A DNA stretch of 64,000 bases from the NCBI GenBank assembly GCA_963971425.1, contig OZ020522.1, forward strand, positions 1,710,168 to 1,774,167. The letters run 5' to 3'. The position numbers and the translations under genes are program-made. The stretch is from Bryoerythrophyllum caledonicum (Eukaryota > Streptophyta > Bryopsida > Pottiales > Pottiaceae). Of this stretch, positions 1-64,000 are shown piece by piece; position 1 is the first letter of the stretch; each line of letters begins with the position of its first letter. A model generated the notes under the pieces. That model saw nothing but the letters and a program-made list of their open reading frames with translations. It had not been told where the DNA came from and made no database searches.

Positions 1-30
1 ATAGAACACACAATATTAGGGCACACAATA

Positions 31-1450
31 TTATAGAAACTCTACCTCATCAAAGAAGTCTTTGCCGTTCTTAGGATTGGCGACTACAAGGTATTTTTGA
101 AAGTCCTTGCTCTTGATTGACTTCACGGTGTTCACTACAGCATCGCTCATGACCTTCTACACTCCTTCTGCACTTCTATCCTCTAGCGTGGTCTTCTTCT
201 CATAATCAATTGCCACCTCATCAAATGCACGAGCTATATCTTGCTGCAATAATATCAAAATTAGTTTGTTTAAGAAAAAAACTAAAAATTGGTTACAATG
301 CCCGTAAGTATAAATGTGTATGAAGTTCCAAACAATACCTGGTATAAGAACGATATAAAAACATCAACTGTTAACGGAAACCATGCTGCACGGGACTGTC
401 GTACTTTCAAGCACGTCTTGAATTCCTCCGCCGTCAAAAGATCCTTGAAATCTTCCAACCTAAGCCCACCATAATATCGAATGCGCTGAAGTTTTGCTGG
501 AAGGTTGGTCTTCACAAAGTTGTTTTGGGTTGACCTGTACAATCATACGTATTGAATAAGAGATATAAAGACATAGATGTCATAGAAGATGTCAAATTGA
601 GCATGGATTAGAGGATAAATGTTAGAGAATTTACCAATTCACATCGTGCATATAGTTGAGTAACATCGATATCCGGCCGATCGGATTCAGTACAATGCAT
701 TGAACAACATAATGCCAAATAAGGTCGTCGCTATGTTGTTCTGAAATAAAACGTCACCACGCATTGTACCTGTGATTTCCGTCCCAGACTAAAAACATTT
801 TTCCACTGAATGCAACAAACTCTAGATTAGATTTCAACATCTCCTCAAACTTCTCATTTGCTGCAATCCAATGTGCATCCCACGTTGACATAATGTGAGG
901 GCCCAAGGGTAACATCACGTGTCAGCTCTCGGTCACCATAGATGGAGATGTAGAATGCACGATCTCCATCAATATAGCCTCCCTCAAATCGTTTCTGCAA
1001 AGCACATGCGTCAATCTCTTGAATCGGCCTCACTCGAGGAAGAGCAATCATCCTGCAAAGAGGCACGTGAAAGAGACCCTTTGTAACGGACTATCACAAG
1101 ATTGGACTTCTCTCTAGGACTATCACAAAGGGACCGTCTCTAGGACTATTACAAAATTGGACTTCTGATGAAGTTGTCTAGCTCTTTCGCCCTCAAGCGA
1201 ACTGATCAATCCACCCGGGCACTTTGATGACGAATCCTCAGAGTCTGTCGTTGGAACGTTCTACAAAATGTAAAACAAAATATTCATGAGATATATAACA
1301 ATGGGAGAAAATAAATCAAAATACTGATGAGATATATAACAATGGGAGAAAATATGATGGCATGAGAATATAATCAAGGCAAACCTGAATATCGACGCGG
1401 TCATTAGGATCCTCGCCATCCCGATTGAAATCTGGATCTTCTTAGTTCAA
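31..1450 (-). pseudogene. Decayed multi-exon gene with ParB-like DGNHR motif
   Basis: Read on the minus strand, at least four coding blocks follow plausible splice sites: about 1450-1385 (donor ATTCAG|GTTTGC), 1260-635 (acceptor TTTTGTAG; donor ATTG|GTAAAT), 534-339 (acceptor TGTACAG; donor CCAG|GTATTG) and 243-31 (acceptor TTGCAG, stop TAA). The large block contains FLVWDGNHRYNAW; a DGNHR-type motif is typical of the ParB/sulfiredoxin-like fold, so I call the domain ParB-like, from the motif only. The gene is broken. There is one frameshift near 890-905. A TGA near 755 sits where the motif would continue Trp-Trp. A TAG lies near 160 in the last exon. Function is unknown. It lies head-to-head with the transposase gene starting at 5336, with a palindrome array and a TTAA repeat between them, so it could be a second gene of the same mobile element. 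That link is inference. Confidence 0.5.
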
Positions 1451-1927
1451 GCAAATACTATAGAATTTAGAGAAAATTTTCCTTCAAGTAAGAAAACTCT
1501 ATTCAAAATTGAATCTTCTACATCAACTAATAGCATGCATCCTATAATACTATGTAGCACTCACGAAATAATGTTTTAAACCTTCGAACACTATTAGTCA
1601 AGAAATTGATGGGATTCTCAACCCATACTAACATCAGCTTGTTCTCTTATGTCATCATCCTCACAAACAATGCATTTTCTATGTAAGATGAAAGTTGAAA
1701 CAACTATACAACATTGCATTATTATTGAATTAATAAACTTGGCAGTGCCACTATCATGTGGCGACTATTAGAAAAGTGCATAATTGAAGGCTTTCAAATG
1801 AATACCTCATCACTTGGTGGTGAAGGTACTGGTGGTGAACTTTCCACCATTTGTTCCTTTGTATTTTTCTACACAAGGAAAAGGGTTGAGTTAAAACCAA
1901 ATATGAATGAAGAAAAACAATTAGTGA

Positions 1928-2860
1928 TTAACCTCTAAGGGACCAAACGTCCCCCCGGGGTCATTTTGGATTTTGGGCATGTACCTACAATTCGAAAAAA
2001 AATCCTTTTTAATTGAATTTTTTTTCAAGATAGGATCTGATAAGAGCTTCGTGGAGATATATTTTTTTTTTTTTTTTTGGATTTGAGGTTTGAAAGTTAG
2101 TACCACTTAAGCCAAAATTGGGGACTCCGGGCACCTCCAAATATTTTGACAAAAGTTTCTATTGACATTGAGATTTTTCACACATATAAAGAATATTTCC
2201 TTTTTTTGGAAATTTAAAAAAAATTCTTGTCTTTGGGGTAAAAAGGCATTTTATTCCAAGTCAAACATTTTCACACATTTTTGGGCAACAGGGGAAATAA
2301 AAATTATCTTTTCTACATAAGACCTAGAGATCTTCATATTTTTCACTTTTTATTATTTCAACAACAATATGTGGTGGAAACCTTCTTATTGACCGTTTGG
2401 ATTATCATTTGAATACATACGTAGTTCACAAAAAAATAAAACGTGAAATGACAATTTTTGAACCTCCACTCCTTGCACACTTGTTTTGAATATGCTACTC
2501 CCCTTTCTTACCTCTAAAAATTGGTGTGTTGGGTAACAACATCATGCTTAAGACAATGGTAAAAGATTTAGACCTTGTACAATGCAAAAATTTGATATAA
2601 AGTGAAGTCAAAGTCTGTTGATCTACTCAACGCAGGGAAGAAAATGAACCATTGTTTTGACTTTATACACTGAAATCTACCAATCCGTGTGGTGGATTGC
2701 AACCAAAATTTTATGGCATGTTGATATAGAAGTCTATTTTAAAATATTACGGTTGAAAATCCGAAATTCACTTTAAAATGTGATTTCCATGTCTCTTTTT
2801 GGCAGTGGTAGTTTTGGACTGGTTTTAGAGCGAAAGTGGTCGTGGTCCTTTAGGGGTTAA
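1928..2860 (+). mobile_element. TTAA-flanked TIR repeat, copy 1 (subfamily A)
   Basis: Starts TTAACCTCTAAGGGACC and ends GGTCCTTTAGGGGTTAA, so the ends are inverted and both abut TTAA. Length is 933 bp with no coding capacity. The interior is close to the copies at 26459-27413 and 32526-33438. TTAA target sites and CCC-starting ends are the hallmark of piggyBac-type elements; assignment to that superfamily is inference. Confidence 0.8.
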
Positions 2861-3038
2861 GCAAAATGAACATTAAATTATTTAATTGCCACGTACGACT
2901 GTATTAGAGAATTCCGCAAGTAACTGCACATGAACAAGAACTTCCAGATGCACATAATTTCAATCACAAATTTGAATAACTGAGCAGCGACAAATTATTT
3001 GGTCCGAAGTCATGAAAGTCATGAAAAACAAAATATCA
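2861..3038. other. Intergenic, nothing recognised
   Basis: AT-rich lead-in to the palindrome array. No coding or repeat signal seen. Confidence 0.5.
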
Positions 3039-5030
3039 GGCTTCGTAAACGAGGTCTTCCAAGGACCATTGACTTAGGCTCTTCAGTCGCATAATTTATC
3101 ATCATCACCGTCGTCATCCTAATACAAGATCAGCTAATCAACTGGCGGAGGTCCTTGTCCTGGATTACCTTCACACGCCAAGGAGACTCGGCAAGGAAGG
3201 CCTCGTGTACGAGGTCTCTTGGTACATGCTGTAAACTGATACTGCTTATCGACATGAGGTGCCGCCATGCTGTAAACAATACCGCGTGATGAGGTAGGCC
3301 ATGTCACAAAGGAGCATATCGGGATCCCACCGACAACGAGTCAATATTACATTCCATTTCCACGAACATGAACTTCTATCCACACTGAACTTCAATTCGC
3401 AGGCGTCACATGAACTTGAAGGTATGCGAGGGAGGCCTCACAAACGAGACCATCAGGTATTATTTAATTCTGGTCCTTGCATGCATGCGATGTCATGATT
3501 CTCTGAAGCTCACACTAAGCCACTTGCATGAATGCAATGTAAGTGGATAAGGGTTTGGTCTTGCTTTTCGTGGCTTAGGAATTGGTTTCTCGCTTTTCGT
3601 GGCTATGGAATCAGCTTCAGAAAATCATGACATCGACAGCTTCAGAAATCATCATCGACATTCGACATTTGACAGCTTCAGAAGTCATGATTCTCTGAAG
3701 CTGTCGAAATGATTTTCTCTTTGTTGACTTGCATGCATGATTCTCGTTGAAAAAATCAACTTTTTGAAAATCATGACATCGACGAAGAGAATCATGACAT
3801 CAACGAAGAGACTCATGCATGCAAGTGACTTAGGGTTTGGTCTCTGAAACTGATTGTGACTTGCGAACAATTCTGTTCCGGATACGGCAGTCTTGTTCTA
3901 CTATCCGCAGTACATACAATGATTTTAAGGACGTACATGATCGTCTATTCGCAGTAAATAAAAGGGACGCACATGAACTTGAAAGCTGGCGAGGTAGGCC
4001 TCGCATACGAGGCTTGCAATTATATTTTTATTTCGGTCCTTCACTGCTGAAGGCTGTAGTAAAGGTTAGCTAATTACGAGCAAAAGGCTGATAAAGGCTG
4101 GTAAAGGCGAGCTAAAGGCTGTGGTAGCCACCAGCGAGCTCACCGTTGTGGTAGGCCTCGCATACGAGGCTTGCAGCTTCATTTTATTTACGGTCCTAAA
4201 CTGCATCGACGTGTTAATGCTCACCGTCGCACTATAGTCAACATCGAGCTTAAAGCAGTGGTAGTCACCAACGAGCTCACCGTTGTGGTAGGCCTCGCAT
4301 ACGAGGCTTGAGGTTATGTTTTTATTTCGGTCCTTCACTACTAAAGGTTGTGGTATAGGCTAGCTAAAGGCAAGCTAAAGGCTGGTAAAGGCGAGCTAAA
4401 GGCTGTGAATGTCACCAGCGAGCTCACCCCTGTGGTAGGCCTCGCATACGAGGCTTGCAATTTTATTATTTCTTCGCTCCTACACTGCCATGACAAGTTC
4501 ATGCTCGCCGTCCCACTAAAGTCATGAGCGACCTAAACGGGATCCCTATATGGACAAATGCATGAACTAGAATGCACATGAACTCAAAAGCTGGTAAGGG
4601 AGGCCTCGCATACGAGGCCTCTAGGTCTATATTGTTTCTGATTCTACACCAATGCAACGTCTAAATGCCCGTTGTCACACTCAAGTTGTCACGAGGAGAT
4701 CCATAACAATATGAAGCTTAGCGCGAATCCACCTACGACAAGACCACTAAATAATTCATCAACACCAACATTAACTGCACTGCCCTCTCTGCCCTCTTAA
4801 CCCAGATATATGCTAAAGGAAACTGAGGATGGTGGCCTCGCATACGAGGGTTGTTTTAAAAAGTCAAAAGCGGTCCTAAATTGATGCAATGTTGACGAGG
4901 AACTTCACGAAATCTTTAAGTCGACGACTCAAATACACATTGGTGGAATATAATCCAGCAGTGCTATCTATTCTATATTCAGGTACATGCTTATGACAGC
5001 TGGCAAGGAAGGCCTCGTAAACGAGGTCTT
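3039..5030. repeat. Array of ten CCTCG/CGAGG palindromes
   Basis: Ten copies of GGCCTCGCATACGAGGCTTG or close variants start at 3039, 3199, 3434, 3997, 4154, 4291, 4438, 4602, 4834 and 5011. The core is a hairpin with arms GCCTCG/CGAGGC around a 4-base centre (CATA in the middle copies; TAAA, TGTA or ACAA in the outer ones). Spacing is 137-164 bp among 3997-4602 and larger outside. In the middle copies the flanks are also repeated (GCTAAAGGCTG, CACCAGCGAGCTCACC, TTTCGGTCCT), so this is a diverged tandem repeat with a palindromic core. It lies directly 5' of the transposase coding region at 5336-7769. Subterminal transposase-binding sites are a reasonable guess, not shown. Confidence 0.75.
3490..3835. 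repeat. Nested inverted repeats inside the array
   Basis: In the one wide gap of the palindrome array there are several copies of CGACAGCTTCAGAA and its complement TTCTCTGAAGCTGTCG (3630-3710), and inverted TGCATGCATGATTCTC / GAGACTCATGCATGCA blocks (3731-3830). These could fold into a compound stem. No coding signal. Confidence 0.55.
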
Positions 5031-5335
5031 CTAATGACTTATACTCTTGGTTCTTTCACACCTGAAAAAGTTGAACAGAGTTCTCTATATTCTTCGTAAT
5101 CTCACACGGAACTATCTCTTCTACCTATAACTATCGGTTCACTCACACTAAAATCAATAAGTCAGACACCGAAACAGGCAATGCTCACACGGTTGCTTAA
5201 GAAAAACCGGCTGATATCAAGACAAGTTTAATTGCGGACCTAAGGAACTTGATCTTCAGTAAATCTTCAATAAATCCATTTCGAAATTTTTTGCCTCCAC
5301 TTTCACTGTTGTCTTTGTAGTCACAAGCCAAGCTA

Positions 5336-7769
5336 GTGCAGGGCATGGACAAGCGTCATGATGGTCATGCATGGACTCGTACAATCACAACCCACATTAT
5401 AAATGACTTCGGTCTCTCTTTTAGAATGTCCTCATGCCTAGGTCACTTGAAGTGCATCAATGACCAATATAACTACCTTGATAGAATTCATAGACCTACT
5501 CCAACCAATGAGACAAAGTGGAAGAAGCGTCTGACAAGGTATTTGTTTTTAAAATGTCTGAAGCTGGACCCGGCAGTGGTGTCGATCTTGTCATGCGGAT
5601 GCAAACTAGCGGAGATTTAGTTGATGCTTGGCTGATGTTTGACCATGTCAAGCGTGTGAAGGGTTGGACCACAATGGCTTGTCATGTCTACGATGCTTCC
5701 TATTGTCGTGTCATGACAATAGCACTTTGTGACATGCAAGCTAATGACGTTCATGCCCAAGTTATATTTTGGAGGAACTTGAATGTCATTGCAGGGCGAC
5801 ATGGCATTTCTGAGCCCAGTTTTCAGGGATTTATGGCAGACAGTGCCCAAGCTAATTGAAATGCGGTGAGGATCATTTACAAGTCTGGCGATGCAAAGAT
5901 TCGAATGGATGACCGGGAACGTACATGCTTATTCTACTGGACGCAATCTCTTGAAAAGCACACAAAGGCGGATATTCGACCCGATCTGCAAGAGCAACAT
6001 CGTCGTCTATGTAAGCAATACAAGAATGCAAATTCTCTGGAAGACGCGCAGTCTAAATACCTTGCCATCAGATCTTGGTGGTTATCATTAGGCGCTACAA
6101 CCAAGGAAGACCTTGTTCGTCTAGACCTATGGCTTGCTTTTTGGCACTTTTGATACCACCAATGGGGTGGATTTATGGAGCTTGTAAGTGTATATTTCTT
6201 ATCTATGCAAATTTCATCTTACTTACAGATTAATTTATCTTCTTGCTTATTGTTTGATGTACTATCTTACTTATAATTTGATATGTCACCTATTCTCTAA
6301 TACCTTGTTACATGTGGCAGAATCTCAGTGAAGAAGAACTTGTGGAAATGTCCTCTTGTAACCTAGCAAAGACAATGCACAACAAATGGCTCCAACAATC
6401 GGGAAAGAGGTGAAATGATTTTTATGTAGCGACAGTGGACGACTACGTTAGAGCATTCACGCAAGTGCTTGCATACAATCAGTTCCCCAGAGGCGACAGA
6501 GTAGGCACGGGTCCAAGTAGAGACGATCTTCGTGTGCGCCTTGCCCAACGCAATGCCAAGACTACATGAGATCCAAAGAAACTCCATGCGGCCTTAGAGG
6601 TAATGCCAAGTGCTTCAGAATTTTGTACGAGAGAGCCCCATTTTGAAAGTGAAGAGGTCTTCATATCTTTGAAACAAAAGACAGACATCCCTGTTGGATC
6701 AAAGTATGACTCTCATCGCCCAGACAAGATGAGTATGTCTCGGTTGGCAAAGAAAACACGCTACGATGGAGGCAGTTCTGTTGGTCATTCACGTGACTGT
6801 GAGTCCGAACTTATAGCAGAGATTCCCCGAGCTGAAGAGACGACAACGGCCACACCAATTCCGCAACATACAAAGGTGGTCCTTGAGACGACTTGTAATG
6901 AGAAGGAGTGGCACATAGAGCGGCTTCCAAGGACTTCAACAAAAGCTTGTTTTGCACAACAAGCGATAACAAAAAAAAAATGCGTCGCCAAGATTGTCCA
7001 ATACAACAAGTCTACAACAGCTCCTACTTACATGGGAATGATGACCCATTACAAGAAGAACAAGGTGGAGCAGATGCAGTTTTTCTTTTGCAACGACGAT
7101 ATTGAATGTTGTGTGAAGGGCACAAGGCGCAAGTGGGTTGTGGCTAAACCACATGTGCCCAAGGTTTGGCCCGTCAAGCTTGGTACCAACCCTACTCAAT
7201 AAGAAGTCTGTGCTCTAGAGCATGCCGGATTTCGATTGACAGAACGCCCTTTTCTAGCACCACAAGAATTGTTCGGTGATTTTATCGGGCTTATCAATTT
7301 TGAGGAGTATCCAGCACCAGTTTTCCCTAATGATTACCCAAAGCGCAAGTTCGGGAAGAACATTCAACGCAACTCCAAGGCCTCATCTATGAAACACTCA
7401 AAGAGCTATGCGTCCGTCCTTTCAGTTAACGGTAAAGTTCAAAAGGTCACCATGCTTCCTTTTCCACGGTTGGATTCAATTATTACATTTGAATCTATCC
7501 AAGGATCCAAGACATCGTCATATCTAATCACGATTGGGCAATTTCCAAGCTGCGATTGTTTGTTTTCCAAAGATATGGAAATGAAGTCCCTAGGGAAGCG
7601 TGGTCAATGGGTAAATTGCAAACATATGTACTATATTTTTACTCAACAGTTATGTCATCTTCTTCCTGAGGTAGATCAATTTATCCACGCACCGAGTTTT
7701 ACCTACAATGAAATCAAGTGCGTGTTGGAAGTTCTTCTACCCAAGTGCCAAACTTTTGTAACGGTTTGA
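5336..7769 (+). pseudogene. MULE-like transposase with SWIM zinc finger (decayed)
   Basis: The coding frames run in order with one intron. An N-terminal Cys/His-rich segment (SSCLGHLKCIND, 5336-5517) resembles a FLYWCH-type finger. After a frameshift near 5518 comes the DDE-type catalytic part: MFDHVK, MTIALCDMQ, GFMADSAQAN, then ERTCLFYWTQSL (5518-6153). An intron at about 6183-6320 has donor CTT|GTAAGT and acceptor GGCAG. A long linker follows, and the last exon ends in a SWIM finger, CDC...NCKH (about 7550-7626), stop at 7767. MULE transposases typically pair a DDE domain with a SWIM finger, which supports the call. The frame is interrupted by TGA at 5857 (aligned Trp) and 6151 (probable former CGA), by TGA near 6412 and 6568, and by TAA at 7200. 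It cannot make a full protein. Homologues lie at 48332-48625 and 59613-60830. Confidence 0.7.
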
Positions 7770-7815
7770 CATTTGAATATACTGTATTTGTCATTGCATA
7801 TTCAATTGAAACACA

Positions 7816-8026
7816 GGGTTGTCAGGACGCTCGACGTCCGTGACGTCCAGACGTCAGGACGGAGGACGTCCTCCGGCCTATCAAGACATCCGGTGACATA
7901 ACCCGTTTTGTCAATTTACCCGGGGGTAAATAGCCGTCCGCAGTCCCGGCCGTCCGTCCATTCCGTTCGCTTGGGCGGACGGCTCGGCCGTCCATTGTTT
8001 TCCGCGGCCGACCGCACGGCCATCCG
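7816..8026. repeat. GC-rich GACGTC/CGGCCGTCC block next to gap
   Basis: Just past the transposase the base composition jumps to GC-rich. GACGTC occurs four times between 7832 and 7871, including the perfect palindrome GGAGGACGTCCTCC (7861-7874). Motifs GGCCGTCCGTCC and GGACGGCTCGGCCGTCC follow, and ACCCGGGGGT at 7918-7927 is a near palindrome. The block runs into the N gap, as expected where a foldback defeats assembly. It may be the 3' end of the MULE element or a separate repeat. Confidence 0.5.
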
Positions 8027-8226
8027 NNNNNNNNNNNNNNNNNNNNNNNNNNNNNNNNNNNNNNNNNNNNNNNNNNNNNNNNNNNNNNNNNNNNNNNNNN
8101 NNNNNNNNNNNNNNNNNNNNNNNNNNNNNNNNNNNNNNNNNNNNNNNNNNNNNNNNNNNNNNNNNNNNNNNNNNNNNNNNNNNNNNNNNNNNNNNNNNNN
8201 NNNNNNNNNNNNNNNNNNNNNNNNNN
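8027..8226. other. Assembly gap (200 N)
   Basis: Exactly 200 undetermined bases, probably a fixed-size placeholder. The first defined bases after it, GAGGCTTGTTG, match the right half of the palindrome motif of the 3.0-5.0 kb array (CGAGGCTTG); with so few bases this may be chance. Confidence 0.95.
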
Positions 8227-8620
8227 GAGGCTTGTTGTACAAAGTAATGTCATTCTGCGGTTGCTATCACAACATCAACAAAAAAATCATCTTCTTGCAT
8301 GTCAGCTGAAAAGTGGTGCTTCTATACGTATGGTTGTCATATCACTCATGATTTCTCAATCATTGTTGTGAATCTGAGGCGTAAAGTGGAGGGAGATTTG
8401 GTGATTTTAAAAAGAAGGCATTCACTGAGTCCTACAATAGAGGAGCAACAACACAGGATAACCCATTTCACCATTGTTGGATGTCTAATAATAGTGGATT
8501 CAATGAGGAGGATTCACAAAGTGATTGGTAAGAAAGTTAGCAATCAAGGCATGTATTTAGAGAGGCTGGTTTGTTTGGCATTTGTGTAACACAAGAAGCC
8601 AAAGTCTTTAGTAGATAAAA
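8227..8620. other. Unassigned sequence after gap
   Basis: Short open frames exist (8299-8589), but they show no motif and no homology to other parts of the window. I see nothing I can name. Confidence 0.4.
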
Positions 8621-9203
8621 GGGCCGCTTGACAGTATGCCCAAGTCAAGTGACCGTCCGTCAAAATGAGTGGCCAAACTATGGCGAGAGGCCAAACTTTT
8701 TTGCCAAAAAAATACATTAAATAATATAGATTGAAGGTTTGGCCGGTCGTGGTGTGAAGCCCCTAAGGCCAAGTCCAAAGTCCAAACCCCATATCATTGC
8801 GCCAAAAAATAACCAGCCAAAAAAAAATCAGCCAATCAAAATCAGCCAATCAAAATCAACCAAAAAAAATTAGCCAAAAAAAATCAGCCAAAAAAAATCA
8901 GCCAAAAAATTCGATCTGTCTCATCTAACGGTTTAGATCTTGTCAATTTTTGATTAATTTAATAAAAAAAATCGACGGACTCTCGATTGTAGTTTGGATC
9001 GACTAAAATGGGCGACCCAAGTTTTGCTCGAGAGGCCGTTGCTTTGGCGTCAAAACAACCCAAAAGTGTTGCCATGTAGGACAACGGCCTTTGGAGTTTG
9101 GGCACAAGTGTGAAGGCCCAAAGTCTAGACTTTGGCCATTCTAGCAATCTCATTGGTGGAAATCGACGGCCACTCGACTTGGCCACCAAGTGTGAAGCGG
9201 CCC
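8621..9203 (+). mobile_element. Tourist-like TIR element, copy A
   Basis: Begins GGGCCGCTTGACA and ends TGTGAAGCGGCCC, so the termini are inverted. It is followed by TAA, with AAA on the left, a likely decayed TAA duplication. GGGCC ends and TAA target sites are typical of Tourist/PIF-Harbinger MITEs. The interior holds several AATCAGCCAAAAAA blocks (8815-8910). It matches the element at 42422-42923 along its length. Confidence 0.75.
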
Positions 9204-10420
9204 TAAGGTAAGCCCCCCTAAAACCAACAAGTTAAGGAATGTGCATATATTTGGAGTGGAGATAATTATACTATGATTTTTCAATGATAGCCAATAGAAT
9301 TACAATTCCAACTCAAGTGATTTCATATTTTTTCAATGAAAACTAAATTAGTTATGAGTTTTCAAACTGTGCAGCTATGTTTAGTGGGTGGCCAGCAGTG
9401 TGTACCCCCATAACCAACGACCAAAAGTAAGGGTCTTGACTAATAGCAAACCTCCATTTGGAGCTCACTTGGTGGTAATGGGATGGAAGAAGGTTGGATA
9501 TACCCCAATTTTATAGGCATTGGCTATGGGTTTTTGTTGCTTATGGGGAGGCTTATCTTATATCTACGCAAGACATGAATTTGTTAGAAATGATCAACAT
9601 TGGACTTATATTAGAGTTTTCATGACAGTAAAGGATTATTCACCACAAATCTTAGGGTCTTATGTTAGTAAGTGTGACCACATGCACATGGTGACTTGGC
9701 TTGGGAAAGGTGTGGGGGAACCACCAGTCAACCTTTTGGGAACTTGGGGTACTACAGGGGGAGCTTTAGCTTGCATGGGGTAGAACCAAAGAGCATTGAT
9801 TGTTGTGCATCTCATTGGTGCAGAAAAATGGAGTATGAAGATTTGGACGTCTATTCTTGTGAATAAAAAAGTTTCGTCCTGTCTGGGACCATATTCCTAT
9901 TGCCTTTCCTCTTTGGGGTGCACTTTCAGGAAAATTCTAATCATTGAAAACATATATCTACTAGTGATAATACAAAGATTCACAGGTATTGCTTCGATAG
10001 AAGACCCTAGTGTTAAGTAAAAGATGGACAAGTTGGTATATCTCAATATCTCACAAACTGATAGTAAACTTTGAATTTTCACCTATGCACGTTTGTTCCC
10101 CAAATAATTGTGCTCCTACTGTAGAATTTTCATAGAACTGGGATATTTTGGTCAAGCTACCGTTTGTACCATGATATAATGCTTTCAAAGGTGGCCCCTA
10201 GTGCCCGTGCAATGAAAGAGAATGTTCAACCTCAGTGCATGATTGCTGCAATTTGTCCTATTGAAAGTGGAATTCTGACAACATAAGACATAGTGTGCAC
10301 AAAGGCAATGTTGCTATGTTTGTACACATGGGTAGTGGGCCATTGGTTTTGATGCTAAAGTTCCATGGCAAGCTTGCCCTTTAGCCTCTTGTATACTTTG
10401 TTCCACAAAAAAATTCCAAC
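9204..10420. other. Unassigned stretch with a weak ORF
   Basis: A + strand frame of 87 codons (9520-9783) and another of 74 codons (9796-10020) are open, but neither shows a motif, a splice context or a homologue in the window. I treat the stretch as noncoding or unrecognised repeat. Confidence 0.35.
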
Positions 10421-11367
10421 TTAACCCCTAAATGAAAAAAGTCCCGTGGTGGGCTTTTGCATATCTCAGGCACGTTTCCATGGTTGGAAATTATCTGTAA
10501 AATTCTCAAAATTTTGTACAAAGATGCAAGAAGACAAGAGGCGCATGGGAATGTAATTTTTATTTTCAGTGGACCTCTAGAAAAATAGTTATGTGAGCTT
10601 AAAGAGAAACCACTCAAGTGCGACATGTCGGGCAACTCCAAAGACTTTTACTAGGACATTGTATTGAACGTGAGATTTTCAATGTTGGCAAGTAATAATA
10701 TAACTTTCCATATTGTCAAAAAACATTTCTTGTCTTTAATGAAAAATATCATTTTATCCCAAGTCATTCATTTTCATAGAGTGTCACACATTTTTGGGCA
10801 AGGTAACAAAAAACTTCTTTGTATCCGCATAAACCTTAGAGATCTTCATATTTTTAATTTTTTAATTTTTCTACTATTGACGTGGTGTAAACTTGCTTAT
10901 CGACCATTTGGATTCTCATCCTAAAACATATCATATTCACAAAAAAATAAAACTTGAGTTGGCACTTTTAGAACCTTTACTTGTTGCACAATTTTTTAAA
11001 CACGCTAAACCTCTCTTCTACCTCTAAAAACTCGTGTACCAGGAACCAATATCATGCTTGACATGATGGTAATGAATTTAGACCTTGTGTTGTCCAAAAA
11101 TTTGACACCAAGTGAAGTCAAAGTCTACAGCTCGACTCAATGCAGGAAAGAAAATGATATGTTTTTCAACATTAAACACCATAATCTTTCAATATGTGTG
11201 GTCAAAGTTTATGAAATTTTGTGAGTATGTCACTTTATAAGTCTCCATTGAGATCCTATGGCTGAAGTTTAGAATATAACTTTTTCCCCCTTCCTTACTC
11301 ATTGCACTAGAATGAGCAATTTCAAATTGTTCTTGGTGTAAAATTGTCAAGGATAACTAGGGGTTAA
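10421..11367 (+). mobile_element. TTAA-flanked TIR repeat, copy 2 (subfamily B)
   Basis: Starts TTAACCCCTAAATGAAAAA and ends AACTAGGGGTTAA; TTAA at both ends; 947 bp. It shares the family's internal landmarks: CCTCTAAAAACTCGTGTACC, AAGTGAAGTCAAAGTC, and the end block CTTACTCATTGCACTAGAA. No coding capacity. Confidence 0.75.
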
Positions 11368-12235
11368 AATTCTAATGTGACCCTCTATAAACTTCAATAA
11401 GAGCGTGAAAGATTCATCCTCTCTAATCCTAAATGGAAAAAGCCCCGAGGTGGGCTTTTGCAAATCTTGGGCACGTTTCCATGGTTGCAATTTATATTTG
11501 CAAGAATTTCAAGAATTGCATTCTTGTACAAAGATGCAAGAAGATAAGAGGTACGTGGGAGTGTCATTATTATTCTCATTGGACTAATAGAAAAAAGTTA
11601 TGCCATCTTAAGGAAAAATTGTCGAGTGCGGGCACGTCTGGCAACTCCAATAACTTTTGCTAGGACACTCTAGTAAATTTGAGATTTTCAATACCAGCAA
11701 GTAATGTTATTTCCTTTTATATTGTCAAAAAAACATTTATTGTCTTTGGTGGAAAAATGCATTTTATCCCAAGTCAATGATTTTCACACATTTCCACACA
11801 TTGTTGGCAAGGAACCAGAAAACTTCTTCTTTTCCACATAAAACTTACAAATCTTCATATTTTTGACTTTCTACAATTTTCTATTTCAAGATGTGGTGTA
11901 AACCTTCCTATCAATTGTTCAAATTATCATTCTAAAATACATTTTTTTCCCTAAGAAATAAAAACGTGAATTGGCACTTTTTGAATCTCCACTCCTTGCA
12001 CAATTTTTTTTAACATGCTTCACCCCTTCTCTACCTCTAAAAATTGGCGTACTAAAATTTAATATCATGATCAACATGATGATATCAAATTTAGACCGTG
12101 TGTAGTGCAAAACTTTGACACCAAGTGAAGTCAAAGTCTGTTGATCCACTCACTGTAGGGATGAAAATGAACCACTTTTTCTACGTCGAATACCGTAACC
12201 TTTCAATCCGTGCGGTCAAAGTTGATGAAATATTG

Positions 12236-15200
12236 TTTTGCCAATGACCTTGCCGCTATAGCCGGTAACCTTCATTCACTACAATTTCAACTCAATAAAA
12301 TTGACAAATTTTGCAATGAATCCGGTATGAATGATGGCACCCAAAAATGTGCCGCCACGAGATGTCCAAACAAACCCAAAATGAACCCCATCGCATTCAA
12401 AGCACTTATGCAAACCGCCAACATAAAATACTGTGGTCCGTAACCAACCCATCATGATACTAAGGTAGAGGCACCCAATTCCGATCACTTATGCTAGTTG
12501 GGGACTCAAATAATATTGTATGACAAAAATATCTATGAAGAAAGATGCGGAATTAGGAATGAAACTCAACAAATATTTTTTCAAATTTAACCACAAAGAT
12601 TTGCAATTGATGTAGAATCTAGAAGCCCAAAAACCACCGAAGCCCATAATCAAACTCTAGAGTAGGTGAGATTTGGTGCCCTGCTTTGCCCAATGCTAAC
12701 AAGTGAGAGTGAGTAAAAGAGAGAAGACATACCATGGATAACCAACTCATAGAGGTACCCAATGCCGATCGGCCTTGTTTGACTTTCGAGGCAATGCCAC
12801 CAATGAGAGCTCAATTGAGGTGGAGCAACCCAAAATTGCACACATTATGACCCAATGCCGATAATGACTGTTATTTTCAGATTTTAAGTTATCGGTTTTG
12901 GGTCACTTCATGCACCATTTTATGCATTTGCCATTTTCATGCACCATGCCATGCATGCTCTACTGATCGGAATTGGGTGGCCAATTGGAATTGGGTGCTT
13001 CTACCTTACATCAAAACAAACCATATTACGTGTACCTAGGCACTAATCTTGTCCCCTCACTGAAATAGAAGATACATATTCACACCACTACCACAAAACT
13101 TTCTAAACAATGCAGAGAACTAATAACATGCCCGGCCACTATGAAACCAAAAATAAAAATGACAAATACAGTTCTTAGACCTGGAGTAGCATACAGTCCT
13201 ACACAGTCCCATACTCTATGCCCGCTTTAAAAAAAAATAGACAAAAAAATCATAGTCATACAAAAATCCATTTGTGGCCTCTCCAAATGTTTGTGAGATG
13301 TCATAACTCAACTCCCACACAGCTAATATGGATTAGAATCTTTTTTAATTAAAAATGCTTACCTTTGATATATGGAAGAACCACTTCAAAAGGCACTTAA
13401 AGACAAAGGTAGTTTGGAAAGATTTACAAAGGGATTTCCAACTCTATCCTTGCCATATACGGTGGTGCTAAAAACATTCCCAAAATAAACAAAGCCGATT
13501 GCAAAATTCTCCAATCACCCGAACATTTTTTCTACTAAAAAATGAAGCAAAAATCTACCTAAAAAACACACTCGCAAACTTTCTCTTAGAACCCTCACCT
13601 ATGGAACAAATATGGATGCACAAAACCCAGAATGACAGAAGAATTAACCAACATCTCTCCCAAAAACTCTTACAAAAATTCTCTTAGTGAGTATTATCTA
13701 CTTAAACAAATTACATTACCAAATGGAACACACATCATGAACCACAATGACTTCAAAATATTCCTTGCTACACCATCCAAATTAGAAAAAAACGCTTTTA
13801 ATATTGCCTAACAACTTTTTTGCTACCCCACATGTCCTAATACATGCACCTCACCATGCCCTGCCCACTCAAGCTCCTACACACTCAAAGACGCATATGT
13901 CACTACCAACAATAACATCCATTCCAGAAACAACCCCCAACAAATTCACCCCCCGCACCCGCTGCACTCCATCTTTCTTCTCCCTCCAACACACATCCTT
14001 AAAAATCCATCTGTATATCCCATAAATCTCATTCTTAGCCACAAATATAGAGAATTTATTGACTCAAAAAAATCATAAGGAATGTTACCAAATATTTATG
14101 CCAATGGTAACACAATAACAATACCTACAACAAATGGTTATCCCAACAAAACCTCTTTCCATGGCATGACCAAAACACCTCCATCCATAATTCCACACAA
14201 TTAACACAATATTATCAAAACAAATTCTACTTTAAAATCATTCAAGCACACCATCCCCAAGAGCAATCCTAATACTCAAGATTTATTACACCACCTATAA
14301 TCATTCCCTTCCTCAATATACATGCTACCAAATGCAACCTCGAAAAAGACATTCTCACATCAAGAAATAAAATTAGAATTAGTGAAGACCAAGCACATAT
14401 ATACAAAGACAACGGGAGGCATCTAATCACTATTCCCACCACTAGATTCCAATGGCTATGGAACCAATACCATAACAAATTATAAACTCCCACAAACATA
14501 GAACCAACAACCCAACCATTTGAAACTGAAATAGTTTGGCTATACGTGAGATATAAATACTGCATCCCCAAAAATGACCCCCTTAAACTTGCACAATACA
14601 CATTTCCGACACCGATCCTAGCCTCACCAATCTCATCCTTCAACATCCAACACTTGTACTTCTCATCCCCGTCACATGTCCCATCCAACTCACTAAATTT
14701 CATTCACCCTTCGAAAGAGACAAAATCTTTGGATCACTGGGAAACTCCTTCGACCAAAAATGGAGTGGAAATGGGATTCCGCACCCCCACAACATGGAGG
14801 AAACGCAAGAAGCAATCCATTGGCAAGAGTTGCGGCCAAAAATGATCCAAAAATACTTCCATAGTTATTATCACACCAGATAACAACTGGTACCAAAACT
14901 TTAACCCACACTTAGGTCCATTCCTAGATTCTCACATCATTGCATTATTTAAGGTAGACTCAGTACCATATGAAGAATTCACTAACCTTCCCGAACTAAA
15001 CCTAGGATCAAATTGCCCACCGTATAGATACTATGCATACAACACCAAAATAATAATATCGGCTCCATGGAACAACTTGATACATTTACCTCCATAACAA
15101 ATAATCTCAATATATGCCGACCATACACAAAAATAGCCCCACCTACACTTTTCCAAACCCCGGTGAATCACAACAAAAAGTGGTCTCAACCAAAATATGC

Positions 15201-16960
15201 AAACACAACAAAAACCCGCCTCACTATACCACCCACCCTCCCCACATATTGTGACTATACCCCTCTAAAATCCAAACCCGCATATAGCTACAACATAGGT
15301 GGTTCCTTCAAAGAACCCACAGAAGCAAGTCTCGGGCATTGACAAAAAGAAAAGCTAGATATGGCATACACAACTCAATCAAAGCTAAAAAAATCTTTAA
15401 AAGGTAACATGGACTTCAAAATATCCTCAAAGAAGAAATGATGGCCCTCCATAAAACCCTCCAAAATATCACTAGACAATATATTGATGAACCTGCACAC
15501 ATCTTTACAGATTGTAGGAACGTGTTGTATCTATTAAGCACACAAATAACACACCCTACCCTCCACTATAGGCACCTTGACCAAGCCATCCCAGCATCCA
15601 TGGTTCAAATGCTTTAAAATCGCACACAAATGACAACCCTCCATAAAGTTAAAGCACATGTCAATATTGAAAGAAACGAACAAGCGGATAAACTAGCCAA
15701 AGATGGACTTGGTAATCCCATAAAAATGCCAAACACCCGTGTGAACAAGCCCACGCTACCCCATACTACCTCCAAAGAGAAAGTTGGTCTTCTATGAAAG
15801 ACACCCTGGACAAAGGCCCATTAGATTTTTGGATAAATATCTCAAAAAACAAGATGTAATTAACAACCTTGATTTAATCTCAAAAAGGCTCCCCTACATT
15901 CACAAATGGACCGGTAACAACAACATTGATAATGAACTCTCTACAAATTTTTGGAAAAATTCCACAATTACAGACTTGCAAAAAACATGCCTTATCAAAT
16001 TCCGCACTGGACAATACATGAGCAATGTCCGCAAAAAATTCTTCTTTGGAATAGAACGATTTCCGTTCATAACATGCCAAACATGCACCTTCATGGACCC
16101 GGACACATGGCTACACGTACTCCTCAAATGCCAAAGCCATCACATACACTCCCTAATCATCAAAAGACACAATAAAGTGGTATGGGAAATCCAAAAACTA
16201 ATAATATCCTCAAAGAATTCCCAATCCTTCGTACTTATGAGCGTCAAGAATAATCCACAAGAAAACATTGTCCCGCCATAGCTACTTCCATGGACATGTA
16301 GAACCCAAAGATGTCATTGTAATGCTAGACATACTATGCGTCAAAGGACTACCAAATAAAGACCCCAACCAGACCACATAAACACAAACCATACTATCCA
16401 ATTTATCAAATTCAAATACTATAATGATAGATTTTCCCTAGAAGCAATTGAAAACAAAATCAATAAATATCAACTACTTATTAATGACATTGCAGCCCTT
16501 GGATGGTAAGTTGACCCCTTTATTGTCATCGCCGCTAAAGCTAGAACTACTACCTTTATCTCCTCTATGAAAAGTCTCGAAAAAACATTCAATATTCCCA
16601 TTAATCCAATTAAAAAGGCATTCACAAAAATTAACATCATTGCTATCCAACATGCGATGTCCATACTCCTATACAAATGAAAAATTGAAAATAACCAACC
16701 TCTCCTAGAATTAAATATACCTCTTAAAAACATCCTTTAAACACACACTTAACCTTACAAATGAGCTCTTGGAATTAAGGTGTGTGGCTATGGTTGGTCC
16801 TTGGTTTTTGGTTTTTGGTTACATAGTGTCTATCCCCAGAGGGAGGAGTAGTTCTATACAACTAAGCCTATGTCTAGTGGACATGGATTTAGTGGTGGAA
16901 CAAAGAGACACTTTATTCACTCTAGCCCTTCTTTGGGGACCAAAGTTGTTGTTCATCTTC
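12236..16960 (+). mobile_element. 5'-truncated non-LTR retrotransposon (LINE)
   Basis: Bounded by a target-site duplication, TTGATGAAATATTG (12222-12235) and TTGATAAAATATTG (16961-16974). It begins inside the reverse transcriptase at FANDLAAIAG (motif C, normally xADD; the first Asp is Asn here). The frame then continues, with many stops and shifts, through the RT thumb region to an RNase H domain (about 15490-15700: HIFTDCRNVLYLL, then KVKAHVNIERNEQADKLAKDG with its His and Asp). A Cys/His finger-like segment (15784-16281: TCQTC...HVLLKC...RHNKVV) and a further C-terminal domain to about 16740 follow. A 220-bp 3' UTR ends the element. The coding strand is strikingly C-rich and G-poor. Inactive: 5'-truncated, disrupted and split by a TIR element. 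The same family recurs at 40640-41825. Confidence 0.8.
12463..13006. mobile_element. 544-bp TIR element inserted in the LINE
   Basis: Starts AGGTAGAGGCACCCAATTCC and ends as its inverse, with GGAATTGGGTGCTTCTACCT. It is flanked by TA on both sides (12461-12462, 13007-13008). The LINE frame resumes after it (YVYLGTNLVPSL). A TA duplication would fit a mariner/Stowaway-type MITE, but with only 2 bp the superfamily is not settled. No coding capacity. Confidence 0.7.
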
Positions 16961-17121
16961 TTGATAAAATATTGTGAGATTATTATATATTGAGTGTTAA
17001 ATGAAATTTTACGGTTAAGACTAGAAATACACTTTTTTGTTTCCTTCCTCACTCATTGCACTAGAATTAATAGTTTTGAAGTGTTTTTGGTGTGAAATTG
17101 TCAAGGAAATTTAGAGGTTAA

Positions 17122-18899
17122 ATTCTAAAGCCCCAATTTAGTCTTGACATTAATCTTTTCCAAATCTTACATAGTAGGTATATTTGTAGTTTAACTTATA
17201 TATTTTTGAAAAAGAAGGTAGTATATCCATGGAAATTTCATTTTTTCACACTAAATTTTTTACTTGATTTACCCTAATTCCCAAGACTTTGTTACACCAA
17301 AATCACACCAAAACTAATGAGATGTTGCACAACTAATTCAAACAACTTTGTACTATTTTCATTTGTAGGGTCTTCAAGAAGACACTCAATAGGTTTTGTA
17401 AACTTTCAACCTCAAAAATTATAAGATGCAATGTTGTGTATTTAAAGAGTGTTGTTTTTCTTCCTTGTGTGGACATGGTTAGCGTACTTTGACTCAAGAT
17501 AATGGCATAGTTCTCCACTACGCATTTCATAAATTTTATGGATTTATGTTATACCTTGTGTTGGGTCATTGCATGCCCAAAATCACAAGTAATGGAAGTG
17601 TTTAGGATGAGAAAAATGGACTTGCAATGACTAGAGTATAGAAAGTAGCCATTTAAATGCAATATTTTTTGGTTGAATCTAAGATCCAAATATTGGATAG
17701 ATTATCATGCCTCTTTCTATTAGGAGTAAAATATATTTGAAAAAAGTAAAATCCTAAATTTCTAAGCGTTTTTAAGTAAGAAATGAGTGTTGCCAAGAAC
17801 TTTTTTCATACCTACGCCCCTCAAGAAACAACACTATTAAGCTCTTGAGCGGTACTATGTAAGTTCTATTGTAACCAATGTAAGAATAGTAAGATTTTAT
17901 CTTCAATGACCGTCCTTATTATGTAAATTAAAATTCTTGGAAAAATTAAAGTTTCCACCATGCCAATTTAACAAAGTTATTTTTTTTGTAAATAATCTAT
18001 GGATTATGGTCTATTTGCTGATAAATTTTATATTGGCCATTTCACTGAATAAATATTTATAAAAAAAAACTATTCACAAATGCTATTCAAATACTTGTGC
18101 ATTATTCATCGAATTTCTGTATTATTTGCCAAGAAATTAGGCATCAATTGGGTGCAACAAGAACTATAGTGAACTTTGTTTATTCAACAAAAAGGTGGGC
18201 AAATGTGGCTATTATAATCAACAATGTTTGGGTTTAGATTTTTGGGTTTAGATTAAGTAAATGTTACGGCATCAATCAAGTTATCTACTTGCCGACAAAA
18301 ATGACAAGATACCTCAGCTTCTACAAGACATTCCAAGCTTAATAATTGACCCTTAATCCCTAAATTTCCATGGGTCCCCTAGGAAGACTATTAGAGTCCC
18401 TATAGGCGACTCTTGAGAATTTAGGGATTAAACGCCGCACCTATGGCCATGAATTCACTATGGTCATAAGAATTAATTTGTTTGTTTAATTTCACACTCA
18501 AATATATAAAATTTATTATCATTGTATTTTCTTAAATAAAGCTTTAGAGTTTCTATGTGTAGAATTTTTTCATTTTTTTTGCAAAGAAACCAAAGTTATT
18601 ATGGTTTTTAAAAGGAAAAGCCTCAAAAAATACATACAAATTTGGATAAGATTTGGTTGTTTCATTTGTTGGGAATGTTTCTACCTAACAAAAGCCCAAA
18701 TTTTGGTGTTGCCGTTGCTTAAGAGTTAATCCTTTAATGCCCGAGGCTATTTTTGGAAAATGATCTCTTTCAATGGATATTATATGATTATATATATAAT
18801 ATAATATATATAATGTATTTAGGGATTTAACCATAAAAAATGATTCATTACTAAGTATAAGTGTATTATCTATCCAATTTTGGATACATAATACAATGT
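17122..18899. other. AT-rich intergenic, nothing recognised
   Basis: No open frame of note, no inverted-end repeat and no homology to the repeat families of the window that I could see. Confidence 0.5.
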
Positions 18900-19045
18900 A
18901 TTTTATTATAAGAAGAAGAAGAACTCTGGTCTTTGTGGGAAAGGCCGGAGTGAATAAAGTGTCTGTTTGTTTCACCACTAAATCATTGTCCACCATACAA
19001 AGATTTAGTAGTATGGAACTACTCCCCCTTCTCGAGGGTAGACTA
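18900..19045 (-). repeat. Solo LINE 3' tail
   Basis: On the minus strand this reads AGTAGTTCCATACTACTAAA, then ATTTAGTGGTGAAACAAACA, then GACACTTTATTCACTCCGGC and a TTCTTCTTCTTATAATA tail. It matches the 3' UTR of the LINE at 16741-16960 (GATTTAGTGGTGGAACAAA, GACACTTTATTCACTC). It is a very short, 5'-truncated copy or a SINE that borrowed the LINE tail. Confidence 0.65.
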
Positions 19046-19859
19046 CTTTATTATAACATGTATAGTCACCATATAACTAGCTCAATTTTGACATACTTAA
19101 TGCTTCTTCCTACCACAACTTTGGTGTCAAATTGCAATGATACCTAACCAAAAGAAAAACATTTGGTATGTTCTATTAAAATTCAACTTCATATTAGCGT
19201 CAAAGGTCACATTAGTGAAGAAGACTTGAGAAAATTGAATTTTGTCTATTTTTACAAGGTTTTCTAACATGTGACTCCCTGATTGTATCTGGATTTTGGA
19301 TTTATATTCAAGTTACCAACAAGGACACATTGGACATGATCATTAGGAGTAATACACATAATATGAACCCCTACCTAAACACACGGTGGAAAACAAATTT
19401 AGCACATTTGAGTGTCTTTCGCAGGATTTACACCATAGTATCTATCTATGCTAGAATGCAATACTACATGCCATATTCGCTTTTCTACAATGCACATTGT
19501 GACACATCACTCCTCGGCTCCCACTAGGATGTCGCCCTCAGTCGAGTTGGCCAAGTGCATCACCCACTTAGCCATCTTCAAGTATGTGGTGGCTAGCGGG
19601 TGGGGTGAAGATGCACTAAACATACACCCTTTCTTGAACAGTACATTAGAATCAACACAAGACATAACCCTCCTCATAAAGCACCCATCGAAATTCACAA
19701 AAAGGATATGTCCGCTTGATAAAACCATCCCTGCATCATTATAACATCACAAAATTCCTCACATACATATAGCTGTAGCTCTAGATGCACAAACCCACAT
19801 CTGCATTTCAGCACTTGGTGTGCAACTTGCAAGTGAAGAAATAGCTATTTCTTAAAACA
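19046..19859. other. Intergenic between LINE tail and HD-Zip copy A
   Basis: A + frame of 98 codons (19448-19744) is open but has no recognisable motif. Nothing else seen. Confidence 0.4.
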
Positions 19860-22004
19860 TGGTGCTGCATTACAGATGCAACATGGCCATCACCATGCAC
19901 ACTCCCACCAGTTGCCCCTCAGCCATACTTGCATTCCCTTGCCAGTGCCAGTGCCCAGTTGCGCAGCCTCTTATTCATTTCTTATGTACATTAAAACTTA
20001 CATGGCCTCAACCGCAGCTGCACCAGCCAATCCTGAAGTTGCTAATCACTCTGCTGCACATCCCAACTCCAATGCCATGGAAACATCTCCACTCTGTCAC
20101 CTCCATAGACTAGGACGCAGCTAGTGTTATTCATCCGTGCCATGTGAACTCTCCAATGTATTGCATCCACATTGGGCGCTTGTCCATAGACGGCTGCTTC
20201 TACTAAGGTTTTTCTACACCACTACCTGCTCTTCCCCCACAAACCACGAGCACGGGACCATGGTCAGTACAGGACCGAGCAACAGCAGCGGCCGCGAGCA
20301 ACAGCAGCGGCCGCATGAATCGACCATGGATGGGAGCTCCCTACACAAGCCTGCTACTGAAATAGTAGCACTCCTGACTGTTGGCGGAGTTATTCAATAT
20401 CGGCGCCACCAGTCATGGTCTGGTTGCGGCCGACCCATGGGTGGGATCACGTGTGAGTACTGGTACATATGGTACATTGAGCAGCTGGAGTAAGCCGCGC
20501 CGCGGGGTCTGGGGTGATGCGAGAGTGGCATGTCAGCGGCGCGAGACGGTGCTCCAGTGGGGATGGCGGATGATCGATCATGCCCAGTCCCACCAGCTGG
20601 GCAGCACGGGCTGGTCGTCCAGGCGCGAGAGCAGGAACGCGTGCTCCATGTTGTCTTCGGCCTTCACTGCTCCGCCGCCGCGGTGGACGTCGTGGAAGCT
20701 GGCGACGTGCAACGAGAGCTGGTCGTCCGCGAGGGGCTCCGGCGCCATCAGATGCGGGCCCGCGAAGCCCTCGGGCGCAAACTGGTCCCATTCACCGGTG
20801 GACGAGGAGCTACTGTTAGTATTGTTGTTGTTGTTGCTGTCGCGGGGGCCACAGCAGCTCGTATCCATGGCACGTGGCTGCAGCTCGACCCGGCTCATGT
20901 CGCTGCTGCACGGGCTGTCCGTCAGCCCGCTGGAGTTGATGCTGTCGGAGCTCGCCGTGCGCTTCACGGGCCCCGCCGCTGCTCCTGCTGCCCCGGGGGC
21001 CGAGTCCGCGGGGATGTCTGCAGCGGGCGACAGGTTCGTGCGTGCGGGGTCGTCGATGTCGGATCTGTCGGACTGCGCAGGCGAGGCCGGGCGGTCGTCG
21101 CTCCGGCATTGCTCGGACTCGCCTGGCGTGGCGTTGTCGTCGTCGGTAGGAATCCCCTTGAGGCGGTTCACCTGATCAGGCAGCGGGCCAAACGGATTAG
21201 AAATTATGCACTATGATCGGCGGAAGTACGCGTCTGATTCAAGTGGCGTCACTGGCGCAGCTGGCTATGGCGTGACCACTGTAACAGCACGGAACTGTCG
21301 AACAGACGCTCTGCAGCGCGGACATTTTGGCGCGGATTTCAGATCGAGGGCGGGGAGACAGCCTGGAATGTGCTGCTCGTCGGGGGGAAGTGGTACCTGG
21401 GCCTTGAGCGAGTTTTTGTCGCGCGTGACGGCGTCCATGTCGGCCTGGAGGCGGTGGTAGTCTTGGGTGAGCGCCTCGAAGTCGCGCTCCAGCTGCTTGA
21501 TCTTCCAGCGCGCGCGCCGGTTCTGAAACCACACGGCGACCTGGCGCGGCTGCAGCCCGAGCTCCTTGGCCAGCTGCATTTTGCGCTCCGGCTCCAGCTT
21601 GTTGTCCACGTCGAAGTTGCGCTCCAGCGCGCGCACCTGGTCGAACGACAGCCGCCGCTTCTTCTCCACGTGCCCGCCCGGCGAGAGCTCGTCGCCGCCC
21701 AGCTCGTCGCCGTCCTCGCTGCCCGGCTCCAGCTCTGCACCCCCGTCGCCATACGGCCCCGCATAGCTGTAGAGCCCCCGCTTCTGCCCCCCGAAGCTCG
21801 CCAGCTCCTCGAACCCCCCCATCGATCGCGACACTGTAAGCACACTCCCACCATGACCACACGGGCGATCAGCGCCACCAGATCCCGTGACCGCTCTCCC
21901 GACATCCATACACAATGCTACCACATTTCTGGTGACGAGACCGTGCAAATGAACTCACCTTGCTGCAAGCTGATGTGCGGAGAGCACGACCCGAGCATCG
22001 CCAC
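19860..22004 (-). repeat. Inverted duplication, left arm (HD-Zip copy A)
   Basis: Matches 43577-45705 in opposite orientation. Similarity starts abruptly inside exon 1 (GTGGCGATGCTCGGG, 22004) and is near identity through both introns to the stop (introns of 225 nt differ at about six sites). It falls away with growing indels in the 3' UTR until about 19860. Confidence 0.85.
20277..20314. repeat. 19-bp tandem duplication in the 3' UTR
   Basis: GAGCAACAGCAGCGGCCGC occurs twice in tandem. It lies in the 3' UTR of HD-Zip copy A (minus strand) and is not duplicated in copy B, where the region reads differently near 45300. It is a private change of copy A. Confidence 0.8.
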
Positions 22005-22088
22005 AAGAGCATCCTCGTTCTGATCATTCTGCATCAACATCATGTTCTGTAGACTCCCACCATAAGTTGCGAATCCAGCCATCGCCAT
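20578..22088 (-). CDS. Class I HD-Zip transcription factor, copy A
   Basis: Nuclear DNA-binding protein of the plant-specific homeodomain-leucine zipper family. Class I members bind pseudopalindromic AATNATT sites as dimers (family knowledge). Exons on the minus strand: 22088-21959, 21833-21397 and 21171-20578. Introns have clean sites (AAG|GTGAGT...TTACAG; CAG|GTACCA...ATCAG) and are 125 and 225 nt. The protein is 386 aa: an acidic stretch, a homeodomain from [11 protein letters not shown] through [13 protein letters not shown], then directly a zipper with heptads L-L-L-V-L-L split by intron 2. The C-terminal half is rich in Ser/Asp with an Asn/Ser run and ends in LPSWWDWA, an aromatic activation-type end seen in HD-Zip I. 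Start at 22088 is chosen because copy B starts there; an in-frame ATG at 22148 is possible. A TATA-like GTATAAAAAA lies on this strand near 22805. Very probably functional: frame open, zipper intact. Confidence 0.9.
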
Positions 22089-22132
22089 GACACTCGTCCC
22101 TTCCTTGCCACAAGTTCCAGCCGGTGCCACCT

Positions 22133-22330
22133 CTAGTCCTCCACACACACCACGTCGTCCGAAACTCTATGGACACGGTCACGCCTTCCCTTCACCCACG
22201 AGTGCTCTTCTGGTCGGGTGATTACGTCGCGTGGTGTATCGTATGCGGATGTCTCACTTATTGGCAGCCGTGATGGTGACAGGGTCGGTGTGAATATCGT
22301 CGAAACAACAAGCAGTACACTTTCTGACAT
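22133..22330 (-). other. Possible upstream ORF in the 5' leader of HD-Zip copy A
   Basis: A 65-codon frame lies on the same strand, ahead of the chosen HD-Zip start. If the transcript starts near the TATA-like site at 22805 this would be a uORF. Some HD-Zip I genes are known to carry regulatory uORFs, but no equivalent frame is visible before copy B. Weakly supported. Confidence 0.25.
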
Positions 22331-23088
22331 CGTTCGTCATGCTTTGCTCCACATGAGCCACTACTGTAGCTATGACTCCACAACTCACTTAAGCAAATTG
22401 ATCACCAGTGTAAGCCCACGAGTTCTTTGTGATTGTTTCTGGTTTGTGGCTTTTCCGTGGACCGCCTTACATGCTCAGTCAAAGCATAATACACGTAGAA
22501 TTAAGCAGATTGGTGATTACAACCAAGCTTTTCGACGCTGGATCTTCGCTGTGACTGTTGACACCAAGGCCACCCGCAGTTTAACGCGTCAAGCTCGGAG
22601 AGTGTGCTTTCTTGTGTTGGACAAACGCTGTAGAGCAGTGGGTGACACATTTCTTTCGATCAGGGTCACTGCGCCTGTAGTACTGCAATTTGAAAGAGTA
22701 GTGTGTCAGAAGCAAAGTAGGAAAATCATTGAGAAAGTGAAAGGAGCTACAATGGCTACTTTCTAATTAGCGTGGTTTGCTTTTTAGACTACCATGAATT
22801 TTTTTTATACCCTGAGTGCGAAGACAGTAATCGCGTTGCTGGACGTGTGCGGTGAAAGAAAATTCATTTGAGTCGCTTTAGATAACTAGAAAGTAAATGC
22901 ACACTTTGGTGGAGTCCAATCGCAGATGCAGACCAGTGTTTAAGGGTTAAAACCATGGCAGCACACTAAACTTTGGAAAAGTCCAGGGTGGTTCTTTTTT
23001 TTCTTCTTTTTGTTTCCTTTTTGGTGGTGTCGTTGGAGACGAGGTCAGCTGCTCTGCTTTGAACTTCATGTGGATTTGTACTAACGAC
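22331..23088. other. Upstream region of HD-Zip copy A
   Basis: Mixed-composition DNA that is likely promoter and 5' leader, with a TATA-like site near 22805 on the minus strand. A + strand frame of 182 codons (22218-22766) overlaps it without any recognisable domain and is treated as chance. Confidence 0.4.
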
Positions 23089-23140
23089 ATCCTGATTGCT
23101 GATGGTGATCTCATCAATAATCACCATCAGCAATCAGGAT
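23089..23140. repeat. Perfect 21-bp stem hairpin
   Basis: Arms of 21 bp (23089-23109 and 23120-23140; ATCCTGATTGCTGATGGTGA and its complement) are fully complementary around a 10-base loop. It abuts the left end of the foldback element at 23143. The loop is too short and the stem too perfect for a typical plant miRNA precursor; it is more likely a mobile-element end or a replication-born inverted duplication. Confidence 0.8.
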
Positions 23141-23142
23141 TG

Positions 23143-23360
23143 TACTAAAATTGAGAATTAGTGTAACCACACTAATTAATTTGTAAATGCTATAAGTTTT
23201 TACTTTAGATGAAGGTTTTTACTATGAGCATAATTATTGATACTATTCAACGAGGAGAATCATTGTAAACATCGTTGGCAAAAACATTCATCACAAGTAA
23301 AAACTTATTAACATTTTAGATCATTTACTGTGCTTAACACTAATTCTCAATTTTAGTGTA
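23143..23360. mobile_element. Small foldback/TIR element
   Basis: CTAAAATTGAGAATTAGTG (about 23145-23163) recurs inverted as CACTAATTCTCAATTTTAG (about 23338-23356). Further inward AAGTTTTTACTT (about 23191) pairs with AAGTAAAAACTT (about 23297). The imperfect inverted ends are therefore about 60-70 bp long, around 90 bp of unique sequence. No coding capacity. Confidence 0.65.
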
Positions 23361-23390
23361 GTGGGTGTTTCTAAGTGCTTCATGCATTGG

Positions 23391-24317
23391 CTAACCCTTA
23401 AAGGCCCAAGTGTCCCTTGGGGGGACGATTCTGATTTTGGGCACGTTTCCAAAATTTGAAAAAAATCCTTTTTTAAAATGCTTTTGTACTAGGTTGTCCG
23501 TGATAAGAGCTGCATGGGGGTATTTCTATTATTATTTTTGGATTTATGGTTTGAAAGTTAGTACCACTCAAAGTTAGAATAGGGACTCCGGGCATCTCCA
23601 AAATCATGCTAGAAGTCTCTATTGACATTGAGATTTTCCATAAATGTAGAGAATATTACCTCTTTGAAGATATTAGATAGAAATGATTGTCTTTAGTGTA
23701 AAAAAACAACTCAACTCAAGTCAAACATTTTAACACATTTTGGGCAAGCGAGGAAATAATTACATCCTTTCTACATAAAATCTAGAGATCTTCATACTTT
23801 TCACTTTTAGTTTTTCTACAACAATATGTGGTGTAAAACTTTTTCTTAACCGTTTGGTTTATCATTCTTAAACATATTAAATTCTCAAAAAATAAAACGT
23901 GAATCAAGAAATTTTTAAACATCCACTACTTGAACAATCGTTTTGAATATGCTACACCCCTTTTCTACCTCTGAAAATTGGTGTACAAGGAACTAACATC
24001 ATGATTAACATGATGGTGATGAATTTAGATCTTGTGTAGTGCATGAATTTGACACCAAGTGAAGTCGAAGTGTGCTGATCCACTCAACGTAGGGAAGAAA
24101 ATGAAGTCTTTTTCTTGCTTTAAACACTATAATCTTTCAATCCGTGTGGTCAAAGTTTATGAAATTTTGTAAGGATGTAAATTAGTAAGCCTTCATTGAG
24201 ATCTTACAATTAGATGTAGAAATAAATAATTTTGGATTCCTTCCTTACTCATTGCACTAGAAGGAGCAGTTTTGAAGTGTTTTTGGTGTGAAAATGTCGT
24301 AGGCCTTTGGGGGTTAA
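23391..24317 (+). mobile_element. TTAA-flanked TIR repeat, copy 4
   Basis: Begins CTAACCCTTAAAGGCCCAAG (left TTAA decayed to CTAA) and ends GTAGGCCTTTGGGGGTTAA. 927 bp. Interior landmarks: GGTTTGAAAGTTAGTACCAC, CCTCTGAAAATTGGTGTAC, TTGCACTAGAAGG. Its right TTAA (24314-24317) is also the left TTAA of copy 5. Confidence 0.75.
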
Positions 24318-25187
24318 CTCCTACAAGCTCGAGAGTTCCCCCGTGGGACAAAAAGAATTTGGGCAAGTTCTTGTAGTGTCAATTTATAACATTCAATGCA
24401 AAAGTTATAGGGTTTTGAAATTTTTATGGAGAGAGTAGGCACGTCGGGCAACTCCAAAAACTTTTACTAGAATACTCATTCAAATGTGAGATTTTCAATA
24501 ATGGCAAGTAATATCATTTTCTTTCATATTGGCAAAAAAAATTCTTGCCTTTAGTGAAAAGTAGTTCATTAACCCAAGTCAAACATTTTCACACATTGTC
24601 ACAAATTGTCGGGCCAGGTACTAAAAAAACTTCTACTTTTCCACATAAAATATAGAGATCTTTATATTTTATAATTTTTATTTTTCATCTACAAGATGTG
24701 TTGTAAACCTTCTTATCAACCGTTGGGATTTTCATTCTAAAACATATTTAGTTCACAAAAAATAAAATGCAAATTGGTAATTTTTGAACCTCCACTCCTC
24801 ACACAATTGTTTTTCAAAATGTTACACCCTTCTTTACCTCTAAAAATTGGTGTACAACGAATGAAATTCATGCTTAACAGGATGGCAAAGAATCTAGACC
24901 TTGTGTAGAACAAAATTTCAAACCAAGTGAAGTCAAAGTTTGTTGATCCACTCAATGCAGGGAAAAAAATGAACCAAATTTTTCTCTACTATGCACACTG
25001 TAATCTTTCAATCTGTGCAGTCAAAGTCTATGAAATTTTGTGAGGACGTTACTTAGTGAGCTTTAATTTAGATCCTACAATTAGGTGTAGAAATAAAAAT
25101 CTTTGTTTCCCTCTTTACCCATTGCACTAGAACAAGCAATTTTGAAGAGTTTTTGGTGTGAAAATGCCTTGGGCCTTTACGGGTTAA
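24314..25187 (+). mobile_element. TTAA-flanked TIR repeat, copy 5
   Basis: Abuts copy 4 through a single shared TTAA. The left end TTAACTCCTACAAG is diverged; the right end GGGCCTTTACGGGTTAA is typical. 874 bp, same interior landmarks as copy 4, same orientation. Confidence 0.7.
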
Positions 25188-25379
25188 CGAAGGGATCAAA
25201 CTAAACTAGAGTAATCATAAGTGGGTATCAAAACAGGAGAATGGCTAAGTTGGTGATGTTATGCACATTGTGGAAAAGAGACGCCATGAAATATGAGATA
25301 GAACCTCATCCTCTCGTAAGACCCGCACAATGTTTTTAGTATGTGCGTCACAGTGACCTCACCTGACGGAATGCCATGT
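25188..25379. other. Intergenic, nothing recognised
   Basis: Short unique stretch between copy 5 and the palindrome-rich block. Confidence 0.4.
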
Positions 25380-25820
25380 TCCCAAAGTTCCCGGGACTCA
25401 CCATCCAGCTCCCAGGCCTCGTGGGCCTCGCGGGAGGCCCGCCGAACAAGTACGTTTTGGTGGAATATTTAGGGTTTGTGTGGCCGTTACGCCGGGTGAG
25501 GCCTGGCTAGGAGGGCCTAGCCTTATACATTCACATACCCAAGGACGAAGGTGATGGCATTCAGCATTTGTTAATGTGCTGATTCATTGACTAGCTAACG
25601 AAAGGACCAAATTTCAATATTCGTTAAGCCCTGGTTCGTTCGTTCCTATATAAAATCCACGTGTTTAATAAAGCGGAAAATTGAGCTGGAAGGTCGTTAA
25701 AAATTTAACGCGCTTTCTGCACGCGTTAAAAATTTAACGTGGAAAGATTTGTAAAGATTCCGTTGTAATCGGAAAGAAAACTAGGGCTTAACGCCGTGTT
25801 ACGCCCTCGTGCGAGGGCGC
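25380..25820. repeat. GC-rich block of short palindromes
   Basis: Contains GGCTAGG-AGGG-CCTAGCC (25505-25522), GCCCTCG-TG-CGAGGGC (about 25802-25817), CCTCGTGGGCCTCGCGGGAGG near 25418, and a pair of CGTTAAAAATTTAACG blocks with CGCG joined inward (about 25690-25740). The CCTCG/CGAGG arms recall the arrays at 3.0-5.0 and 56.3-56.6 kb. No transposase is recognised beside it. Confidence 0.5.
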
Positions 25821-26458
25821 AACCCTATGCATCACCACTCTAAGAACCGGCAAATGTCATCACCTTCATTCTTAGAGATGGTTTTTGAATAAGAAATTAC
25901 ACATATACTGACACCCACTAACATGGAAGTTGGCAGATCACACGTCGTAACCTGGTACTTAATCACAAGGAACGTAGTTTCCAAATGTTGACCAAGTAAT
26001 AACACAGCAACAGCGGCTCGATTCAAGGCACGAACATGACTCTCGCTTGATCCCGAACACAGATACTATTTCAGCCTCTTCCAACACGAGTTGCAAGCAA
26101 AGAGAGGGAAAAGCCGGAAGCGCAGCGTCCCTGTTTCCGAACTACATTACTTTGAAAAGCAGGACAAAGCCAAGCCGCACAAGCGCTATCAACGCAGCAT
26201 CTCGCTTTGGTCACGGTAATCTTGTTTACTGTGGACGCTTGCCCTTTCACGACTGACTAACTTAAATGGTAGAAAGCAAAATCTGCGGTGGATTTGGAGC
26301 GAGGGTGCGCCGCAGAATGAAAGCACCTTCCTTTTGTGTAATTGACAGGACTGATCACTTTCTATGCTGAATTCGGCCTCATGCTGTGGGCATGCTTTGG
26401 AAAAGCACCGACAAGGCCGCTTGCAGTGCAAAATGTGAAGTGTTGAATGGATTCTATA
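25821..26458. other. Intergenic, nothing recognised
   Basis: Short frames on both strands (for example 26047-26256 +, 26189-26431 -) show no motif or splice support. Confidence 0.4.
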
Positions 26459-27413
26459 TTAACCCCTAAAGGACCAGAGTCTCCTTCGGGGGGATTTCTG
26501 ATTTTGATTTTGGGCAGGTTCCTAAAATTAGAAAAAAAATCTTTTTTTTCTGAAATTTTTATTTTAGATTGCCTCTGATAAGAGCTTCGTGGACATATTT
26601 TTCTTTAATTTTTTGGATTTGTGGTTTGAAAGTTAGTACCACTTAAAGCCAAAAGTGGGGACACCAGGCACCTCCAAAAATTTTGACAAAAGTTTCTATT
26701 GACATTGAGATTTTTCAAACACATGAAGAATATTTCCTTTTTTGGAAATTTTCAAAAAAAAATCTTGTCTTTAGTGTAAAAAGGCATTTTATTTCAAGTC
26801 AAACATTTTCACACATTGTCGAGCAACGGGGAAAAAAAACTTCATCTTTTCTACATGAAACCTAGAGATCTTCATATTTTTCACTTTTTATTTTTTCAAC
26901 AACAATATGTGGTGAAAACCTTCTTATTGACCGTTTGGATTATCATTTGAATACATACGTAGTTCACAAAAAAATATAACGTGAAATGGCAATTTTTGAA
27001 CCTCCACTCCTTGCACACTTGTTTTGAATATGCTACATCCCTTTTTTACCACTAAAAATTGGTGTGTTGGAAAATAACATCATGCTTAAGACAATGGTAA
27101 AAGATTTAGACCTTGTACAATGCAAAAATTTGATACAAAGTGAAGTCAAAGTCTGCTGATCTACTTAACGCAGATCTACTCAACGTAGGGAAGAAAATGA
27201 ACCATTGTTTTGACTTTAAACACTAAAATCTATCAGTCCGTGCTGTGGATTGCAACCAATATTGAATGGCATGTTTATATAGAAGTCTATTTTAAGATCT
27301 TACGGTTGAAAATCCGAAATTCACTTTAAAATGTGATTTTCATGTCTCTTTTTGGCAGTGGCAGTTTCGGACTGGTTTTAGAGCGAAAGTGGTTGTGGTC
27401 CTTTAGGGGTTAA
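26459..27413 (+). mobile_element. TTAA-flanked TIR repeat, copy 6 (subfamily A)
   Basis: Starts TTAACCCCTAAAGGACC and ends GGTCCTTTAGGGGTTAA: perfect 17-bp inverted ends including TTAA, with different DNA outside them. 955 bp. One internal local duplication, CAGATCTACTCAACG-like, near 27170. This is the best-preserved copy for defining the ends. Confidence 0.85.
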
Positions 27414-27886
27414 GTAGAGCTGTTGCGGATGCAAGGCCCTTGTCCCACATGTCCTCGAAATCCTGCTCTCACAAGTTTCTCACTGGGCCAATGAGAGACG
27501 AGAACAAGTGGAAAGTGACATTGAGCGAAAGAACAAGGGAACTCTATAAAGAGTGGACCTTTGTGTTTAGAGGGACTCACATAGAGTTTAAATTGTCTAT
27601 GGGTGTTGGTGGGGAGTTGTTTCCTTGATGACCGACCCACTATATAGTGATATTCCCCGTTTGAGGATCCATTAGAGGGAGCTATTGACCATACTTGAGT
27701 TAGTTTTGATTTCTATTGTTGCCACATTGATTGGTAGCAAACCTTTTGACTTCTACTTATTATTTTGAGGCTTTATAACGGCAGTGAGTTGAGTTGCGTA
27801 CAATAGATAAGACCATCCCCACCCGTTTGCAAGGTTGGGGACGGAGTAGGGTTTTGAGCGTCCACTGGTTCACATTCCCTGCCAAG
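27414..27886. other. Intergenic, nothing recognised
   Basis: A 62-codon frame (27440-27628) has no motif. No repeat ends seen. Confidence 0.4.
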
Positions 27887-28886
27887 TTAACCGCTAAATT
27901 ACCAAGCCATTTTCAAACCAAAAACACTTCAAAACAAATGAGTAAGGAATGTTTAAGGAAGAAAACATTTCATTTGTTTTCAAACCAAAAACAACTCGTT
28001 TCAATGCAATGAGTGAGGAAGAAAACCAAAACTCTTATTTCTAGTTTGAAACATAGGATCTCAAACAAGACTTATAGAGTAACATCCTCACAAAACTTCA
28101 TAAACTTTGACTATACGGATTGAAAGATCAATGTAGTGTTTGAAGTACAAAAAAGGGTTCATTTTCTTCCCTGCGTTTAGTGGATGAGCAAACTTTGACT
28201 TCACTTGGTGTCCAATTTTTGCACTACACAAGGTCTGAAGTTGTGACCACCATATTAAGCATGAGATTAGTTCCTTGTACACCAATTTTTAGAGGTAAAC
28301 AAAGGGTGTAGCATTTCCAAAAAAAATGTGCAAGGAGCGGAGGTTCAAAATTTGTCAATTCACGTTTTATTTTTTTGTGAACTTAATATGTTTTAGGATG
28401 AGAATCCAAATGGTCAATAAAAGGTTTACACCACATAATGCCGTGTTAAAAATAAAAAGTAAAAAATATGACAATCTCAAAGTTTAATGTGGAAAGGAAG
28501 AAGATTTTTTGGTACCTTGCCCGACAATGTGCAACAATGTGTGAGTATGTTTGACTTGGATTAATATGCTATTTTTCACTAAAGACAAGAGAATTTTTTT
28601 GATAATTTAAAAGGAAATAATATTACTTGCTGTGATTGAAAATCTCACATTCAATAGAGTGTCCTAGCAAAAGTTGTTGGAGTTGCCCAATGTGCCCGCT
28701 CTCCCCATTTAAACTTCAGAACCCTATAACTTTTCCATAAAATGTCAGATTGAAGAAAAATTGGAAGAAATTTGTAATGTCCATCTACAGTAAAATTTCA
28801 AAAAATAATGTTATAAATTGACACAGGAGGAACCTGCTTAAACCTTCAAAAGTCCCCGAAGGAACTCTTGGTAATTTAGGGGTTAA
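27887..28886 (-). mobile_element. TTAA-flanked TIR repeat, copy 7
   Basis: Reverse orientation: TTAACCGCTAAATTACCAAG at the left and CTTGGTAATTTAGGGGTTAA at the right. Exactly about 1000 bp, ends nearly perfect, TTAA on both sides. It contains the reversed family landmarks (GACTTCACTTGGTGTC, AATTTTTAGAGGTA). Confidence 0.8.
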
Positions 28887-28924
28887 TCTTTGGTGCTTTT
28901 CCTCTCAGCGTCAAATGAACCTCA

Positions 28925-29003
28925 CTGGTTCTTACTGCAAGAGGTTGTGTTCTTTCAACCGCTTGCACCTTTCAATCTCCTCTGCAGCAAGTTCTTTCAC
29001 CCT
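28925..29003 (-). CDS. Possible terminal exon of an unknown gene
   Basis: On the minus strand a putative acceptor (TATCTGATAG) is followed by a charged, helical-looking segment, VKELAAEEIERCKRLKEH, and then a stop (TAA, about 28938). Composition and acceptor context look like a plant last exon. No further exons could be joined upstream (29004-30000) with confidence, so it may be a gene remnant or chance. Confidence 0.25.
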
Positions 29004-30055
29004 ATCAGATACAAAAGCAAGAAGAAAATTTAGGAGTCAAAAGTCAGAGTATTTTTCTGTGACCTAAATAACAAGGACTGCCTAATATCAAGTAGCGTTG
29101 TGGTATGAACAGCTGAAGTTTACCTTCACCAAGGGTAATGGCTGATAAATTTAGGAGCCCTTGAAACTGGTGTGGTGTGGGGAGACGACCCTCTTCACAC
29201 GAGCAAACAACTGCATGATTGTGAGGGTGCAATTATGTTGTGCAACAAGTCATCTGTCGTACCATAACATGAAAGGAGATCTAACATCCCAAACCTTCAC
29301 CCACATCCATGCTTTGACTTGTATTACTCTAAGTTACAACCAAAATCATCAAATTGCGAATCTTGTGATGCTGGCATCGATCTCATGAAGTACATGAATA
29401 TGAGTGAAACACTAGACTTTGAACTACACAAAGAAAAGCAGCCATGAAATTTGAATATTGTCATGGATACTGTGATTTTCAGTAACGGCGATTTCCGGAA
29501 ATGAGACACCACATGAGCAATGTATTGGTACAGTTGAAGAGATTGGGACCCGCATCACAATTCAGATGTACTTTATCGTCCAGGCCATGCAAGCTGAGGC
29601 ACTCAAATGCACTTGTTGCCATCCATGAATTATTAGAGTGCCCTTCAAGCTCTTAAAGTGAAAACAACAGATGAACCACAAGATACATCATGCTGAGGCC
29701 CTTTCTCCACCCGCAGGACAAAGGACATTGTAAGGTGGAACTCCAAGATGCTGTCCTCCAATACCATAAGGCTGCCAGCAGACAAAAAGAGCACATGGAG
29801 GAGGTTTAATTATCCTCCACATCTGGTGTTAATTCACATTATGGGCAGTCGGGTGGCTATCTGCCTGGACAGACACTTCCTTTTAAGCTACTGTTTGTTA
29901 TATTGGCGGTGTTCACATTGCCGAGTATGATGTGTACTTGACCAGTTTATGGATTTTTAGATACTCATGTGATAAATCTAACACGTCCTGCTGCAACAAT
30001 ACATATATCCGACTTTCAGCTAAGAAATTTCAATTGTAATGGATGTAAATGCTTT
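29004..30055. other. Unassigned, possibly introns or a remnant
   Basis: Moderate GC compared with the surrounding repeats and several short frames on both strands, but no domain and no clear splice chain. I cannot assign it. Confidence 0.3.
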
Positions 30056-30706
30056 TCAACCCCTAAATGAAAAAAGTCCTGAGGTGGGCTTTTGCAAATT
30101 TTGGGCACATTCCCATGGTTGCAGTTTGTATTTACAATTCTTCAAATTTTGTACATGGAAATGTAATTCTTAATCTCATCAGACCTTCAGAAAAAAAATT
30201 ATGTCATCTTAAAAGAAAAAACAGTTGAGTGTGGGCATGTCAGGCAACTCTAAACACTTTTGCAAGCACACTCTCTTAAACGTGAGATTTTTGATACTAG
30301 CAAGTAATATTATTTCCTTTCATATTGCCAAAAAAAATCTTTGCTACTGTGGAAAATACATTTTTTATCCTAAGTCAAACATTTTCACACATTGTCACAC
30401 ATGATGGTAATGAATTTAGATCTTGTATAGTGCAAACATTTGACACCAAGTGTAGTCAAAGCATGCTTATCCACTCGATGCACGGAATAAAATGAAGTCT
30501 TTTCTTTACTCAAACACTATAATCTTTCAATCCCTGCGGTCAAAGTTTATGAAATTTTGCGTGTATGTTACTTAATTAGTCTTTATTGAGATACTACGGT
30601 TAGATTTAGAAATAAAAATTTTTGGTCTACTACATTACTCATTGCACTAGAACCAAGAGTCTTGAAGTGTTTTTTGTGTGAAAACGTCAAAGAAATTTAG
30701 GGGTAA
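30056..30706 (+). mobile_element. TTAA-type TIR repeat, copy 8 (internally deleted)
   Basis: Starts TCAACCCCTAAATGAAAAAA, matching copy 2, and ends AAATTTAGGGGTAAAAA. 651 bp: about 300 bp of the usual middle is missing near 30390, where the text jumps from TTTTCACACATTGTCACACA to the ATGGTAATGAATTTAGATCT block. TTAA is decayed at both ends. Confidence 0.7.
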
Positions 30707-31566
30707 AAATAAGGGTCAATTATGGGTGTTTTTTTACCATAAATTTTTGGACAGGTGTCATCAAAGTTGAATTTTGATGCGAACTGAAATCATATTGAGG
30801 TGTTCATTAGTTAATCTTTGACTAAAAGTCCCTGCAAAATGGTACAGATGCTGAAATTCTAAAAGGGCCAATGTCGCATAGATTCATTTTCTAAAAGAAA
30901 AAATGAGTGAGTTGATGCACTCCACAAGCTCATGGGAAAAATTATTATCATTTTTTCGTCCTTTCTAGATTATTCTTCCAAAATGTCACATTTTTTAACA
31001 ATGTTATGATGTGTTTAGTTGATTCTCTTGTGAACTTTTCTCCATTAGTCTTTTGAATTGTGTCCACAGTCTTGAAGTGTTTTTTGACTTGAAGGATTTT
31101 AATCATTGTAAGGAATTTCAACTCAAATTTGACTTCAAAAATGTAGGACACATTAAAAAAAATAAGTTATCCAGGTAATGATTAGTCTCACAACACTGTA
31201 ATGGTCAAAATCAAGTTGTGTTTGGAATCTTCAGACAAAAAGCTGCATCTTTTCATCTAATTTAACAATTGTGATGTTATAAATTTAGTGTACATGGTTA
31301 CTGGTGCAAAGTATCACAGCTTGTTGTGCAAAAGGCATATAAGCAATTTAAAAAAACAATTCATGCTCTGGCTCTCCCTGGTTCATTCCCACGCACCATG
31401 AAAAGGTCCATTTGAGTCGTGCAAAGCAAAGTAGATTTCAGTTACACATATGAACTTCAAGGGCCCCAACTTGAACACATAGGAGTAATGCATGTTCAAT
31501 AGACACTTTGTGCATGGAGGACTTTGACGGAGAGTGGAGTTCATTTTTCTATCCACTCTTGAGGTG
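30707..31566. other. AT-rich intergenic, nothing recognised
   Basis: No coding or repeat structure seen. Confidence 0.45.
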
Positions 31567-32491
31567 TTCACCCCTAAAGGCCCCAGACAATTTCACACCA
31601 AAAACACTTCAAAATTGTTGATTCTCGTGCAATGAGTAAAGAAGGAAACAAAACCATATATTTATCCTTTTGACTGTAGGATCTCCATGAAGGCTTACTA
31701 AGTAACATCTCGCAAAATTTCATACACTTTGACCGCACAGATTGAAAGATTATTGTGTTTGAAGTCAAAATAATGGTTCATTTTCTTCCCTGCGTTGAGT
31801 GGATTAGCAGACTTTGACTTCACTTGGTATCAAATTTTTGCACTCCACAAGGTCTAAATCTCTCACCATGGTGTTAAGCATTATGTTAGTTCCCTATACG
31901 CCAATTTTTAGAGGTAGAGAAGGGGTGTAGCATATTCAAAACAAGTGTGCAAGGAGTGGAGGTTTAAAAATGGTCGGTTCACGATTTATTTATTTGAGAA
32001 TAGAATATGTTTTAGAATGATAATCTAAACGGCCTATGAGAAGGTTTACAACACATATTGTTGTTAAAAAAACAAAAATTGAAAAACATTAAGATCACTA
32101 GGTTTTATGTAGAAAAGATGAAGTTTTTCCCCCGCTTGCCCGAAATGTGTAAAAATGTTTGACTTGAGTTAAAATGTATTTTTACACTAAAGACACAAAA
32201 AAATTGATTGTACAAAGAAGGTAATATTCTCTACATGTATGGAAATCTTAATGTCAATAGAGACTTCAAACAAAATTTTGGAGCTGCCCGGAGTCCCCAT
32301 TTCTAACTTTGAGTGGTACTAACTTTCAAATCGTGAATCCAAAAATAATAATAATAAAATACCCCCATGGAGCTCTTATCAAGGAAAATCTAGTAGAAGA
32401 GTTTTAAATTTTATTTGTTTTTCCAGATTTTAGAAACCAACCTCAAATCAAAACTGTCCCTCCAAAAGACACTTGGGCCTTTAGCGGTTAA
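31567..32491 (-). mobile_element. TTAA-type TIR repeat, copy 9
   Basis: Reverse orientation. Left end TTCACCCCTAAAGGCCCC (TTAA decayed), right end TTGGGCCTTTAGCGGTTAA. 925 bp. Only 34 bp separates it from copy 10, which faces the other way. Confidence 0.75.
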
Positions 32492-32525
32492 CATTGTATC
32501 TATTACGTTTAGAATCAAAAGCATT

Positions 32526-33438
32526 TTAACCCCTAAAGGACTAAGAGGACCAAAATGGTCCTCTGGTGAATTTGGGCAGGTACCTATGATTCGAAAGGAA
32601 ATCCTTTTTAATTGGAATTTTTTTTCAAGATAGGATTTGATAAGAGCTTCGTGGAGATATTTTTTTTATTTTTTTTTGGATTTGTGGTTTGAAAGTTAGT
32701 ACCACTTAAGCCAGAAGTGGGGACTCCGGGCACCTCCAAATATTTTGACAAAAGTTTCTATTGACATTGATATTTTTCACACCTATAAATAATATTTCCT
32801 TCTTTAGAAATTTTCCAAAAAAAATTCTTGTCTTCAGTGTAAAAAGGCATTTTATTCCAAGTCAAACATTTTCACACATTGTCGGGCAACGGGGGAAAAA
32901 AATTTCATCTTTTCTACATAAAACCTAGAGATCTTCATATTTTTCACTTTTTATTTTTTCAACAACAATATGTGGTGAAAACATTCTTATTAACCGCTCG
33001 GATTATCATTTGAATACATACGTAGTTCACAATTTTTGAACCTCCACTCCTTGCACACTTGTTTTGAATATGCTACACCCCTTTTTTACCTTTAAAAATT
33101 GGTGTGTTGGGAAATAACATCATGCTTAAGACAATGGTAAAAGATTTAGACCTTGTACAATGCAAAAATTTGATACAAAATGAAGTCAAAGTCAGCTGAT
33201 CTACTCAACGCAGGGAAGAAAATGAACCATTGTTTTGACTTTAAACACTAAAATCTATCAATCCGTGCGGTGAATTGCAACCAAAATTTGATGGCATGTT
33301 TATATAGAAGTCTATTTTAAGATCTTACGGTTGAAAATCCGAAATTCACTTTAAAATGTGAATTTCATGTCTCTTTTTGACAGTGGCAGTTTTGGACTGG
33401 TTTTAGAGCGAAATAGCTCTTAGTCCTTTAGGGGTTAA
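32526..33438 (+). mobile_element. TTAA-flanked TIR repeat, copy 10 (subfamily A)
   Basis: TTAACCCCTAAAGGACTAAG at the left and CTTAGTCCTTTAGGGGTTAA at the right: 20-bp perfect inverted ends including TTAA. 913 bp, closely similar to copies 1 and 6. Confidence 0.85.
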
Positions 33439-34209
33439 AATATGTTCTTCTCCACCAATTCATGCACTTATGAGCACTGCTTCTCTACCCATTCACAACT
33501 ACACTCCACCAATTCAAAACTACATGCACTTATGAGCATTACTTTTAGTTAATGGACCTCAACATACACACAAACGACTACTTGAGAAATGATTCTACGA
33601 TTGCATTACTCTAACAAAACATCTTCTTAAATATGCTTTTCGCATCTCTTTTCAACTAATATTTGTATTTGGTGATGGGAGGTTTGGACATTTATTAACT
33701 AAAGTGATTATGCTCTTTTAATCCACTTTTGTTGTTAGTGCCACCGTTTGTGCCGAAGGTTGAGATGTTTTAAGTAGATCCATAATATTTCTAAGGATGG
33801 AACCATCATAGAAGAAGAAGAACCTTTCAAAATAATCTTCAAAAAATAGAATTTTAAGTGGGTTGTAGGCCACAATTTTGGTATATGAGGGCCAAAAACT
33901 AAAGCAAAATAATGATAATAAAAACACTAGAATCAAAACCTTTATTTAAATAGAAAATATGGAGAATGAAGTGGTTAAATATTTTCAATTTTCTAGAATT
34001 CCAGGAAATTTAGATCTTTGACCTAGACTTTGAAAACAAGAATCTCTTTGAGGTTCCTAAAAATTGTTGAATAGGATGCATAATTAAGCACTATCTATAT
34101 TTACTATGTAAAATTATAGGTTTTTTTGTCTTACATCTTGTTGTGATTTTGGAGGCATAAATGATTCACCGCATCAAAGTTTAGGAATAACTATGTCATT
34201 TGGCAAGGT
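33439..34209. other. AT-rich intergenic, nothing recognised
   Basis: No frame, motif or repeat end seen. Confidence 0.45.
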
Positions 34210-35028
34210 TTAACCCCTAAAGGACTGTGACAATTTCACACCAAAAACACTTCAAAATTGTTGATTCTAGTGCAATGAGTAAGGAAGGAAATAAAACCGT
34301 ATATTTATAGTTTTGACCATAGGATCTCAATAAAGACTTACTAAGTAACACACTCACAAAATTTCATACACTTTGACTACACGGATTGAAAGATTATAGT
34401 GTTTGAAGTGAAAATAATGGTTCATTTTCTTCTCTTTTAAGTGGATTAGCAGACTATGACTTCACTTGGTATCAAATTTTTGCACTATACAAGGTCTAAA
34501 CACAATGGTGGAGGTTCCAAAATTGCCAATTCACATTTCATTTTTTGTGAACATATTATGCTTTAGATTGATAATCCAAATGGCCAGTAAGAAGGTTTTC
34601 ACCACATATTTTTGTTGAAGAAATAAAAAGTGAAATATATGAAGATCACTAGGTTTTATGTCAAAAAGATGGAGTTTTTTTCCCCGCTTCCCAAAATGTT
34701 TAAAAATATTTGACTTGATTATAAATGTTTTTAAACACTAATGACAAGAATTTTTTTGACATCTTGAAAGAAGGAAGTGTTCTCTGTATGTACGATAAGT
34801 CTCAATGTCAATAGAAATGTCTAGCAAAATTTTGGAGCACTTGGAGTCCCCATTTCTAATTTTGAGTGGTACTAACTTTCAAACCATGACTCCAAAAAGA
34901 ATAATAAAAATATCTCCACAAAGCTCTTATTAGAGACAATCTAGCAGTATTTATTTTTAAAATAAAATTGGAACCTGCCCAAAATCAAAATTGTCTTCCC
35001 AAGGGACACTTGGTCTTGTAGGGGTTAA
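34210..35028 (-). mobile_element. TTAA-flanked TIR repeat, copy 11
   Basis: Reverse orientation. TTAACCCCTAAAGGACTGTG at the left, CTTGGTCTTGTAGGGGTTAA at the right. 819 bp, with about 100 bp of the middle missing near 34505. Confidence 0.8.
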
Positions 35029-35333
35029 CCAACTATAGGAGAACTGCTTGAGGCAGAATTTTGACAGTCAATTTAGAGTCCAACAGGGTCAAGGCTGCTG
35101 TCTGTTTTGATTCCAACTGGAGGTGCATGTGGTGTGGGTTAGAGAGTTTCATTAGTGGTCCCTCCTTTTGCACTACTTACTCTGACGCGTTGTTTTGTTT
35201 CTGGCTTTCCTTTTCTGCAATCAGGCTTTGTTTTGTTTTGTGTCAAAAATATAAAATAAAAAACAAAGACGAAATTAGGAATAACTAAGTAGTTTACTAT
35301 AGAAATCATTGTGACTCAAGGAAGCCACAAGAA

Positions 35334-35607
35334 GCCAAGGCAAATTGACCCCCTCGCTAGGACTTACCCGAGGTGGGCCCCATCTTAATTGCATTGGATC
35401 ATATTTTTGGCCCTCTTTTTTGAGGAGTCCATAGGCTTTTTTTGGATTTTTTGACAAATTTGAGGCCCACGGACATTGTTTATGCTGAAGGACTCTCCCT
35501 AGCTATAAATAGGGCCCAATCCAAAAACAAAATAGGGGCCAGGTTTGGCCCCACCACCTCGTGGCCCCCTCGGGTAAGTCCCAGTGAGGGGGTCAATTCG
35601 CCTTGGC
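35334..35607. mobile_element. 274-bp TIR element with 40-bp ends
   Basis: The left end (35334-35373; GCCAAGGCAAATTGACCCCC, CTCGCTAGGACTTACCCGAGG) and the right end (35568-35607) are inverted copies matching at 37 of 40 positions. CAAGAA sits just outside both ends (left) or within 6 bp (right), a possible target duplication. Inside is a good TATA box, CTATAAATAGGG (about 35499-35510). No coding frame. Confidence 0.7.
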
Positions 35608-37181
35608 CGCCGCAAGAAATGTAGAATTCCATTACCCAACATTTACTAGCTCTCTATTTTTATTCATAATTTTACCACAACATGGGATTGTCTTCCCTAC
35701 TGTTGTCAAAAGGTAAGCCACCAAGTAGCATCATTTAATTTTTTTTTTAAATGGCAAAAAAACAAAACGAATTTTGAATTGCATGTGGCATAATTTTATT
35801 TTTATTTACTTTTGGCACAAAAACAAAACGAAGTTTGAATTGCAAAGAAACGAAGAACCAACAAAGCAGTGGCATCATTTTGGGATGTTGTTGCAAACAC
35901 TACTAAATTAGTAATCCTGCATGCAATTAGACAAAGTCACAGTTTCAAGGGAAGCAATTTCTTTGATAATACTCACTTTGCATTTTGACATGGGCATTTC
36001 AGATGTTTTTAAAATTAAAAAAATTGGCACAAAAGAAAACAAAGTTTGAATTGCAAAGAATGGGCATTTAGATTCGGATGACAATCCATGGCAAGACTCC
36101 TTGATGTTGAAACGGCAATTGGGAGGAATTGAAAATCCTTGAAGTGATTCAAGCCCGAGATCGGAGTGAAAATTAATATTGTGTGAGCTTATCCTAAACC
36201 AATCTTCTGACATGATCAAGTTCATAGCAGCAAAGTCAAAACCAAAAAGTTATCCACTTGAAAAATAATGTCCCCATCATCAGAAACAAGTCACAGGACT
36301 TGCGATTTCGTCTTATTTATAGGTAAATTCGGTTGAAGCAATCTGCAGTTGAAGTTTGAACACATCCTCCGAAACCCGGCGCTGGAAAAAGTCACCAGAC
36401 AGAGGAGTTCTCTGTGAACTCAAGCAAAGATACCAAGATTTATTTAATCCCTTTTCTTACTTTTAACTATAAGAAGCAGACCTAAATAACTCTAAATTTG
36501 GAAAACCTGAGCATATATTTTGGTAAGAAAAATGTTGGGCATCTTTCCAGCTCTGAAACGATTCCATAGAGTCACGTCGACAGCTCCCAAGTTTTGACGA
36601 GTCCCCACTCGAAACAGTGCAACAACATGAAATTTGTCAACCATTCACATGCAGAATCATTCTTTTAAATGATCAAACTGATATCAGCACTTTGGAGGCT
36701 TTTACTACTCTATATTCTCAGCATATGCTCGCCCAGAGTCTAGTGCTCACCTCCAAATTATAAGCTACATCGCTTTAGCTTCCAAAGCAAGAGTCACGCT
36801 CCATAATAAACTACCTCAATTTATGCTAACCAGAAATCAATTAAATATGGTAACCAGAAATTCATTGGAAAATACTGTAGATTATTCCTGAATTTCTGGC
36901 TCTGGAACTTCGCAGTTTCAACTAAAGTTGGTGGTAGTTGTCCCTTTTAGGTCTACAAGCATACTAGATTATGCTTAACATCATCTACACAACGGATACA
37001 TTTGCTGTGACTCCAATCCACAAATATCACTTTGATTCACCAATGCCTACATCAATTTCGGTGGCGCCGGTCCAAAGAGATGCGCATCTTGCTCTGCCTT
37101 TAAATTTTCCTCAAATGTTCCTCGGATACGGCATGTAGCGCTTGCTAACATGCCCAAATGTCCCAAAAATGCACCTTCGGT
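35608..37181. other. Unassigned; minor A-rich direct repeats
   Basis: AACAAAACGAAGTTTGAATTG-like phrases recur at about 35760, 35821 and 36029. A 105-codon minus frame (35908-36225) has no recognisable domain. Nothing else seen. Confidence 0.35.
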
Positions 37182-37645
37182 CTAAACCCCGAGAGGCCCG
37201 AGGCATTTTCATACTAAAATCACTTCAAAACTACTCGTTCTCGTGCAATGAGTAAGGAGGGAAACAAAAAACTTTTATTTCTTCATCTAACCCTAGGATC
37301 TCAACGAAGACTCATTAAGTAACATCCTCACAAAATTTCATTAACTTTGACCGCACAAATTGAAAGATTATAGTGTTTGAAGTAGAAAAAACCATCCATT
37401 CTCTTACTTGCCGTGAGTGGATCAACAAACTTTGACTTCACTTGGTGTCAAGTTTTTGCACTACACAAGGTCTAAACCCATTATCAGTATGTTGATCATG
37501 ATGTTATTTCCTCGTACTCCAATTTTTAGAGGTAGAATAGGGGTGTAGCATATTCAAAAAAATATAAAATACATATTGACGCCAAAAGGAACCTGCCCAA
37601 TCTTCCAAGTCCCCCGAGGGGACTCTTGGGCCTTCACAGGTTTAA
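37182..37645 (-). mobile_element. TTAA-type TIR repeat, copy 12 (deleted)
   Basis: Reverse orientation. Left end CTAAACCCCGAGAGGCCC, right end GGGCCTTCACAGGTTTAA. Only 464 bp: half the interior is missing after 37555. Confidence 0.7.
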
Positions 37646-39454
37646 GGGGGATATGAGAAACTCGGGTGCACATTTGAAGTAACTTATGGGTAGGTACGTT
37701 CACTACGAATATTTGGATGAAATACAGGGCACACGTGCACCGAGAATGTCGTTATATTGCACCATGTACGTCGACATTAATGGGAGAACGGTATACACTC
37801 CAATTCCTCGACGTACAACATGAATTTCAACTATGAACCTCATCTTAGAGTTGCTGGACATCACATCTGGGTGGGTGGTTGGTCAGGTATTTAGCGGAAG
37901 TGGAGCAATACGAGTGGCCAACAGTGAGACTCTTGTCGTCACTGTGAAATAACGACTGTATGGTTGACGTCCACGTTCTAACACTATTTGTGAGGAGAGC
38001 TTACCAAAGGGATAAAGTTCACTCGCACAAATGGGGCTGTTTTAAACACTCTAAATTCAATCTTGCAGACCTTTAATTTTTAAGCACAAGTTCACCAAAG
38101 AAGAGTCGAATCTAGAGTGCACTGTCCAGAACAACCTCATATGTGCTAGACTTGGTTCCATGGGTGATCTTAAAAAAAAAACGCTTTGCCTCCGACGATC
38201 TCCAACTCTTTTCTTTATTTTAAAAATAAATTTCCTTCTTGCCCATGTCCTTTGTCTTAAATAACCGCAAAAACTCTTGATAGACTGGTGCAGTTTTTCT
38301 ACTGTAGTCCAGCTGGAAACAATATTGAAAGAAGAAAAGAATTTGTATCTTGGCTCTCTCATCTAAGTTGAGAACAATTTTTTTATTTAATAGCTGATCA
38401 TGCGATCCATGCCAGCTGCGAGTAGATCCATGCATTCAGCTCTCTCGTAGACTTCTTTTCCCCTGCCACAGTTCCTTCAGTACAAGTGCACAGTGAGGAT
38501 GAAAAAAACTCGCTGTAACCTATACAGGAAGTTTCAGAAAGCACTGCAATGCGAACTGTAGTATGGACAGCAAGTTGAAGGAACTGCATCACCTACTAAA
38601 TCAATACACAGATGTCTACGTTCACATCATCTTCAACACCCGATCGCTTGCTGTTCCTGGAAGGATGTCAGCATGACCGGCCAAGACGCTCTTCATAATC
38701 ATCACTGTGTCACTGATCGTCATGTGAAGCTAACTAAGGTGATGTTAGTTGTGTAGCACTGACGGCAAACCTTGACCCGGTAAAGGAAGCTTGTCCACGT
38801 TAAAGCTGCTGCAAAAGCTGTCGAACCGGGCTGACATCACGCACTCGTGGGGTAGCTGCATGCACCACCTTGATAGTATAGATAAATGGTGGTCACAGAT
38901 TAATTTCATGTGTATATTAGAGCTCTTTTTATGTTTAGCCAGGATGCGACTGATAAAGCAACGAACTGTTGAATGGTGACAAAAAGTGTGTACCGCGGAC
39001 GGACGTGCTCCCCTCGACGTTGTTCACACTACGCACCGACCCTGCCATCATCACCATTGAAACTCGATTGCCAATAAGTGAGACATCTCCATTTTACCTT
39101 TGGATTCCACCATTAGTTTTCTACACAGTGATCGAAACCTTTACAATCTGGCTGCAAGTGCCTGCAGGGAATCCGTCAGTGCTACACGCCAACAAGCCTC
39201 AAAGCTTCCAGAGTATGCTGCCTTCCACTCCGTACAAGAGCAAAGTTTATGTTAAAATAAAATTAGTAAAATCATCCGGGGTTCTATTGGCATCAAATTG
39301 TCGCTTATATCTTCTTTTTTTACTTCTGGTTTTGGAAGGGGGGGGGAGGAAATTACATATAATTTAGAGTTGCATGTGCCAAAGTCTCCCGGAGTTTCGC
39401 TAAGATTGTACCACTTTTTAATTTGATACACTATACTTTTTTTTCTAGTAGCAG
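37646..39454. other. Unassigned intergenic
   Basis: Frames at 38057-38362 (-) and 38969-39367 (+, 132 codons) are open but carry no motif or splice support. I see no repeat ends. Confidence 0.35.
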
Positions 39455-39578
39455 GTCTCCAAAAGAGGCCCAAAGGAGGTTGGCATGAATAAAGTGTTTG
39501 TTTGTTTCCGTCACTATTTCTTTATCCAAGGGACAAGGAAAAGTGGGTGGGAACTACTGGCCCCTTTCAAGGATAGAC
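39455..39578 (-). repeat. Solo LINE 3' tail
   Basis: In reverse it matches the LINE 3' UTR: GTCTATCCTTGAAAGGGG, AGTAGTTCC, AAACAAACACTTTATTCATG. 5'-truncated like the copies at 18900 and 50450. Confidence 0.6.
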
Positions 39579-39587
39579 ACTTGCTCT

Positions 39588-39928
39588 GCACTGCGGATGG
39601 GGCCTCCGTTGGGCCCCAACCGGCGAGCGTAGGGCCCGAGTTGAGCTTAACCAACCCCGATGTGCTTGCCCCGACAAAAGATGGGAGGAGGGTTGCAAAC
39701 CATTTGTTTACCCCTTCTGATTCACCTCATGTGTTTCCAATGAGTTCCCATGTGTTCCCAATGAGTTCCAAGTGAGCCCCATGTGCGTTTATATCTCGTT
39801 TCCAGACTATTCCCAATGTGTTCCGGCTGGCTGATAAAAAAAATTCAATCACGTTCCAATTTTACTTTTTCCCTTGGTGGGGCCCACCACGTCTCCTTGG
39901 GGCCGGAATGACACCCCATCCGCACTCA
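39588..39928. mobile_element. Small TIR element
   Basis: TGCGGATGGGG near 39592 recurs inverted as CCCCATCCGCA near 39917-39927. Both ends continue into GGCCCC-rich sequence. The interior has a short repeated phrase, GTGTTCCCAATGAGTTCC, near 39740-39770. No target duplication is certain. Confidence 0.5.
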
Positions 39929-40334
39929 TGTGCTTAATGCAACTATGTCACCAGTAACCACTAACCAACAAAGGGGAATTTCCCATGAATTTGAGCTTTA
40001 TCCCCAAGGGGAAATTACATATTCATTTATATGTATTTATTTGGTGTTGGTGTGTGGTGTAAGGGCGAATCCCCATGTAATTCCCGACCTGAATTATCAG
40101 TGTAGCTTCCCTACTTGCAAAATGTAGGGAATCAAATGTAGGGCCACTTCCATGCGTCATACCTGTCAGCTATTATAATCAACCCAAGTTTTTGGGTGTC
40201 TCCTAGTTGTACCCCAATGACCTTTATTAAGAAAATATGACAAGTCTCACCTTGAAGTTCCCCATGCGTCACTTCTGCTTCAACCTAAAATGAACTAGGG
40301 GGGGTTAAACTTGGAGTCGGCCTTTAGGTGTAAA

Positions 40335-40440
40335 GTGATTGCCTGGTGGGCACGGTCTTAGTGGTGGTGCAAACAGACACTTTATTCACGCCGGTCCCCT
40401 CCGAGAACCGGCGTTCTTCTTCTTCTTCTTCTTCTTGTAA
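40335..40440 (+). repeat. Solo LINE 3' tail with (TTC)n
   Basis: GGTCTTAGTGGTGGTGCAAA, then CAGACACTTTATTCACGCCGG, ending in a run of TTC repeats (40409-40436). It matches the LINE 3' end and suggests the family ends in a TTC microsatellite rather than poly(A). Confidence 0.65.
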
Positions 40441-40639
40441 AGTGATTCTAACACAATCCATGGCGCTCTGATTAGTATGTTGGGAGGAAGGGGAGGTTGA
40501 GGGGCTTGAAATGCGGCTCCACCATGCCCGAGATAATTAGCTACACCCGATGGTTCTTTTTCAGGTATGGTGAAAAGTTGGCTACATGGAAGTGACCCGA
40601 CCCCGTCAAAGATGACGGGTCGGGCATTGCATGGAACCA

Positions 40640-41825
40640 AGCTCTAATTCGATGGGGGATTTTGTGTCTCTAGGATAACTTGATTGTTATCTTTTTGTCT
40701 TTTTATGAAGGAGGTTGGCATCACATAATATATGGCAATATTGTTGATGTTTTTAAAGGAGTGACAGATAGTGGAGATGGGTATTTTAAATCTGTCTTTG
40801 AGTTCTCTCATTGGTCGTATGTGTGTTGTGGCTCTGGCTCTAGCGGTGATAATGATGATGGGGTCTATTTTCCAACCTAGGTCTTTTATGCTACTTATGA
40901 GTGGTATGTATTTGTTGGTTCTGTTAGTGATAGTTTGAGCCGAGAATCTATCATAACAAAACTATGCAAATTCGATGAATTGGATGGTTAGATTGGGGTG
41001 GATTGTGTTTGGAAGGGTGGCTATGTATTTTAGGCCTCACACCCATAATATATTTGGTTTAAATCTGACATTGCAGTGGCATCTTTGTGTGTCGCATGTG
41101 CAAGGAAGTAGCCAACTTGGAACTGTGTTTTCTTGTGGATTAGTGTGGAATGTTCTAGCTTTCATGAGCGTGTAACATCATGATTTACTCCAAGAGATAA
41201 GTAATTTTCTCATTTCTCATACGACTTTATTATGCCGTTTGGTAATTAATGTATGTATGTGTGGTTGTTGACATTTTATGAGGACGTGGAGCGGGGTATC
41301 CGGATCCTTTGACTCGGAGATTGGGCATGTGATGTTGGGAAACCTTTCAAATCCAAAAAATAATTGTTTGCAGGCATTGCCAATGTATTGGCATGTTTGG
41401 AATTTGATCAAACAAGTTATTTGGATGTATGTGATGTTGGGGCACTTCCAAAAACCTGTAGTTAGTATCGTGTCAATGTTTGGGTTGTTGAGCCATTTTT
41501 CTATGTTCAGAAATTGGGAGGCTATTATTTCTAGATTATTAATCCAGTCGTGCTTTTGTAGATGTTTGTTTAGAAATCTTATAGGGCCTTTTTCCGGTGT
41601 AGCTCCCATATTTTGCAATTCACCTCTATGGTAGTAGTAAGGTGTGGGGTGAGCATGTTCGTGAGGTTTCGAGGCTATTTCATACTGTGATTTGATGCTT
41701 CCGTCTTTGGCTAATTTGTTTGCTACTTCATTGCCTTGGATGTTGACATGGGCTCTGACTTTAGAAGGGTGGTGTTTTGAGCTCTTTGTGATAGAAGGTT
41801 AACTATTGAGGATATGATAGTTTGG
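40640..41825 (-). mobile_element. 5'-truncated LINE, second copy
   Basis: On the minus strand it begins within RNase H (KVRAHVNIQGNEVANKLAKDG, about 41770-41700). It continues through GPIRFLNKHLQKHDWINN and the finger-like GFERFPNITCPIS...HVLIKC...RHNKVV (41618-41217) to the C-terminal domain (LGWKIDPIIIITARARATTH, about 40900-40840), ending near 40640. Each part aligns with the LINE at 12236-16960. Several stops make it inactive. Its expected 3' tail is not contiguous; the tail at 40335-40440 has the opposite orientation. Confidence 0.75.
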
Positions 41826-42418
41826 TTTGGATACTTTTGGAAACTTTGGTAGCATTTCACAAACTTTGGTGAGGAACATTGTCCAATATCATAGCATTGC
41901 TAGACGTCAAAGTTTGCATCCGTAGCCGACAATACCTCAATTTTCTTCACTTTAGTAACTTACTAAATCAATAAATTAAGATTTGGTAATATTTTGATAT
42001 GATATTTCTTCAATCAAATATAGAACAACTTGGTGGTCTTAAATTCATATAACTGTCCCTAGAGGACCATAGTTCCTAAAATCACTCCAAAAACGCACTC
42101 CAAACATTTGGAAACAAATTTCAAGGCGGAGCAAGATGAGCATCTACCACAACTAGCACCACCAAAATTGATGGAGGTATTGTGAACTGTAGAGATTTTC
42201 GTGAAGTGGGATCACGATGCTATGTACTCATTGAATACATAACCTATTATGCTTGTAGATTCTCCGAAGCCTCTTGTGCTTGTAGGGCTTAAAGGGTCGC
42301 GACAACCTTGTTGTGACAAGATCAAGGATGAAGGAAATTCTGCATCCGTAAGAAATCTTGAGTCGATGAAACCATGAGCAACAAATGGAATGAAAGAAAA
42401 CATGGTCAAATACGACCC
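41826..42418. other. Intergenic, nothing recognised
   Basis: No coding or repeat signal. Confidence 0.4.
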
Positions 42419-42421
42419 TAA

Positions 42422-42923
42422 GGGCCGTTTCACACCATGTCGAGTCGAGAGCCCGTCCGTCAAAATTTCTGCTCAAACTATGGCGAGAGTACAAACTTTT
42501 GGATTAAAAAAACACTAAAATATATATATTGAAGCCTTTGGGCGGTTGTGGTGTGAAGCCCCAAAGCCCAAGTCCAAAGTCCAAACCCCAAATCATTACG
42601 CCAAAAAAATCAGCCAAAAAATTCGGCCTCTTTCATCTAACAACCCAGATCTTGTGAGGTTTTGATCATTTTATTGAAAAAATCGACGGACTTTAGCAGG
42701 AAGTTCGGGTCCGCTAAAAACGGTGTCCCAATTTTGCTCGAGAGCCCGTCGCCTTGGCACCAAAACTCTCCAAAAGTACTGCCATGTAGGCACATTGGAA
42801 GTCGACGGCCTTTGGACTTTGGCCTTTGGTGTGAAGGCCGAAAGGCCGGACTTTGGCCATTCAAGCAATCTCGTTGGTGGAAACTGATGGACTCTCGATC
42901 TTGGATTTGGTGTGAAGCAGCCC
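42422..42923 (+). mobile_element. Tourist-like TIR element, copy B
   Basis: GGGCCGTTTCACACCA at the left, TGGTGTGAAGCAGCCC at the right, flanked by TAA on both sides (42419-42421, 42924-42926). 502 bp. Interior phrases such as CCAAGTCCAAAGTCCAAACCCC and TTTGCTCGAGAG are shared with the element at 8621-9203. Confidence 0.8.
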
Positions 42924-42926
42924 TAA

Positions 42927-43501
42927 ACTACCAAGTGATAGTGGACAGATACCCAAACCGAATGGAGTGGTTGCGGGTTCAATTCCCGGCTGTGAAAATC
43001 TTCCCTCTTCTTGACAGAAACACTTGCCACGAGTTGCTAATTTTTTTAAATATTAGAAAAAATTCACAGAAAAGAAGAGCGAAAATTTACTTTTTCTAGA
43101 GGCGGAAGGAATCGGACATAGCCAGTGGGTTGGTGATTGGACCGTTGCTCCGCGTTCCGAGTGCGCTCTGTAGCTGGTGGACCAACGCAACTCCTCCCCT
43201 CCCTCGCATTGTCCGTGCCGCGGCCTAGTCACCCATGGACTCTCCCTTTCCCTGCCACATTCACCGCGCGGTATAATTGAGTAAAATATCATTGCACGCT
43301 CATTCAATTCTATATATTATATAACTATTCCCACCAGGCTTGCACTCGAAGATAGCAGCAAGTCCTACAAATCTCGTCGCTTCGGTTCCAATTTAAGACA
43401 GGTAAAACATGTGAGCTCCTCGATTGCTATTCGTGGCTCTGGCTATGGTGTCGGGAGACTGGACGTGCTAGAATTGGCGTGCTGCATTGCGACACCTCGT
43501 C
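42927..43501 (+). promoter_or_regulatory. Upstream region of HD-Zip copy B
   Basis: Short intergenic region between the Tourist-like element and the HD-Zip start. A TATA-like stretch (CTATATATTATATAAC) lies near 43309. It shares no visible similarity with the upstream region of copy A, so the two genes probably have different promoters. Confidence 0.4.
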
Positions 43502-44999
43502 ATGGCGGTTGCGAGTTATGGCGGAAGTCTACATAACTTAATGTTGAATCAAAAAGATCAGAACGCGGATACTCTGGTGGCGATGCTCGGGTCGTGCTCT
43601 CCGCACATCAGCTTGCAGCAAGGTGAGTTCATTTGCACGGTCTCGTCACCAGAAATGTGGTAGCATGGTGTATGGATGTCAGGAGAGCGGTCACGGGATC
43701 TGGTGGCGCTGATCGCCCGTGTGGTGGTGGAGTGTACTTGCAGTGTCGCGATCCATGGCGGGGTTCGAGGAGGTGACGAGCATCGGGGCGCAGAAGCGGG
43801 GGCTCTACAGCTGTGTGGGGCCGTATGGCGACGGGGGCGCAGAGCTGGAGCCGGGCAGCGAGGACGGCGACGAGCTGGGCAGCGATGAGCTCTCGCCGGG
43901 CGGGCACGTGGAGAAGAAGCGGCGGCTGTCGTTCGACCAGGTGCGCGCGCTGGAGCGCAACTTCGACGTGGACAACAAGCTGGAGCCGGAGCGCAAAATG
44001 CAGCTGGCCAAGGAGCTCGGGCTGCAGCCGCGCCAGGTCGCCGTGTGGTTCCAGAACCGGCGCGCGCGCTGGAAGATCAAGCAGCTGGAGCGCGACTTCG
44101 AGGCGCTCACCCAAGACTACCACCGCCTCCAGGCCGACATGGACGCCGTCACGCGCGACAAAAACTCGCTCAAGGCCCAGGTACCACTTCCCCTCGACGA
44201 GCAGCATATCCCAGGCTGTCTCCCCGCCCTCGCTCTGAAATCCGCGCCAAAATGTCCGCGCTGCAGAGCGTCTGTTCGACAGTTCCGTGCTGTTACAGTG
44301 GTCACGCCATAGCCAGCTGCGCCAGTGACGCCACTTGAATCAAACGCGTACTTTCGCCGATCATAGTGCATAATTTCTAATCCGTTTGGCCCGCTGCCTG
44401 ATCAGGTGAACCGCCTCAACGGGATTCCTACCGACGACGACAACGCCACGCCAGGCGAGTCCGAGCAATGCCGGAGCGATGATCGCCCGGCCTCGCCTGC
44501 GCAGTCCGACAGATCCGACATCGACGACCCCGCACGCACGAACCTGTCGCCCGCTGCAGACATCCCCGCGGACTCGGCCCCCGGAGCAGCAGGAGCAGCG
44601 GCGGGGCCCGTGAAGCGCACGGCGAGCTCCGACAGCATCAACTCCAGCGGCCTGACGGACAGCCCGTGCAGCAGCGACATGAGCCGGGTCGAGCTGCAGC
44701 CACGTGCCATGGGTACGAGCTGCTGTGGCCCCCGCGACAGCAACAACAACAACAATACTAACAGTAGCTCCTCGTCCTCCGGTGAATGGGCCCAGTTTGC
44801 GCCCGAGGGCTTCGCGGGCCCGCATCTGATGGCGCCGGAGCCCCTCGTGGACGACCAGCTCTCGTTGCACGTCGCCAGCTTCCACGACGTCCACCGCGGC
44901 GGCGGAGCAGTGAAGGCCGAAGACAACATGGAGCACGCGTTCCTGCTCTCGCGCCTGGACGACCAGCCCGTGCTGCCCAGCTGGTGGGACTGGGCATGA
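43502..44999 (+). CDS. Class I HD-Zip transcription factor, copy B
   Basis: Paralogue of the gene at 20578-22088. Exons 43502-43622, 43744-44180 and 44406-44999; introns of 121 nt (AAG|GTGAGT...TTGCAG) and 225 nt (CAG|GTACCA...ATCAG). The protein is 383 aa. Residues 1-40 are from exon 1, an acidic region is at about 70-92, the homeodomain at about 97-153 ([10 protein letters not shown]), and the leucine zipper at about 155-193, crossed by intron 2. A Ser/Asn-rich tail ends in LPSWWDWA. The start is fixed by an in-frame TAG 30 nt upstream. Compared with copy A, the homeodomain and zipper part encoded by exon 2 is identical. Eight residues differ between V41 and the homeodomain and about five in exon 3, while the first 25 residues differ strongly. 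A polyadenylation-type AATAAA lies at 45710-45715. Likely functional and likely overlapping in target choice with copy A. Confidence 0.9.
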
Positions 45000-45705
45000 T
45001 TGATCATCCGCCATCCCCACTGGAGCACCTTCTCGCGCTGCTGACATGCCACTCTCGCATCACCCCAGACCCCGTGGCGCGGCTTACCCCAGCTGCTCAA
45101 TGTACCATTTGTACCAGTACTCACACGTGATCCCACCCATGGGTCGGCTGCCACCAGACCATGACAGGGTGGTGCTGATAATGAATAACTCTGCCGTCAG
45201 TCAGGATCAGGCGTGGATGAATCAGTCATTTTGGCATGCTACTATTTCAGTCGCAGGCTTGTGTATGGAGCTCCGATCCATGGTTGATTCATGCGGCCAT
45301 GCCGTTGCTTGGTCCAGTAAAGACCGTGGTCCTGTGCTCGAGGTGGTTTGTGGGGGAAGAGCAGGTAGTGCTGTAGAAGAACCTTAGTAGAAGCAGCCGT
45401 CTATCGACAAGTGCCTATTGTGGATGCAATACATTGGAGAGTTCACACGGCATGGATGAATAACACCAACACCAGAAATGTCCCAGGCTGTGGAACGGGC
45501 ACCAGTGAATGAGGCTTGGGGATGCTTCCGGTTGTGCAGCCTTGACTGGATGGTGCAGCTTGGGCAGAGGCCATGTAAGTGTACATAAGGAATGAATAAG
45601 TGGGGGCATTGGTACTGGCAAGGGAATGCAAGAATGGCTGAGGGGCAACTGGTGGGAGTTTACATGGCGACCGCCATGTTTCATCTGTCATGCTGCAGCA
45701 CTCTT
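43577..45705 (+). repeat. Inverted duplication, right arm (HD-Zip copy B)
   Basis: Counterpart of 19860-22004. Identity is highest from mid exon 1 to the stop, including introns, and declines in the 3' UTR, where copy B has extra sequence near 45205-45238. Confidence 0.85.
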
Positions 45706-45715
45706 TGAAAATAAA

Positions 45716-48331
45716 GCTATGCCTGACCCCTTGCATGTTGCACATACGGTGACATCTGATGTGTGGTGGGAACTGGCTTTGATATGTGAAGGAAGTTATG
45801 CTTGCTGCTGTATGTAACATATGGTATATGCTCATGTGGACTGCTATGTGTTTTGGGTGTCTTGGACAAATATTCACTTTGGTACTTGTGTTGTGTATGT
45901 TTTTTTAAGAAGCTATGTGTTGTGGCTGATGGAAGCATGGGTGCACATCTGTTTCATGTGCATTGCAGTTGTCTTCATTTGTTTAGATTGTCAGTGAACA
46001 CTATAATGTAGAACATTTCAAGGATTGTCAGTGAACACTTAAACCCTACATAAAATTTCGAGGACAATAATCATTGTAAATAATTGTTTTCCATTCAAAC
46101 TTTTTTATATATATATTTTTAGAGAGTTCATTGGATGGGTTAGCATCAGATGATGATGAAACTTGCCTATTGAGGTAATCACGTTTAACCTAAAGAAGAA
46201 AATGTTTGGGGCATGAATTTCAGAGTTAGCATAATTTGTGTTTGACATGAATTTTCTTCAAATTTTCTTCAAAAAATCACGGTAATTTCAAATTTTTCAC
46301 CAGAAAATTTGTGATGTGACATAAGCCATTTAAAAAAGACTTGTGATTTCTTTTTTTAAAGTAAAAAAACAATTCCAAATATATTTGTTGAAAAATTAGA
46401 GCACGCAATAGAATGAAAACTGGAAATGATGCCATGGTAATAGAATGTAATATGATTTCAGCTTGAGTGATTTCACATTATATTGATAAAATGTAAATTA
46501 GTGATGAACTTCTTAAGAAATATGCCATGTTTGGTCCCATTTTTGTCACTACCTACTTCTATTTTTGTGAGCATAAAATCTTTATTTTGAATCCTTTTTC
46601 TAATTGACAGTGTGAAATGAGCTTATTTTTCCAAGAATTTTGGAAAATTGGTTAAGGATAGTTATTATTAAGCCTTAGAAATTAGAAAGGAGATTTTAGT
46701 AGACTCCTAGCCGCCACTCTTTAGAATCTGATTCAAATAGACATGGCGGCTATACTCTTTGAAATCGAGATATGAAGAGGTGTCAATTTGACTTTGAGGA
46801 CATAAGTAAAGATGGAAAAAGAAGGAAACAGTACAACACATTAGAAAATAGAATATCTTGAGTGTGTATGTCATTGAAGAGAGCTTGAGTGAATAGTTTG
46901 TTTAAAGTGTAGAAATGTTATGAATTCTGGCTCATGTTCAATTTCAAGTTGATGTTCACTTATTGTAATTACTTAAAGGAATACATTATGTCAATTCAAC
47001 AATAGTGATTTCAATTTTGCTTTGTTTAGAATGTAGAATGTCTCCAGTTTATTGTTTGATTTCACAAAGTGTGGTTTGTACATCAATATGTCATGGTTTG
47101 TATGAGAATGAGTTATGTAGAGTCAAATTGACTTAGTTGTAAAGGACTGTTTCCAGTTATCATGCATAGGTTGAGTCATGAGGAAATGAGTAACAGTCTA
47201 ATGGACATGGAGTAAGCCAGAGAGCAGTATCAGATGAAGGAGTCTTATGTCTAATTAAAGAAACACTACCCTGGTGGAGGAAAGTGTGTGAGCAGTGGTA
47301 TATTGTCAATTTGACGTACCTAATTGACAGTCATTGTTTGGTGTCCTGGAAAGGAGAGTGAATTGCGCATATTAAATAACCGGTTAATAAAATATATTTT
47401 ATTTCTATTATCAATAGAAATATTATGGTATCCTAGATATGTGATACTTATTGAGAATTGTAGTGTAATTTTGAGAAAGAAAAGCACAATGATGAGCGGA
47501 CTTATTAGTTGAATTATGAGATACATGTAGTAATAGAAGCTATGAATTAGCTTAGCTATCTAATTCATTTGTGATTCTTTATTACAAGGCTTTGGATAAA
47601 TATATTAATTTTAAATTAAAAATATTGTGATGACAATGATTTAGATAGATTATGAATTATTAAAGATTAGGAGTATGAAGTGAGAGATGTTTCTTTAGGA
47701 TTGATCACCCTTTTTAGTAACATTGAACATTAATATTTATTTTAACATCCGGAGATGAATAGTATGTCATTGTAGTGTTTTAATTCAAAATTTTCTTGTG
47801 AGTCCATAAACGGTATCTATAATTGAGAATAAGTTGTATGTAAAGGAAGGAATAATAATAAGTTAAAATAGGCACTCATGATGGAGTGATGGAGATGTCT
47901 TGGAAAAGACATGCGGGAGTTGCTTGAGATAAGTAAATTTCTTAGTTGAATTTTGTGCAAGTAGGTAGGATTTCATTTATATAAACTTAAGATTAATAAA
48001 TGAATGGCATATAGATGATGGTTACGGTCTATTTGAACAACGTTACTGTCAAATTGACTCAGGCACTGTCGATTTGAACAAGGCTATAACCGCCTGAGGA
48101 TGTCATGCCTCGGTTACTGTCAAATTGAATCACCCTTATTCCTTATAAAGATAAATGGTAATACGAGTGATTTATACTTGGGTTTTGTTTGAGAGAATAC
48201 CTTGATACATTAATTTAAGAAATATCTTCTTTGTAATATACAAGTGACCATTAATTACACAAAAAACGCTAAACAAAAAGACCTTTTCCCGAACCAATTT
48301 TATTATGTAGCTTGGGGTTAGATAGACAAAT
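45716..48331. other. AT-rich intergenic, nothing recognised
   Basis: About 2.6 kb without a credible open frame, inverted-end repeat or similarity to the repeat families of this window. Confidence 0.5.
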
Positions 48332-48625
48332 CTAAATTTTTACTCTACAATTCTCAATAGTAACATTCAATTTTTTTAAATTTTTTTTAGAGAGTTCATT
48401 GCGTTTCATGTTTTCCATGGGCTTGTCTTTGTCGCCGTTGTCGTAAACTCGACGAATTGCGTGCCAGTTCGCCCCTGCACTGTCCGCCATGAAGCCCTTG
48501 AAGTTCGTCGCCTTCAGTCCATGGTTCTTCATTGTATCATTCAAATTCTCACAGAACAGCTGCTGTGCGTCGGCATCCTCGGAGTGCATATCGCACATGG
48601 CAATTGTCATGGGGTGGTCGCACAC
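48332..48625 (-). pseudogene. MULE-like transposase fragment, second copy
   Basis: A 97-codon minus frame aligned with the transposase at 5700-5880: MTIAMCDMHSEDADAQQLF, then NFKGFMADSAGANWHAIRRV. The Trp after the GFMADSAGAN motif is intact here, showing that the TGA at 5857 in the other copy replaced a Trp codon. It stops shortly after the motif and is cut at the 5' side near 48625, so only the core of the catalytic domain remains. GC-rich compared with its surroundings. Confidence 0.7.
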
Positions 48626-48666
48626 TATGGTCTACCCCCTGGCCGAAATTGATATTCCTATCAAAC

Positions 48667-48696
48667 GAGTACGAACAAGTACGACCAGTACAAACT
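48667..48696. repeat. Cluster of GTAC motifs beside transposase fragment
   Basis: GAGTACGAACAAGTACGACC, then AGTACAAAC: three GTAC cores 11 bp apart, immediately 5' of the truncated transposase fragment on the minus strand. Confidence 0.5.
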
Positions 48697-49184
48697 GTGC
48701 AAAATTTTGAATCCCCCAGATGCCGGCGGCTTTGTTGATTCCTAGCAGATCATGGCCATCGTGCACATTGTATTTTGTCGCATGTCCGACACAATCTATC
48801 TAAGATTAGGTTGGGTTATGCATCGATTGGTGTACTTGAAATCAACCCGAGGTAAGAGGGTTTAGGGTTGATGCAACTCCGAGAGTCCTTAGGGTTTTGG
48901 TTTTTGTATTTAACATGTTTAGTTTGTTGAGTTTAGGGTTGTATCATGCTAGGGTTGCTTCTTCTGCGAGCAATGGCAAATGCCCACAATGCCAATAGAC
49001 GTGCGGGAACAAAGATGAAGGGTCTTCCTTCTCTGTAGTCGATCCAACCCTGTTATTTGTTTGGAAATTGTCATGCTTTTGTGCATATTGCTGTGACGTT
49101 GATTGCACTAATTGAGTCAATAAATTTCATGTTGAGGGTTGAGAATTGGTGAAATTAAAACCATCCAACATTATCAACGTATGA

Positions 49185-49662
49185 GTGCACATGCTTGATT
49201 TTGAAGAACGCATCAAAGAACATTTTTTAGATGATTTGGAGGAGGTTCTGGACTATGATAGACTTGCCGACCTCGTTCAATCAGGTGATAATTTTGTTGC
49301 ACCTTCCATGGAAGGCAGCACCAAGGATGTAGAATTATACATTCTGCACTCCTCCCTGACATGGTACCAAGTGACCACAACATTTACATGTTGAAATTGG
49401 AGACCTTGTTGTAACAGATACTTACTACCAAAAGTATCACGATCACTATGTGTTTCTTGGCAACTCCCAACGGGATTATATTCATGCCCATCTTGTGCAT
49501 TGTAAATTTGCTATGATTCCTAAAGTAGGTCGGCGCAAAGGTGGAGAGATTACTTTCAATTTGAGCCAAGATAGTCTAGCCACCATTCGCATTGGATTAG
49601 ACAGGTTAAGTCTCGAAGATGATGATAAAGATGGGATTAAGATGACAAAGGCTTTCAGATGA
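49185..49662 (+). pseudogene. Unrecognised broken coding region
   Basis: A 69-codon frame (49185-49394), rich in acidic residues, shifts frame near 49385 into a continuous segment to 49662 (VEIGDLVVTDTYYQKYHD, then YVFLGNSQRDYIHAHLVHC). The amino-acid composition looks like real protein, not noise. I do not recognise the family. It points away from the transposase fragment at 48332-48625, so it could be a second gene of that element or an unrelated remnant. Confidence 0.4.
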
Positions 49663-49749
49663 TTCAAAAAGTTTCTATTTATTTCTATGTTGAACCTCGG
49701 ATGTATTGCCGATATTGGCTATATTGGATGTTACTTCATTGCTTAGGAT

Positions 49750-49772
49750 AATTTGTACCGCTGGTACAAATT
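49750..49772. repeat. GTAC palindrome
   Basis: Ten-base arms AATTTGTACC and GGTACAAATT are perfectly complementary around GCT. GTAC phrases follow at 49773 and 49790. Confidence 0.75.
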
Positions 49773-49829
49773 GTACGCTTGGTAAGGTTTGTACGGTTGA
49801 TACACTGCCTCGCCTTCGGCCATTATCCC

Positions 49830-50436
49830 ATCACAAATGTTAGTCGGACGACAGGCTACTATATAAGAGATGACGACGGGTGGAACTTTCAAATTACTTT
49901 GTTGGTTTAAGGTGGATTTCATTGTTGTCCTGGCAGCCTTCGTGGTGCTTGTGCCGAACTTTCAACTTTCCTCTAGAATCAGTAGATCCTGTCACCGTAC
50001 TAGTTTCTTGACCGTGCAATGACATGGCCATCCTCTCATGTCCATGCCTTATTATAGTATTCATATTTTACTTTTAATTCCTTTTCTCCTAAACTTTGGA
50101 ATATTCTATACTCTTTTTAATGTGAGTTTCTTAAATACACCAAGATACATTACATTATTTGAAATGTACATAAATATTTTTAGATATATATTTTACAGCC
50201 CTTAAACAACGTGATTCCCTATATTACTTTTTTTCAAGATATCTTGGTAATGTATAATATATTTTCCTTGTCTTTTTCATTATTTTTGTTATGGGCCCAT
50301 TTATTGCAAAAGAAAATACATTACAATATTTTTTATTATATAGATGTTTGTAATTTTTTTGATAAGTACATAAATAATGTTACACCCATTTTATTTTATT
50401 TTAGAACTTTGCAATATTTTGTTGTTTTGTTTCCCA
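49830..50436. other. Intergenic, nothing recognised
   Basis: AT-rich, no motif. Confidence 0.4.
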
Positions 50437-50444
50437 TTGATTTT

Positions 50445-50590
50445 CGGTCGAAAGAAGGAAAAGAACTTCCGTCCCTTAAGGATGTTGGCATGAATAAAAT
50501 GTATATTTGTTCCACCAATATGTTTATGCCCACAAGCCAAAGTATTTCTAGTATGGGATTATTTCCCCTCCTCAATGGTAGACAATGTAA
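50445..50590 (-). repeat. Solo LINE 3' tail
   Basis: In reverse: GTCTACCATTGAGGAGGGG, ATACTAGAAATACTTTG, GGTGGAACAAATATACATTT, TATTCATGCC, then a TTCTTTTCC tail. Matches the LINE 3' UTR with more divergence than the other tails. Confidence 0.6.
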
Positions 50591-51286
50591 TTGGCTTCAA
50601 AAACAAAATATACTTGTATATGATGAACACGTTTATAATATATTTCATTCTAGTAAATCGACCAAGGGATAATGTATTATTACATAAGTTTACTAAAATT
50701 TGAAAAATAAAAATTCAAAATGTAAATGGCATGTGTCCCTGCTTTCGTTTTTATGATATATCCGTAGATAACATGCCGCATAGTTTCTATTACCCATATT
50801 AATAATAGAATTGGTTCCCGTATGTGCGTGCGTATGTGTTGTTAAGATAATTAACAATTTAGGAAGATCTCATGCTTTTACTTTGAGGCTTTCATTTTAT
50901 GCATTTTACTTTACTACTTTCATGGCTTTCTTTTCTGTTGGTTTGATACTCTCATTGACGCTTTTCTTTTAGATTGGTTTGATACTTTCATTAAAAGTAT
51001 CCATTAAAAGTAAATCATGTTATAGTATAAAGAAAAAACTTTTTTTTCAAACTTTTACTTTGCAACTTTTATCTTATCTACTCTATGAAAATGTAATAAT
51101 TTATTTTGATAATTTACAAACAAGTTTTTATGGTTTTGAAAACATTTAAATATTTTATATTTATAGCATGCATATCTATATTTTTGAAAGAGTATATTCT
51201 TTTACACGAATGCTTTTATTTTATTAATATATACCGTGGCAACCCAGAGAATTGAGGGTGTATGTCATAGGGTATTCAAGGCTCAA
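50591..51286. other. AT-rich intergenic, nothing recognised
   Basis: No coding or repeat structure except short A/T runs. Confidence 0.4.
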
Positions 51287-51358
51287 GTATATTATGGGGT
51301 TACATCAAAGCCCGGGTATATTATGGGGTTACATCAAAGCCCGGGTATATTATGGGGT
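51287..51358. repeat. 29-bp tandem repeat, 2.5 copies
   Basis: The unit GTATATTATGGGGTTACATC plus AAAGCCCGG is repeated twice exactly and a third time in part. Confidence 0.85.
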
Positions 51359-51445
51359 ATCATGCAAGTGTGACGTGGTATAGAGGTGTATCTCAAAGGC
51401 TTATCTGACAAGAATCCTTTTTGTCAACTTTTCGCACGAACTTAG

Positions 51446-51991
51446 ATGTTGCTCGTCACTTACACCTTACTGATGAGACACCTCCAACAACTCCAAGGAG
51501 ACTTAACTTCTTATTTTCTTGCAATGTGTGCGTTTTTGTTTTGGTTTGTGTTCTGTGGCAATGTCAAACCTTCCATTCCAAACCCTAGACTTGTTCAAAA
51601 ACTCAGCACTGCTTACTCTCCATTGTGCTTTTCTCATCTTGTATTTGTGGATACAACATCAAATGGGTATGTTTTTGAAACCCTTGAATCAAAGTTTGAC
51701 AACGTTGCCTTCTGTTTAGGACTTTGTAACACTGTGGGCAACTCTCATGGTCGAGCTATTAGAAATAGTGAGGCATTGTTTGGGCATGTTGTGACTGAAG
51801 ACGCAAAAATTCAACTTCATTTCCTACCACTGCATGTGAATCGGCCAATCACACAACGTGAAGGTTTGTCTTTGCAATTTTTCAAATTTCATTTTCACTC
51901 TGAGAAAGAGATTGCAAGGATTTATGGAACTAGTACAAAAGTTGTACAATATGTAGGATTTTGCAATTCACATTGTAATATCAATATGTAG
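51446..51991 (+). CDS. Hypothetical ORF, 181 codons
   Basis: The longest open frame outside the HD-Zip genes and transposase remnants. It has a hydrophobic stretch near residues 24-41 (YFLAMCAFLFWFVFCGNV) and no motif I can name. A possible further exon lies downstream (about 52040-52133, reading MEEPLVPFKFISMHRPRQ, ending in TGG|GTAAGT). It may be part of the same unrecognised + strand gene as 49185-49662 and 53233-53517, or a mobile-element gene. Start and exon structure uncertain. Confidence 0.3.
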   Translation: MLLVTYTLLMRHLQQLQGDLTSYFLAMCAFLFWFVFCGNVKPSIPNPRLVQKLSTAYSPLCFSHLVFVDTTSNGYVFETLESKFDNVAFCLGLCNTVGNSHGRAIRNSEALFGHVVTEDAKIQLHFLPLHVNRPITQREGLSLQFFKFHFHSEKEIARIYGTSTKVVQYVGFCNSHCNINM

Positions 51992-52259
51992 CTAGTTTGT
52001 GCTTTATCTCATAGTGCAATTTACACAGGGATTGCAAGATGGAAGAACCTTTAGTGCCTTTCAAGTTCATTTCAATGCACCGTCCAAGACAGGAAGCTTT
52101 GATCAAAATTTGCATTTCGCAAATTGCAAAGTGGGTAAGTCCTATTTTGTACTATATTTCTCTGTTGGTGGATTCCTGTTGTCTTCCTTGTATTGGAAAG
52201 AAACACTATTAGAGTATTTGTAGAAAGCTAGGCAATTGTTTTAAAAAAATTGTATTGAT

Positions 52260-53045
52260 TACAGCTAGTTCTCTCTATTTTGTACAAAAAGTACCTTTGT
52301 GTATAGGGTATTTACTACGTGTTCTATGGCAGGAGTATACCTGAAGATTCTATTACTTCAAGACTGTACGTTCTCGAAAATAGTACCGTGGTAAGTTGAT
52401 CTTCTTTGTATCTTTGTATCTACAACATTGGTTAGAAGTGTTTGTATATGGTGAAAACAAGTGGAACATATACAAACTGGGGTCATGGTATGTTTGTAAT
52501 CGATGTGATTATACTATTTGGATTGTTTGTTGCAGTTCGTAATTATTGTACTGTGGAAACCAAGTAGAATACATACAAATTGGGTTGTTTAAGGGTTAGT
52601 ACTGGAAGTCAACATTATTCTTTGAATCGTTTGTACTAATTGCAATGTTTGTACTTGTCTTTGTCGAGTGATAAACTTTTCGTACTTGAAATTATTTTTT
52701 GTTCGTACTGTTTGTAATGAAGAAACCAAGTAGAACGCATACAAATTGGGGTGTTTAAGGATTAGTACTGGAAGTCAACTTTAATCTTTGAATCGTTTGT
52801 ACTAATTGCAATGTTTGTATTTGTCTTTGTCGAGTGATAAACTTTTTGTACTTGAAGTTATTTTTTGTTCATATTGTTTGTACCAATTGTAATTATTGTA
52901 TTGTGTTCCTACGTGTTGAAAAGAATTGCGTATTGTTTCATATTTAGGACATCGATTTTGACTATTTGTACTTTATTTGCCATAGTTTGTACTAGTTTCT
53001 ACTAATTTCTACTAGTGCGTACTAATTTGTACTTGTTTGTAATGA
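52260..53045. repeat. TTTGTAC-rich block with 167-bp tandem repeat
   Basis: About ten TTTGTAC or TTTGTACTAATTG phrases, nearly all in this orientation. Within it a 167-bp unit (52561-52727) is repeated directly (52728 to about 52890). The shared phrases are TTGAATCGTTTGTACTAATT and TTGTCGAGTGATAAACTTTT. It mirrors the GTACAAA block at 54830-55575. Confidence 0.7.
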
Positions 53046-53232
53046 TAAATATACTGAGATCTTGTTGCTTCTTCTATAATGTGATAGTTTGCTCTACAAT
53101 TGGTCTAGGTTTAGTGAAATCTTTTTAATGGTTGGCAATGAACTAGATAGTTCATATGTAGCGGTACATAAACAATTGAAACTATTGACTAATTGTTGGT
53201 AGGTCGATACCTAGGTGAAAGAAACTTGAATT

Positions 53233-53517
53233 TTGGGAGAACTAACTTCCACATTTTTGCGCACTAACTTCCATTTATTCATCACTAGGTTTTGTGTGCA
53301 CATCTTCTGGACATGTTTGTTTGCTGATTATTCTCTTTCTTGCCTTGTAGAGGGCGGTCACCCCACTAGTCATGACACATGGATGGTTCAAAAGTATCCC
53401 GATTGTGATGAGCGCATGCACATGGCTGCGCTGTTATGGGAAGATTCTTTTGTAACATGGGTATTAGAGCTTGACAATCTTGATTCAAATGAGGGAATGA
53501 TAGTTTCTATAATATAA
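53233..53517 (+). CDS. Hypothetical coding segment, possibly a last exon
   Basis: The second half, after a possible acceptor (TTGCCTTGTAG near 53350), reads GHPTSHDTWMVQKYPDCDER, then MHMAALLWEDSFVTW, and stops at 53515. Composition is protein-like. Family unknown. Confidence 0.3.
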   Translation: MGELTSTFLRTNFHLFITRFCVHIFWTCLFADYSLSCLVEGGHPTSHDTWMVQKYPDCDERMHMAALLWEDSFVTWVLELDNLDSNEGMIVSII

Positions 53518-54829
53518 TCTAATTCTTTGTGATACTAATCCTTTTGTATTGAAAGAAGTCTTACAAATGTAACTATGGATACTCTAAGTTACATGTTTGA
53601 ATAGTTGGCAATAAAGTATGTATGTATTTAAGTTTCCAAATTTCCATTGAGACAAGCTCAGAGGTTTAAGTAATTTTTATAGTTCACAAACATCCTACCT
53701 TTCTGTGTATATTTTATACGTTCAGTATCAACTCCATACAATGTGTACAACATGTCATAGTACAAATAATACCCATATTCTAATTAGAATTGCATAAAAA
53801 GATTATAAAAACTACATGATTATCAAATTCCCTAATTTTTGGTAAAGTCAAATAAAATAGAAATTGTTGAATTGTTTTTAAGGTCTAATAAAATAGAAAT
53901 TGCAGGATTGTTTCTTTGGTCCAATGGAAATGAAGCTACATATTATGGAATTTGATCTTCCATGAAAATTTGTAGAATTATTTCACTGAAAATTGGAAAT
54001 ATCAACTACAAGTTCAATGGCTCAATCGTCAATTATTGTGTCCTGGTAGTGAGTGCTACGACACTTACAATGAAAAGGAAATACAACATCTATCTCGTTA
54101 ACCTCTAATCTATCAAAGCAACAACCGTAATCTCAAGTCAATTCCTCCCTAGCCAGAATATTAAGCCAGAATATTGACTCGTACGAAGGCCACGTGGTAT
54201 AATCGCATGTCAATGTTGTCAATTTTAAGTGGGACATCAATAAGATTTGCGTCTTCACATCTGTGGAAAATACAGATACAGACAAATTTAGAACTAAAAC
54301 CAAACTAAAAATCATAGTTTTGCAAAAAAAATATCAAAGACAATCATCTATGTTCATATTGGGGTTTGTAGGAAATACCTATGGTTCAAAGACCTTGTGG
54401 CATTGGAGATTTTGTGGCGTCAATGCGAAATGTAACATTGTCCGGATTCTCTTCTTTTTTTCAACCGGCATTAAGCATCATAGTGTATGCCTCTGACTTC
54501 CTTAGTCTTTTGGAGGCCCTACGATGCATCAACTCAACATCTGCCACAATCTCCCCTATATTTGCAAACACAAAACTCCCCTAACGAATACAATTCGAAG
54601 ATTCCCTCTGCTTCTTCTTCGGATCTTTTATTCTTGTCTCCCTTTCCTTGATCAATGTACACCTTTGTCTCTTTTTTCCCCTTAGCCCCAGCACATCCAC
54701 AAGCTCTTCAATATCATAAGGGTTAGGATCCAACGCGACGACAAAGTGCAAAACTAAATTAATTCAAAACTAGATAACATTCAAATCCAAACCCATATGA
54801 ACTCCGTTGGTAATACGGATTGCAAGATA
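53518..54829. other. Intergenic, nothing recognised
   Basis: Short frames only; no motif. Confidence 0.35.
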
Positions 54830-55575
54830 GTACAAATCAGTACTAATCTATACAACTTAGTACAAATAAGTATAATTTAGTACAATTTAGTAAAATTTAG
54901 AACAATTTTGTACAATTTTGTACAATTAAGTAACAATTTTGTACAATCAAGTAACAAAGTAAGTACAACTTATCCAAATAATACAAACATTTAGAGCTCT
55001 AAATACCATAAGTCCAAACCATATAAGAAACATACAAATCTATCTAAGTTTCAGTATGAACATAATAAACCAATGTACAACTATAATTGTAAGTCCTAGA
55101 GATACTTAGTTATGAAATTAATAGGTACAAACTAACATACAAATATACAAATGTTTGGAGCTTTGAGTACCATAAGTACAAACCATATAAGAAACATACA
55201 AATCCATATGAATTTAAGTACAAACAGAATAAACCAATGTACAACTATAATTGTAAGTCTTAGAGATACTTAGTTATGAAATTAACTAGTACAAACTAGC
55301 ATACAAATATACAAACGTTTAGACCTTCTAGTACCATAAGTAAAAACCAAACAACAAAACATACAAATCCATCTGAATACAAGTACAAACGGGAGAAACC
55401 AATGTACACCTAAAGTTGTAAGTCTAAGAGGTACTCGGAATGGAGAGCATACAAATACAAACTAGCACATAGAAATACAAACTAGCACATAGAAATACAA
55501 ATGGTTAGAGTTCCCTATACCATAAGTCTAAACCAAATAACAAACATACAAATCCATCTGAATACAAACACAATT
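54830..55575. repeat. GTACAAA-rich block with 164-bp tandem repeat
   Basis: About ten AGTACAAA-type phrases, in the inverse orientation to the block at 52260-53045. From 54983 a 164-bp unit repeats at 55147, 55311 and, partly, 55497. Shared phrases are ACATACAAATCCATCTGAAT, AACCAATGTACAACTATAAT and ACTTAGTTATGAAATTAA. Confidence 0.75.
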
Positions 55576-55668
55576 AATTTCAAACAAATAATAGGACTAG
55601 AACAGAAAATTGTAACCATCACAAAAATATACAACCATTCACCGGTGAGGGCAGGAATGCTAGAATGT

Positions 55669-55722
55669 AAGCAGTGAGCAATGAGTAGTGAGCGGTGAGC
55701 GGTGAGCAGTGAGCAGTAAGCA
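55669..55722. repeat. 7-bp tandem repeat GTGAGCR
   Basis: Seven or so units of GTGAGCA/GTGAGCG in a row, some with one substitution. Confidence 0.75.
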
Positions 55723-56311
55723 ATTTATTTTTTCAGTTGAGCATCCTATTTCCATAGGTTTGGGGTGATTTACAAGAAACAATTATACATTGTGCCCTAT
55801 TTCCGTGGTATGAAAAAAGTTCAAAATGGGAGAAAATTGGATTAAAAAACCCGGAAATAAATTGTTTGGAGGATATTTGGATGAATATAGATAGATAGAT
55901 GAATGTAGATGAATGATTGCTCACCTTATAGTTTAAAAAATATAACAACTTATAAAATATTAGTAAAAGCTTTTTAGTCTCATTCAAAGCTAAGCAACTA
56001 TATAGAATGCAATAATTTCTTCATGTGATTTCAATAGTGATATTGGCAGTTTATAGCACCTTTCTGGTTAAGCCTTTGACTTTTGGTCGGAGCTAATGGT
56101 CGGAGCTAATGGGGTACCTAGTGGTAGAAATATGCTAAAGTGGAAACAACTTTGAAATTTTTTATGGGTTGAGGAAAAAACCTGAAGTTCTTTCACTAAA
56201 AAATGTCTTAGAAATACTTCAGTTTTTTATTTGCCATTTTCTTTAAAGTGGTGGTCATGGGCCCAAAACTTGACTATGTTGGAAATAGAAAATCTTTAAA
56301 AACCAGCTGAG

Positions 56312-56702
56312 GGGCTCCTCGAAACCGAGGAGCGCCCTAAAGGCGAAACCAAAAAAAACGGCTCGGAAAAAAAAAAAAAAAAAAAACACCTAGTAAGGGC
56401 CTCCTCGGTGATGAAGAGCACCCTGAGGGCGAAACAAAAAAAAACAAAAAAAAAAAAAACCACCTACCTAGAGGCTCCTCGGTACCGAGGAACGCCCTGA
56501 GGGCAAAACCAAAAAACAAAAAAACAAAAAAAAACCATCTACCGAGGGGCTCCTCGGTACCGAGGAGTGCCTTGAGGGATGGATGAATGTGGATGAAAGT
56601 GGTCGAACGACTCTAATGGATTGACAAAAAAAACCAGTAATAATTATGAATGACACAAGACAAACATCATAAGATTAGAGGCTTCGCAGTACCAAAGAGC
56701 CT
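56312..56702. repeat. Array of CTCCTCGGTACCGAGGAG palindromes
   Basis: Copies at 56315, 56401 (decayed), 56475, 56550 (perfect 18-bp palindrome) and about 56682 (decayed). Spacing is 86, 74, 75 and about 132 bp. Each is followed by GCCCTGAGGGCGAAACC and an A-rich tract of up to about 21 A. The arms CCTCG/CGAGG are the same as in the 3.0-5.0 kb array but the centre is GTAC. Confidence 0.8.
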
Positions 56703-56768
56703 TTGTGAACCTAATCGAAAAAACTTAAGTGATTAGGGTAAAAAATAACAGAACGAATAAAAAATAGC

Positions 56769-57371
56769 TCACCATATATAATGAAGTAGTACAATAAAGT
56801 CATTTACAATTGTGTTTTCAAAAGCATTACAAACCTTTTTATTCCTTGAACTCTTAATATGATTCAAATCTCTACGAAGTTTGTCCTCTGTCCTCTGATA
56901 CCATCCGAGGACTTCATTTGGTAGCAACTGCGATTTTGGCGGAATCAGATTTGTCAAACTTGGGAGGTTCTGTGCTGCGAGGACTAGATCTTAAAGTCCA
57001 AGATCTTCGGATATAGATTCACTTCCAATGTTTCGCAACTGCACACTGTCTTCAGTGATGTTTGTGGCAGAGTCTACACGCTCTCCCACACTGCCCACCC
57101 TAGGACGTTTGTGGTGATCCGTGTTGTAGGCTTCTTTTGCCAAAATCAGGTGGATGCATTCCCGCACAGAGTTCAATCTTTCAAAGTCTCTGTCGATCAT
57201 GCAGCACTCCTCTACATCCCAAAACTGAAATGAACCTAACCGCTTGAAGAGATTCACATCTTGCAGTTGTTCTCTTAAATTGGACAGTGATGTGTTTCCT
57301 CCTATATCCATGGAACTGAGCACTTTCGGTGGATCTCCTGGACGTTCTCGGAAATATATCTTGACCTTCAT
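56769..57371 (-). pseudogene. Unrecognised plant-type gene start, probably broken
   Basis: The first coding exon starts at 57371 (MKVKIYFRERPGDPPKVLSS) and runs 126 codons to a TAA at 56991. A second frame shifted by the break continues (SQLLPNEVLGWYQRTEDKLR, then NHIKSSRNKK) to a possible donor GTTTGT at about 56825. Upstream lie a plausible 5' UTR intron (donor AACGTG|GTGAGT near 57683, acceptor AAATGCAG near 57395) and two AAACCCTAG telo-box motifs (about 57540, 57655) common in plant 5' leaders. Family not recognised. The stop may be real or a frameshift; an element-encoded gene is possible because the palindrome array at 56.3 kb lies just downstream. Confidence 0.45.
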
Positions 57372-57689
57372 GGCGCGTGATCTCGAAGAGCCTGCATTTA
57401 TGCATAGGAAACAATCAATGAAAATTGCTCCACTTCAAACATCTACGGCCCTGCTGAAGTCATTGGATTCCTCGAACAGGGATTTGTAAACCCAACGGAT
57501 TTGAGAACCCTAGAGCCTAACAAGCTTGTATCCCCCCTAAACCCTAGAATCCTAAATCCAAGTAAAACCTCCAAAGAAAATTCAAAGCCAGATCTTTCCT
57601 TAGATCCTCCACGAAACAGAGATTGCAATTTCTACTCCAAATCAAATGAATCCTAAACCCTAGAGGATATACTGGAACTCACCACGTTC

Positions 57690-59600
57690 ACCAACAAGAA
57701 AAACGAATTGTGAACCGTGTTGTAGTCTTCCGGAGAAATAAAAAAGATAATGCTAGTAATATCCTCCAAAGGGGACCAAGCTATTTTGCGTGCCTAATTT
57801 TGCGAGCCGCGAGTTGCGAGCCTAGGGTCGCGAGCTTCGTTGGCAAAAATTGAGTTCTTAATTTGGAAAAGGCATTAAAAAGTAAAAGTTTTAAGGTTTT
57901 TTTTAGAATGACATTGGTTAAATGCATTAAATTAATGGACCTATTACCGTGGATTAGGGTGGAAAATTTGTATGTAGGAAGGATCTAAAAAATGACAATA
58001 TTGTTGATTTTCTTTTTAAAAAAGGGACTTATGACCGTGGAGTCTAGGGTTCTATAATGAAGGGAAGATAGGATTTCTAAGGTTATAAAGCTTTCGAGCA
58101 TGATTTAGGATATAAAAAGGGAGAGTAAGAGGGGAAGAGAGGAGTGAGAGAGGAAGGAGTGGTGGAGAGGAAGGTTTCAGAATTTGGAGTGGTAGTGATT
58201 CTAGGAATCCGGAGACGGAAGGAAGTGGGATTGGTGCAATTTAAGGAGATGTCAAGTAGAGTATATAAGGTTTTAGAGAGGGAGCGTTGGGGACAGCGAG
58301 AGTGACACACCCAAAAATATTGATTGAATTTAGGGTACTGTAGAATAAAAGATTTAGAGTTAGAATTAGCGGCCTAGAAGGCTTGGGAGAGTCTGATAGC
58401 AAAAGGCAAGATTTGGAGATAGACGACTAAATTTGGTGGATTATGATCCAAGACATGGTAAATTTGGGAGATTTAAAATGTGTATGGGCGATAAAGCTAG
58501 TGGGACAAAGAGCAAATGATTTAGATTATTGAACTATTGGTAAAGGACAAATAGTAAGTGTTTAGAACTAAAGATAAGGGAGAAAAGTGGAGAGATATGA
58601 AGGATAGTTTGTGGACAATTGACGACCCGACAATGTAGTTTTTGGAACCGGAAAAATTAGAAAGAGTCTTGGAGAGGGACATTGGAAGAGTGAGATATTA
58701 AACTCGACTTCTATATACTTGCAAGGGAAGTGTAAATCTCCAATCTCAGTCTCCCTCTGTCACGTTATAGTCACTAAGTATAGACTCGCGAGTGATGGAC
58801 AAGAACTAGTACAAGCGGTAGAAGTGGCCCTTTTAGTCTTACCGCCTTCTATATAGAAATTAGAGTGACACTATACAACGTCAAAGTACTATAAATGACA
58901 GCTATGCACTATAGTGTTTAAATAGAAAAATCTATAAACTTTGCTTAATCATTTCCAGCAGAAACTAGATGTGTGAATGAACACAGATACCTCGAGATCT
59001 AAACCACAGACAATTTTGAAGATGTAACAGAGGTTGTAATAGTAAGCCTATGCACTCCTTTTGCCGAGTGACTTCTTAGACATCTTTGTAAACGTTGGGC
59101 AATTGCAGTTTAGAAACTTGTTGATCGTCATTAAACACCTAAAAACCTTGGATATGTTTCAAGACTAGAAAGTCACAATACAACCTAGGCTTAGAGACGA
59201 TATAATTAGAATCATGCGGATTTTCCCAATCACGAAAAGAAGATATGCGCAATTGTTATAGTGCATAGCAAATGAAGCGGACGGAATTCTTTCCAAATCT
59301 CTTTGTTGGGTGCTCTATAGGGTTGGAAAGGGCAAGATAATCATTGATATTCACGGGTATGCCTTCTCCAAAAAAACCTTTGAGGGGACAACGCCTCACA
59401 CTCAATCAGGCAGAACTCAACGTTTTTGAGGGCGAATATCTCCATCCTACTCTATTTTGATTTCATTTCAACTGGTCAGAAGTCTGGGATATGTAGCTTA
59501 GATTGAAATTACCGTTGCGGTGTGCATATAATACAACTATGAATGTTGTTGTTGCAAAAGAAGAATTACATTCTTTCCATTCTTTCCATTATCAATTTCT
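57690..59600. other. Intergenic; purine-rich tract
   Basis: 58110-58180 is almost pure A/G on the + strand (GGGAGAGTAAGAGGGGAAGA and following). Otherwise nothing recognised. Confidence 0.45.
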
Positions 59601-59612
59601 TGAGATTGTCTA

Positions 59613-60830
59613 TTAGCCCCGTGTATGTTGAGGCAGATGTACTTCTTCCATGCTGTAGAATCCTGCCCACATATTACTTCCTTGTACCGACCTATAGAGC
59701 AAAGCATGCTTTATTGGATGTCTTTGGAAGCCTTCCAGTGTGCTATAGCTTCTCATTACAGATAGTCTCATGCACAGCTTTGAGGTGCTCATTCCGGAAA
59801 TAAGTCGCAATTGAAATCGATGGAAGTACTTCAGTTGCTTCAGGAGAGCAAATGCAGTGCGGTGGCCTCTCTATAATTGTAAGGTTATCAATCATTGGAT
59901 CAATACAAAAAGCCTTTATCTTTAAGCATGAGTCCCTTATTTTGTCGAGGTGATGCTAGTCTAATTCTAATCTTGGAAAAGAAACCGTTTTTTTTCCAAA
60001 GATACAAAAACTTCCTCACCTTGTAGGATAAGATTGCCAGTACGAAACTTGTCTGTACCGAGCATATTGGCAAGTGCGGCATGTTTTCCAAAGCATTGAA
60101 TGATGCGATAAGCAATACAAAGATTGAATTTATCCTTCCCATGATCGTTGCCTAGTTTTTTTGCCTTTCAAATATTGGTAATAGACAACAATCCAGATGC
60201 ATACCTAGACCATATCATCCACAGCCGCAACATGCATATCATAATTTTTTGTTTGAGTATTGGAACCACTTGTTGTCCACCAATTCCGTCAAATATATGA
60301 CGACATCTTAACATGTTTGAACAGCTTCCGATAGATTATTTGATGACTAATTATGGTTAGTACAATGTTTGGCATGGCAAAGTGATAGAAGAACTTAGGA
60401 TACAAAATGTCACTAGTAGCGGCATAAGGTAGTATATTAGATATATATGACAACCGCCAAAAGAAAGTACCGATGTCGGCAGTGACCTCTAGCAAATGAA
60501 TAATATAGTACTAACGGTTGGATGCCCAAACCCGCTCTACTCTTAAGTAATATTGATTTTTGCATCTCGCTGCTAAATCATAATGTCGAGCATTAATTCT
60601 TTGAGATTTGGATTTGAATTGTCATTCCTAGTTGAAAGTTCATTGCATCATCTCCAGAACACTTGCTAAAATACCACATTTTAGAGTACACATCAAAAGT
60701 CACAATTGTCATCCCGGGACGGTAAATAGAATTGTACACATAGGCAGCTATAGTGGTCCAAGAATAAACACTTTTGACATGGTTAAACATCATCCGCGCA
60801 TCCTCTAAGTCATCTCTAAGTTACATAATC
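59613..60830 (-). pseudogene. MULE-like transposase remnant, third copy
   Basis: On the minus strand the order matches the element at 5.3-7.8 kb. VDLIKIM, then DDLEDARMMFNHVK and WTTIAAYVYNS...MTIVTFDVYSK (60830-60650) align with the catalytic start. An EEVF/VSLE-like segment lies near 60000. ICNEK...RLPKTSNKACFAL (about 59770-59700) aligns with CNEKEWHIERLPRTSTKACFAQ of the first copy. The catalytic GFMADSAQAN part and the SWIM finger are not found. Heavily decayed, and AT-rich compared with the copy at 48.3 kb. Confidence 0.65.
60468..60484. repeat. Isolated CCGATGTCGG palindrome
   Basis: GTACCGATGTCGGCAGT, the same core as the array at 61158-62676, lies inside the transposase remnant. Confidence 0.6.
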
Positions 60831-61944
60831 TTAATTAAATCAACCGTGATCTTAAGTTCTATCTCCGCCATCTTCAAGATCAAAAAATTATCGACTACTA
60901 TCGCTTGTCCTAGGAAATGCTTCTTCTAAAAAAATGCCCAATTATTAAAGCTTGTTAGTTTAGTAATGCCACCATTACTCCAAAACAATGCATATATCTA
61001 AAAGCGGTTATCTCATTTTAAATACTAGGGTAAGACATTTGCTTGAACTTGACCAAGACAAAGACAAGATCCTCATATGCAAGGGTCTTGTGAAGAATAC
61101 TTTTTGGCCATAAAAATAATGTCTGAGGTAATCTTTGCATACTCCAACCACTAAAGAGGTGCCGACATCGGCACCCTTTTACAAAACCTCTCTTATATTT
61201 AGAAAAAAACCTCCCAAGGGGTTGTGGACATCGGCTCTCTACAAAAGAATCCATTCTACATATGAAAAAAAAACCTTCTAAGGAAGATGCCGACATCGGC
61301 ATCAAACTAAAAGGACATTTGTATCTCTAGAAAAAAACACCTTGATATGGAATGCTGCCATCAGTACCCTCTAAAACATCTTTTCTATGTTTTGAAAAAA
61401 GAACCTTTAGGGAAGGTACAGACATTGGCACTCCATTAGAAGGCCCTTCATATTTTTCAAAAGACAACCTCCAATGGGGTTGCCGACATCGGCACTCCTT
61501 TGAAGGATCCTTCTTATGTTTAAAAACAAAACCTCCAAAGTTGATCCTATTATCAACATTCCTCTAAATAGCCCCTTCTATATTTAGAAAAGATACCCTC
61601 AAAGGTAATGCCGACATTGGCACTCGTTTGAAGGAGCCTTCTCATTTTAGAAAATCAATCTTTAGAGGAGTGTCGACAACGGCGTTCCTCTAGAGGATCC
61701 TTTATATCTTTGAAAAGGAAATGTGAGACGTCTAAGGGAGGTGCCGACATCGGCACCCCTAGGACGCCTTTACATTTTTATTGAAAGAACCTCCAAAAAG
61801 AATTTTAGACATTATCATTCCTCAAAAATACCTTTTCTATTGTTAAAAAGAGAACCTCTAAAGGTGGTGCCGACATCGGCACTCCACTAGGCACTCTTCG
61901 TTTGTTTACAATGAGAACCTCTAAAGGGAGTGCCGACATCGGCA

Positions 61945-62170
61945 CCCTCTGAAATTTACATTCGCATTCTAAAAAATTTTGAGAGAATTCTAGAATGGTA
62001 TCACACTTTATCATCTAACACTCTAACAATAAGTTATCAACGGATGAAGTCTTGGAATTTACTACTTCATCCATTGATAACTTATTCTTAGATTGTTGGA
62101 TAATGAAGTGTGAGACCATTTTGGAATTCTTTCAAACAATCTTAGAGCGTGAATTTAAAATTTAGAGGGT
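61945..62170. repeat. Foldback 1 within the array
   Basis: Near-perfect inverted repeat with arms of about 95-110 bp around a centre near 62050-62064 (TCTTGGAATTTACTA). The left arm contains ATGGTATCACACTTTATCAT and AATAAGTTATCAACGGATGA; the right arm contains their complements. Both arms end in a palindrome unit (61930 and 62169). Confidence 0.85.
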
Positions 62171-62249
62171 GCCAATATCGGCACTCCTTTTTAATAGTTC
62201 CATTTTAAAAGATTGAATAGGCCTTCTTGTAAAGTGCCGATGTTAGTGC

Positions 62250-62473
62250 CCCCTAGAATTTACATTCACGCTCTAGAAAAATTTAAGATAATTTCAAAAT
62301 GGTATCACACTTTGTCATCTAATGCTCCAAGAATAAGTTATCTTTGGATGAAGTCTTGGAATTCATTACTTCATCCGTTGATAACTTATTCTTAGAGTGT
62401 TGGATGATGAAGTGTGATACCATTTTGGAATTCCTTGAAAAATTTCTAAAGCATGAATATGAATACTAGGGGG
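62250..62473. repeat. Foldback 2 within the array
   Basis: A second copy of the same foldback: ATGGTATCACACTTTGTCAT and AATAAGTTATCTTTGGATGA on the left, complements on the right, centre near 62352-62366. It is flanked by palindrome units at 62234 and 62474. Confidence 0.85.
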
Positions 62474-62959
62474 TTGCCGATGTCGGCATCCCCTTTAGAA
62501 GATCTCATTTGAAACATAGAAAGGGCCCTCTTGTGGATTGTCAATATCGGGACTCCCTCTGGAGATTTTTTTAACAGATAGGAAGGACCATTTAGATGAG
62601 TGTCAATGTGTCCCTCCTTTAAAGATTCTCTCAAAGAATAAGGGAAGAGCGTCCTTAGGAGTGCCGATGTCGGCACCCTTTTTACAAGTATAATGATGAT
62701 GGAGAATATTGCATGATATTATATTGAATCTTATGAAATCTAATCAATCAATTACGCGATTTATTTAAATTCAAATCCTTATCAACTCAAATTTGATTCA
62801 AATATGCGCTCGCAAATGCCTTGCTGGTCTCTATTTCCTTTGTCCAAAATCAAAGGTGCAAGTATCTCTAATTGACAAAATATTGCTTGTAGTCATCTTT
62901 TCCACTAATATTGAAGGTCATGTTCATTGATCAATGGCAATTCACATGGCAATTCTCTA

Positions 62960-63226
62960 ATTTTGAATGATCGTTAATGACGGAGATTATCGTAGGCTTC
63001 AGCGACCTCACTCCATATTTAATGCATGCATTAAAGAGTTCATCAAAATAGTCATCAATATCTTCCTGAAAACTCTATTGGTGTTTTTTGCAACTCGCGT
63101 AGTCCAATCAAAGAATATTCCATCAAGAACATACAACAACACATTGAACAGCTTTAGACCGTCCATGGAAGCAATTCTTTCTCCGATCTTGTGCTTCACC
63201 ATTGCTCTATATACCGGCAAATACAT
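62960..63226 (-). pseudogene. Unrecognised coding remnant
   Basis: A minus frame of 72 codons (63226-63008) reads IGERIASMDGLKLFNVLLYV, then LDGIFFDWTTRVAKNTNRVF, with protein-like composition. Family unknown. It lies upstream of the array on the same strand as the transposase remnant and could be a host gene or an element gene fragment. Confidence 0.3.
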
Positions 63227-63299
63227 TGAGAGAACTTACTTTTGTGCCTTCACTGATTTTACAATTGTATGAAATGATACACTTATAGTATCTCCAACC

Positions 63300-64000
63300 T
63301 CCAATTACATGAGGACCTCGTAATTTCACCAAAATGGAAGCTTTCAGATATTTTCCCTCCCCATGCTAATTTGCTCTAAGATGTCCAAATTTAGCGCAAA
63401 GTTTTCTATCATGTCTCCTTCATCTTCAATTCTATCATATGACTATATTCAAATCTCAAGTGCCAATAATTACAGTAGCTATTAGATATTGAAACCACAA
63501 CTCTCACAGCCTCTTCAATACTCTCATCTCTGGCATTGATCCATAGCTAATCTTAAGACTCTAAAATTCAAAAAGCCAAAGATCTATTGAAAGAGACTAA
63601 GAAACCTGAGACTAACCGTATGATCTAGTCTCTCTCAACTCTCCCTTTTTTTATTAAAGCCGTCCAACTCTATAAGAATAGGACAACTGTGTTTGCAATT
63701 CATTTTACTGTTAATTTCTCAATATTGAGTAGATCAACCTAACATTTGCAATTCACAAAGCTCATCAATTGGAATGCCCCTATCACCGGCTCTATTGAGG
63801 TGCTTTTTGAAATGATCATTAATTATTATTGATTTTCTGCATTTGTTTTGTATGATGGACGCCCTTGAGAAGCTTTGTTTCATTTAGATTTGACGTCTTC
63901 TTTAACGTCTTCTTTAAGATTGAACAATCGCTCCATTTGTTGATTCTTTCATGTTTATGTATTTTGTTGATTCTTTTATATTTATGGTCTACCTGGCATC
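63300..64000. other. Intergenic, nothing recognised
   Basis: AT-rich; a short direct repeat ACGTCTTCTTTAA near 63893-63917 only. Confidence 0.45.

Follow-up and report, generated by a model that had tools for sequence, protein, structure and literature searches.

The window analyzed here is a 64,000-nucleotide stretch of DNA (C10:1710168-1774167) from a 437-Mb genome, and it contains three transposase pieces, several arrays of short repeated motifs, part of a larger transposon, and the relic of a second gene (Table 1). A first-pass annotation had described the three pieces as MULE-like SWIM transposase fragments of one family, each with an array of a different short palindrome on its 5' side, and had interpreted them as a transposase and binding-site system in which each lineage carries its own array. 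In our analysis, this observation was confirmed in part, and the interpretation is likewise partly supported.

Table 1. Positions of the transposon-related features in the window
Feature	Position	Strand	Description
Second-gene relic, element 1	306..1081	-	three exon-like pieces, 1081-908, 837-634, and 536-306
MITE-like repeats, ~0.9 kb	1930-2865; 23.4-25.2 kb; 26.46-27.42 kb; 27.9-28.9 kb; 31.6-33.4 kb; 34.2-35.0 kb		assigned by eye
Array 1	3039..5028	+	10 palindromes of the GGCCTCG-N4-CGAGG type (GGCCTCGNNNACGAGG-type), single orientation
Transposase relic, element 1	5291..7766	+	in-frame stops; intron at ~6187-6320 by eye
Transposase fragment 2	48401..48610	-	70 aligned residues, 47% identity to element 1, E 8e-18
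Array 2	52146..55389		TTTGTAC(T/A), mostly + at 52.1-53.0 kb, mostly - at 53.8-55.4 kb
Array 4	56315..56567	+	CTCCTCGGTACCGAGGAG = CTCCTCG-N4-CGAGGAG, 3 copies, repeat period ~75 bp
Element 3	57773..64000 (window part)		transposon of ~8 kb, from the start of the left inverted repeat at 57773 to a right end at ~65730, outside the window
Transposase relic, element 3	58955..61122	-	homology to the other window pieces
Array 3	61158..62677		GTGCCGACATCGGCAC-type palindromes, 64-bp units, left half +, right half -

Transposase pieces and motif arrays in the window

The three transposase pieces are mutually homologous and do form one family. Since a Pfam scan of these pieces, together with intact N-terminal parts from other loci, returned nothing above the cut-offs, the MULE-like/SWIM label rests on a reading of the sequence by eye, in which a CxC...CxH and a DDE-like layout can be recognized, and on terminal inverted repeats and 10-bp target duplications, both determined for the element 3 family. 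A comparison of the transposase and the second gene with the PDB gave no credible match, an AF2 model of the transposase N-terminus (mean pLDDT 39.5) was too poor for use, and a search of viral and prokaryote contigs recovered no relatives of the transposase piece at 5860-6150. In element 1, the array and the catalytic exon lie closer together than they do in most related copies, and short palindromes also occur 3' of its transposase, in a GC-rich cluster (7822-8026) adjoining a 200-N gap. No N-terminal transposase piece was found upstream of fragment 2. To the left of the window, a further transposase copy (L031:1-400 and 2580-5908) is 74% identical to fragment 2 over 70 residues.

Arrays 1 and 3 proved to be real, both lying far above chance. 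Allowing up to three mismatches, the array 3 16-mer gave 19 strand matches at 12 places, compared to a mean of 0.14 in shuffled sequence; 11 of these places lie inside the array and the remaining one at 60467. The palindromic sites are conserved islands in otherwise diverged units, array 1 showing this more strongly than array 3. Among the ten units of array 1, the mean pairwise identity of the 18-bp site is 0.84, while that of the adjoining 40 bp is 0.39 and 0.43 on the two sides; leaving out three near-duplicate units, the site stands at 0.81 and the flanks at 0.41 and 0.38. For the 17 units of array 3, the corresponding values are 0.69 for the site and 0.47 and 0.44 for the flanks. Array 3 is also partly decayed, since 5 of its 17 units are palindromic in none of the aligned copies.

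Array 4 was absent from the first-pass annotation. Its palindrome, CTCCTCGGTACCGAGGAG, has 128 places in the genome, and since none of the 50 places listed has a listed transposase within 12 kb, the array belongs either to another lineage or to something else altogether. An open frame of ~127 residues (MKVKIYFRERPGDPPKV...) lies 0.4 kb from array 4, at 56990-57373 (-), and could be the first exon of a gene whose intron contains the array.

Array 2, previously called as a GTAC-centered palindrome array, had to be rejected as such: the repeated word is the oriented, non-palindromic TTTGTAC(T/A). It neighbors transposase fragment 2 (70 residues), and we found no support for the TTTGTAC arrays as the cis array of that transposase's lineage: around the related L031 copy, neither TTTGTAC nor GTACAAA occurs in 9.9 kb, 2.6 kb of which is 5' side. 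Inspected by eye, these 2.6 kb have no CG-N4-CG array and carry ~110-bp non-palindromic tandem repeats instead. Within array 2, tandem repeats of 166 bp and 164 bp, at 52.5-52.9 kb and 54.98-55.44 kb, have TTTGTAC motifs that face each other. The word is similar to a published VANC6 motif, AGTTGTAC (PMC5735166).

Other repeats and genes were noted elsewhere in the window. The ~0.9-kb repeats of Table 1 end in TTAACCCCTAAAGG / CCTTTAGGGGTTAA or similar and, judged by eye, probably form an abundant MITE-like family. An HD-Zip-like gene is present twice in inverted orientation, at 20.4-22.0 kb (-) and 43.6-45.2 kb (+), the two copies appearing nearly alike by eye. These HD-Zip-like frames, recognized by inspection, indicate a streptophyte origin of the DNA. 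Fragments at 15745-16281 (+) and 41217-41798 (-) are similar to each other and read, again by eye, like the end of a LINE.

A shared palindrome layout and its distribution among transposases

Each array had been described as consisting of a different palindrome. The half-sites do differ, but this description understates the link between them, because arrays 1, 3, and 4, as well as those that accompany intact transposases at other genomic loci, have one layout in common: half-site-CG-N4-CG-half-site, with 5-bp arms. When sites were counted as two CGs at a fixed gap with 5-bp arms and at most one arm mismatch, the window gave 17 sites at gap 4 and 0 to 4 at each other gap from 0 to 12, compared to a mean of 0.79 (maximum 5 in 300) under first-order resampling. 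All 17 sites lie inside arrays (7 in array 1, 3 in array 4, and 7 in array 3). Across 257 kb of loci, mostly chosen for array 3 and including three that touch or overlap the window, gap 4 gave 189 sites and no other gap more than 15.

The same layout was found in four lineages with intact transposase exons (L035-L038), for each of which 4.3 kb of 5' side was taken, covering 2.4-6.7 kb upstream in L036 and 0-4.3 kb in the others. These stretches contain 1, 4, 3, and 7 CG-N4-CG sites, respectively (1, 3, 2, and 6 if L036, L037, and L038 are each counted without one off-motif site), with null means of 0.07-0.19; taken by itself, the one site of L035 falls short of significance, but three further places with the same half-site lie in its element. 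The palindrome is GGCTTCGGCGCCGAAGCC in L036, GGTGCCGACAGCGGCACC in L037, GCTGCCGACATCGGCAGC in L038, and AGGCCTCG-N4-CGAGGTC, at its one site, in L035. In L038, the site identity (0.62) barely exceeds that of the flanks (0.48 and 0.58), with 2 of the 8 sites out of register.

We then related palindromes to transposases across the genome, using one exon of transposase 1 as query. This gave 2334 candidate places, 150 of which were scored and listed at 71-100% identity. In many of the listed transposases the frame runs without interruption for 730-800 residues, and there is a set of 10 copies with one identical score and another such set of 13, so the family has probably been active recently. 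Exact places number 45 for GGCCTCGCATACGAGG, 32 for GGCTTCGGCGCCGAAGCC, 83 for GGTGCCGACAGCGGCACC, and 237 for GCTGCCGACATCGGCAGC (100 listed), and AGGCCTCGNNNNCGAGGYC has 325 strand matches genome-wide (100 listed); the reversed-pattern control gave zero for each searched word, GTGCCGACATCGGCAC included.

At least 61 of the 150 listed transposases have one of the four exact palindromes (GGCCTCGCATACGAGG, GGCTTCGGCGCCGAAGCC, GCTGCCGACATCGGCAGC, and GGTGCCGACAGCGGCACC) within 12 kb, with 100 of the 237 GCTGCCGACATCGGCAGC places listed; on the same basis, 89 have none of them among the matches listed. No transposase had two of the four among the matches listed, where 8.85 overlaps were expected, and none of 20,000 random deals yielded zero overlaps, a figure that overstates the strength of the result because near-identical copies are not independent. 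On six contigs with 83 listed transposases, GGCCTCGCATACGAGG was matched to 4, GGCTTCGGCGCCGAAGCC to 11, and GCTGCCGACATCGGCAGC to at least 7, while random positions on the same contigs gave 0.035, 0.102, and 0.085, respectively. GGCCTCGCATACGAGG is tied to close relatives of the query, being found at 11 of the 14 copies with at least 85% identity and at 0 of the 136 others. The expectation that copies carry one array type and that this type tracks transposase relatedness, judged here by identity bands, is partly supported for these palindromes; it does not extend to array 2, which is of another kind.

The claim that each lineage has its own array is supported by the mutual exclusivity of the four exact palindromes but is too strong as a general statement, because two identity bands share the GGCCTCG half-site, and the GGCTT palindrome likewise turns up in two. 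On contigs C1-C3, AGGCCTCGNNNNCGAGGYC lies 5' of 1 of 2 listed transposases with at least 85% identity, 6 of 12 with 77-84%, and 0 of 31 with 71-76%, and the GGCCTCG type is missing in 6 of the 12 copies of the 77-84% band. GTGCCGACATCGGCAC, which stands outside the set of four palindromes called exclusive, shares at least two transposases with GCTGCCGACATCGGCAGC among the first 100 places of each (of 305 and 237).

The position of the arrays was similarly upheld in part. On the 5' side of the catalytic exon, the sites of the four palindromes are at distances of ~2-10 kb, with 3-6 kb the most frequent. Sites within 12 kb on the 5' side were found for 11 transposases with GGCCTCGCATACGAGG, at least 8 with GCTGCCGACATCGGCAGC, and 20 with GGCTTCGGCGCCGAAGCC (19 when each place is assigned to its nearest transposase), and among the matches listed none of these three palindromes has a 3' site within that distance. 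It is nevertheless too strong to call the position the same in all, because GGTGCCGACAGCGGCACC, with a 5' site in 19 transposases and a 3' site in 20 (22 in total), also has a site past the catalytic match, at 236-255 bp in 19 of the 20 copies and at 3452 bp in one. These 3' sites perhaps lie in the next intron.

Many palindromes also occur at places where no listed transposase is nearby, counted against the 150 of 2334 candidates that were listed: 12 of 45 for GGCCTCGCATACGAGG, 12 of 32 for GGCTTCGGCGCCGAAGCC, 33 of 83 for GGTGCCGACAGCGGCACC, 50 of the 100 listed (237 in total) for GCTGCCGACATCGGCAGC, 58 of 95 on C1-C3 for AGGCCTCGNNNNCGAGGYC, and 95 of the 100 listed (305 in total) for the array 3 word, GTGCCGACATCGGCAC.

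Element 3 and the divergent second gene

Array 3 lies within a larger transposon, element 3, which surrounds it with ends of its own; we therefore rejected the idea that the array is a stand-alone foldback element. The terminal inverted repeats of the family begin with GGACCAAGCTATTTTGCGTGCC... on the left and, as the reverse complement, GGGGATTGCTATTTTGCGTGCCC... on the right, and the window copy is flanked by the target duplication CCTCCAAAGG. Of the 14 family copies in which both ends were called, 12 are flanked by an exact direct repeat that measures 10 bp or longer, the exceptions being L014, with a direct repeat of 7 bp, and L009, for which none was resolved. Mutator-like elements (MULEs) typically generate target-site duplications of 8-11 bp, and the element 3 family, for which the ends were examined, has both a long target duplication and terminal inverted repeats.

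The array sits in the middle of the element, with ~3.4 kb between it and the left end and ~3.1 kb on the other side, and by eye the palindrome is absent from the inverted-repeat ends. GTGCCGACATCGGCAC has 305 exact places genome-wide, and we compared ~10-kb loci at 20 clusters picked by eye from the first 100 of these, and then at three more. Transposase pieces lie beside the array in all 20 clusters, which had been chosen by GTGCCGACATCGGCAC alone, and also in the three further ones. The 20 clusters match the window copy at ~80-94% identity over long stretches; the longest copies measure ~8.0 kb, with a central array, and others 6.0-7.2 kb. Since none of 14 copies scanned has an open frame of more than 137 residues, the element 3 copies look dead or non-autonomous and appear to have spread as units.

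In all four intact lineages examined, the short basic first exon of a second gene lies upstream of, and divergent from, the transposase, and the palindromes are found beyond this exon. In L037, they fall between exon 1 and the next exon, in a stretch that by eye can be read as the first intron, with its donor near 2172 and its acceptor near 3084; this copy has an in-frame stop further on. The second-gene pieces of L037 matched the relic in element 1 by tblastn at 41%, 49%, and 34% identity (E 3e-8, 1e-20, and 1e-6), with array 1 between the two relics; the order second gene, array, transposase is therefore the same in element 1. A Pfam scan of the second-gene exons, which represent part of the gene, reached no cut-off and gave no DUF1985 or DUF287 match. 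A ParB-like identity, suggested by a DGNHR read by eye, found no support from Pfam or PDB and was dropped.

Possible function of the arrays and comparison with known systems

We propose, with a probability of roughly 0.6, that the palindromes are putative targets of a DNA-binding protein that acts as a dimer and that the transposons themselves encode. Such a dimer, which might be the product of the second gene or the transposase, would read the two half-sites, and its specificity would have changed from one lineage to the next, leaving each protein to act chiefly on the copies of its own lineage. By analogy with VANC, binding along the array could keep the promoters of the element active, through either anti-silencing or activation. 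Copies with a dead transposase that have kept their array could still be recognized, and this would explain why array 3 is so abundant (305 exact places) beside broken transposases.

That the arrays are instead docking sites of the transposase for excision and insertion, like the subterminal motifs of CACTA elements, seems to us improbable, although we rank it ahead of the other alternatives. The palindromes do track transposase identity bands, and in 19 copies a GGTGCCGACAGCGGCACC site also follows the catalytic match at 236-255 bp, as docking sites might. Against this, the array of element 3 is mid-element, ~3.4 kb and ~3.1 kb from ends that by eye lack the palindrome, and in the four intact lineages the first exon of the second gene stands between the transposase and the array.

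Following it in our ranking, and also improbable, is the notion that the arrays are passive tandem-repeat expansions hitch-hiking in successful copies, their exclusivity merely reflecting descent. The units are indeed tandem, with spacings of 64 bp, about 127 bp, and 140-180 bp; close copies have their arrays in common by descent, 10 GGCTT copies having a single transposase score and 13 GGTGC copies likewise; and the palindrome is gone from parts of array 3. Yet the sites of array 1 are about twice as identical as their flanks, and repeat descent leaves unexplained how one geometry comes to be combined with different half-sites. Last in the ranking comes a structural role, in which the palindromes would fold into hairpins of RNA or DNA (as structure in intronic RNA, a small-RNA source, or a cruciform) and would not serve as protein sites. 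Symmetry is just what a hairpin requires, and one L037 palindrome has 47-bp arms around a single site, but other perfect examples have arms of only 7-11 bp, and a hairpin would need neither the exact CG-N4-CG geometry nor the conserved CGs.

If the arrays are indeed targets of a transposon-encoded dimer, they might represent an independent system of self-recognition, the second for DNA transposons, based on a dimer that the element encodes and that falls in no known protein family, a further step that we consider conceivable but on balance doubtful. Such a system would have a fixed CG-N4-CG footprint whose two CpGs methylation could switch, and its half-sites would shift between lineages to give mutually exclusive recognition groups within one superfamily and one genome. 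A parallel to the VANC systems of Arabidopsis from another plant, with palindromes of constant geometry and swappable half-sites, would show how a DNA-binding protein changes its specificity. It would also offer many natural protein-site pairs within one genome, several of them with uninterrupted transposase exons in same-score sets, and the two fixed CpGs would make methylation sensitivity directly testable.

Comparison with known systems places the arrays nearest to VANDAL/VANC. En/Spm (CACTA) elements have subterminal TnpA sites near both ends and a 3-bp target duplication. Like them, the elements described here repeat a short binding-type motif inside a DNA transposon; unlike them, element 3 carries its array mid-element, away from a subterminal position, and makes 10-bp duplications. 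Array 3 resembles foldback elements in having units of opposite orientation on its two sides, but this array is internal to a larger element with distinct terminal repeats. VANDALs are Mutator-like elements not known to have terminal inverted repeats, whereas the element 3 family has such repeats. The closest known system is that of VANDAL/VANC in Arabidopsis, to which the present arrays may be likened in working principle: anti-silencing VANC proteins act on VANDAL elements, and the VANC systems in these reports are described from Arabidopsis (Hosaka et al. 2017, PMC5735166; Sasaki et al. 2023, PMC10398659). Here too, family-specific motif arrays were found in non-coding parts of the elements. 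According to Hosaka et al. (2017, PMC5735166), VANDALs likewise carry further genes besides the transposase and dense short motifs in their non-coding parts, both within introns and ahead of the transposase gene, and these motifs vary from one related family to another and lie in tandem repeats that change fast. Since family-specific repeated binding motifs of VANDALs are already published there, the suggestion that a family with arrays of switching sequence is new could apply only to the CG-N4-CG palindrome variant, for which a literature search of limited reach found no report of such arrays. The VANC21 motif YAGTATTAY and the VANC6 motif AGTTGTCC or AGTTGTAC, as given in that paper (PMC5735166), are short and non-palindromic, whereas the motifs described here are 18-bp palindromes with a fixed CG-N4-CG that occur in both orientations in several lineages.
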